A DNA stretch of 36,787 bases from assembly GCA_030619925.1 (NCBI GenBank), contig JAUXAL010000042.1:1-36787 (forward strand). Reading direction: 5' to 3'. Positions 1 through 36,787 of the stretch are shown piece after piece. The notes under the pieces were generated by a model. That model worked only from the letters and a program-made list of their open reading frames with translations, ran no database searches and had not been told where the DNA came from. This DNA comes from Phycisphaerae bacterium (GTDB lineage: Bacteria; Planctomycetota; Phycisphaerae; Sedimentisphaerales; Anaerobacaceae). Both the position numbers and the translations under genes were made by a program. Position 1 is the stretch's first letter, and each line of letters starts with the position of its first letter.

Positions 1-70
1 TAGCCTAACGGAACTGGTCTCGGCTTTTTCCAAAGTCCTCTGTGTCCTTCGTAGCTCGATTTTTTCTACT

Positions 71-103
71 AAATACGAAAAAGGACTACAGTTTTTCGTA
101 TTT
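71..103 (-). terminator. AT-rich perfect inverted repeat at the 3' end of the S24 repressor gene
   Basis: A perfect 12-bp inverted repeat (AAATACGAAAAA at 71-82, TTTTTCGTATTT at 92-103) with a 9-nt loop overlaps the last codons and stop of the repressor gene. On the minus strand the stem begins within the codons for the terminal KYEKL. It is probably a terminator whose 5' arm is coding. It lacks a clean downstream U-run, so an mRNA-stability stem or an operator is also possible. Confidence 0.45.
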
Positions 104-862
104 TATGATGGCACGGTAGAGGCCGTTGATGCGTTTGCCGCCGATGATTATGGGGGAGTATTTTTCGTTTCTCGGCTGAAGTCGCACTTTATTGTCCGGT
201 TCAAAGAAGACCCTCTTAAAGGCCGTTTCGTGCGGCTCTGCAAAACGAATGAAGCAGTCGTCGCCATTGTGCACCTCGGCAACGGGCGAGAAAATCACAA
301 TGTCACCCTCTCGGAACTTCGGCTCCATCGAATCGCCGACGACGCGGACGGCAAAGGCGTTGGGGTCGTGCAAATCCGGACAGCGAACGTAATCGTCGGC
401 TATACCCACAGGATAGTCCAAATCATTGAAATCGGTGGGATAGCCGGCTGCAACCTTGTTTATCACCGGCACCAATCGTCCGGCCGCCAGAGAGGTACCG
501 GCCTGCTTGACGTCCAATTTGCTCCGGGAAAGAATTTTGATGAGCTGGGACGCATCAGATTTTTGGTGCTTCAGATTTTTGATAAACTGCCGCAATTTCT
601 GGTTTTCGGCCTCGGCGGATTCGTATTCCTGACGAACATCGGAGGGAAGCCCTTCTATATGAGCGATGTGCAGCAGCAGGCCCGGCTCAAACTCAAGTAT
701 CTTCTCGAGCTTTCTTAACAGCTCATCGCTGGGCGGGTTTTTCACCTTGCCGGTTTCAATGGTGGACAGGTACGGCTTGGAAAACCCAACGCGACTGCTG
801 ACCTCGTCCAGTGTCAGATTTAACTGCTCACGTTTTTTTCTTATTATTTGCCCCAGAGACAT
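86..862 (-). CDS. XRE-family LexA/CI-like repressor with S24 autoprotease domain
   Basis: Predicted cytoplasmic DNA-binding repressor, 258 aa. Residues 1-60 form an XRE-type helix-turn-helix (LTLDEVSSRVGFSKPYLSTIE). Residues 80-100 look like a short coiled-coil linker. Residues 130-258 are a peptidase S24/LexA domain: the scissile Ala139-Gly140, the nucleophile Ser178 in GDSMEP and the general-base Lys216 in AFKRV are all present, so RecA-stimulated self-cleavage is expected from the family. The ATG at 862 is preceded by GAGG at good spacing. HTH_3 plus S24 is the CI/phage-type layout rather than the winged-helix LexA of E. coli. It could be a host SOS or stress regulator or a domesticated prophage repressor; no phage genes lie beside it. 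Its targets are unknown. Confidence 0.9.
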   Translation of the reverse strand: MSLGQIIRKKREQLNLTLDEVSSRVGFSKPYLSTIETGKVKNPPSDELLRKLEKILEFEPGLLLHIAHIEGLPSDVRQEYESAEAENQKLRQFIKNLKHQKSDASQLIKILSRSKLDVKQAGTSLAAGRLVPVINKVAAGYPTDFNDLDYPVGIADDYVRCPDLHDPNAFAVRVVGDSMEPKFREGDIVIFSPVAEVHNGDDCFIRFAEPHETAFKRVFFEPDNKVRLQPRNEKYSPIIIGGKRINGLYRAIIKYEKL

Positions 863-986
863 ATCGAATCCTCAAACTTAAGCAACACCAAAATAATTTG
901 TCCACGACATAAATTCAAGCGCAATCTGAAAGACCACCATGTTCAGACAATCTAAGCGCAGCAACCGGTACAATTTTGGTGCTGCA

Positions 987-2063
987 CTACTTAATTTCTA
1001 TAAGCTCGTAATTAGCGATGCCCAGCCCGATGCGTTCAGCGTGTTCAATCTGGTAACGCGGGTCGAGCTTGTCATTCTCCAGCAACTCCGCCAGCTTCCT
1101 GCCGCCTTTGCTTTCCACCAAATCCAGCGCCGCCTTATCAACAGCCACGGGGTCTCTCGAAGCAGCTATGCCTATATCATCGACTATTTTAGTCATATCC
1201 GCCTCGTTAAAACAATCGCAACCTTCAGTAACTGACATTATAAAATTGAAAAACGCGGCCCTGTTCTCTTTACCTTTCAGCGCCCCCAGTGCATGTTCGG
1301 CGATGCTTTTTTGCAATACTTCATCCTCCTGACCCCAATTGCATTCGACGGCACCAAATCTGCACATCGCCATACACTCTGCACAGCCGATACATTTGTC
1401 CTGGTCGATGTTCGCCTTGACATCGTCAAGTGTAATTGCATCAGCAGGACAATGCTCAAAACATACGCCGCAACGTGTACAATCGTCGCTGATATTGAGC
1501 TTAAGAGCTGCGTGTTGTTTCAACTTGCCCTTTTTACTTGCACAACCCATCCCTAACGTTTTTAGCGTACCGGCCGCACACGTCGCGGGATGGCCGGTAA
1601 AATGAGCCACTGAAAGAATCGACTGGCATCTTACGATATCGTATGCGATAAAGACTTCTTTATCAAGCTCACCATTAATTTGTACCGCGGTTTCAGAGGT
1701 TCCAAGCAATCCGTCTGCCGGGATAAAAGGTATGCCCAGTCCCCTCAAACTAAAGCCATGCTCAGCAGCTAAAATAGCGTGGTCGATAGCATTGTGCCTT
1801 CGGCCGACATACAAAGTACTCGTATCGGTCACAAACGGCCTTGTTTTCAACGCGAGCAACCTGTCCACCAGCCCCTTGATGCAGGAAGCGGTTATGTACG
1901 TGTTATTACCATCTTCCCCGACATGAACCTTAACAGCCGTAAAATCATTTTCCTTAAAGCATTCTGCGAAACCTCCGGCCTTAAACACTCTTACCGCCTT
2001 TTTAGAGAGCACCTGCTCGCCGTCATCAACAGAGGCCTTAATAAAATATACTTTAGAACCCAT
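987..2063 (-). CDS. DUF362 domain protein with two [4Fe-4S] motifs
   Basis: 358-aa iron-sulfur protein. The N-terminal two thirds match the DUF362 family (KVHVGEDGNNTYI, VTDTSTLYVGRRHNA, HFTGHPATCAAGTLKTLGMG). Residues about 190-240 carry two ferredoxin-type cluster motifs, CTRCGVCFEHCP and CIGCAECMAMC. The family is typical of anaerobes and is assumed to be redox-active, but its reaction is not established. No signal peptide is seen, so it is probably cytoplasmic. The ATG at 2063 lies directly against a heptanucleotide repeat array (2068-2137), so the only Shine-Dalgarno-like purines (GAGAA, CGAG) come from repeat units. That is an unusual leader for an otherwise well-conserved gene. Confidence 0.88.
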   Translation of the reverse strand: MGSKVYFIKASVDDGEQVLSKKAVRVFKAGGFAECFKENDFTAVKVHVGEDGNNTYITASCIKGLVDRLLALKTRPFVTDTSTLYVGRRHNAIDHAILAAEHGFSLRGLGIPFIPADGLLGTSETAVQINGELDKEVFIAYDIVRCQSILSVAHFTGHPATCAAGTLKTLGMGCASKKGKLKQHAALKLNISDDCTRCGVCFEHCPADAITLDDVKANIDQDKCIGCAECMAMCRFGAVECNWGQEDEVLQKSIAEHALGALKGKENRAAFFNFIMSVTEGCDCFNEADMTKIVDDIGIAASRDPVAVDKAALDLVESKGGRKLAELLENDKLDPRYQIEHAERIGLGIANYELIEIK

Positions 2064-2067
2064 ATTC

Positions 2068-2137
2068 TCGTTTCTCGATTCTGGATTCTCGATTCTCGAT
2101 TTTACGAGTATCTAGTATCGAGCATCGAGCATCGCAC
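2068..2137. repeat. Heptanucleotide array A (10 units)
   Basis: Ten consecutive 7-bp units in unbroken register: TCGTTTC, TCGATTC, TGGATTC, TCGATTC, TCGATTT, TACGAGT, ATCTAGT, ATCGAGC, ATCGAGC, ATCGCAC. The motif drifts from TCGATTC to its near complement ATCGAGC while the period stays at 7. It starts four bases upstream of the DUF362 start codon and so forms that gene's 5' leader. Confidence 0.85.
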
Positions 2138-2254
2138 GACGCTCATTATATTGTTTTTCCTTCCGGCCGCAAGAAAACCTTAAAGAAGTAGATGCTCAGC
2201 GAATATTTTGTGTCAAAATAATAAGCCCCCCAACTCGCCAAAGGTTTCTGACAA

Positions 2255-2791
2255 CTAAGTGCTTTCCATAATTAACCTAATTGCTGCAGCAAGCTCATCC
2301 GGCTTTTGAGAACCTATAAGTAATTTCTTACCATTTTTTAACACAAGCTGCATACCCTTGTTGCCGCTTACATTATACGCCTTACCACTTTTGACGAAGC
2401 TATATCGAATACCCCAACCACCATATTCGACAATGGGTTTATACGTCCGAGCATAATATTCGCTCAAATCTTCTGCTGTAAATTTCTTATAACGCATGTG
2501 TATCGGAAAAAAACGCACATACAAACCATCAGAGCGAACTGCCGTTTCCAATTTTACTGTTAAAAGAAGAACAGCAATCGCTATCGGCAAACCTATTCCA
2601 GCAGCGATAAGCAAAATAACTGGGACCAAATCAGGTGCCTCTTGCTTAAGAATTGTTGTCTTTAGTGCAAAGACTTGAATCACAACCACAAGAACCGTTA
2701 ATAGGACAAGCGGCAAGCGAATCCACAGGCAAAATCTCTGCACTTCATGAAAGATTAAATCATTTTCTTTATCCATTTCAATTGCTACCAT
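2255..2791 (-). CDS. Small membrane protein with PH-like cytoplasmic tail (DUF6141-like)
   Basis: 178 aa. Two hydrophobic segments (about residues 27-47 and 56-80) form a helical hairpin. They are followed by a soluble region with YGGWGIRYSFVKSGKAYNVSGNKG and LVLKNGKKLLIGSQKPDELA, typical of bacterial PH-like domains attached to membrane hairpins. I recall this pattern from DUF6141 but cannot run a profile. Function is unknown. A start at the internal Met (MDKENDLIF, five codons in) is possible. It follows the secreted Ada-tail protein by only 12 bp on the same strand, so the two are probably cotranscribed. Confidence 0.7.
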   Translation of the reverse strand: MVAIEMDKENDLIFHEVQRFCLWIRLPLVLLTVLVVVIQVFALKTTILKQEAPDLVPVILLIAAGIGLPIAIAVLLLTVKLETAVRSDGLYVRFFPIHMRYKKFTAEDLSEYYARTYKPIVEYGGWGIRYSFVKSGKAYNVSGNKGMQLVLKNGKKLLIGSQKPDELAAAIRLIMEST

Positions 2792-2803
2792 TTCAGTACT
2801 ACG

Positions 2804-3694
2804 TTATGGTTTACACAGCTTGCAGGGCCTTTTGCCGGCCTTTGCCGCTTCGTCTCTGCTGTTATAACCTACAAGATTTTTTGGTGAGATTTTCTTTGCC
2901 CAACGACACTGGGGCCTGTGAAAGACTTCACTGTTCTTCGATGCAGCATATTTAGATTCAGCCACCGCCTGTTTACCGGGCAGCCTCGACGGCTTCTTTG
3001 GCGTTATCGGCGAAACAGCGTCGATTGCCACGACGTCAGTCCGCTGAACACCCGGCGGACTCGTGCTACGTAGCGAGCTACTTCGCAGAGTAGTATTGGC
3101 TGCAAGATAAGCTTCGATAAAATATTCGACCTGCCTCAAAACCACACCGGTAACTATCGCAGGCATATTTTCCACTGATACGCCCCGCATTGGCGAGTCC
3201 TTTTTCCAGACATCAGGCTTAAGGATCAGCTCCGGCTCCGAAGATGAGGTGATTTCATGCTCCTTTGCCAGATAAACCGCCCTTGATAATAATGTTTGAA
3301 CACGGAACACATACTGCTGCGAATCTTCGAGTTTGAGAATATCTATATCAACTCTAAGCTCTGGAATGTTTAGAATGTTACCTGCGATTGCCCGAGCCAG
3401 TTTTATACCGGCTTCATTGAACTTGTTTATTACCTTCGCTTCGAGTTCTGTCCAAACCAGCCCGTCTTTGCTCAGCTCGGCGCCGGACGGCAAAATAGCG
3501 ACATGCAATTTATCTATCCCAGCCAGCTCCGGGTTGGCCCGGCCAATCAAGAAAGGCTCATCATGCTGCAGGGGCAACTCTATCTGACCCAGAGCAGAGG
3601 GACCTTGGGCCCAAGGACCCCGCTCTGCGGGAACCCAAATACACAAAATGCCGGTAACAACCGCCAAAACCAGATAATCCTTTTTGGTTTTCAT
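2804..3694 (-). CDS. Secreted protein with C-terminal Cys/His Ada-like metal-binding tail
   Basis: About 296 aa. I chose the ATG at 3694 because a good site (GGAAGG) precedes it and because it opens a signal peptide (MKTKKDYLVLAVVTGILCIW). A longer open frame reaches 3802 but would overlap the upstream gene. The middle (about residues 40-200) has mixed secondary structure with no family I recognise. The last 45 residues, from SEVFHRPQC to RPCKLCKP, match the short Cys/His 'VFHxxxCxWAKKI...PCxxC' module found at the ends of bacterial nucleases and Ada-like proteins, where it is thought to bind metal. Probably periplasmic or surface-exposed. Role unknown. Confidence 0.75.
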   Translation of the reverse strand: MKTKKDYLVLAVVTGILCIWVPAERGPWAQGPSALGQIELPLQHDEPFLIGRANPELAGIDKLHVAILPSGAELSKDGLVWTELEAKVINKFNEAGIKLARAIAGNILNIPELRVDIDILKLEDSQQYVFRVQTLLSRAVYLAKEHEITSSSEPELILKPDVWKKDSPMRGVSVENMPAIVTGVVLRQVEYFIEAYLAANTTLRSSSLRSTSPPGVQRTDVVAIDAVSPITPKKPSRLPGKQAVAESKYAASKNSEVFHRPQCRWAKKISPKNLVGYNSRDEAAKAGKRPCKLCKP

Positions 3695-3717
3695 AATCGG
3701 CCTTCCTTTCCGATACT

Positions 3718-4725
3718 TTAGCTGGCACCTAATGCTTTGTTTACCGCGGTCTTCATCTTCGCCAGGCCGGTCTTCGCTACCGTCAGCGGATCCTGCTTCC
3801 AATAAGTCGGATTGAAAAGTTCCAGCGATAGTACCGCCCTGCTGTTATTGCCTGCACTCGCGTAACCGCAGGTACGAGTGGCGTACAGGTCGCAAAGAAT
3901 TTGCCTCAGCGGTGCGATGCCGTCACCAGGATAGACGCGGTCACGGTCCCTTATCGTCTCACGCGGTGGCTCGGCCGGGTAGTCATTCAAGTGAAAGACC
4001 GCAATAGCCCGGGCGCTGAGCAGTTTCAGGCCATTGAAGTCCGACCCGCCCTTGTAGATGTGATAGACATCGGGCAACAGGCAGGCCTTGGGGTGGCCGC
4101 TCTCAATCACGACGAACATCGACTGGCCTAATCGGTGCAGGTTCTTTGAAGAACCCCATATCTCGACCTGCGGCACGACGCCCATACTGTCGCCCAGCTC
4201 CAACAGCACCCGATACCGCTCGGCTGCCTTCATAAGGTCGAGTCCCCCGGTGCGGGTAGCGCCTGCCGGAGGCGCAGCTATGCGCTTGCCGCCGACCCGG
4301 GCTAATACGTCCATGTCACGCTTAGCCTGTTCCATGCCTTTGGCACGCTCGGTATCGTCGTCCACAATCCAGCGGAAGAAGCTGATGGCACTTTCGACGG
4401 TCAGCCCGTAGTCGGCGATGCGCTTGCGCATCTCATTAAGACTGCCACCGCTCCTGGCATACTCGTGGATTTTGTTGACCCACGGCTCTATGGCGTCATA
4501 GCCGGCCTTAGCAACAATTTCGACCTCCCTGCCCAAACTCAGCTTTTGTCCGCGGATAGTGCTGGTGTTGAAACAGTAACTAAACGGTGCTGTGCGGTTG
4601 CGGTTAGCTTTGTCGGCCTCCTTAGCGGCGATGGCAGTACGCCGGACCCCGCCCGCGGTCACGATAGCAGCGCCGGTGCCGACCAATAATTGCCGCCTCG
4701 ACAGACTGTCACGAGTCATAGTCAT
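3718..4725 (-). CDS. Tat-exported sugar phosphate isomerase/epimerase-like TIM-barrel protein
   Basis: 335 aa. The N-terminus has a twin-arginine leader (SRRQLLVGTGAAIVTAGG), so export of a folded protein is expected. The mature part resembles the xylose-isomerase-like AP-endonuclease-2 TIM-barrel family: IVAKAGYDAIEPWV near the start, PQVEIWGSS in the middle, and LLPDVYHIYKGG, VFHLNDYP and LSLELFNP supplying acidic and His metal ligands late in the barrel. Enzymes of this family act on sugars or inositols, but the substrate cannot be read here. The ATG at 4725 has AAGG upstream. It sits between the Ada-tail gene (23 bp) and the DUF1805 gene (39 bp) on the same strand, consistent with an operon. 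Confidence 0.85.
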   Translation of the reverse strand: MTMTRDSLSRRQLLVGTGAAIVTAGGVRRTAIAAKEADKANRNRTAPFSYCFNTSTIRGQKLSLGREVEIVAKAGYDAIEPWVNKIHEYARSGGSLNEMRKRIADYGLTVESAISFFRWIVDDDTERAKGMEQAKRDMDVLARVGGKRIAAPPAGATRTGGLDLMKAAERYRVLLELGDSMGVVPQVEIWGSSKNLHRLGQSMFVVIESGHPKACLLPDVYHIYKGGSDFNGLKLLSARAIAVFHLNDYPAEPPRETIRDRDRVYPGDGIAPLRQILCDLYATRTCGYASAGNNSRAVLSLELFNPTYWKQDPLTVAKTGLAKMKTAVNKALGAS

Positions 4726-4764
4726 CTTCTACCTTAGTGACTTGCCCCCTGCTTTCTTACAACC

Positions 4765-5073
4765 TTACGCAATAAGCGCAAAGGCATCGCTGACTCTCAT
4801 ACCCTCTTTGATACCCAGGGCCTCGGCTTTTGCGTTCGCTTTTGTAATCTTGCGGTCTGGAAAACGTTCGAGCGTCCCTATCGGATTATCCGGCGTGCTC
4901 TCGGCTATTGCTGCAGCAACACCGTATCGGTCACAGGCCTCGGCATCAATCGCAGGACAAGCCAAAAATCCTTTACGGCCGGTCACCAATAGAATGCTGA
5001 ACCCCGCCCATTTGGTCTGCACCCCTTCAACCGGACCGTTTGGCGTCTGGTATGTCTTTGTGTGCACTTCCAT
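4765..5073 (-). CDS. DUF1805 (YunC-like) protein
   Basis: 102 aa, full length for the DUF1805/YunC family. Conserved features are the GRKGFLACPAID core with a Cys, ACDRYGVAAAIAE, and the terminal EALGIKEGMRVSDAF. A good ribosome site (AAGGAAG) precedes the ATG at 5073. The family has a solved fold but no established function. It lies 59 bp downstream of the phosphohexomutase on the same strand. Confidence 0.82.
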   Translation of the reverse strand: MEVHTKTYQTPNGPVEGVQTKWAGFSILLVTGRKGFLACPAIDAEACDRYGVAAAIAESTPDNPIGTLERFPDRKITKANAKAEALGIKEGMRVSDAFALIA

Positions 5074-5132
5074 TATTCGTTACTTCCTTTGTCTTTCCCG
5101 CAGGGGCAGGCATCGTACTCAACATGGGCAAA

Positions 5133-6503
5133 TCATACCGGCTTACCGAGCTGTCCCTCGATTTCGGACAGCTTCTCATCGAGCAGCTCTTTGCTATCGG
5201 CCTCTACATTTAGTCGCAGCAGCGGCTCAGTATTGCTCGGCCGACAATTAAACCACCAGTCTTTATATCCGATAGTAACACCGTCTAAGCGGTCGATTTG
5301 GCCGTCGCCGTATCTTCTTGCAAGTTCGTCCATTCTGACCTGCTTGTCGTCCACCTCGAAGTTTATCTCGCCGCTGCTGTGGTATCTTCGCAACGGCCTG
5401 ATTAGCTCGCTTATCGGTACGTCAGCGTCACTGGCAATGTTTAATACATGCACCAGCGTAATCAAGCCTGAATCGGCGTAGTAGTTGTCGCGATAATAAA
5501 AGTGTCCGGAAAGCTCACCGCCGAATATGGCGCGCGAATCGCGCATGGCCTTCTTCATAAAAGCGTGCCCCACCCGTTGCCTGCGCGGCGTGCCTTCGTG
5601 CTTGATAATCTCTTCGACAACGACCCGGCTGCTGCGCAGGTCATAAACAACCGTTGACCTCGGCTCTTTATTCAGAAAATACGGCACCATTAAAGCCGTC
5701 AGCAAATCACAGCCGAAAGCATCGCCTTTCTCATCAACCATCATCAACCTGTCACCATCACCGTCGAAGCAAACCCCGAAATCACATTCTTTTTCCTTTA
5801 CCGCCGCTTTTACTTCCGCTAAATTTTCCTCAATCAGCGGGTTCGGCTCATGTTTGAACTGGCCGGTATGCTCGAAGTTAAGGCCGATTATTTCTACCGG
5901 CAAATCACCAAAAACCGCCGGCACCATCTTGCCCGCCATTCCGTTGGAAGCGTCAACAGCAATCTTCATCCCTCTTGTGTTCGGCCTGAGAAACTTCAGC
6001 ACGTGATTTTTGTATTCGGCGGTCAGGTCATATTTCTTCACCGAGCCGGTAACTTTGCCTTTTGTATGAAGTAAGGCCATTGAGATATGCTTTATATCTT
6101 TTAAGCCGGTATCGACACCGACCGGCTTGGCATGCAGACCGGATATCTTGAAGCCGTTATACTTGGCCGGATTATGCGAAGCCGTAACCTGAACGCCGCC
6201 GCAGGTGCCAAAATGATTGATTGCAAAATACATCTGCGGCGTGTCAATCATTCCTATATCAATCACATTCGCCCCCGTGGCGTTCATTCCTTCAATAAGG
6301 GCCTCGGCTATCGCCCCGCTATGTGTTCTCATATCGCGACCGACGCACAGCGACTGCGCATTAGCCTGGCCTCGCTCGTAACCACTAAGCATCGACCGCA
6401 AAAACCGGGCAGTTGCACAGCCGATTTTCCACGCACTGTCCTCATTGACCTGGTCGGGATAAACGCCTCTTATATCGTATGCCTTGAAAATTGCAGGGTC
6501 CAT
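5133..6503 (-). CDS. Phosphomannomutase/phosphoglucomutase
   Basis: 456 aa, full length for the alpha-D-phosphohexomutase family. It interconverts hexose-6- and hexose-1-phosphates for nucleotide-sugar, polysaccharide and LPS synthesis in the cytoplasm. The phosphoserine loop is TASHNPAKYNG with Ser109. The Mg2+ loop is DGDGDR (247-252). The sugar-binding GGELSGH lies near 325, and the C-terminal phosphate-binding CRPSNTEP near 425. The N-terminal FKAYDIRGVYP matches bacterial PMM/PGM (AlgC/ManB) rather than GlmM, though specificity between mannose and glucose cannot be decided from sequence alone. The ATG at 6503 is preceded by TAGGAG. It is the first gene of a minus-strand run of at least five genes. 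Confidence 0.94.
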   Translation of the reverse strand: MDPAIFKAYDIRGVYPDQVNEDSAWKIGCATARFLRSMLSGYERGQANAQSLCVGRDMRTHSGAIAEALIEGMNATGANVIDIGMIDTPQMYFAINHFGTCGGVQVTASHNPAKYNGFKISGLHAKPVGVDTGLKDIKHISMALLHTKGKVTGSVKKYDLTAEYKNHVLKFLRPNTRGMKIAVDASNGMAGKMVPAVFGDLPVEIIGLNFEHTGQFKHEPNPLIEENLAEVKAAVKEKECDFGVCFDGDGDRLMMVDEKGDAFGCDLLTALMVPYFLNKEPRSTVVYDLRSSRVVVEEIIKHEGTPRRQRVGHAFMKKAMRDSRAIFGGELSGHFYYRDNYYADSGLITLVHVLNIASDADVPISELIRPLRRYHSSGEINFEVDDKQVRMDELARRYGDGQIDRLDGVTIGYKDWWFNCRPSNTEPLLRLNVEADSKELLDEKLSEIEGQLGKPV

Positions 6504-6745
6504 CTTGCAAACTCCTATAGCGTATATGCGTAAATGAGCATATCTGTTTACCCGTCTACTTACCCATTCATTGGCTCATCCACCCATTTATTATTTCGTA
6601 CTATACATCGCCTCCGCCCGATATTGCAAGCAAATTCAGCCCAAACTAAAAAGGCCTCTTGCCGCCGTCATTTCACCCCTGATTTAGGGCTGCAAGAGCA
6701 GGCTTGAGATTTTACCAATTATTGCAAAAAAACTTATTTTAGCGA
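6504..6745. other. Divergent intergenic region
   Basis: AT-rich spacer between the phosphohexomutase (minus) and the membrane-protein operon (plus). Positions 6535-6600 hold a weakly repetitive ACCCATT/TACCC stretch that I could not place in a clean 7-bp register. No gene is seen. Confidence 0.5.
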
Positions 6746-6774
6746 TTGACAGGGCTGTGGTAATGGCTCATAAT
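6746..6774 (+). promoter_or_regulatory. Sigma-70-type promoter of the membrane protein/winged-helix operon
   Basis: TTGACA at 6746-6751, a 17-bp spacer, then CATAAT at 6769-6774. This is an exact -35 and a 5/6 -10 at ideal spacing. The predicted start of transcription (about 6781) lies downstream of the first in-frame ATG at 6763, which supports translation from 6814. Confidence 0.7.
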
Positions 6775-6813
6775 TGGTTTGTATTAAAAACTGGTTTTTG
6801 GGAGATAATAGAA

Positions 6814-7518
6814 ATGTCAGATGATATTGAAAAACGAAAGACAGAGGTGGAACGGCTGGGTCGGCTAATAGACCGGTATGCCCAGAGCCGTTCGCTGGGG
6901 CTTTTGCTGTTCGTAGCGTTGGTAATTATAGGCACAGTCGTGGCTGTGGTGTTGATGCAATTACTGTTTTGGAAAACAACATGGTGGTTGGCTGCTATAG
7001 TGATACTGTTGCTTGCTGGTGTGAATGTTGTGGGCTTATGGCTGATGTTTAAGGTGTTCCCCAGGTATGAGCGGCGTTTCTACAATAAGGAGGGCCAAAT
7101 AGAGCTAAAACAGAAAAAGGTTTCAATCTGGGCATGTGTTGCATATGTGGTTGGATTTTTAAGTCCGGTAACACTAAACGCAGTGGAGATAATGCCGGTT
7201 CGCTGGGCTTTGACACTGGCATTAGCGAGCTTGGGGTTTTTTGTGTTCTATGCAAGTGGCAAGGAAAAACAAAGACCATTAGGTGTAGTGTTTTGCGTGT
7301 TGTTGCTGCTCGAAGCAGCGGTAACGGCAGCGGGTGTGCCAACTCCATTTTCCGGTAAGGGTTGGCTGTATTCATGTTTTGTAGCTTTAATGATATACAT
7401 AGCTGGAGCCAGTTTGACTGCGGCGATTGTGGTTCATATATATAATCGCAAAATTCTGCGGAAGATAAAAGAAATGAGGCCGTTTGGTGAGCAGCAAGCA
7501 AGTAAATCAGATTCATAA
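6814..7518 (+). CDS. Polytopic membrane protein paired with a winged-helix regulator
   Basis: 234 aa from the ATG at 6814 (GGGAG upstream). In-frame upstream starts fall before the predicted transcription start. A charged N-terminus (MSDDIEKRKTEVERLGRLIDRY) precedes about six hydrophobic segments: two near residues 35-85, then one each near 110-130, 135-150, 160-178 and 190-212. The protein ends in a basic/polar cytoplasmic tail. I recognise no family. The next gene overlaps its 3' end by about 32 bp in another frame, so the two are translationally coupled. Small membrane proteins paired with a dimeric winged-helix regulator are common in sensing and drug-response modules, but that role is inference. 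Confidence 0.8.
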   Translation: MSDDIEKRKTEVERLGRLIDRYAQSRSLGLLLFVALVIIGTVVAVVLMQLLFWKTTWWLAAIVILLLAGVNVVGLWLMFKVFPRYERRFYNKEGQIELKQKKVSIWACVAYVVGFLSPVTLNAVEIMPVRWALTLALASLGFFVFYASGKEKQRPLGVVFCVLLLLEAAVTAAGVPTPFSGKGWLYSCFVALMIYIAGASLTAAIVVHIYNRKILRKIKEMRPFGEQQASKSDS

Positions 7519-7795
7519 CAGTATTAACAGGGTTGTGCATGAGCCGGTGCGATTAGCAATTTTGAAGATTTTGACCTCCGCTAAAGAGGTTGACTTCAAT
7601 TTCTTGCTGACAACGCTGGGCCTCACTAAAGGGAACCTGGCAACCCATATCAGTAAGCTCGAAATGGCTGGCTTTATCGAGGTCAAAAAGGAATTTCGAG
7701 GCAAGATCCCCCACACATCATACAGGATTACAAGAACCGGTCGGCATCAGTTTCAAAAATACTGGAAGAATATGAAGGCCCTGGCACCTGAATGA
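7487..7795 (+). CDS. Winged-helix transcriptional regulator (HTH_34/MarR-like)
   Basis: About 102 aa, a single winged-helix domain. INRVVHEPVRLAILKIL, FNFLLTTLGLTKGNLATHISKLEMAGFIEV, the wing KKEFRGKIPHTSYRIT and TRTGRHQF follow the PF13601 (HTH_34) pattern, in which an effector-less winged helix dimerises through its last helix. I prefer the GTG at 7487, which has GAGG (7476-7479) at the right distance; a TTG one codon earlier is equally open. The start lies inside the upstream membrane-protein gene, so expression is coupled. Likely an autoregulator of the operon. No effector domain is visible. Confidence 0.82.
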   Translation: MSSKQVNQIHNSINRVVHEPVRLAILKILTSAKEVDFNFLLTTLGLTKGNLATHISKLEMAGFIEVKKEFRGKIPHTSYRITRTGRHQFQKYWKNMKALAPE

Positions 7796-7808
7796 GGAAT
7801 CCGTAAAA

Positions 7809-7871
7809 CGCGATACGATATGCGCGATACACATCACGCATCGCGCAACACGAGCCACGGGTCACGAAGTT
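7809..7871. repeat. Heptanucleotide array B (9 units)
   Basis: Nine units in strict 7-bp register: CGCGATA, CGATATG, CGCGATA, CACATCA, CGCATCG, CGCAACA, CGAGCCA, CGGGTCA, CGAAGTT. It fills the whole gap between the convergent ends of the winged-helix gene (stop at 7795) and rpoN (stop at 7870-7872), where a terminator would be expected. Confidence 0.8.
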
Positions 7872-9354
7872 AATATTTTCTTCTAAATCTTGCTGCGGGG
7901 ATGTTTAACAGCTTGCGATACTTTGCAACGGTGCGTCTGGCCAGATTTTTAATGCCGGCCTCTGCTAATTTCTTGCGTATTCGATCGTCACTTAAGGGCT
8001 TGGTTTTGTCCTCCGCGTCGATAATCTGCTGTAGTTCGGCTCTTATAGCCTCCCAGCTGCGCCCTTCGCCGTTAACATCTTTCATACCGCCGCAAAAGAA
8101 TTTCCGCAGCGGCAATATCCCCCAGGAGCACTGGACGTATTTGCCGGAAACGGCCCTGGAGACAGTAGCCAGATGCACACCAACATCATCTGCAACTTTT
8201 GACATCGGCAGAGGATGAAGATGCAGTTGCCCATTTTCGAAAAAATCCCTCTGATATCTCACTACCGCCTTGGTCACTTTCAGCAGCGTATTCTTTCGCT
8301 GCTCTATTGCATCCATAATCCATCGAGCAGAGCGCAGATTATTCCGCAAAAACTTTCTCGTTTTTTCACTAACCTCCCCGTCCTTTGCCATTTTTGCATA
8401 GTAGTCATTTACTCTCAAGCGCGGCAAATCAGAGTCAGCCAATCGTACCAAATATTCACCCGAATTATCGGATGATTCCACTATTACGTCGGGGGTAATA
8501 GGATGGTTTCGGTCTTGGCTGATTTGCAGGCCCGGCGAGGTGTCAAGTTTACTCATACGCTCGATAGACTGATTGATTGCGTCGATGCTGCAATTCATCT
8601 TCTTGGCGATATCCGGCAAACGATTTTCAAGCAGCTCATCCATATGCTCGGCAATCAGACGGGATTCAAAGCTCATATCCGTGGTCCCCTCTTCGCTGTT
8701 CCGGGCTATTTGGATAAGCAGGCACTCTCTCAGATCCCGTGCACCGACACCCGCAGGTTCCAATCTCTGCACAAGCTCCAGCGCTTCTTTCAAATCATCG
8801 ATCGTGAAATCACCCCTGTCCTTGTTGTGCAACTGTTCCAATCTTACGGTCAGATACCCTTTGTCGTCGAGATAATCTATAATCATATTGCCGGCTTTTT
8901 TCACCGGCTTCTCAGCCTCCACCAATCGCCACTGCTCCGTCAAATGTTCGTGCAGCGATTGAGGAGGGGCGGCGGTATTCTTTATCGCCTCAAGTTTTTT
9001 GTCCGGCTCGTCACTGTAAACCCGCGTCCGGAAGGGGCCTGCCTCGTTCATATAGTCTTTGAAACCGTCGCCCAGACTATCAAGACGCTCGAAATCTTCG
9101 GCCTTGTTGTTATCCGTATCGACGACCAAATCTTTCTCAGCTATATCATCTTCAGCCTGCTCTTCAACAGATTCGGTATCTTCAGGATTTGACGGCTCCT
9201 CTATTTCCAAAACAGGATTGCTGTTGAGCTCCTGTTCTATTCTTTCCTGAAGGGCGAGAATGGGAAGCTGGAGAATCTCCATCGATTGAATCATATGCGG
9301 AGCGAGCTTCATCCTCTGCTCCATCCGCATCTGTGTGCTCATCTCCAACTTCAT
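7870..9354 (-). CDS. rpoN: RNA polymerase sigma-54 factor RpoN
   Basis: 494 aa, full length for sigma-54. It directs core polymerase to -24/-12 promoters and needs AAA+ enhancer-binding activators. The N-terminal activator-interacting region is Gln/Leu rich (MKLAPHMIQSMEILQLPILALQ). An acidic stretch follows (about residues 55-95), then the core-binding domain and the helix-turn-helix. The diagnostic RpoN box ARRTVAKYR lies about 15 residues from the C-terminus. The ATG at 9354 has only a weak site upstream. An extended -10 promoter is visible at 9407-9415. No activator gene is in the window, so its regulon cannot be read here. Confidence 0.97.
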   Translation of the reverse strand: MKLEMSTQMRMEQRMKLAPHMIQSMEILQLPILALQERIEQELNSNPVLEIEEPSNPEDTESVEEQAEDDIAEKDLVVDTDNNKAEDFERLDSLGDGFKDYMNEAGPFRTRVYSDEPDKKLEAIKNTAAPPQSLHEHLTEQWRLVEAEKPVKKAGNMIIDYLDDKGYLTVRLEQLHNKDRGDFTIDDLKEALELVQRLEPAGVGARDLRECLLIQIARNSEEGTTDMSFESRLIAEHMDELLENRLPDIAKKMNCSIDAINQSIERMSKLDTSPGLQISQDRNHPITPDVIVESSDNSGEYLVRLADSDLPRLRVNDYYAKMAKDGEVSEKTRKFLRNNLRSARWIMDAIEQRKNTLLKVTKAVVRYQRDFFENGQLHLHPLPMSKVADDVGVHLATVSRAVSGKYVQCSWGILPLRKFFCGGMKDVNGEGRSWEAIRAELQQIIDAEDKTKPLSDDRIRKKLAEAGIKNLARRTVAKYRKLLNIPAARFRRKY

Positions 9355-9406
9355 AGAAACACCCGAAAAAATTCTTTATTCTGACTCGTTACTCTTGTCT
9401 TTGCCT

Positions 9407-9415
9407 ATTATACCA
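9407..9415 (-). promoter_or_regulatory. Extended -10 promoter of rpoN
   Basis: On the minus strand TGG-TATAAT (an extended -10) lies about 50 bp upstream of the rpoN start. No good -35 lies at 16-18 bp; a TTGACG is 22 bp away. The element TATGGTATAAT also recurs at the 36.45-kb promoter. Confidence 0.5.
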
Positions 9416-9823
9416 TAAATACGTCAGAGAACTTCGTCAATATTTAAGGAATAGTTGAAAAACTTTACAAATAAAAAACATTATTGTCTGATTAAGCCTT
9501 TGGAAAATTCGCTGCAACCAAACCGATTCAATAACGGGTCGTGAGGAAAAATAACTGTTCTCGACTTCGAATCGCTGGCCCGCCGCCCCGACTCGCCCCC
9601 GTTTCTCCGTAAGGAGTCCTTCGGACTGCTTTCGCCTGCCCCCGCGGTTCCCGCGAAGCGGGGCGTCGGGCAGGCTTCAGCAAGCTTTTTACTGCGAAAT
9701 TGAAAGGGATGGTCCGTATTTGTTGGTCAGACAAAATCTGTACATGGATGTTTACAACGCGTGATTTTCCCTGCCTGAGCGGAAATGAACCAGCGATCTG
9801 ACCACATTATTTCAGGCAAAAAA
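9416..9823. other. Non-coding stretch between rpoN and recR with clustered hairpins
   Basis: No convincing gene. A 68-codon open frame on the minus strand (9528-9734) is Arg/Pro rich and is explained by GC-rich palindromes. Hairpins seen are CTCC-GTAA-GGAG (9605-9616), AGTCC-TTC-GGACT (9615-9627) and a larger REP-like stem at 9634-9675. Confidence 0.5.
9634..9675. repeat. REP-like GC-rich palindrome
   Basis: Outer arms GCCTGCCC and GGGCAGGC (8 bp) enclose an inner CCCGC-GAA-GCGGG hairpin. The inner hairpin is almost the same as CCCGC-GAAA-GCGGG in the dispersed element at 10440 and 14292. Only one copy of this exact outer form is seen in the window. Confidence 0.55.
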
Positions 9824-10429
9824 TTATTCTAATTCCTGTCTGCCGATTATCGCATCGGTAAGCATTTTGCCGCTTGCATATTCAATAGTACTGCCGGTCG
9901 GAAGTCCCCTTGCCAGCCGGGTAATCTTCACGCCCATGGCCCTAAGCAGCGAGCTTATATAAAGTGCGGTACCGTCGCCGGCCATATTAGGATTGGTCGC
10001 CATTATCACTTCTTTTACGGAACCTTCGCGCACCCGCTCAACAAGCTTGTCAATAGTCAAATCGCCCGGCTCAATCCCCTCGAGCGGTGCGATATGGCCG
10101 CCAAGAACATGATAGACCCACTTACAGGCTCCGGTTTTCTCAAGGCTTATGACGTCTTTTGGCTGTTCGACAACACAAATCAAGCTCTTGTCCCGCCGTG
10201 GGTCAGAGCAGATTTGACAAACGGCTTGTTCCGAAAGACCGGTGCAGATTTCGCAGCGTTTAATCTTGTTCTTCACATCTTTTATCGCATCAGCAAGTGC
10301 CATGGCTTCTCTCGGCTCAGCTTTTAATATGTGAAAAGCGAGCCGTTCGGCCGTTTTAGGCCCAATCCCCGGCAGCTTCTCAAACTCCTCGATCAACCTG
10401 CTCAAACTTGCTGTATAAATATCGTTCAT
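9824..10429 (-). CDS. recR: Recombination mediator RecR
   Basis: 201 aa, the usual RecR size. With RecF and RecO it loads RecA onto SSB-coated gaps. The N-terminal helix-hairpin-helix is LPGIGPKTAERLAF. The C4 zinc finger has Cys59, Cys62, Cys71 and Cys74. A Toprim domain follows (LICVVEQPKDVISLEKTG, VIMATNPNMAGDGTALYI), then the Walker-B-like end ITRLARGLPTGSTIEY. I start it at the ATG at 10429 (MNDIYTASLSRLIEEF). The frame stays open to 10498, but those 23 extra codons are encoded by a dispersed repeat and are not RecR. dnaX is 90 bp upstream, the common dnaX-recR order, without the usual ybaB between them. Confidence 0.95.
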   Translation of the reverse strand: MNDIYTASLSRLIEEFEKLPGIGPKTAERLAFHILKAEPREAMALADAIKDVKNKIKRCEICTGLSEQAVCQICSDPRRDKSLICVVEQPKDVISLEKTGACKWVYHVLGGHIAPLEGIEPGDLTIDKLVERVREGSVKEVIMATNPNMAGDGTALYISSLLRAMGVKITRLARGLPTGSTIEYASGKMLTDAIIGRQELE

Positions 10430-10439
10430 AATCACCCAC

Positions 10440-10496
10440 AAGCCATCCCCAAGCTTGTGCCCGCGAAAGCGGGTACTACGCTTGAGGCTGCCACCC
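10440..10496. repeat. Dispersed palindromic element, short copy, between dnaX and recR
   Basis: 57 bp matching the right half of the element at 14275-14331 with a single mismatch (A/G in GGGTACTRCGC). It contains the CCCGC-GAAA-GCGGG hairpin. It sits in the dnaX-recR gap and ends about 10 bp before the recR start, so it replaces most of the recR leader. Confidence 0.85.
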
Positions 10497-10519
10497 ATCG
10501 AGTGAAATAATCAATTCTT

Positions 10520-11953
10520 CTATTGGTTTTCTTCGACGCCGGTAATTGTTGCATCAAGTCCCATAAGGACCGTCTTGACGGCGGGGTCGTTAATTAGCTC
10601 ATTTCTCTTTTGACCACTGGTTTTGCCTCGATTCTCGATTCTTGACGCTCGATGCTCATTTTTCGATGTTTGATGCTCGATGCTGGATGCTGGATGCTCG
10701 ATGCCGGATGCTCGTCCCTCGTCCCTCGTCCCTCGTCCCTCGTCTCTCGTCTCTGGCGATTCGCTACTCGCTTGGCTCTTTACGCTTCTCGGCTCTTTTT
10801 TTTTAACAGCACCGGAGCCGGTCTGCAATTGTCTAAGAAGTTCATCAACATTCAGGAAATGTTCGCTTAAGGCAAATCTCAAAAGGGATGCTTCCAAAAG
10901 CGCCCTGCTTCTGTCACTGTTTTTGATTGCCCATCGCAATTTTTCGAGCGTCGCTATGTTATAAATGAGTGCAGCGACATCAAATTTTTCAGCTAACTCG
11001 CCGGCCCGCTTTCGCTGCCGGCCGGTCAAAATCAGAAGCTCGCTCTCGGCCCCCGTGGATTTTACCACCATCAAATCGCGCATATAATCGACGAGCGAAT
11101 CAACTATCTGGACCTCACTTATACCGGTACTGATTAAATCCTCTATCGCGGCAAACGTCCCTGCTGCATCGCCGGCACCGATTTGGGCAACAAGATTCCA
11201 GATTTTCTCGCTGTTCGGACAGCCCAAAAACTCCTCAAGCAGTGAAACGCTCAGCGGCTCGACACCGACGCTTATCAGTCTGTCCAGCAGGCTCAGGCCA
11301 TCTCTCATCGAGCCGTTTGCCATTTTCGCCAGCGGCAAAACCAAATCCTCTTCGTACTTTATTTTCTCCTGCTCAAGTACGAACTTTAGCTGCCCGGCGA
11401 TTTGCCCCGGCCCTATATTGCTGAAATCGAATCTCTGGCATCTCGATTGAATTGTGGCGATGACCTTATTCGGCTCGGTGGTAGCGAAGATAAACTTAAC
11501 GTGACTGGGCGGCTCCTCCAGTATCTTCAACAGTGCGTTAAAGGCAGGGACAGTGAGCATGTGGACTTCGTCAATAATATATATCTTGAACCTCGAGCGT
11601 GCAGGCCGATATATAGCGTTCTGACGAAGTTCGCGAACCTGCTCAACCCCGTTGTTTGTCGCGCCGTCGATCTCGATGACGTCGATATCTTCGCCGATAT
11701 TTATCGCAATGCAACCGTCGCACTTACAGCACGGCCCTGTGGTGGGAGCATCGACGGAAAGGCAATTAAGCGCTTTTGCCAGCACCCGGGCCATAGTGGT
11801 TTTACCAACACCACGAGTACCCGCAAAAAGATAAGCGTGTGCGACCCTGTCCGTCCTTATCGCGTTTTTGAGCGTCTGGACGATAGGGTCCTGGCCGATG
11901 ACGTCATCAAACGTCTGCGACCTATATTTTCTTGCAAGAACGGTATAAGCCAT
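10520..11953 (-). CDS. dnaX: DNA polymerase III gamma/tau subunit DnaX with repeat-derived heptad linker
   Basis: 477-aa clamp-loader ATPase. Walker A is GTRGVGKT (45-52). A zinc module uses Cys64, Cys75, Cys78 and Cys81. Walker B is IYIIDEVHML with Asp128-Glu129. The sensor and SRC motif lie at 158-173. The collar domain III runs to about residue 370. The linker between domain III and a short conserved-looking tail (DPAVKTVLMGLDATITGVEE) is encoded by a 21-unit heptanucleotide array (10628-10774, residues 394-442). It reads as 7-residue repeats such as RDEGRGT, RDEGRAS, GIEHPAS, SIEHQTS. No tau-type C-terminal domains are present. The ATG at 11953 directly abuts another heptamer array and has no Shine-Dalgarno sequence. 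Confidence 0.95.
   Translation of the reverse strand: MAYTVLARKYRSQTFDDVIGQDPIVQTLKNAIRTDRVAHAYLFAGTRGVGKTTMARVLAKALNCLSVDAPTTGPCCKCDGCIAINIGEDIDVIEIDGATNNGVEQVRELRQNAIYRPARSRFKIYIIDEVHMLTVPAFNALLKILEEPPSHVKFIFATTEPNKVIATIQSRCQRFDFSNIGPGQIAGQLKFVLEQEKIKYEEDLVLPLAKMANGSMRDGLSLLDRLISVGVEPLSVSLLEEFLGCPNSEKIWNLVAQIGAGDAAGTFAAIEDLISTGISEVQIVDSLVDYMRDLMVVKSTGAESELLILTGRQRKRAGELAEKFDVAALIYNIATLEKLRWAIKNSDRSRALLEASLLRFALSEHFLNVDELLRQLQTGSGAVKKKEPRSVKSQASSESPETRDEGRGTRDEGRASGIEHPASSIEHQTSKNEHRASRIENRGKTSGQKRNELINDPAVKTVLMGLDATITGVEENQ
10628..10774. repeat. Heptanucleotide array C inside dnaX (21 units)
   Basis: 147 bp in uninterrupted 7-bp register. It runs from TCGATTC x2 through TCGATGC/TGGATGC variants to TCGTCCC x4, TCGTCTC x2, TGGCGAT, TCGCTAC and TCGCTTG. 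Three distinct sub-motifs share one register, as in the intergenic arrays. 147 is divisible by 3, so the dnaX frame is preserved. Confidence 0.92.
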
Positions 11954-11988
11954 TTGTAATTGACTATTGACTATTTACTATTGACTAT
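11954..11988. repeat. Heptanucleotide array D (5 units) abutting the dnaX start
   Basis: TTGTAAT, TGACTAT, TGACTAT, TTACTAT, TGACTAT. It begins at the base next to the dnaX start codon and so is its immediate leader. The unit is the reverse complement of the ATAGTCA-type units in arrays E and F. Confidence 0.85.
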
Positions 11989-12003
11989 TAAAAGCGGTTA
12001 ATG

Positions 12004-12363
12004 TTACTGTTTTTTAAGTCCGCGGGCGGTTTTCCTGGAAGATACAAGTATAGAAGTCAATTCCCGGCCTTCCTGCAACAATGGGGAAACTCGTTGCTTC
12101 TTTAATAATTGCTCATCAATAATGAACTGCATCCAGAAACAAGCCTCATCGGTTTCTTCTATCACAATGCTTAATTTTGAAATAAAATTTGGTTTCGATT
12201 GCGCGATACAAACAGCCCTATAATTTGCTGCCACAGAAGTTGAACACTTTATCAGTTGGCCTTTAATGTGATTACCCAAAACTGTTTTAGGCAAAGCTAA
12301 GGCCAATTTGACGTAGCGGTGCGCAAACTTTTTGGTTCTATTCTTTAACTCATCTGCGTCCAT
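12004..12363 (-). CDS. Four-helix-bundle protein (23S rRNA intervening-sequence protein family)
   Basis: 119 aa, typical for the S23/four-helix-bundle family (TIGR02436). Recognisable features are the opening KNRTKKFAHRYVKLALALPKT, IKGQLIKCSTSVAANYRAV, ISKLSIVIEETDEACFWMQFI and the Ser/Thr-Arg-rich end. Homologues occur inside 23S rRNA intervening sequences and as lone genes; related bundles serve as accessory proteins of diversity-generating retroelements. No rRNA or reverse transcriptase is seen here. The gene is bracketed by heptamer arrays in inverted orientation (D on one side, E and F on the other), so it looks like a cassette placed upstream of dnaX. Molecular function is unknown. Confidence 0.85.
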   Translation of the reverse strand: MDADELKNRTKKFAHRYVKLALALPKTVLGNHIKGQLIKCSTSVAANYRAVCIAQSKPNFISKLSIVIEETDEACFWMQFIIDEQLLKKQRVSPLLQEGRELTSILVSSRKTARGLKKQ

Positions 12364-12370
12364 TTTTTAA

Positions 12371-12405
12371 TATTCAATCGTCAATAGAAAATAGTCAATC
12401 TAAGC
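12371..12405. repeat. Heptanucleotide array E (5 degenerate units)
   Basis: TATTCAA, TCGTCAA, TAGAAAA, TAGTCAA, TCTAAGC. It starts 8 bp upstream of the four-helix-bundle start codon. Confidence 0.65.
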
Positions 12406-12503
12406 CAACCTGCTATATTATAGTCCTGAATTCAAAAAATTCTATAAAAATTCCAGATTGACAATCTTTGCTTCAAAAGCTATGGTCTTGACCTATTAAA
12501 TTT

Positions 12504-12538
12504 GCAATAGTAAATAGTCAATAGTAAATAGTAAATTT
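12504..12538. repeat. Heptanucleotide array F (5 units)
   Basis: GCAATAG, TAAATAG, TCAATAG, TAAATAG, TAAATTT. It ends immediately before the ferredoxin ribosome site (AAGGG). It has the same unit as array D in opposite orientation, 550 bp away. Confidence 0.82.
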
Positions 12539-12551
12539 TAAGGGTTTTACT

Positions 12552-12734
12552 ATGAAAGTCAGAGTTGAAGATACCTGCACTGCCTGCGGCCTATGTGTGG
12601 ATGCGTGTCCTGAGGTTTTTGAGATGGGAGATGAGATGGCCCAGGTTATCGTCGATGAGGTTCCCGCTGAGCACAGTGACGCCATCCAGCAGGCCGCCGA
12701 CGAATGTCCCGTCGAGGCAATTATCGTCGAATAA
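12552..12734 (+). CDS. Single-cluster [4Fe-4S] ferredoxin
   Basis: 60 aa. Cys9, Cys12 and Cys15 in CTACGLC, with the following CP and the distant ECP near residue 51, bind one [4Fe-4S] cluster. The second half carries no cluster and is acidic (EVPAEHSDAIQQAADECPVEAI). The layout matches the short Thermotoga/Desulfovibrio-type ferredoxins that carry electrons in anaerobic metabolism. The ATG at 12552 has AAGGG 7 bp upstream, and heptamer array F ends just before that. It converges on proC with only 12 bp between stops. Confidence 0.92.
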   Translation: MKVRVEDTCTACGLCVDACPEVFEMGDEMAQVIVDEVPAEHSDAIQQAADECPVEAIIVE

Positions 12735-12746
12735 ATGGGACCCCAA

Positions 12747-13556
12747 TCAGCCTGATAGCTCCTTGCTTCTGTCGCAGGCTGCCGTCAGAGCATCGGCTAT
12801 CAGCCGGCTGAAATTGTTTGCAGCGAAAACTTTCAGAGCTGCTTCGGTTGTTCCGCCGGGCGATGTAACCTTCTGCCGAAGGACAGCGGGGCTTTGGTCA
12901 TTTTTATCAGCGCCGGCCGCAAGCAAACCGGCGCCTTTAGCGGTCTGTAGAACCAGCTCTTTCGCTACGTCTTCAGGCAGACCTAATTCTACGCCTGCTT
13001 TAATCATCTCTTCCATCAAAAGAAAATAATAAGCAGGCCCACTGCCGCTGACGGCTGTAACGGCGTCGATCAAATCTTCATCGTCAACAACAACCGCCCT
13101 GCCGACCGATGAGAAAATCGACCTCGCATCGGCCAGCATCGGCCTTGCCCGCTCGTTGGCGAATAATGCGCTGGCTCCTTCGCCAATCAAAGCCGGCGTA
13201 TTTGGCATAACACGGACTATTGCAATATCACCTAATACGGCGGCAATATTTGCGACCTTTATCCCCGCTGCTATGGATATAACAAGTGTCCCGGCACCGA
13301 GGGCATCTTTTATACTCCCCAACGCATCAGTCATATTCTGAGGCTTGATACTCAATACGATGGTTTCAACTTTCGCCGCCAGCTCGGCATTAGTCTCAAT
13401 GGAAATAACATTATATTTTTCAGCAAGGAATTTAAGTCGTTCGGCCCTAACATCACTTATAAAGACATTTTCAGGCGCATAAATGTTGGCCGTTAATATG
13501 CCCTTTATCAGGGCTTCAGCCATATTCCCGCTGCCGACGAAACCGATTGTGCTCAC
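12747..13556 (-). CDS. proC: Pyrroline-5-carboxylate reductase
   Basis: 269 aa, full length. It catalyses the last step of proline synthesis, NAD(P)H-dependent reduction of pyrroline-5-carboxylate. The Rossmann GFVGSGNMAEALIKG is at the N-terminus and RVMPNTPALIGEGASAL follows in the middle. The C-terminal dimerisation/active-site motif reads VTAVSGSGPAYYF with LRQKVTSPGGTTEAAL. The start is a GTG at 13556 with AAGGAG at good spacing. It is divergent from the flavin reductase. Confidence 0.96.
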   Translation of the reverse strand: MSTIGFVGSGNMAEALIKGILTANIYAPENVFISDVRAERLKFLAEKYNVISIETNAELAAKVETIVLSIKPQNMTDALGSIKDALGAGTLVISIAAGIKVANIAAVLGDIAIVRVMPNTPALIGEGASALFANERARPMLADARSIFSSVGRAVVVDDEDLIDAVTAVSGSGPAYYFLLMEEMIKAGVELGLPEDVAKELVLQTAKGAGLLAAGADKNDQSPAVLRQKVTSPGGTTEAALKVFAANNFSRLIADALTAACDRSKELSG

Positions 13557-13647
13557 TTCTTTCTCCTTGTAAGAGTTAACCTGAGAACTTATAATTTCAC
13601 CGGTAATTTTTCTGCGATAAATATAGAATCAATTATGGAGAAAAGCA

Positions 13648-14151
13648 ATGCAAAAACAAGTTGAATATTCCGATGCTGTCAAAACCAAGTACCCCGAACA
13701 GGTGGTAATAGCCATCGCTAAAGATAGAAACGGCAAAGCCAATCCTATTACATTAGGCTGGACAATGATTGTATCGGGCACACCGCCGATGATGGCAATA
13801 TCCGTTGCAAAAACGCACTACTCAATAGAGGCCATCACGCACTCAAGGACCTTTACGATTGCGTTTCCATCCTCGCAGATGGCCGATGCAGCTTTATTTT
13901 TCGGCTCAAAATCCGGCCGCGACATCGACAAATTCGCCGAATTTGACTGTAAAACAGAACCAGCAAAATCCATTGATTCGGTGCTGTTAGCCGACGCCGT
14001 GGCCAATTTTGAATGCACACTCGAATCGCAAGTGCCCGCCGGCGACCATATCATCTTTGTAGGCGAGATTGTTTCCTCCCATATCAACACCGAGCCGAAG
14101 AAACGTCTGTACACCGTAGGCCCCGGCCATAAATTGGGTTCGGTTTCCTAA
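13648..14151 (+). CDS. Flavin reductase family protein (FMN-binding split barrel)
   Basis: 167 aa. The single FMN-binding split-barrel domain shows PITLGWTMIVSGTPPMMAISVAKTHYS near the N-terminus and CTLESQVPAGDHIIFVGEIVSSH late, the usual DIM6/flavin reductase-like signatures. Members reduce flavins with NAD(P)H or act as flavoproteins with other partners; the substrate is not readable here. The ATG at 13648 has GGAG upstream. It is a single gene divergent from proC, and a composite palindromic element follows it. Confidence 0.9.
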   Translation: MQKQVEYSDAVKTKYPEQVVIAIAKDRNGKANPITLGWTMIVSGTPPMMAISVAKTHYSIEAITHSRTFTIAFPSSQMADAALFFGSKSGRDIDKFAEFDCKTEPAKSIDSVLLADAVANFECTLESQVPAGDHIIFVGEIVSSHINTEPKKRLYTVGPGHKLGSVS

Positions 14152-14177
14152 AAAACCGGCTCTTACGGTTAAGGGGT

Positions 14178-14361
14178 AGTAGTCTGTCAAGATTGAATCT
14201 GTAAGTTGTCATTCCCATGGTTGGGTGGCAGCCTCAAAGCCGAAGGCTTTGGGGATGGTGATTACAGGAGAAGCCATCCCCAAGCTTGTGCCCGCGAAAG
14301 CGGGTACTGCGCTTGAGGCTGCCACCCTTCCAAACTATCAAATCAAATTTGACAGACTACT
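14178..14361. repeat. Nested palindromic MITE-like element
   Basis: Outer inverted arms AGTAGTCTGTCAA (14178-14190) and TTGACAGACTACT (14349-14361) are perfect. Inside lie a second pair, GGGTGGCAGCCTCAA and TTGAGGCTGCCACCC, and a third, GGGGATGG and CCATCCCC. The CCCGC-GAAA-GCGGG hairpin is in the right half. The 57-bp right half recurs at 10440-10496. The 184-bp size and the lack of coding sequence suggest a non-autonomous mobile element or REP-type repeat. It accounts for most of the 14152-14594 gap. Confidence 0.8.
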
Positions 14362-14509
14362 AGAACGGAGCCTTAATCTTACGCTCCAAGCTACCCGGAT
14401 GCGCGGTAAACATACTTTCTGGGATTTCTCTTCACCTTCTGTTATGGCTGACATCTAACGAAATTTTTTGAGCCCAGCCTAAAAATATAGTTTTTCTCAA
14501 AATCGCTGC

Positions 14510-14525
14510 TTGTATAATATAACAA
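14510..14525 (+). promoter_or_regulatory. Zur-like palindrome overlapping a -10 of the metal-uptake operon
   Basis: TTGTATAATATAACAA is one base short of the perfect palindrome TTGTTATA-A-TATAACAA, which contains the enterobacterial Zur core TGTTATAATATAACA (established knowledge). It includes TATAAT (14513-14518), so a bound Fur-family repressor would block the promoter. It lies 70-85 bp upstream of the first operon gene. That Zur is the regulator is inference. Confidence 0.55.
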
Positions 14526-14594
14526 CGCGTATGTTACTAAGTTCCATCGGATTTATGATGTAATTGCAAAAGCGATGTGATTAATCAGAAAGTC

Positions 14595-15023
14595 ATGTTT
14601 ACTCTTCTGAAAAAATGGTTCAGTGCTTCACTTTGCATGCGAGTAATTGTCGCTTTATTGTATGGGCTTGTAACCCTCACCGTACCTCTGAATCATACGT
14701 GCTACTTAGCCAAGGAAGAACCACACGGTCACCATTTAGAAGACTCAAGTTGCCACTTCGCCGAGGCAAGTCGTGCCGGAACACGACTTACAATTGCGCT
14801 CAATCAAAATAGCTCCGACGGCAAAGTTTTATCCCGCAGGCAGTATTGTCCAGCGTGTCTGTACTCGCTCACTTCAAAGTTATTTAAATTAAATTCAGCA
14901 GCTTCCCCGGCCTCAGTCGAGGCTGTTGTAAAAATTCGATTTATACACCATCTGAATTTTACAAAGCAATTCGAGTGGTTTTCTTCAGCTCCACTAAGAG
15001 CACCCCCAATTGTCACCTCCTAA
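14595..15023 (+). CDS. Small secreted or anchored His/Cys-rich protein, first gene of the metal-uptake operon
   Basis: 142 aa from the ATG at 14595; a GTG at 14577 is also in frame, and neither has a clear ribosome site. A hydrophobic segment (ASLCMRVIVALLYGLVTLTVP) near residues 10-30 acts as signal peptide or anchor. The exported part has NHTCY, HGHH, SSCHF and YCPACLYS, so His and Cys are clustered as in metal-binding or metal-sensing proteins. I recognise no family. Its position behind a Zur-like site and 150 bp before the porin suggests a role in metal capture or handling in the envelope; this is inference. Confidence 0.65.
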   Translation: MFTLLKKWFSASLCMRVIVALLYGLVTLTVPLNHTCYLAKEEPHGHHLEDSSCHFAEASRAGTRLTIALNQNSSDGKVLSRRQYCPACLYSLTSKLFKLNSAASPASVEAVVKIRFIHHLNFTKQFEWFSSAPLRAPPIVTS

Positions 15024-15173
15024 GACGGTTGCGGAGTGGCAATACTTCGCTCGGCATTCCAATTTATCGGAAAAGTTGGGATTTGGTAATAGCAAATAGT
15101 AGCATTGCACTACTTGTTCCCCCGGTTTGGCTAGAAGGTTGGCGTGCATAAAGACTTTTCAAGGAGATTAGAA

Positions 15174-16571
15174 ATGCCAAGAACGTTCATTATTCTAATG
15201 CTCTCTGTTCTAATGCTATTTGCCAATGTTACAACTGCTCAAGATAAGGAACTTGATATTGAACAGCTAAACACCAAGATTTTAGAGCTTCAGCAGTTGA
15301 TTGTTGAAATACAGAAAAAGCATGAGGCTGAAATCAATGTTTTAAGACAACAGATAAACGAACTTGCTGCTGAAGCTGGCAAGCAAAGGGCCAAGGATGA
15401 ACTTACGGCTTTGCGAGAATTAGCAAAGGCCAAAGTAGCAGAGAAAGCTATCTCTGAAGAGGAGCTTGAAGAAACAACTTTTAAATCCGGCGCTCTTGGC
15501 TTGCAGGCCTTGAACCCGGAAATCAGTGTGACGGGCGATTTTCTTTTCTCTTCAAGACAAGATACAACAAGCGACGAGAGCAGCGATTTCGACTTTCGAA
15601 CCTTGGGCATCCATCTCGAATCATGGCTGGACCCGTACACCCGGTTTAAGGCGGCGATACCGGTAACCGAGAGTGAAACTAAGCTTGGTGAAGCATATAT
15701 GACTTTATACGATGTTGCCGACGATCTGAACTTGACATTTGGCAAGTTCCGCCAGCAGTTTGGCGTTGTAAACCGATGGCACAAACACGGTTTAGACCAG
15801 GTCGATTTCCCGCTGGCTCTTCGCCAGATTTTTGGTGACGGTGGTCTTAATCAGAGCGGCCTGTCATTGGATTGGCTAATGCCACCTGCCGGCGATGCAT
15901 CGCAGCAGTTAACGTTCCAGGTTACGGACGGCTCGAATAGCCGTTTGTTTGGTGACAATGCCCGTAATAGACCCAGCTTTCTTACACACTATAAGAACTA
16001 CCGGGATCTGTCAAAAGACACCTACTTGGAATGGGGTCTCAGCGGTCTCTTAGGCTGGAACGATGAATGGGATATGTTAGGAGGCACTAAACAAAACAGC
16101 AGTGAAATGACAACTGTACTTGGGGCGGATTTGTCGGTCCTGTGGGAGCCGGCCGAAAAAATGCGGTATCGCAATATTGAATGGCGAAACGAGGCATATT
16201 GGTTGAACAAAGAACTTTTGGCGCCGGATGGCTCAGGCTCTGATACTATCAACGCCTGGGGCCTGTACAGCTATCTACAAACCAAAATCTCACGTACAAT
16301 CGATATCGGCATCAGAGGTGACTTCTATGTGCCTGATACCAAAAGTTACGCTAATCTCCCCAGTCCGCTCTCCCTGTCGCCGTTGGCTGTGACAGGCGAT
16401 AACCCGTATCTGTGGCAAATCAGCCCGTATATTACCTGGTGGCAAAGTCCGTTTGTGAAGTTTCGAGCAGAGTATGATTACAGTAACGGCAAGGGAATAG
16501 AAAACCCTGAACATGTGATTTGGCTGCAGGCAATATTCTCAGCCGGCCCGCACAAGCATGAGCGTTATTAA
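15174..16571 (+). CDS. Outer-membrane porin with N-terminal coiled coil
   Basis: About 465 aa from the ATG at 15174, which has AAGGAG at good spacing and opens a signal peptide (LMLSVLMLFANVTTAQ, cleaved near residue 21). Residues about 25-95 form a charged coiled coil (LNTKILELQQLIVEIQKKHEAE). From about residue 130 the protein alternates aromatic-flanked strands typical of phosphate-selective OprO/OprP-like barrels (NPEISVTGDFLFSS, FRTLGIHLESWLDPYTRFKAAIPV, LNLTFGKFRQQFGVVNRWH, FVKFRAEYDYSNG). The coiled coil may tether it to peptidoglycan, as in SLH-less planctomycete porins. It is followed by the binding protein after 20 bp, so the substrate is probably the same metal ion. Confidence 0.85.
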   Translation: MPRTFIILMLSVLMLFANVTTAQDKELDIEQLNTKILELQQLIVEIQKKHEAEINVLRQQINELAAEAGKQRAKDELTALRELAKAKVAEKAISEEELEETTFKSGALGLQALNPEISVTGDFLFSSRQDTTSDESSDFDFRTLGIHLESWLDPYTRFKAAIPVTESETKLGEAYMTLYDVADDLNLTFGKFRQQFGVVNRWHKHGLDQVDFPLALRQIFGDGGLNQSGLSLDWLMPPAGDASQQLTFQVTDGSNSRLFGDNARNRPSFLTHYKNYRDLSKDTYLEWGLSGLLGWNDEWDMLGGTKQNSSEMTTVLGADLSVLWEPAEKMRYRNIEWRNEAYWLNKELLAPDGSGSDTINAWGLYSYLQTKISRTIDIGIRGDFYVPDTKSYANLPSPLSLSPLAVTGDNPYLWQISPYITWWQSPFVKFRAEYDYSNGKGIENPEHVIWLQAIFSAGPHKHERY

Positions 16572-16591
16572 TAGAAGGGAGTAAGGTTGTT

Positions 16592-17644
16592 ATGAAAAAG
16601 ATATTGATCATAATCGCACTTGTTCTGGTTTTTCCTGTTACGGGCGTATGTGCCAAACCGCATCTGAATGTCGTAACAACATTGCCCGATTATGCATTTT
16701 TGGCAAAGCTTATTGGTGGTGATCGTGTCTCTACAAAATCTATCGTCAGAGGTGACCAGGATGCGCATTTTATTCGCCCTAAACCTTCATTTGCTACTGC
16801 GTTGCGAAACGCGGACGTTTTGGTCGCTACAGGACTGGACCTGGAACTTTGGGTACAAACCGTGGTAAACAATTCCGGTAATGGAAAGATACGAAGCGGT
16901 CAGCCAGGCTATGTATCTGCATCTGCTGAAATGAAGCTTCTGGAAAGACCCCGGACCTTATCGAGGGCCGAAGGAGGTGTTCATATTTACGGCAATCCGC
17001 ATGTTACATGCAGTCCTATCCAGATGAAGGTAGCTGCTCGCAATATAGCTACAGGATTGATTAAGAACGACCCTGAAGGCAAGGAAATATATTTGCAAAA
17101 TCTAAAAAAATTACATCGACAGATTGATGAGCGGTTGTTTGGCTCCAAACTTGTGGAAATGCTTGGTAGCGATACATTATGCAATCTTGCCGAACAGGAC
17201 AAGCTAGTACCTTTTCTCCGAGAGCAAAAATTTGAAGGAAGGCCGCTAATTGAATATTTGGACGGCTGGATGAAAAAGATGCTGCCACTCCGCGGTACAC
17301 CGATAGTCACTTATCACAAGAACTGGATTTACTTTGTCAGACTCTTCGGGCTGGAAGAAGCAGGTACAGTTGAGCCCAAGCCTGGTATACCGCCTTCTCC
17401 TAAGCATGTAGCTAAATTAATTAACCTGATGCGAGAAAGAAATATCGGCATCATTCTGGCGGCTAACTACTTCGATGAGCAAAAGATAAGGACAGTAGCA
17501 GCAAGGACAAACGCCGAGGCTGTTATTGTTCCCCTCTATGTTGGTGGTGCTGCCGGTATAGATGATTATTTCGAACTTGTCGACCATTGGATTGATGGGC
17601 TTCTAAAAGCAGCGAAAAAGAAAAGCCTCTTAAGCAAGCACTAA
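16592..17644 (+). CDS. Metal ABC transporter substrate-binding protein (ZnuA/TroA-like)
   Basis: 350 aa, cluster A-I periplasmic binding protein for Zn2+ or Mn2+. A signal peptide (MKKILIIIALVLVFPVTGVCA) is followed by LNVVTTLPDYAFLAKLIGGDRV. Three His ligands are in place: His59 (QDAHFIRPKPS), His137 (GNPHVTCSP) and His242 (TYHKNWIYF). The fourth acidic ligand is expected near AANYFDEQ. The usual His-rich loop of ZnuA is absent. The order porin, binding protein, permease, permease with 17-21 bp gaps shows one transcript. No ATPase follows, unlike TroABCD or ZnuABC operons. Confidence 0.92.
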   Translation: MKKILIIIALVLVFPVTGVCAKPHLNVVTTLPDYAFLAKLIGGDRVSTKSIVRGDQDAHFIRPKPSFATALRNADVLVATGLDLELWVQTVVNNSGNGKIRSGQPGYVSASAEMKLLERPRTLSRAEGGVHIYGNPHVTCSPIQMKVAARNIATGLIKNDPEGKEIYLQNLKKLHRQIDERLFGSKLVEMLGSDTLCNLAEQDKLVPFLREQKFEGRPLIEYLDGWMKKMLPLRGTPIVTYHKNWIYFVRLFGLEEAGTVEPKPGIPPSPKHVAKLINLMRERNIGIILAANYFDEQKIRTVAARTNAEAVIVPLYVGGAAGIDDYFELVDHWIDGLLKAAKKKSLLSKH

Positions 17645-17660
17645 TTTCGGAAATGATGCT

Positions 17661-18494
17661 ATGGTATCAGAAACAGTAAGATTTTTTTCGGTTCAGATTG
17701 CTTTACTGGCTGTCGTATTGATTTTGCATACCTATATAGGCCTGCACATAATCAGACGCACCTTGATATTCTCAGATTTGGTTCTGGATCAGTTGGCAGC
17801 CTTTGGCGCCCTTGCCGGTATAAGTCTTGGAATAAAATACGGCACGGCTCAATCTTATTTGTCCTCGATGGTAGCTGTCCTATTCGGTGCACTGTTACTT
17901 ACCTTAATAAAGCCGAAAAGCAGAGCCATACCTCGTGAGGCGGTTATTGGCATTATGTATGCACTTGCGTTAGTTGCTTCGCTTTTGTTGGCCGATAAGC
18001 TCCGCGGAGGTGAGGCTTACGTAACTAAAACGCTTGCAGGTTCTATGCTATGGGTAACCTGGCCCCTCGTTTGTGTAACAACACTTGTATATATCATCCT
18101 ATTAGCGTTCCACTGTAAGTTTCACCGCAAATTCATAGGCTTGGCAGAAAATCCTTCCGGCACCAAGAATGAAAAACTCTGGGATTTTTTGCTTTTCACA
18201 ACCCAGGGCATCATCACAGTTTTAATAGTTCCCATCGCAGGCGTTCTGCTGGCTTATGCATTTTTGATGATTCCGGCAGCTATCGCGGCGATGTTCACCA
18301 AAAAATGGGCTGGGGCTGTAATAATAGGATGGACTGTTGGTTTTACGGCATGTGTGATTGGCCTTTGTTCGTCATATTTCTTTGACCTGCCCTATGGTCC
18401 AAGTCTTGTCCTTTGGTTAGGCTTGTTCTTCATTGTTGCTATAGTTATTCGGTGTCTGTTTCCGGGTAGTAGATTAGTTGGCATGAAAGGATAA
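17661..18494 (+). CDS. ABC-3 family metal ABC transporter permease (first)
   Basis: 277 aa with 8-9 hydrophobic segments. It shows the ABC-3 (ZnuB/TroC) pattern: IGLHIIRRTLIFSDLVLDQLAAFGALAGI near the start, PREAVIGIMYALALVASLLL, and VLLAYAFLMIPAAIAAMF for the coupling region. It forms the inner-membrane channel for the metal delivered by the upstream binding protein. Its stop (18492-18494) touches the start of the second permease, so the two are translationally coupled and probably form a heterodimer as in TroCD. Confidence 0.92.
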   Translation: MVSETVRFFSVQIALLAVVLILHTYIGLHIIRRTLIFSDLVLDQLAAFGALAGISLGIKYGTAQSYLSSMVAVLFGALLLTLIKPKSRAIPREAVIGIMYALALVASLLLADKLRGGEAYVTKTLAGSMLWVTWPLVCVTTLVYIILLAFHCKFHRKFIGLAENPSGTKNEKLWDFLLFTTQGIITVLIVPIAGVLLAYAFLMIPAAIAAMFTKKWAGAVIIGWTVGFTACVIGLCSSYFFDLPYGPSLVLWLGLFFIVAIVIRCLFPGSRLVGMKG

Positions 18495-18497
18495 GTG

Positions 18498-20948
18498 ATG
18501 CTGCCAATCATTCAAATTCTTGGCCTGCCATTTCTGATATGTATCCTGATGAGTTCTATTCTTGGTTATTTGGGAATACATGTGCTTAAAAGGGAAGTCA
18601 TCTTCATCGATATTGCCCTGGCTCAAGTTGCGGCAGTTGGCTCTATTATTGCTCATCTTGCGTTTGAGGTACACGGGGATTCTCTGGTCGCGTATATGTG
18701 CTCCTTAGGCTGTGTTTTGATTACAGCCATATTTTATGCTGTGATACGAAGCAAAATTTTTCAGATACCGCTTGAAGCAATCATTGGTATTTCCTATGCA
18801 ATTGCCGCAGCAGCAGCTCTTTTCCTGGTCGGCATCGCACCCGGCGGTCATATACATATTCAGCACATACTTTCTGGCAGTCTTCTCTGGACAAGTTGGA
18901 GGGACGTAGCAGTGATTCTGCTCACTTTTTCAGCAGTAGGATTTTGCTTCTATCTTATCCGAAAGCCGTTGACCAACGTTTCGAATGGTTATCAGCAAGC
19001 TCTTGATAAGCGTCTTAGGATAATATTTTGGGATTTTATTTTTTATTTGCTGCTTGGTATTGTAATAACACTATCCGTTCAAATTGGTGGCATTGTCGTG
19101 GTATTTGCCTATCTTATAATACCTGCCACAATATCGGTGATTATTTCTTCACGTTTGGCCGTGCAGTTGATGATCATATGGGCTGCAGCAACAATGGCGT
19201 CAATAACAGGTCTGCTATTTTCGTATTATCTTGATTTTTCAATTGGACCTTCTATTGCGTTGTTTCTCGGCGGCGAATTGATACTCATCGCAATTATTGC
19301 ACGATTTGTCGGAGATATTCGCTATTGCTTTTGGAGAAATATTATGAAATATCGAAAAGTCTCTAATCTTTGCTTGGTGACAGTAGCATTTGTGTTTTTG
19401 ATATGGCAAATGACGACGCACTTAATTGCTTCGGCATCTGCTGACGAAAACAGAGCAGCCAGGCCAGTCGCGTCTCTTGAATCTATCGACAATAGCACGA
19501 AGAAGATTCCCGGAGAGCCTAACACATTGCACTTAACTAAACCAAATGACCGAGCGGGATCAGTTCGTGCCATAGCCTCCCACCTTGGCCTTGGCGAAGG
19601 CTCGGCTGTTGCTGACATCGGGGCAGGGAAGGGCCGAGACACGTGGGTCTTTGCGAAGATTGTTGGTGAAACGGGGACGGTTTTTGCCGAGGAGATTGTA
19701 GAAAACAAGGTGAAGTCGTTAAAGACAGAGGCTGAAAAAAAAGGTCTTAGCCAAGTTCGCGCTGTGCTGGGCCGCACCGACGATCCCTGTTTGCCCTCAA
19801 ATTCCGTTGAACTTGTCTATTTGAATCACGTTTACCACCATCTTGCGAAGCCCCGAGAGATGTTGCGGGGGATCTGGCGCGCACTGAGGCCAGGAGGCTA
19901 TCTTGTGGTGGTCGATAGAGAACGTGGGACGCTACGTGACTGGGTTCCGCGACACCTCCGCGAGAAGAAGCATTTCTGGATCGCCGAAACAACGGTGGTT
20001 AGAGAGGCGAGGGAAGAGGGGTTTGCTTTCATGGGCTGCGCTGAACAGTGCTGGCATACAAAGGATGACTTTGTCCTTGTATTTCAGCGTCCAAAAGAGC
20101 TGGAAAAGCCCGGCGGTGATCCCGACCCTTTTCTTTCCATTCCCCTGGAAAAGTACTCTCATCTATTCCTTCCCCTTGCTCGTCCTTATCAGCAACCGGT
20201 TATTGTTGCGCTGGGACAGGCGCGCGAACTGATGGTTCCAATCCTTGAAAACTCTTCTGGCGAAGGGCTGGAGATCGTTTTGGAGGAGTGGGCTACACAA
20301 AAAGATGAAAGACCGCCGCTTCCCTCTAGTGTTTCTCTCCCTTCGGTCCTCACAGAGAACGGCGATCCTAATCTGGCAACTGAGTCGATCGATGTGGTTT
20401 TCTTTATAGACAGCTATCACCTGCTTTTCCACGGAAAAACTTTGCTGGCTAAGATATACGAAAAGCTTTCACCAACCGGCTGCATATACGTTCTTGACCG
20501 CAAAGCTCAGAAGCCACTGTCCCGGCGTGAGGCAAGCCATCACAGAAAGATACAACCGAAGACAGTAAAGCAGGAGATGGCCGAAGCAGGCTTCTTTCTT
20601 TGGTTTCGCGGCCCCCGACCGGCACGCGACCGCTTTCTTCTTGTCTTTGGCAAAAACCAACCCGAAAAAGTTCCAATTGAAGAAGATATTTTTGTAGGTG
20701 GCCCGGTGATGCCCGAAGCCCCTGGTCGATGGCTCAAAAGAAACTACTGGCGCCTTCGGGGACTTAAGACAGCTGACGGAAGATTTGTCCTTTTCAGGGC
20801 GCTTAGGAAAGGATCTGTTGAGAAAGTCCCCAGTAGTTCATCAGGTAAAAAGATGTTGAAACTCCCGAAAGAGAAACTTATGCTATATTTCGAGAAAAAG
20901 GACGAAAAATATTTGCTAACCGATTATCGATCCTTGGACCGACGATAG
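18498..20948 (+). CDS. ABC-3 metal permease fused in frame to an exported-type double methyltransferase
   Basis: 816 aa. Residues 1-280 are a complete ABC-3 permease (LGIHVLKREVIFIDIALAQVAAVG, PLEAIIGISYAIAAAAAL, VVVFAYLIIPATISVII). Residues 283-315 look like a signal peptide or extra membrane helix: basic MKYRK, a hydrophobic core, then ASASA-DEN. Residues 345-530 are a class I methyltransferase with the SAM motif VADIGAGKGRD (371-380) and VELVYLNHVYHHLAKPREML, close to COG4798 proteins. Residues 535-760 repeat the second half of that fold (SIDVVFFIDSYHLLFHG) but lack the glycine-rich SAM loop. An internal ATG at 19344 has GGAG 7 bp upstream, so a free 534-aa exported methyltransferase may also be made. 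I chose ATG 18498 over the GTG at 18495 because of the AAAGGA spacing. Confidence 0.85.
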   Translation: MLPIIQILGLPFLICILMSSILGYLGIHVLKREVIFIDIALAQVAAVGSIIAHLAFEVHGDSLVAYMCSLGCVLITAIFYAVIRSKIFQIPLEAIIGISYAIAAAAALFLVGIAPGGHIHIQHILSGSLLWTSWRDVAVILLTFSAVGFCFYLIRKPLTNVSNGYQQALDKRLRIIFWDFIFYLLLGIVITLSVQIGGIVVVFAYLIIPATISVIISSRLAVQLMIIWAAATMASITGLLFSYYLDFSIGPSIALFLGGELILIAIIARFVGDIRYCFWRNIMKYRKVSNLCLVTVAFVFLIWQMTTHLIASASADENRAARPVASLESIDNSTKKIPGEPNTLHLTKPNDRAGSVRAIASHLGLGEGSAVADIGAGKGRDTWVFAKIVGETGTVFAEEIVENKVKSLKTEAEKKGLSQVRAVLGRTDDPCLPSNSVELVYLNHVYHHLAKPREMLRGIWRALRPGGYLVVVDRERGTLRDWVPRHLREKKHFWIAETTVVREAREEGFAFMGCAEQCWHTKDDFVLVFQRPKELEKPGGDPDPFLSIPLEKYSHLFLPLARPYQQPVIVALGQARELMVPILENSSGEGLEIVLEEWATQKDERPPLPSSVSLPSVLTENGDPNLATESIDVVFFIDSYHLLFHGKTLLAKIYEKLSPTGCIYVLDRKAQKPLSRREASHHRKIQPKTVKQEMAEAGFFLWFRGPRPARDRFLLVFGKNQPEKVPIEEDIFVGGPVMPEAPGRWLKRNYWRLRGLKTADGRFVLFRALRKGSVEKVPSSSSGKKMLKLPKEKLMLYFEKKDEKYLLTDYRSLDRR

Positions 20949-21000
20949 CTGCCATTTTTGCTGAAACGTCAATTTGCATCGTTGGCTTCTTAACCTTTTT

Positions 21001-21041
21001 AATAACAGAAGGGATATTTTATTGGAACTCTGTTATTTTTT
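21001..21041 (+). terminator. Rho-independent terminator of the metal-uptake operon
   Basis: Arms AATAACAGA (21001-21009) and TCTGTTATT (21029-21037) with a 19-nt loop, followed by TTTT. It lies 52 bp after the fusion-gene stop. Confidence 0.6.
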
Positions 21042-21125
21042 AAGTATAGAAGTTTTACTTGGAGTGTTGTGGTCATAGCCAATTCCATCAGCTCCGGTTC
21101 TTTAAGGCTTGGCGATTAACAGCAA

Positions 21126-21142
21126 TTGTTATACTGTAGCAA
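21126..21142 (+). promoter_or_regulatory. Second Zur-like palindrome
   Basis: TTGTTATACTGTAGCAA matches the palindrome TTGTTATAATATAACAA at 14 of 17 positions. It lies 26 bp before the 39-aa ORF and about 145 bp before the lipoprotein methyltransferase. Together with the site at 14510 it suggests one regulator for both units. Confidence 0.45.
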
Positions 21143-21151
21143 CCCTTGAAG

Positions 21152-21271
21152 ATGGTCAAATTTTATGCTTTGGTCAAAGAGTTCTTGCCTCCCGTCGAAG
21201 TGGAGCGGAAAGGTAATCTTGTTGTTATGTACCACCGATACTCGGAGTATTTTCTTATACCAAAGTTTTGA
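21152..21271 (+). CDS. Possible 39-aa small protein
   Basis: ATG at 21152, TGA at 21269-21271. The product is compact and basic/aromatic (MVKFYALVKEFLPPVEVERK at the start, MYHRYSEYFLIPKF at the end) with no signal peptide. The stop runs straight into the GAGAGGAG ribosome site of the methyltransferase gene, as in an operon, and a Zur-like box lies just upstream. Its own ribosome site is poor. It might be the relic of a longer gene. No family is recognised. Confidence 0.4.
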   Translation: MVKFYALVKEFLPPVEVERKGNLVVMYHRYSEYFLIPKF

Positions 21272-21286
21272 GAGGAGATTAGATTG

Positions 21287-22057
21287 ATGATGGAACTGTT
21301 ACACCGATTTTACTTTCTTGCCCTGATACTGTTCTTTTGCGTAGCAGGCTGCTTAAACGATAAAGCCTTGTCGTTACATCCGGACGAAAAATATACTGAG
21401 CAAAATGCACATGGTATGATAAGAGCCAGCCGTAAGACACTAGCGCCTGTATATGCTCCTTTGGCTGAGCAGATTGTTTCAGATTTCGACTTAAGTGAAA
21501 AAGACGGTATCGGGATTGACTTAGGAAGCGGTCCTGGCACGCTCATTGTCGAATTATGCAAGCGCACACGAATGCACTGGATTAATGTTGACATCAATCC
21601 GAATTTCTTTCCAAATTTCTATAGACAAGCGGAGGAAAACGGTTTTGGGCACCGGGTTAGCGCCATTTTCGCCGATGCCCATTCTCTTCCTTTTCGAGAT
21701 AATTATGCAGATATAATCGTTTCCAGGGGATCATATCACTTCTGGGAGGATAAGGTCCGAGCATTCAGCGAGATATATCGCGTGCTCAAACCAGGCGCGG
21801 TGGCTTACATTGGACGGGGTTTCTCGAGAAACCTGCCTGTTAAAGCGGCAAAAAAGATACGTGCAAAACAGGGTAAAAAAATGCAATATGATGTAAATAA
21901 CAAAGCTAATGAACTGTACAATATCATGAATGAGCTGGGAATCAAAGATTACCGCATTGACAGGTCGAAACCGCCTGGCAGTGAAAATGTCAACTATGGA
22001 ATTTGGGTCGAATTCCGAAAAACTGAAGAAAACGTTCACATAAAAGGGGGAGGATAA
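21287..22057 (+). CDS. Lipoprotein with class I SAM methyltransferase domain
   Basis: 256 aa from the ATG at 21287 (GAGGAG upstream; TTG 21284 and ATG 21290 are in frame). The leader ALILFFCVAGC has a lipobox with Cys22, so the protein is predicted to be lipid-anchored outside the cytoplasm. Residues 45-200 are a class I methyltransferase: GIDLGSGPGTLIVELC (SAM loop), NVDINPNFF, FADAHSLPFRDNYADIIVSRGSYHF, and EIYRVLKPGAVAYIGRGF. With the fused methyltransferase upstream this gives two export-signalled methyltransferases next to a metal transporter. SAM supply outside the cytoplasm is unexplained, so the substrate and even catalysis are open. The prepilin gene follows after 4 bp. Confidence 0.85.
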   Translation: MMELLHRFYFLALILFFCVAGCLNDKALSLHPDEKYTEQNAHGMIRASRKTLAPVYAPLAEQIVSDFDLSEKDGIGIDLGSGPGTLIVELCKRTRMHWINVDINPNFFPNFYRQAEENGFGHRVSAIFADAHSLPFRDNYADIIVSRGSYHFWEDKVRAFSEIYRVLKPGAVAYIGRGFSRNLPVKAAKKIRAKQGKKMQYDVNNKANELYNIMNELGIKDYRIDRSKPPGSENVNYGIWVEFRKTEENVHIKGGG

Positions 22058-22061
22058 CATA

Positions 22062-22823
22062 ATGATTAGAATGCAAAATCGAAATCGTTCGAAAACAGGC
22101 TTTACCTTAATCGAGCTATTAGTGGTCATTGCTGTTATCGCTCTATTAATGGGGATACTCGTACCTGCTTTGCACAAGGTTCGATTTAGAGCCAATGAAA
22201 CATCTTGTCTCAGTAACCTTCGTCAGGTTAACATTGCCCTGATAATGTACGCCAACGATGACAAAAATAACCGTTACCCACTGGAGGCGACCGAACATAA
22301 TCCTCACCGCAGTTTGCTTCGGAAGCTCAATGCTTATAGAGACGGCGGCCTGATAGAAGCTTTCTATTGCCCACAAGCCAAATTCTTAGAGCAGTTTGCG
22401 AACAATCCGAATGGGGGTGTTCCTCCTGGGGGTGTGGATTCTGTGATTGACACGCCACAAAACCGCATTGTTGGCAATATTACATATATTTACTGGAGTT
22501 ACCGCGCCAACAAACAGGAGTTAGATGGAAGTACCTGGCGTGATCCCACCTACTTCCTGCCGCGGCAATTGACTTTACATGGTATGGAGGCTCATCGAGA
22601 TTGGCTTGGCCAGACAAATAAGAGTGGAATCCAGGATGAACGATATCGTTTATGTAGTAGTGCGAATCCCGCGGAGATTTGGGTGGTATGCGATTTCTTC
22701 CGTAAGAAAGGTATCTTCCCGCATGGCCGCAAACCGGGACAAACAGAAGGTGGTGTAAATGTTAACTTCCTGGACGGTCATGTCGATCGAGTCTACAAAA
22801 GACCAAGGGACAGCTATCGCTGA
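22062..22823 (+). CDS. Prepilin-like protein with N-terminal methylation motif and H/DG tail
   Basis: 253 aa. A basic leader is followed by the type IV prepilin/pseudopilin motif K-TGFTLIELLVVIAVIALLM, cleaved after Gly and methylated on Phe by the prepilin peptidase. The C-terminus VNVNFLDGHVDRVY is the H-X9-DG type end seen in the large planctomycete and Verrucomicrobia pseudopilin families. Between them SCLSNLRQVNIALIMYANDD is also typical. GGGAGG precedes the ATG at 22062. It is co-transcribed with the methyltransferase by position. Such proteins are abundant in these phyla and their substrates are unknown. Confidence 0.9.
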   Translation: MIRMQNRNRSKTGFTLIELLVVIAVIALLMGILVPALHKVRFRANETSCLSNLRQVNIALIMYANDDKNNRYPLEATEHNPHRSLLRKLNAYRDGGLIEAFYCPQAKFLEQFANNPNGGVPPGGVDSVIDTPQNRIVGNITYIYWSYRANKQELDGSTWRDPTYFLPRQLTLHGMEAHRDWLGQTNKSGIQDERYRLCSSANPAEIWVVCDFFRKKGIFPHGRKPGQTEGGVNVNFLDGHVDRVYKRPRDSYR

Positions 22824-23444
22824 ATAAAAAAAGACATATGTCAAGCTCACTATGCATTTTCTAAAACTTGAGAACATCTTTTCTGGTGAGGTGGTGGGCC
22901 GAGGCTCCCAGAGTCCAGATACAAATGAAAAAGTCGACAATATTCAATTGCAGAAACAATTCAAATTCAAATAAAGAAATACTCTTGAAATATATTCCTT
23001 GCGCTTGGATAGAAACAAAGGGACGCAAGGTCAACAGTTTTTTCTCTGTTCTGAACAGGGACAGACAGAGCACACATCGAAATTATCGTCATACATAGAG
23101 CCAACTGGGATCTACCTTTCAACTTTCCCTTCGTTTCGCCGCATTTTCTTATCGCAAGACGAGATAGCCATTAAGGTAGTAGGTGAAAAACACATATTTC
23201 AAGAAATTTTTGAGATTGTAGCAAATTTACCGGCATAGTAGTCCTCTCTTTCTCGTATGATGAAGTACGTTCACAGTTTCGTTACGTCCACAAGCGTATG
23301 CATCTCGGAGCATATCGATAGCAATTCGTTGGCTGATACTCCCGTAAGGGACACTGCGTACAAGTCATCGTTCAATGTGAGGGAGTAGGCGATAGGTCCA
23401 GAGAGGGAAGTTTTTTACGGGTGCAGAGTTGTTAGGCGCAGTGA
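22824..23444. other. Gene-poor region after the pseudopilin gene
   Basis: No convincing gene on either strand. Short open frames at 22868-23098 and 22999-23238 have no recognisable motif, no good ribosome site and mutually overlapping frames. No repeat is seen. Confidence 0.45.
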
Positions 23445-23478
23445 AAAAGGGCTGCAAGTGTTATACTCACAGCCCTTC
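23445..23478 (-). terminator. Rho-independent terminator of the SnoaL-like gene
   Basis: On the minus strand AAGGGCTG and CAGCCCTT (8-bp stem, 15-nt loop) are followed by TTT. It lies 80 bp after the stop of the SnoaL-like gene. Confidence 0.7.
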
Positions 23479-23559
23479 AGTTCGGTGATACGAATTGTAC
23501 TTTATGTCCTGCGTTTTCCCGCCGCTGCTGCCGTCTATCGCAGCCAGCTTGGTCTGTTA

Positions 23560-24177
23560 CTACTGTGTTGGTAGTAAATTGGAGTTGAAGCAATCGCGGG
23601 CAATCTTCCAAGAACCATCGGCCTGCCTTTCCAAGATGTCCAAGTATTTACCATCCATATAAAGTGGCTCTCCCCCTGCCTTTGGAGTTAAAGTTGCTGT
23701 GAAAGTACCGCGAGAAAATGCCCAGTCGCCAGCTACTTGAACTTCCTCGTTATATATGGCCATCTCGATTGTGAAGTTATCGAAGAGGGGCTTCATACTT
23801 GCCCGTAAATCCTCTTTTCCGAAAACGGCAGGTTCGTCCGGTAGCATCTTTATCGTGTCATCTGTATACAAGGACATCCAAAGATCTAAATCTCCAGTGA
23901 TCATACCGAGAGCATAGTTGTCCCAAATCTCTTCGATTGCAGCGATGTCGGCTTCGACATCTACCTCTTCCTCCGTTACATACAGGGTGATTGTTCCGTG
24001 AAGCTTCTTAACAGTGCTGTCTGTCACTGTATCATCTGCTTGCGCTAGATACGGGGGGCCAAACACAGGGGCGGGGGCAGAGCCCGTCGCCAAAACTGTG
24101 CCTAAAACCACCAGCAACGCCAGCGCAAGCACAGGTATGGTACTGATTGAAATTAGTTTTTTTACTCTTGTTTTCAT
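23560..24177 (-). CDS. Secreted SnoaL-like/DUF4440 (NTF2-fold) protein
   Basis: 205 aa from the ATG at 24177, chosen because GGAG precedes it and because it opens a signal peptide (MKTRVKKLISISTIPVLALA). An upstream extension to 24288 is open but unlike protein. Residues 75-200 follow the SnoaL/DUF4440 NTF2-like fold: IAAIEEIWDNYALGMITGDLDLWMSLY, TIKMLPDEPAVFGKEDLRASM, GDWAFSRGTFTATL and GKYLDILERQADGSWKIARDCFNS. The family binds small molecules and is catalytic in some members; substrate unknown. It is divergent from the sigma factor/kinase pair, and a terminator follows. Confidence 0.88.
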   Translation of the reverse strand: MKTRVKKLISISTIPVLALALLVVLGTVLATGSAPAPVFGPPYLAQADDTVTDSTVKKLHGTITLYVTEEEVDVEADIAAIEEIWDNYALGMITGDLDLWMSLYTDDTIKMLPDEPAVFGKEDLRASMKPLFDNFTIEMAIYNEEVQVAGDWAFSRGTFTATLTPKAGGEPLYMDGKYLDILERQADGSWKIARDCFNSNLLPTQ

Positions 24178-24365
24178 CGAATTTGTCTCCAATTTGATTA
24201 GAATCTTTACAAAACAAAAGTTAACTTTCAAAAACACATATACACCTATTACACAACTGCCAGATATATTGCTGACAAGCCCTGGCAAACCTTGTCATTT
24301 ACCTCATATGCATTACCTCCTTTCTGCCCTTTGGGGCAATAGAACAAGAATTACGTATCCAATTT

Positions 24366-24399
24366 ACGCCGGCGTTTCATCCTTCGTAGTAGTACTACG
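24366..24399. promoter_or_regulatory. Two palindromes upstream of the sigma factor promoter
   Basis: ACGCCGGCGT (24366-24375) and CGTAGTA-G-TACTACG (24385-24399) are perfect inverted repeats, 10 and 15 bp long. They lie in the divergent region between the SnoaL-like and sigma genes, about 60 bp before the -35. They are candidate operators, but either could be a member of a dispersed repeat family. Confidence 0.35.
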
Positions 24400-24457
24400 G
24401 AGAACGGACCGGCCTATTCTTAAAAGCGGAAAAAAAGGGACAACCGAACGATTTTTG

Positions 24458-24485
24458 TTGAACTTTTTCCAAAAATTGGTACAAT
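24458..24485 (+). promoter_or_regulatory. Promoter of the sigma factor/kinase operon
   Basis: TTGAAC (24458-24463), 16-bp spacer, TACAAT (24480-24485) with a TGG extension before the -10. It lies 37 bp upstream of the TTG start. Confidence 0.55.
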
Positions 24486-24522
24486 TTTTATAACTTCTTT
24501 TATTTTTGGAGGTTAGTGATAA

Positions 24523-25137
24523 TTGAGGAATAATTTCTCCAATAAGACCCAGCATTTAATAGCTCTGGCCAAAGATGGCGATGAATCGGCTTTAGACCAA
24601 TTGTGCAGGGTTTATAGCGAGCGAGTACGGTGGATAGTACGCCTTCGTATGGGCGGGGAGCTTCGCTCCAAGCTGGAATCGATGGATTTGGCCCAGGATG
24701 TTTTTATTTCCGCCTTGAGAGATTTAGGAAACTTCACGTACAAGAACGAGGGCGATTTCCTGCGGTGGTTAGCGAGAATAGCGGAGAACAGGCTTCGTGA
24801 CAATTTAGACAGATTGCACGCGGATAAGCGCGATATTCGTAAAGAAGTTCAACTCAAGAGCTATGAGCCAACTACCGGGGATAGCTTTGTCGCAGCTTTG
24901 GGTCCCATTGACACTACAACGCCAAGCGTAATAATGTCCAGGAGAGAGGATTTGGCCAAACTTGCCAAGGCGATAGACGCACTGACATCTGAATACAAAG
25001 AAGTAATTGTTCTTACGAAAATCGAGGGGCTTTCCTACAAAGAAATAGCAGAGAGATTAAGCAAGAGCAGCAATGCCGTGCGAATGCTCGTTTCTCGTGC
25101 GATGGCGGCGCTGAGCGGCGCTTTTGAGAATGTCTGA
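24523..25137 (+). CDS. ECF-type RNA polymerase sigma factor (planctomycete kinase-linked group)
   Basis: 204 aa starting at TTG (24523), with GGAGG 10 bp upstream; no ATG is available. Region 2 covers about residues 15-90 (LCRVYSERVRWIVRLRM, MDLAQDVFISALRDLGNF, FLRWLARIAENRLRDNLD). Region 4 is at 145-200 (LTSEYKEVIVLTKIEGLSYKEIAERL, AVRMLVSRAMAAL). There is no C-terminal extension and no anti-sigma gene. Instead its TGA overlaps the ATG of a Ser/Thr kinase gene, the arrangement in which kinase activity is thought to control the sigma factor. It probably drives a stress or envelope regulon; the target promoters are unknown. Confidence 0.92.
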   Translation: MRNNFSNKTQHLIALAKDGDESALDQLCRVYSERVRWIVRLRMGGELRSKLESMDLAQDVFISALRDLGNFTYKNEGDFLRWLARIAENRLRDNLDRLHADKRDIRKEVQLKSYEPTTGDSFVAALGPIDTTTPSVIMSRREDLAKLAKAIDALTSEYKEVIVLTKIEGLSYKEIAERLSKSSNAVRMLVSRAMAALSGAFENV

Positions 25138-27725
25138 TGGCCGGACTAATTGACGACAATCAGGAAAAAACCATTGAAGAGGCTGTGCAGCAATTTGTCG
25201 ATGCTCAGTTGCAAGGGCAGAAGCCCAATATAGATGAGTTTGTCAAACAATACCCTGAGATTGAGGATAAGCTCAGACAGAGAATACGGAACCTGCAGAA
25301 AATCGATTCTCTGTTCGATTCCCTTGTCCAGGCCGATGAGAGCGACTTTGAAGATACAGTGACTGGAGGCGAGCTTGTTGGGCAGAAAGTCGGGAGTTTT
25401 GAAATAGTAGAGATGATTGGCCGAGGGGGCATGGGAGTAGTCTACTTAGCTCGTGACACTAAGCTCAAGCGGTCTGTTGCCGTCAAGAGCATGCCGGTTG
25501 AATTGCAGGCCGATTCAACGGCCCGGACGCGTTTCAGACGTGAGGCTGAACTGTTGGCCTCGTTGAATCACCCGAATATCGCCGCAATTTATGAGATCAT
25601 TGAGCAGGACGCCGGTGCCGGTTATTTAATTCTCGAATATGTTCCAGGCGAGACATTGGCGCAACGTATAGCTCGTGAACCGCTCAAATTGGAGCAAGCC
25701 CTTTCAATCGGCCAACAAATTGCCGAGGCCATCTCAGCGGCCCACGAGAACGGGGTCGTTCATCGGGACCTAAAACCCGGCAATATCAAGATCACGCCGG
25801 AAGGAAAGGTGAAGGTTCTGGACTTCGGCCTGGCCAAGGCCACCAGCAGCCAGGATAAAAACCAAGGTACTGCCATCACTCAGCCCGGCCGTGTAATAGG
25901 CACGCCGGCTTATATGAGCCCGGAGCAGGCCCGCGGTAAGCCGACCGATAAGCGCAGCGACATCTGGTCATTTGGCTGCATTATGTACGAGATGCTGACC
26001 GGTCACATTCCGTTCGAGGGTGAGACTGCTACAGACACGCTGGCACGCATCATCGAACGCGAACCTGATTGGGAGATGCTTCCGCAGACGACTCCGATGA
26101 ACATACGTGTTCTGCTGCGGCGCTGTTTAGAGAAGGACCCGCGCCGGCGGCTTCGGGACATCGGAGATGCGGCTATCGAAATAAAAGAGACGCTCACCTT
26201 GCCTGCGACTGCAACAGCGGCCAGACCAGCGGCGCCAGTCCGAACCCTGTGGCGGTGGGCAATTGTGATAGGGCTTGTCGTGGGAGCGCTCGTGGTGTTG
26301 GGGCTGAATATAGGCCGGTGGCGTGAGCAACTGCCGGGCGGGGTCAGCCCCGGCCGGATCAAGTCGCTGGCAGTACTGCCGCTGGAGAACCTGTCCGGCG
26401 ACCCGGAGCAGGAGTACTTCGCCGACGGGATGACCGAGGCGCTGATTGCCAACCTGGGAAAGATCAGGGCGCTGCAGGTCAGGTCGCGGACATCGATCAT
26501 GCAGTACAAGGATGTCAAGAAGCCGCTGCCGGAGATTGCGCGAGAATTGAATGTGGATGCGGTCGTGGAAGGCTCGGTGCTTCGTGTTGCCGAGCAGGTG
26601 CGGATCACGGCGCAGTTGATACATGCGCCGACGGACACGCACCTCTGGGCTGAGAGCTACGAGCGAGACATGCGCGACGTCCTGGCCTTGCAAAGCGAGG
26701 TGGCACGGGCCATTGCCCAGCAAATCGAGATTACAGTAACACCCGACCAGGAAGTGCGACTGGCGGCCAGCGCCCGCCCGGTCAACCCCGAGACGTATGA
26801 GGCCTATCTCAAGGGGATGTTCCATCTGAACAAATTCACACCGGAAGGAACCAAAAAAGGCCTGGACTATCTCCGCCAGGCAATCGAAAAAGACCCGGCG
26901 GATCCCCTGGCATACGGCGGGCTGGCGCTCGGTTACGTCGCGAGTGCTCATGGCCCTGGGGCTCCACCGGACGCCTTGGAACGAGCTGAGGCGGCAGCAC
27001 TCAAGGCGTTGGAGCTGGATGAAACGCTGACCGAAGCACACGCCGCTCTCGCCCAAATCAAATTATACAGAGATTGGGACTGGGCAGGTGCGGAACAGGC
27101 TTTCCAGCGTGCCCTGAAACTTAATCCCAATTTAACTCTGACTCGCGCCCACTATTCGTGGTATCTCCTGCTCTTCGGACACACGGATGAAGCTTTGGCA
27201 GAAATGAAACGAGTCCAGGAGGTGGACCCGCTCACGCCCCTCTGGCCTGCGTGGCAAGGATCGCAGTATTTGTCGGCGGGGCTATACAACGAGGCGATAG
27301 ACGAGGCCCGGAAGTCACTCGAATTAGATCCTGATTTCGCGGTCGGGCTGGATGTCCTGGGAAGCGCCTATGCAGCAAAGGGGATGTATGAGGAGGCTAT
27401 CAAAGCACACCAGAGGGCGGGTGTGCTCAGCCGTGATGGGAAATCTGCTCTCGGGCGTACCTATGCGCTGGCTGGCCGGCAGGATGAGGCGAGGCTGGTA
27501 TTGGCTGAATTGGAGGCGGATCCCACGCATTGGGATACTTGGTTTATCGCCCAGATTTATGCCGTCCTGGGCGAGAAGGATGAGGCATTCCGATGGCTTG
27601 AAGCGGCATTCGAGCCCCCCCGCCACCCATACGTGCCTTGGATCAGGTACCCTCATGCTTTCAAGCCCTTGCACGACGACCCGCGCTTCGGAGACCTGCT
27701 GCGCCGCATGAACTTCCCGGAGTAG
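25137..27725 (+). CDS. Membrane-anchored Ser/Thr protein kinase with FlgO-like and TPR sensor region
   Basis: 862 aa. Residues 1-70 form an acidic helical region common to kinases paired with ECF sigma factors. The kinase domain (about 88-355) is complete: Gly loop GRGGMG (95-100), Lys117, HRDLKPGN with Asp211, DFG with Asp229, and SPEQ. A membrane helix spans 372-394. Outside, residues 408-545 resemble the adenylate-cyclase/FlgO-like module (IKSLAVLPLENLSGDPEQEYFADGM), followed by about six TPR units to residue 860. The start ATG overlaps the sigma TGA (TGATG), so translation is coupled. It is probably a receptor kinase that reads an extracytoplasmic or protein-binding signal and phosphorylates the sigma factor; that target is inference. 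Confidence 0.94.
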   Translation: MAGLIDDNQEKTIEEAVQQFVDAQLQGQKPNIDEFVKQYPEIEDKLRQRIRNLQKIDSLFDSLVQADESDFEDTVTGGELVGQKVGSFEIVEMIGRGGMGVVYLARDTKLKRSVAVKSMPVELQADSTARTRFRREAELLASLNHPNIAAIYEIIEQDAGAGYLILEYVPGETLAQRIAREPLKLEQALSIGQQIAEAISAAHENGVVHRDLKPGNIKITPEGKVKVLDFGLAKATSSQDKNQGTAITQPGRVIGTPAYMSPEQARGKPTDKRSDIWSFGCIMYEMLTGHIPFEGETATDTLARIIEREPDWEMLPQTTPMNIRVLLRRCLEKDPRRRLRDIGDAAIEIKETLTLPATATAARPAAPVRTLWRWAIVIGLVVGALVVLGLNIGRWREQLPGGVSPGRIKSLAVLPLENLSGDPEQEYFADGMTEALIANLGKIRALQVRSRTSIMQYKDVKKPLPEIARELNVDAVVEGSVLRVAEQVRITAQLIHAPTDTHLWAESYERDMRDVLALQSEVARAIAQQIEITVTPDQEVRLAASARPVNPETYEAYLKGMFHLNKFTPEGTKKGLDYLRQAIEKDPADPLAYGGLALGYVASAHGPGAPPDALERAEAAALKALELDETLTEAHAALAQIKLYRDWDWAGAEQAFQRALKLNPNLTLTRAHYSWYLLLFGHTDEALAEMKRVQEVDPLTPLWPAWQGSQYLSAGLYNEAIDEARKSLELDPDFAVGLDVLGSAYAAKGMYEEAIKAHQRAGVLSRDGKSALGRTYALAGRQDEARLVLAELEADPTHWDTWFIAQIYAVLGEKDEAFRWLEAAFEPPRHPYVPWIRYPHAFKPLHDDPRFGDLLRRMNFPE

Positions 27726-27730
27726 ACAGG

Positions 27731-27753
27731 TCCGGGCCCAAAGGCCCGGATTT
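27731..27753 (+). terminator. Terminator after the kinase gene
   Basis: TCCGGGCC-CAAA-GGCCCGGA, an 8-bp GC-rich stem, then TTT. It begins five bases after the kinase stop. Confidence 0.6.
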
Positions 27754-27812
27754 CGACCACGGGCGGTCAGCTATTTGTCTGGCCACGGGACGGCGTCTGT
27801 GGTTAATTTTAC

Positions 27813-27841
27813 TTGACGTTTAACTTGAAATTTGGTATAAT
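27813..27841 (+). promoter_or_regulatory. Near-consensus promoter pointing into repeat DNA
   Basis: TTGACG (27813-27818), 17-bp spacer, TATAAT (27836-27841), plus the TGG extension. Apart from the last -35 base this is consensus. No plus-strand protein gene follows before the convergent PQQ gene ends at 28497. The transcript would consist of array G and the A/C-rich tandem repeat. Confidence 0.75.
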
Positions 27842-27852
27842 ATGTATCTAAC

Positions 27853-27929
27853 TATGGATGGTTCATGGTTCATTGTTCATTGTTCATAGATAACAGACAT
27901 CAGACTTCTGACTTCAGATAACAGACATC
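27853..27929. repeat. Heptanucleotide array G (11 units)
   Basis: TATGGAT, GGTTCAT x2, TGTTCAT x2, AGATAAC, AGACATC, AGACTTC, TGACTTC, AGATAAC, AGACATC in unbroken 7-bp register. The motif changes completely at the sixth unit without loss of phase. It begins 11 bp after the -10 of the promoter, at or near the predicted transcript start. Confidence 0.9.
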
Positions 27930-28037
27930 AGGGGGTTCCTAATGGCCATCGTTCTACAAAACGCCGGAAAACAGGGGTTTTTTGTCATATCAGTCCGAAA
28001 TAGCGGAGAAACTACGAAGTTTTGACTACTTTTTATG

Positions 28038-28375
28038 CAAAACAAAGCCAATTATTAAAAAGTCAAATGAATGTAAATCCATATAATACAACGGATTATG
28101 AAAATAAACGCGATTAGACACTTGGTGAAAACAAACCCAAACAAACCCAATTTGCCAGAGAGTAAAATTGATGCAAAGTGTGTATTTACAAAGGATTATG
28201 AAGAAAATTGCGGCTAAGGGCTCCGCAAAAACAAAGCCAAAACAAACCCAATTTAAAAAGAGCCAAAATGGACGTAAACATCTATTACACAGAGGTATAT
28301 GCAAATATATTGTGCATTCGGAGTCAATGAAAACAAACCCAAACAAACCCAATTTCAAACGCGATGACGGTTTTT
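28038..28375 (+). repeat. A/C-rich tandem repeat, copy 1 (4 units, 89-104 bp apart)
   Basis: Cores of the type AAAACAAACCCAAACAAACC followed by CAATTT begin at about 28038, 28127, 28225 and 28329. Between cores the sequence is also loosely shared (ATG-A-GTAAA--TATTACA--G-TTATGAAA), so this is a degenerate tandem repeat and not a CRISPR. Positions 28060-28140 match copy 2 near 36.1-36.2 kb almost exactly. Reading frames are interrupted by stops here, so this copy is non-coding or decayed. Confidence 0.8.
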
Positions 28376-28410
28376 CTGCTTATTACACAAGAGATTGCCA
28401 AAGCGGTCCG

Positions 28411-28480
28411 GTCCCACCAGCCAATTGGGCCCAGAGTTGGCGCACTGGGCTGCACACGAAGCACGCCCAAAAACGGCCCG
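28411..28480 (-). repeat. 200-bp dispersed repeat, copy 1 (left end only)
   Basis: Starts GTCCCACCAGCCAAT and continues GCGCACTGGGCTGCACACG...AACGGCCC, matching the left ends of the copies at 30153 and 33835. It has about 10 extra bases after CCAAT, and the rest of the element is missing. Confidence 0.65.
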
Positions 28481-28496
28481 CTGCTTCGACGATGAA

Positions 28497-29834
28497 TCAG
28501 TCTGATGTCCGGGCAATGCAATAGAGCCGTTTCTTGCTGCGCAGGAAAAGCTCTCTACCTACAGCCGCAGGTGAGGCATCCATCGGATCATCCAGCCGAT
28601 TCACAGCCAGCACCTCCAGTTTGGGTTGGTTCTTGATAACGAGAGTGGTCCCATCACGACCGACAAAGTAAATACGGTCTGCAGCTCCCAGGGGGGAGGC
28701 GTAAAGCTCGCGCAAATTGGGTAGACGGACACTCTCCATGAGCGGCTCCCCGGTTCTGGCATTAAGGCACGAAAGCATGGCCTGGTTTACCTTCGTGAAA
28801 TAGAGTCGTTCCCCATACAATAAGGGGCTGGGCACATAAGGCGTATTGCGGCTGTGATGCCAGCGGACGCGGTCCGTGCCGGTGATGTCTCCTGTGGCAT
28901 TAAGGGGAATCGCATAAGCAGCCGAGCCTCGATAGCCGCTCATACAGATGACCATGTCGTCCAGAACCACAGGGGAGGGGACCAGCACAGCTGTTTGTCC
29001 ACCGCATTCCCAGAGAACCTTGCCCGAATCCAGATGGTAACTCGTTACACGTCGGGTGGCATTGAGGATCAACTGCTTGGTCCCCTGGTATGTCACGACC
29101 AAGGGCGTGGCCCAAGTCGTTTCTTCATTCCTCGGTGCCTGCCAGCGTGTCTTCCCGGTCAGCACATCCAGGACATAGACGGCCGAGGATCCTTCGTGAT
29201 CCCAGTTGACGGCCAGTACATCGCCATACACAGTGGGCGAAGCCCCTTCACCCCAACCATAGCGTGTGATCATGTCGCCTAGATCACGTTCCCAAAGCAG
29301 GTTTCCATCCAAATCATAGCAGAATAGTCCGTGTGAGCCAAACGTTACATAGAGTCGTCGTCCGTCTGTGGTAGGCGAGCCGGAGGCGTAAGTATTGGTC
29401 TGATGGTGCCCTTCGTGGGGAACCTTCTCAGCCGCTACGCGCTGCCAGAGAATTCGACCGGTTTGGCGGTCTACACAATATACCCGAAGCTGATAGTAAT
29501 GCCTGGGGCGTTTGGTCCTGTATCCACCCGGCGGCTCCATCGTCGGCGCCGACAACTGATCCACAATGCGCTCAGTCTCCACCGCAGTGACCACAAATAC
29601 CCGATCTGCCCAAATAATCGGTGTGGCATTGCTCTGACCGGGCAGATCCAGTTTCCACTTGATGTTTTCCGATGTGCTCCACTCCACCGGAGGATCGGCA
29701 TACGGTGCCACCCCGTTGGCCAACGGCCCGCGCCAGGCAGGCCAGTTATCCAGCGTCTTGGTTGAATTTGCCTCGGCCCAGCTTACACCGGCAAAGAGCA
29801 TCACAATCATTACGGTCAAAACATCTTGTTTCAT
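28497..29834 (-). CDS. Secreted PQQ-type beta-propeller protein 1
   Basis: 445 aa. The signal peptide (TVMIVMLFAGVSWAEA) is followed by the typical opening WPAWRGPLANGVAPYADPPVEW and by repeated blades of the PQQ/BamB type (GRILWQRVAAEKVPHEGHHQTNTYASGSPTTDGRRLYV, GNLLWERDLGDMI, GKTRWQAPRNEETTWATPLVV, GKVLWECGG). The end is LFLRSKKRLYCIA. PQQ-cofactor enzymes have extra metal and Cys-Cys features that are not seen, so this is a scaffold-type propeller; ligand unknown. It is one of three such genes in 8 kb, and copies of the 200-bp repeat flank it on both sides. Confidence 0.9.
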   Translation of the reverse strand: MKQDVLTVMIVMLFAGVSWAEANSTKTLDNWPAWRGPLANGVAPYADPPVEWSTSENIKWKLDLPGQSNATPIIWADRVFVVTAVETERIVDQLSAPTMEPPGGYRTKRPRHYYQLRVYCVDRQTGRILWQRVAAEKVPHEGHHQTNTYASGSPTTDGRRLYVTFGSHGLFCYDLDGNLLWERDLGDMITRYGWGEGASPTVYGDVLAVNWDHEGSSAVYVLDVLTGKTRWQAPRNEETTWATPLVVTYQGTKQLILNATRRVTSYHLDSGKVLWECGGQTAVLVPSPVVLDDMVICMSGYRGSAAYAIPLNATGDITGTDRVRWHHSRNTPYVPSPLLYGERLYFTKVNQAMLSCLNARTGEPLMESVRLPNLRELYASPLGAADRIYFVGRDGTTLVIKNQPKLEVLAVNRLDDPMDASPAAVGRELFLRSKKRLYCIARTSD

Positions 29835-30152
29835 GGATAGATACTTTCCAGCTTAAACGCCATGTTTACATCATAAGACATCTGCACTGCTTTTTGAATT
29901 CCGAAATACTCTGTAGGGTATAAAGAATAGCGGTCACATAACCGTATGCCAAAGAAGAAGTTGTGCGATCGACAGATGAAAGCAATTGCTTAGCACTTTG
30001 TGATTCGGTATTCTCGCCCGACTATGAAAGAGAAACTATGGATTACTGTCATTACATGCTTGGCCTATTGCGTGGACAAAGAACTTTGGAAAGCAATCGG
30101 TTAGAAGAGTATATATGGTTTCTGCAGGCAATCTTCGTTCTCTGGGAGGACA
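29835..30152. pseudogene. Gene-poor gap with a possible transposase relic at 30024-30104
   Basis: The frame at 30024-30104 reads MKEKLWITVITCLAYCVDKELWKAIG and stops. The last part resembles the opening of integrase-type transposases of these bacteria (YVDKELL-AIEYL). Nearby frames at 29945 and 29963 are short, mutually exclusive and run into the dispersed repeat, whose bases supply the stop. I see a decayed mobile-element fragment, with low confidence. Confidence 0.3.
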
Positions 30153-30355
30153 GTCCCACCAGCCAATCAGAAGCGCACTGAGCCGCGCCTCAAGCACCCC
30201 TAAAACGGCCCCATTTTCACTCGCAAACCACTACAACCACAGTATAATCCAACAACCCGTTATCTGCCAATTCGAAAAAATGTCCACTCCATAAATTGTT
30301 TATTGTCAAGGCTTTATAAAAATCTAAAAAAATGTGAACGTTTTCAATGACCATT
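30153..30355 (-). repeat. 200-bp dispersed repeat, copy 2
   Basis: Bounded by GTCCCACC on the left and AATGGTCATTGAAAACG (minus strand) on the right. It aligns along its length with 33835-34034. On the minus strand both copies read a similar peptide (VIENVH-F-DFYKAL, then HF-ELADN-L), so the family may derive from coding sequence. Confidence 0.75.
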
Positions 30356-30550
30356 ACGACCTCCTGCGCAATGTTGGAGCACCCTTCGCCAGATTTGAAA
30401 AACAAGGTATTTACGAATGTTGAACCTGTCTCGCACCATGCGGTGGACCAAATAACTGGAGCCTGGGGAGGTTCAATAAAAGCCACCACCTTCATCTGGC
30501 CCCCGCAGTGCGGACAGGCCAGCGGATCGATTTCATACACTCGCTTGATG
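30356..30550 (-). pseudogene. C-terminal fragment of an IS91-like transposase
   Basis: On the minus strand from 30550 the frame reads LIKRVYEIDPLACPHCGGQMKVVAFIE. This is the conserved zinc-ribbon end of IS91/ISCR-type transposases (usual form KVYEVDPLLCPKCGG-MKVIAFIE). The catalytic N-terminal part is missing: upstream sequence immediately becomes the leader of the SGNH-like gene. The frame continues without a stop into dispersed repeat copy 2 (to 30217). It is a relic of a rolling-circle transposon. Confidence 0.75.
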
Positions 30551-30659
30551 AGCATGGATGTTTTTGTTATTGCTTTGTTGGTTTTTTCTTTGGCACTTTT
30601 GTTGTATTATCTTCGTAATGTAAGTAATGAAAAGAGGGAATTTCTATGGAGGTTTGATA

Positions 30660-31904
30660 ATGCAGAGACGTGAATTTTTGGGCAAGATGGTTGGGACTTC
30701 TTTGGCTGTCTTATCTCTTGACGGAATATTGGAAGGTGAAGAGACCGGCTTTGAAAAGCGCGCCAGAGAGTATCTTCGCTCGATTATGCCAAGCCGCCAG
30801 AGGATCGAAGACTTTATCACGGGTGAATACGGTCCCAGAGACAAGCGCCCCGGCGAGATTTTTCAATACGATTCTGAGCTGGGCTGGATCCATCATGAGG
30901 CGATAGGCAGTAGCGGTGTTGACGGTTCTAAGGTGTTCTATAGCTATGAATCCGACGGTGCCCGCAAAGTTATTAACTTTCCTGACAAATCCAGCCGTAT
31001 TCGTACTTATGGCAATAGTTTCACACATTGCAGTCAGGCAAACGATAATGAAACGTGGGAAGAATACCTGGCGGCTCACATTCAAGAACCTGTTCGTAAC
31101 TACGGAGTCGGCGGTCACAGTGTCTATCAGGCCTACAGAAGGATGCTGAAGGTCGAAAAGCAAACTTTAGGCGGATATATCATCCTTAACATATGGGATG
31201 ATGATCACTACCGTAACCTCGATGCCTGGCGGAGCATCCGGTTTGGTTATGGTTCAAGATGCGGATTTACACTACCCCATTTAAGGGTAGATGTGGCTAA
31301 GGGCAGCTGTAAACAAATAGAGAACATCTCGAAGACACCTAAAGATCTTTACAAACTTTGTGACGAAGATTACCTCTGGCGAACTTTCAAAGATGACCCA
31401 ATCTTGAAGATGGTGATGGCCGCACGCGAGGGCGGCAGAAATATTTCAGCCGCACTCATAAATCCTGTGGCGGTTACGTTTGGTATTCCTGACGAAAAGA
31501 TAGCAGATACCGAGACGGCGAAAAAGATCAAAAAGATCCATACCGAAGCGGCCTTGTTTGCGACCCAAAACGTCGTCACCTGGGCAGAGGAGTTTGCCAG
31601 AGATACCGGCAAAAAACTGATGATCATGCTTTCTTTTGGCCGCGGCAATGTAACGAAACATTTGTCTGGGGAGCCCCGTTTTGACCAGGGTTTTGTTGAC
31701 TGGTTAAAAGATAAACCCTATCCGGTCATTGATATGCGGGATGTTTTCGCCGCAGATTACAAAAAGTATAAGGTAGATATCGATCAGTATCTTGCGCCTT
31801 TTTATAATGGTCATCATACCCCCAAGGGCAATTTCTTTACTGCCTGGGCAATCAAGGACAGGGTAATTCAGTGGCTAAACCCGAAACCCCTGCCTTATCG
31901 TTGA
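30660..31904 (+). CDS. Tat-exported SGNH/GDSL-like hydrolase
   Basis: 414 aa from the ATG at 30660 (GGAGG 7 bp upstream; an earlier in-frame ATG at 30627 has no site). The leader QRREFLGKMVGTSLAVLSL is a twin-arginine type. The SGNH nucleophile block is IRTYGNSFTHC with Ser120, Gly/Asn lie in NYGVGGHSVYQ, and the C-terminal block is NGHHTPKGN with His385/386. The usual Asp of DxxH reads as Asn383, so the catalytic triad may be altered. Proteins of this kind remove acetyl or acyl groups from polysaccharides or lipids outside the cell. It lies between two dispersed-repeat copies, upstream of a PQQ gene on the same strand. Confidence 0.8.
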   Translation: MQRREFLGKMVGTSLAVLSLDGILEGEETGFEKRAREYLRSIMPSRQRIEDFITGEYGPRDKRPGEIFQYDSELGWIHHEAIGSSGVDGSKVFYSYESDGARKVINFPDKSSRIRTYGNSFTHCSQANDNETWEEYLAAHIQEPVRNYGVGGHSVYQAYRRMLKVEKQTLGGYIILNIWDDDHYRNLDAWRSIRFGYGSRCGFTLPHLRVDVAKGSCKQIENISKTPKDLYKLCDEDYLWRTFKDDPILKMVMAAREGGRNISAALINPVAVTFGIPDEKIADTETAKKIKKIHTEAALFATQNVVTWAEEFARDTGKKLMIMLSFGRGNVTKHLSGEPRFDQGFVDWLKDKPYPVIDMRDVFAADYKKYKVDIDQYLAPFYNGHHTPKGNFFTAWAIKDRVIQWLNPKPLPYR

Positions 31905-32204
31905 GTTGTATTAAACGGATCAACAAACAGAGACCAGAAGATGCTATTGGGTTTTGGCATCTGATTTGTTTTTATTCTTCTCATCATTGCTTGTTGGGCT
32001 TCCTTTCTCTTTTGTTCTATGTGGCTACCCTCCAAATATTCATCCGTGTGAAAGATCGTCTTTATTGCATTAGTAAGCGTTTATAATCCAAATGATCCCT
32101 TTTTTCTTCATTATGGAGAACCATAGGTATGTTGGGTGCGTATTATAGAAGATTTCTATGTTCGTTCAGGTTTGTATGATTTTTTGTACTATGAGGGCTA
32201 ATTC
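31905..32204 (+). pseudogene. Intergenic region with C-terminal relic of a fourth PQQ propeller (32030-32086)
   Basis: Just before the stop at 32084-32086 one frame reads QIFIRVKDRLYCISKRL. This matches the ends of neighbouring propellers (LFLRSKKRLYCIA in protein 1; IMRTDKVIYCIGL in protein 2). Sequence before it (31905-32025) has lost any propeller pattern. It looks like the tail of a PQQ gene left after deletion or recombination. The rest of the gap is AT-rich leader for PQQ gene 2. Confidence 0.5.
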
Positions 32205-33512
32205 ATGAATAAAACAAGTAATCACAAAACAAATCTTTTGCGGAAATCGTGGATAGTATGTTCGGCCGTCGCTCTCAGTAGTCTGTTTGCAGCTTCGGCT
32301 TGGGGAAGCGATTGGACTCGGTTTCGTGGACCCTGTGGTGGGGGAAAAGTGGAGGCCACAAACCTGCCGGTCACTTGGGATGCCCAAAAGAATATTGTCT
32401 GGAAGACAGAACTGCCCGGCTTAGGTACGTCAAGCCCGATTGTCCTCGGAACGAATATTTACCTGACCTGTTACTCCGGGTATGCGGAATCGATCAAGGA
32501 ACCAGGCGAGATGCAGGAATTGATGCGTCACCTGGTCTCCCTCGACCGAAATTCGGGCAAAATCCTTTGGTCAAAAAAGTTCGCGCCAAAGCTCCCGGAA
32601 TCGAAGTATAGAAGTGGCAACGATTCACGCCACGGTTATGTCTCCAGTACCCTTGCAACGGATGGCAAGAGGCTTTATGCCTTCTTTGGTATCTCAGGTG
32701 TCTACGGATTCGACTTAGATGGAAATACTTTGTGGAATACCGATGTCGGATCAGGCACACATGGTTGGGGTTCAGGCACGTCACCGCTTCTTTACAGGAA
32801 CCTAGTGATTGTCAATGCTAGCATCGAGAGCGAATCCTTGATTGCCTTAGACAAGGACACTGGTCAAATCGTGTGGCGCACACCCTGTATCAAGAGGTGT
32901 TGGAGTTCGCCGATGCTCGTCCAAGCCGGTGACCAGCAGGAACTGGTACTCAATGTGCCGCATAAGCTGACCGGCTTTGATCCCGACACGGGCGATGAGC
33001 TTTGGCACTGCGACGGCATCCCGGATGGCTATGTATGCCCCACGGTTATCACGCATGAGGACGTGGTTTTTGCCATCGGTGGCCGGAAGAATACCGCCAT
33101 CGCGGTCCGGGCTGGCGGTCGAGATAACGTCACGCAAACGCATGTGCTCTGGACCGCGGACAAAGGTTCGAATGTCTCGTCGCCTGTATACCTCGACGGG
33201 TATTTATATTGGTGCCATGAATCCCGCGGTAAGATATACTGTCTGGACGCGAAGACTGGCAAGGTAGTCTATGAAGAATCGCTGACCCCGAGGCCTGGAC
33301 TGATCTATGCGTCGATAACTGCTGCCGATGGGAAGCTCTACGCGCCCTCGCAAGAGAAAGGCACCTATGTGCTCGCCGCCAAACCGGAGTTCCAGCAACT
33401 CGCAGTTAATCAATTCCAGGATGACCCATCGCGCACGAACGCTTCAATGGCCGTGTCGAACAATCAGTTGATCATGCGAACCGATAAGGTCATCTATTGC
33501 ATTGGCCTGTGA
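32205..33512 (+). CDS. Secreted PQQ-type beta-propeller protein 2
   Basis: 435 aa. A signal peptide (SWIVCSAVALSSLFAASAWG) precedes DWTRFRGPCGGGKVEATNLPVTW. Blades follow the same order as proteins 1 and 3 (GKILWSKKFAPK, DSRHGYVSSTLATDGKRLYAFFG, GNTLWNTDVGSGTHGWGSG, GQIVWRTPCIKRCWSSPML, GDELWHCDGIPDGYVCPTVI). It ends VIYCIGL. GAGGG precedes the ATG at 32205. It is on the opposite strand from its two paralogues, downstream of the SGNH-like gene. Ligand or partner unknown. Confidence 0.9.
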   Translation: MNKTSNHKTNLLRKSWIVCSAVALSSLFAASAWGSDWTRFRGPCGGGKVEATNLPVTWDAQKNIVWKTELPGLGTSSPIVLGTNIYLTCYSGYAESIKEPGEMQELMRHLVSLDRNSGKILWSKKFAPKLPESKYRSGNDSRHGYVSSTLATDGKRLYAFFGISGVYGFDLDGNTLWNTDVGSGTHGWGSGTSPLLYRNLVIVNASIESESLIALDKDTGQIVWRTPCIKRCWSSPMLVQAGDQQELVLNVPHKLTGFDPDTGDELWHCDGIPDGYVCPTVITHEDVVFAIGGRKNTAIAVRAGGRDNVTQTHVLWTADKGSNVSSPVYLDGYLYWCHESRGKIYCLDAKTGKVVYEESLTPRPGLIYASITAADGKLYAPSQEKGTYVLAAKPEFQQLAVNQFQDDPSRTNASMAVSNNQLIMRTDKVIYCIGL

Positions 33513-33834
33513 CCTCACACCGTCCCTTAGTGTGTAAATATTGCTTTGTTATAAGCGTATAAAAACCAAGAGGCTTCCCGTCTTTTCGGATGAAAGCATT
33601 TTCTGAGTTCTACATCTGGGGACTCGGTATTTCATGTTTTCTGGACAAGGAAAGGGATAGACTTATAACTTCCTTGAGAAGGACGTCTTGGGATCAGTAG
33701 GCAAAGCCAAGGTTGGTGAGGCAATTAACCACTGACGATCCACAGGTTGGCTGAGGTGCTGGCCGTCAGCAGTACAGCAAACGCAGGCATAAAGGGGAAA
33801 ATATTTGTCATTACCGCCAGCATGTTTGTACCAG
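33513..33834. other. Non-coding stretch after PQQ gene 2
   Basis: No gene with start and ribosome site. On the minus strand at 33727-33825 a short hydrophobic frame (TNMLAVMTNIFPFMPAFAV, ending ANLWIVSG) might be the tail of a lost membrane protein, but I cannot place it in a family. Confidence 0.3.
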
Positions 33835-34034
33835 TCCCACCAGCCAATCAGGCGCACTAGGCCGCACACGGATCAACCCTAAATATGGCCCCCTTTTAGT
33901 GAGTTGACGCCTACAACCCGAGTACAACTGGACAGCTCATTATCTGCCAATTCGAGAAAATGTTCGCTTCGTAAGCTCAATAGCATCAAGGCTTTATAGA
34001 AATCGTAAAATTTGTGAACGTTTTCAATGACCGT
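33835..34034 (-). repeat. 200-bp dispersed repeat, copy 3
   Basis: Full-length relative of the copy at 30153-30355 with the same ends (GTCCCACCAGCCAATCAG; GTGAACGTTTTCAATGACC) and the same orientation. Inside, TTATCTGCCAATTCG and CAAGGCTTTATA are shared. Sequence on both outer sides is unrelated between copies, which fixes the boundaries. Confidence 0.75.
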
Positions 34035-34262
34035 TGTTAGTGATTCTGAATTTAGCAGACAATTATCATGTTACATGAAGAATGAGCACTGGACTTGTTG
34101 TCCACTGGTCGTGACCTGTTTTCTTTTATGGGCTACTTAGGCCGGATCTCATCGTGTTACTGGCCATCATTCAATAGCCAAATTGACGAACTTAAGAGAT
34201 ATTAAGGGTCGTGATTGCCAATAAACGGAGTCGCAAGCCATTTGTGCAAAACCAGTTACGAT

Positions 34263-34334
34263 TGGGCCCGGAAGGATTCGAACCTTCGACCAATGGATTA
34301 TGAGTCCACTGCTCTGCCGCTGAGCTACGGGCCC
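34263..34334 (-). tRNA. tRNA with anticodon CAU (Met elongator or Ile2)
   Basis: 72 nt on the minus strand. The acceptor stem is GGGCCCG/CGGGCCC with discriminator A. The D arm is GTAGCTCAGCGGCAGAGC, the anticodon loop CTCATAA, and the T arm AGG-TTCGAAT-CCTT. CCA is not encoded. CAU may be read as Met, or, after lysidine modification, as Ile. The variable segment TTGGTCG resembles E. coli tRNA-Ile2 more than tRNA-Met, but this is not decisive. A TTGCAG-16-TATAGT promoter-like sequence lies just upstream. Confidence 0.93.
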
Positions 34335-34634
34335 TGGCTTCGGCATACTATATTAGACTCTCAAGCTGCTGCAATATTTTTTTACCCCTGACTTTAACTG
34401 CGAATGTGTTGCAATGTAACAATGTTGCTTGATAGGTTGTTTCGAGTTAAGGATATTACCCATGAAAAACCCTTATAGAATAGGGAAAATACGTTCCGGC
34501 AAATTTCCACTTATTTTACACCTGATAGGCCGTTATTTCAAGAAAATTGAGGACGACTATATTACTTTGGCAATAGCCTATTAGCTAAAGGCTCTCACCT
34601 GATACTATTTGGGCAACTGCTTTATCGGCAATAT
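34335..34634. other. Spacer between the tRNA and PQQ gene 3
   Basis: Contains the probable tRNA promoter (minus strand, about 34340-34375). Otherwise AT-rich, with no gene or repeat seen. Confidence 0.45.
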
Positions 34635-35975
34635 TTACTCTTTGGCCGAAAGGTCTGCGCAGAGGAGCTCTTCGTCATTTCTGATGTAAACGTGTTTGTA
34701 CGCAAAGGCTGGGTGTGACCAGCAGACCCCACCTCGTCGATTCAGTTGTCCTTTTGTAGGTTCGATGAGTTTAGTTCTGCTGATTTCATGGAATCCTTCA
34801 GGTGAGAGTTTGCAGATAATCAGTTCGCCGCGTTCGTTGAACATCCATATCTTGTCTTCGTGTCGTACCATGTGAATATTGGACCAGCGGTCTTTGGGCA
34901 CAGCATCGAGACTTTCCCAGATGCGGTCGCCGGTGTGCAAATCCAGACAGCGGAGCTCGCCGTAACTGTCCACGCCGTAAATGTAGTCACCTTGAAGGAC
35001 AGGAGTGGATATGCAGCAGTGGAGGCTATCGGTTTTTTTTTCGCTGGGGCCCTTGCGTCGCCAGACTTTTTCGACGGCGAGGCGGACGTAGTCCGCTCCG
35101 GATCGAACCGGCCGTTGGCCGGCGGGGTCGACCTTGAGCAGAAGTGAGCCGTCATAAAAAGCGCTGAGGAAAAGATAGCCGTTCTCAAAGACGGGAGTCG
35201 CAATATTAAGCACCATTTTTGACGGGGTGAATGGATGTTGCCAGTAGAGCTTTCCGGTCAAAGGATCAAGGCCGACGACATGCGCGCCCGTCCAGCAGAC
35301 AAGCACGTCTTTGCCGGCCTGTCTGATAATGACCGGTGCCGAATAGGAGGCAGGGTCGTTCAGGGCCCGCCATTTTTCCTTTCCGGTGACTTTATCAAAG
35401 GCGACGATGCAGGCGTTGTCTTTGCCGCCGATGTGCACTATAACCAGATCGTTTTGAACAAGTGGAGCGGCAGCAATAGCCCAAGTGGGCATTCTGATTT
35501 GGTACTCGGCATCGAGATCTTTGCTCCAGAGGACTTGGCCCTTTACCGCATCGAAACAAAAGAAATGTCCCATCGTTCCGAGCGAATAAGCACGGCCCTC
35601 GTTAATGGTAACTGCGGCACGTGGACCATTAGGGTAGCCGACCTTCTTGTATTTGCATTCATAGGAATGGGACCAGATTTTTTTGCCGCTCATGGCATCA
35701 AAACAGTGGACGCGCTCGACCGCAGCCGGCGTAGTTAAGCGGTCGGTGATATAGACCCGCCCGTCGGCGACGGTCGGCCCGCTGTAACCGTTTGCGATTT
35801 TAGCACGCCAGCGGATCGGAAGCTGCGGAGCATTGAATTTTTGCACAATACCCTTTTCCCGCCAGACGCCATCCCGGTTGGGACCCCGCCATTGGGGCCA
35901 GTCTGCGGCTAAAACCTGAATGTTAAGCAGAATCCCGATTATAATTGCGAATATTGATTTTTCAATCATGACCAT
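34635..35975 (-). CDS. Secreted PQQ-type beta-propeller protein 3
   Basis: 446 aa. A signal peptide (KSIFAIIIGILLNIQVLA) precedes DWPQWRGPNRDGVWREKGI. Blades include GKKIWSHSYECKYKKVGYPNGPRAAVTI, GQVLWSKDLDAEY, GKEKWRALNDPASYSAPVII, GKLYWQHPFTPSKM and GDRIWESLDAVPKDRW. It ends AFAYKHVYIRNDEELLCADLS. GAGGG stands 6 bp before the ATG at 35975. The leader of this gene is the A/C-rich tandem repeat, heptamer arrays H and I, and the promoter at 36450, so its expression may depend on the repeat module. Function as for its paralogues: extracytoplasmic propeller, ligand unknown. Confidence 0.9.
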   Translation of the reverse strand: MVMIEKSIFAIIIGILLNIQVLAADWPQWRGPNRDGVWREKGIVQKFNAPQLPIRWRAKIANGYSGPTVADGRVYITDRLTTPAAVERVHCFDAMSGKKIWSHSYECKYKKVGYPNGPRAAVTINEGRAYSLGTMGHFFCFDAVKGQVLWSKDLDAEYQIRMPTWAIAAAPLVQNDLVIVHIGGKDNACIVAFDKVTGKEKWRALNDPASYSAPVIIRQAGKDVLVCWTGAHVVGLDPLTGKLYWQHPFTPSKMVLNIATPVFENGYLFLSAFYDGSLLLKVDPAGQRPVRSGADYVRLAVEKVWRRKGPSEKKTDSLHCCISTPVLQGDYIYGVDSYGELRCLDLHTGDRIWESLDAVPKDRWSNIHMVRHEDKIWMFNERGELIICKLSPEGFHEISRTKLIEPTKGQLNRRGGVCWSHPAFAYKHVYIRNDEELLCADLSAKE

Positions 35976-35990
35976 ATACTGCCCTCGTTG

Positions 35991-36235
35991 AAAAATTGGG
36001 TTTGATTTGGGTTTGAATTGGCTTTGTTTTCCGGGACTGCGAAAATGTCATTTCTTTCATAATCCTTTGTTAATATTGAATTTACGCTCATTTGGGCATC
36101 CGGTAAATTGGGTTTGATTGGCTTTGAATTGGGTTTGTTTTCACCAAGTGTCCAATTGGATTTGTTTTCATAATTCGTTGTATTATATGGATTTACATTC
36201 ATTTGACTTTTTTGGAAATTGGGTTTGTTTTGCAT
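35991..36235 (-). repeat. A/C-rich tandem repeat, copy 2
   Basis: On the minus strand the cores (AACAAACCCAATTT and variants) lie at about 36232-36214, 36144-36106 and 36031-35991, about 110 bp apart. It starts TTATGCAAAACAAACC like copy 1 and shares the 80-bp segment with TCAAATGAATGTAAATCC. In this copy one frame is open from 36235 to 35966 and reads a repeated peptide (NKPNF, QMNVNPYNTTNYEN, then QMSVNSILTKDYER). It overlaps the PQQ start and has no ribosome site, so coding is doubtful. Confidence 0.8.
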
Positions 36236-36240
36236 AATTG

Positions 36241-36282
36241 TATCGTATCTCGTATATCGTATGTCGTATCTGGTATTTCGGA
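36241..36282. repeat. Heptanucleotide array H (6 units)
   Basis: TATCGTA, TCTCGTA, TATCGTA, TGTCGTA, TCTGGTA, TTTCGGA. It directly abuts the A/C-rich repeat (copy 2). Confidence 0.85.
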
Positions 36283-36393
36283 ATAATGAAAAACTAAAAG
36301 TTTCTCTACGATTTTGACTTAAATTTAGGATTTTGAGCATTTGATTCCTTAGCTTTGCTCGAGGACAAGCTTCGGGGGCAAAGATTTGCTATT

Positions 36394-36435
36394 GTCTATT
36401 CGATATACGACATACAACATACGATATACTATTCA
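36394..36435. repeat. Heptanucleotide array I (6 units)
   Basis: GTCTATT, CGATATA, CGACATA, CAACATA, CGATATA, CTATTCA. It lies just downstream of the minus-strand promoter at 36450. Confidence 0.82.
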
Positions 36436-36449
36436 TATGTTTGATACAT

Positions 36450-36478
36450 ATTATACCATAAAACCGGTTTGAAGTCGA
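36450..36478 (-). promoter_or_regulatory. Extended -10 promoter upstream of arrays I and H and PQQ gene 3
   Basis: On the minus strand TCGACT (36478-36473), 17-bp spacer, TATAAT (36455-36450) with the TGG extension. The block TGGTATAATATGTATC and the following AAC-ATG resemble the promoter at 27836 base for base. Confidence 0.6.
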
Positions 36479-36498
36479 GTGAAATCCGGAAAAATCTC

Positions 36499-36568
36499 CG
36501 AGACTCGAAGTTCGTATTGCGTATTGCGTAGAGCGTGAAGCGTATTGCGGATAGCGGATAGTGGTAGG
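36499..36568. repeat. Heptanucleotide array J (10 units)
   Basis: CGAGACT, CGAAGTT, CGTATTG x2, CGTAGAG, CGTGAAG, CGTATTG, CGGATAG x2, TGGTAGG. An open minus-strand frame across it (36429-36707) is an artefact of the period and is not annotated as a gene. Confidence 0.88.
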
Positions 36569-36681
36569 GTAGGGCTTGCCCCACCGTAATCATGTCGATA
36601 ATATACGAGCAGGCCTCATAACGTCTGAGCGGGCGAGGGTGAATCCGAAGGTGAGGCTGTTCAAGGTTGTCGCTTAGCGCG

Positions 36682-36787
36682 ATGAAGACTATGATATATT
36701 CCAACAAAGGTTCCAGAATTGATGCGAAATCCGAAGATTTTGCCTTTGAACTGACGCCTTACACTGACGTCCATGGTGTCACTTCCA
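36682..36787 (+). CDS. Possible 5' end of a gene running off the window
   Basis: The frame from ATG 36682 (MKTMIYSNKGSRIDAKSED, then FAFELTPYTDVHGVTS) stays open to the window edge, 35 codons. The composition looks protein-like, but there is no clear ribosome site; a TTG at 36667 after GTGAGG is an alternative start. Family not recognised. Confidence 0.35.
   Translation, partial: MKTMIYSNKGSRIDAKSEDFAFELTPYTDVHGVTS

Follow-up and report, generated by a model that had tools for sequence, protein, structure and literature searches.

Tandem Heptamer Arrays of a Phycisphaerae Genome as Probable Arms and Gene-less Relatives of Intergenic S23p/IVP Elements

A contig of a Phycisphaerae bacterium (JAUXAL010000042.1; the whole stretch of 36,787 nucleotides is the window analysed here) displays ten tandem arrays of short units, at positions 2068, 7809, 10628, 11954, 12371, 12504, 27853, 36241, 36394 and 36499. 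Why should separate loci share a 7-bp period? All ten (10/10) were found where the original prediction had placed them and are judged to be real. When the local sequence was resampled 2000 times (first-order Markov), no resampling reached the best lag-7 segment for nine of the arrays, and 4 of 2000 did for the array at 12371. The weakest arrays are those at 7809 and 12371 (lag-7 identity 0.58 and 0.54). A stringent scan of the window at periods 2–21 gave nine segments at period 7, six at 14, three at 21 and one at 11, with zero at the other periods. A sample of the source genome (298,386 bases, 20 of 141 contigs) shows 31 segments at lag 7 (score ≥14), 20 at lag 14 and 10 at lag 21; non-multiples of 7 among periods 1–24 have three or fewer each, and one Markov-resampled copy of the sample has no lag-7 segments. 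Sample and window together yield 43 arrays (score ≥12), and a crude gene model places 31 of these in intergenic DNA and 12 within called coding sequence, compared with 64% of bases called coding. A genome-wide excess at period 7, mostly intergenic, had been anticipated, and the peaks at 7, 14 and 21 together with the intergenic surplus of arrays bear this out in the 298-kb sample and the window. The period scans and resampling controls rule out a chance origin of the arrays.

The unit had been thought to differ at every locus. This is contradicted, as several arrays of the window share units. The array at 2068 matches that at 10628 (CTCGATN), those at 11954, 12371 and 12504 match one another (TATTGAC), 7809 matches 36499, and 36241 matches 36394; the array at 27853 is the sole one with no partner above shuffled controls. 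Positions 2065–2134 form a gene-less hairpin, i.e. (CTCGATT)n, a few bases, and then the reverse complement. The array at 10627–10754 (minus strand) is in the linker coding region of dnaX and has CTCGATG followed by CTCGTCC units (plus-strand spelling). A weak, diverged array with CGCGATA-like units at 7808–7866 displays an inverted match to 36520–36559, and a CGTATTG/CGGATAG array at 36505–36564 an inverted match to 7807–7852. Positions 36243–36293 (TCGTATN) are the left arm of an inverted pair (inverted match of 21 to 36398–36432), with the right arm at 36384–36432. Complete switches of unit within an array had also been claimed. In some of these the unit gives way to its own reverse complement (by eye, at 2065–2134 of the window, L126:1617–1674 and L124:18166–18230), and for these the claim falls. 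Others look like a junction of two unit families, among them the mosaic array at 27858–27931, with GTTCATN-type and then CAGACAT-type units.

One set of arrays encloses a gene. The open reading frame at 12004–12363 (minus strand, 119 aa) encodes an IVP/S23p four-helix-bundle protein and is a member of PF05635 (Pfam E-value = 1.6e-9, 38.4 bits, curated cut-off 33.8); it also matches PDB 2rld_A (E-value = 2e-11). The AlphaFold2 monomer has a pLDDT of 96.9, and Foldseek gives 2rld as the best match of the model, followed by 2gsc and 4dwl (Avd). The modelled protein has the four-helix-bundle fold of the S23 pentamer relatives, the solved 2rld and 2gsc having five chains each. To our knowledge S23p has no enzyme activity, and we know of no catalytic site in this four-helix bundle. 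The downstream arm at 11954–11990 (minus strand; TATTGAC in plus-strand spelling, lag-7 score 20) lies between the IVP stop codon and the dnaX start. A weak inner upstream arm at 12366–12405 (minus strand, lag-7 score 11) is the reverse complement of the downstream arm, with an inverted match of 21 to 11966–11992. An outer upstream array of the TATTGAC unit at 12504–12541 (minus strand) scores 24 against the reverse complement of the downstream arm, and pairs with that arm in the predicted RNA fold of minus-strand positions 11950–12545 (−141 kcal/mol, z = −2.70; 2 of 100 shuffles were equally stable). The element sits between the pyrroline-5-carboxylate reductase gene (12747–13556) and dnaX. 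An Rfam scan of the window found no rRNA, no reverse transcriptase is present among the 29 window open reading frames that were profile-scanned, and the enclosed frame, whose only Pfam match is PF05635, shows no HuH tyrosine transposase. The best explanation of the window is one gene-bearing element (11954–12541) together with several gene-less relatives.

The source genome has nine PF05635 genes above the curated cut-off, and all nine (9/9) display, by eye, short-unit tandem arrays on both sides that are mutually inverted. By inverted-flank score, L184 is marginal (15 vs. a 95% control of 15.4). The survey was extended to 128 S23p loci from several phyla, orthologues included: 98 from relatives and 30 from named genomes. 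The gene usually lies between (unit)n on one side and (reverse-complement unit)n on the other; at least one S23p clade has both arms upstream of it. The 98 loci have a median inverted-flank score of 20, as against a mean of 10.2 for mismatched loci; 74 exceed the 95th percentile of the controls and 28 the 99th. In the direct orientation the median is 10 and 5 of 98 exceed the 99th percentile. Among the named genomes (two of the 30 loci were excluded for short flanks) 26 of 28 exceed the 95th and 14 of 28 the 99th percentile for inverted flanks. Periodic DNA is present on both flanks at 88 of 128 S23p loci, compared with 15 of 2000 sites placed at random in planctomycete samples and 0 of 28 dnaX control genes (28 of 30 used; a single flank is periodic in 13 of the 28). 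The two arms have the same period at 83 of the 88 loci (permutation maximum 71): 70 at 7 bp, nine at 8, three at 6 and one at 9. Additional S23p loci show both flanks periodic in 12 of 20, with concordant periods in 12 of 12. The upstream arm has a median of 4.7 units (10th–90th percentile 3.7–9.6). In-frame stops are found in the S23p frames of 2 of 98 (L209, L212), 1 of 30 (L306) and 2 of 20 (L379, L384) loci. Arms are frequently near start codons, as judged by eye.

These periods bear on the mechanism that had been proposed, in which length 7 is selected and the content is free. Units of 6, 8 and 9 bp also occur in related elements and rule out a strictly length-7 copier; a reader of helical period is not indicated either, since one architecture is found with different periods. 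A contrast had also been drawn with cyanobacterial STRR repeats, which were said to keep one motif. It is doubtful, because most of the S23p genes analysed on cyanobacterial plasmids carry inverted arrays of this kind, with 7-, 8- or 9-bp units (among 16 plasmid loci, L365, L370 and L374 have no inverted arms and the arrays of L369 are direct).

Neither is the content of the arrays free, as the unit follows how closely the neighbouring S23p/IVP proteins are related. Unit similarity is 5.3–5.8 for pairs below 50% protein identity, 8.0 at 50%–60%, 12.8 at 60%–70% and 16.2 above 70%, and in the opposite orientation it is 4.3–5.5 at every identity level. Thirty-three pairs with >70% identity in which no common flanking gene was detected have a unit similarity of 15.0, and 12 pairs with a common flanking gene and protein identity <45% have 7.0. 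From about 60% protein identity upwards the unit tracks the protein and not the site, in one case across phyla: L291 (the chromosome of a Desulfobacterales MAG) and L180 (source genome) show 73% protein identity and a common GACAGAN unit. Across the full identity range the Mantel correlation lacks significance (0.069, against a permutation maximum of 0.084). Within single arms the invariant phases number 212 vs. 215 expected by chance; the variable positions are thus distributed as in a random spread and give no sign of a fixed core, and the unit consensus of each clade is descriptive only. That related proteins keep their repeat word suggests a protein that reads the repeats. Such coupling can also arise by co-inheritance without binding.

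In one genus a site is found with and without the element. In G035 tRNA-Val adjoins the next gene, with 19 bp between the aligned blocks, and in G025 of the same genus 527 bp separate them; the G035 site has no array either (a single site pair). At another single site G036, compared with G032 of the same genus, has the gene mostly deleted and the arms kept. No target-site duplication was established. Gene-less arrays with the same units as arms are common, and arrays remote from S23p genes are denser in genomes with more S23p genes per Mb (Spearman 0.75, p = 2.4e-4, 19 genomes, not corrected for phylogeny). Two observations count against arrays being element arms or their relatives: in G015, G030 and G031 S23p genes are numerous and arrays few, and G023 has 103 CTCGATN matches with no cognate gene found. 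The association of unit with genome, arms included in the counts, gives p = 0.002 for GCGT, 0.003 for CTCGAT and 0.06 for GACAGA. A match between gene-less units and arms of the same genome is clear only in G000, with G003 and G027 opposite. After exclusion of one array >120 bp, 42 gene-less arrays were scored for a partner within 1 kb: 15 have an inverted and 13 a direct partner above the 95% control, which is no clear excess of inverted ones, and four and one, respectively, above the 99% control. That many gene-less arrays are unpaired likewise speaks against the element interpretation. Among 21 adjacent-array pairs six are +−, one is −+, and the remaining 14 are mixed or undetermined.

The arrays are probably the arms and gene-less relatives of intergenic S23p/IVP elements, with a protein that probably recognises its unit. 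Each element would be a short cassette of a four-helix-bundle protein gene (PF05635) and tandem arrays of a clade-characteristic unit, in most cases of 7 bp and otherwise of 6, 8 or 9. An S23p ring may bind the arrays, as RNA stem or single strand, and this binding would maintain the unit and allow the element to persist or to spread. Copy number and turnover would arise through slippage and through correction between the arms. We infer that the element is mobile. A TRAP-like RNA ring has one unit per subunit, and the 4.7-unit median arm and five chains are suggestive of perhaps one repeat unit per S23p subunit.

One alternative is ordinary replication slippage that favours lengths near 7, as suggested by Mrazek 2007 (as cited in PMC4692102, part of text); no gene would be involved, and S23p genes would merely be nearby. 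Heptamer over-representation and slippage related to polymerase size are in print (PMC4692102, part of text), long near-perfect runs (e.g. L137:1–194) look slippage-expanded, and changes within arms are distributed as expected for neutral change. However, four observations are not expected from slippage: one gene family is enclosed by inverted arms, both arms of a locus can share a period of 6, 8 or 9 bp, unit and protein are coupled across sites and phyla, and no dnaX gene has two periodic flanks (0/28). With arm architecture, period concordance and coupling unexplained, slippage alone is rejected, and an account built on it is very improbable. The reader of repeats that the original prediction envisaged fits better than plain slippage. 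A less improbable alternative, still unlikely, is a passive IVS-like element, in which the arms are just an RNA stem cut by RNase III, the protein is dispensable, and units drift by slippage and arm-to-arm correction. In Coxiella RNase III cuts out the IVS, and S23p is probably not made (PMC4990558, part of text); the predicted fold in the window pairs arm with arm (z = −2.70), arms remain complementary while sequence varies between loci, and co-inheritance within one element would also yield the coupling. Against this, S23p frames are mostly intact, and no stem encloses the open reading frame in the clade whose two arms both precede the gene.

Two further alternatives are about equally doubtful, and somewhat more so than the passive element. 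S23p genes could home into pre-existing cognate arrays, the arrays being targets and not arms. The common gene-less arrays of the same units are consistent with this, as is G023, which has 103 CTCGATN matches, yet the five S23p genes found in this ~86% complete genome carry other units; but the G035 site without the gene is also without an array, and G036 keeps arms after gene deletion (one site each). Alternatively, gene-less arrays could be regulatory sites of a post-transcriptional network controlled by S23p, and not relics of elements. Arms often lie near start codons (by eye), and a heptamer-binding post-transcriptional regulator has been proposed for the Beggiatoaceae TAACTGA repeats (PMC4679880, part of text). 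At dnaX, however, the sole locus compared, array presence and unit differ between genera, and 12 of 43 arrays are inside called coding sequence.

The interpretation as S23p/IVP elements has a wider, more tentative form: S23p/IVP pentamers may be sequence-specific readers of period-6-to-9 arrays, with a single unit read by each subunit, and may be the partner so far missing for the cyanobacterial, Xanthomonas and Beggiatoaceae heptamers, in a REPtron-like class across many phyla. Reports of heptameric repeats name no partner gene, and S23p has had no function assigned to it; linking the two gives each a testable role. The link would provide a named protein, a target sequence for each protein clade and a prediction that can be checked by binding assay, and would help explain why some bacterial lineages and not others prefer 7 bp in tandem repeats. 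It would also define a widespread class of small elements that is annotated merely as isolated "four helix bundle protein" genes. The literature covered, which includes only a minority of subscription journals, gave no report connecting S23p genes with heptamer arrays that lie outside rRNA.

In a REPtron a gene is bracketed by repeats. High-copy REP palindromes are thought to be non-autonomous, and TnpA-REP (RAYT) proteins have co-evolved with their cognate repeats (PMC8266576, part of text); similarly, many gene-less repeat copies are present here. Unlike REPtrons, the enclosed frame has no HuH transposase match and the repeats are tandem arrays of short units. Avd of diversity-generating retroelements has the same fold as S23p (4dwl E 0.014, 8ub7 E 0.017, TM ~0.76, Foldseek).

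As with STRR repeats, tandem heptamers are dispersed here in intergenic DNA. Cyanobacterial STRR and the Xanthomonas and Nostoc arrays have 7-bp units, a non-coding bias and a four-unit preference, and Xanthomonas arrays form convergent (inverted) pairs in 70 and 75 cases (PMC4692102, part of text). Those arrays are described as G-quadruplex-forming and generally not associated with mobile elements (same part), in contrast to the interpretation here. X. campestris encodes an S23p, XCC0516 (2gsc). Units of these arrays include GGGAATC in Xanthomonas and GGGGATT in Nostoc PCC 7120. TAACTGA repeats of Beggiatoaceae, cyanobacteria and Bacteroidetes are also heptamer arrays, with a patchy spread suggesting horizontal transfer; no repeat-binding protein is known for them, S1, Csp and Csr proteins being discussed as binders (PMC4679880, part of text), and the main text of that paper does not mention S23, IVS, 23S rRNA or helix bundle. 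These repeats have one fixed unit, unlike the clade-specific units here.

The closest known relative is the S23p-bearing intervening sequence (IVS) of 23S rRNA, of which the present elements are intergenic counterparts. The known IVS has an S23p open reading frame, tandem heptamers and terminal inverted repeats (PMC4990558, part of text). In Coxiella burnetii, e.g., the S23p family and terminal inverted repeats are common to both systems, tandem heptamers of strain-variable copy number likewise lie beside the open reading frame, and the unit GACAGAT resembles GACAGAN of L180 (same part). RNase III excises the IVS; for the window element a stem is predicted. The elements here are intergenic and several per genome, the window element lying outside any 23S rRNA gene. 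In contrast to the IVS, the arrays themselves form the inverted arms, the units are clade-specific and gene-less arrays are abundant.

The window, the 36,787-base contig C138 of a genome (G000) of 4.02 Mb in 141 contigs, contains ten arrays at positions 2068, 7809, 10628, 11954, 12371, 12504, 27853, 36241, 36394 and 36499. Of the named genomes recovered, an uncultured Phycisphaerales bacterium has the DnaX nearest to that of the window (61% identity), and the source is very probably a planctomycete of that class. The original prediction, that these keep a 7-bp phase while their content changes, is borne out. Other periods are not equally frequent: lags 7, 14 and 21 are raised, the remaining periods are flat, and period 7 stands alone. 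The arrays are a genuine, non-random feature. At a lag-7 segment score of at least 14, related genomes show 7 arrays in 37 kb (G003), 15 in 113 kb (G019) and 9 in 154 kb (G023). G027, of a different family, has 3 in 80 kb, and G001, G011, G015 and G017 have 0 or 1 array apiece in 60–80 kb each.

By eye, some arrays are mosaics in which GTTCATN units share one phase with units of a second family, of CAGACAT or GTCAATN type (window positions 27858–27931; locus L123, 11552–11635; locus L133, 2351–2413). Another contig of G000 starts within a long and almost perfect (AGAAGAC)n array (L137, 1–194); thus the assembly probably breaks at arrays and they are under-counted. The window also carries repeats of other periods, i.e. 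AAACAAACCC decamers and a 111-bp repeat, at 28129–28352 and 35993–36205. An 817-aa open reading frame at 18495–20948, matching an ABC-3 permease N-terminally and a methyltransferase domain further along, is a candidate fusion or a frame artefact.

The three arrays at 11954, 12371 and 12504 bracket a minus-strand open reading frame of 119 aa with a match to PF05635, the family of 23S rRNA intervening-sequence proteins (S23p). G000 holds nine PF05635 genes. Read by eye, the flanks of all nine display short-unit tandem arrays on both sides (arms), and the two sides are reverse complements. The unit varies among the nine, and is 8 bp long at L181.

Of the 41 genomes in the relatives set, 35 contain PF05635 matches. 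A set of named loci gives matches in 33 of 50 genomes from several phyla (31 above the cut-off). Among the matches listed, 98 loci of the relatives set (9 from G000 itself, 29 returned and 60 fetched) were compared, upstream flank against reverse-complemented downstream flank. The median score is 20, and mismatched loci average 10.2; 74 of the 98 exceed the 95th percentile of the control and 28 the 99th. A second set of 30 returned loci from the named genomes has 26 of 28 above the 95th percentile, two being left out for short flanks. Its record titles include Syntrophales, Nitrospira, Omnitrophota, Chloroflexi, Bacteroidetes, Ignavibacteria, Verrucomicrobia and Planctomycetota, among others.

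Both flanks are periodic at 88 of 128 S23p loci, versus 15 of 2000 placements made at random in planctomycete samples. The arms have an equal period at 83 of these 88 loci (70 at 7 bp, 9 at 8, 3 at 6 and 1 at 9). Extra S23p loci show both arms in 12 of 20, with concordant period in 12/12. With dnaX genes as control, none of 28 genes (from 30 loci) has both flanks periodic, and 13 have a single periodic flank. Units of 9 bp (CTAAAGTGC type) occur on one or both flanks of S23p loci L375, L376, L383 and L389.

Gain or loss of the element was seen at one site, and deletion of the gene at another. In G035 a tRNA-Val gene lies almost directly beside the next gene, with 19 bp between the aligned blocks. 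In G025, of the same genus, they are 527 bp apart, and this stretch holds an S23p gene together with a repeat hairpin. Both arms are upstream of the gene here, which accounts for the low flank score of 9. In G036, compared with G032 of its genus, the S23p gene is largely lost and the arms are kept. G036 also has dispersed repeat families: parts of a query from L196 (1392–1455, 2450–2535 and 2783–2892), beside and within an S23p neighbourhood, recur there at dozens of sites, with 45 matches in total.

S23p lies near dnaX in 10 of 30 fetched loci. At the dnaX site of G023, S23p is absent and two short inverted arms are retained, as judged by eye. Eight relatives without S23p at this site have the bacterial small SRP RNA (RF00169) upstream of dnaX: L097 (1380–1478), L101 (1359–1459), L102 (1384–1482), L104 (1348–1447), L105 (1333–1430), L118 (1359–1456), and, on the minus strand, L099 and L103. 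In several genera heptamer arrays also lie within the dnaX sequence that encodes the linker (window 10627–10754; L090, L091, L093, L096). The unit at this one spot differs, being CTCGTCC in G000, GACAGAG in G023 and GAGAGAC in G019. Arrays are also present in G004 and G013; among the eight genomes examined, G003, G016 and G007 show none in the linker.

The unit goes with the protein. Compared over 109 upstream arms, unit similarity stays at 5.3–5.8 as long as protein identity is below 50% and climbs to 16.2 above 70%; no rise is seen in the opposite orientation. The rise persists in pairs without a detected shared flanking gene (mean 15.0, 33 pairs), and pairs sharing a flanking gene at protein identity below 45% have a unit similarity of 7.0 (12 pairs). 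Related-protein groups display GCGTNNN, CTCGATN, GTTCNNN and GACAGAN, among others. GACAGAN is common to L180 in G000 and L291 on a 5.3-Mb Desulfobacterales MAG chromosome, whose S23p proteins are 73% identical; most simply, protein and unit were transferred together. Arms and gene form a single element type, with the unit linked to the protein clade.

This association suggests with fair support that the S23p protein recognises its own unit. Co-inheritance of unit and protein without binding could also produce it. The rise persists in pairs without a detected shared flanking gene (mean 15.0, 33 pairs), and pairs sharing a flanking gene at protein identity below 45% have a unit similarity of 7.0 (12 pairs).

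With S23p neighbourhoods masked, array density in 19 genomes tracks S23p genes per Mb (Spearman 0.75), averaging 0.4 per 100 kb in six genomes with at most one S23p gene and 7.1 in nine with at least five. Named genomes without the gene have 0 arrays in 244 kb (17 genomes) and those with it 7 in 593 kb (33 genomes), a weak contrast taken by itself. Pattern counts, which are overlapping matches and not array counts, show that the arm units are amplified. G000 has 257 matches to GACAGAN, although the reversed-pattern control already gives 98, and 68 to CTCGATN; G023 has 103 to CTCGATN. Sixteen genomes outside the family have at most two matches each to any of three unit patterns. The five S23p genes found in G023 all lack CTCGATN arms, which counts against a simple picture.

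The window S23p is predicted by AlphaFold2 to be a four-helix bundle (pLDDT 96.9). Foldseek retrieves the S23 entries 2rld (E = 2.9e-5) and 2gsc (E = 1.3e-3), of five chains each; weaker hits are Avd (4dwl, E = 0.014) and a DGR ribonucleoprotein (8ub7, E = 0.017). The median number of units in an upstream arm is 4.7. TRAP offers an analogy for reading one unit per subunit, and by this likeness five S23p subunits might take five units. The predicted target is, tentatively, RNA and not DNA. Slippage would add units and template switching would keep the arms complementary; both are established processes.

PF05635 matches also occur in 39 plasmid records, almost all cyanobacterial. The inverted-flank score is at least 17 in 12 of 16 fetched loci. 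Six of the 16 exceed the control 95th percentile, a control inflated because plasmid loci have units in common. Among the 16, L365, L370 and L374 score just 9–12, the direct match exceeds the inverted match at L371, and the arrays of L369 are direct only. Some cyanobacterial plasmid S23p genes lie amid CRISPR genes (L371, cas6/cas4; L372, cas10/cmr3; L374, after cas2).

A literature search covering few subscription journals found no publication joining such arrays to S23p genes outside rRNA. Published work on TAACTGA repeats leaves their binding protein unidentified (PMC4679880), and that on Xanthomonas GGGAATC arrays describes convergent pairs (PMC4692102). X. campestris encodes an S23p whose structure is solved. 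The Coxiella IVS has terminal inverted repeats and an S23p open reading frame, with GACAGAT repeated three times in tandem 5′ of the start codon (PMC4990558). The arrays are best read as parts of a variant of the known S23p/IVS elements, a reading with an unusually direct route to testing.
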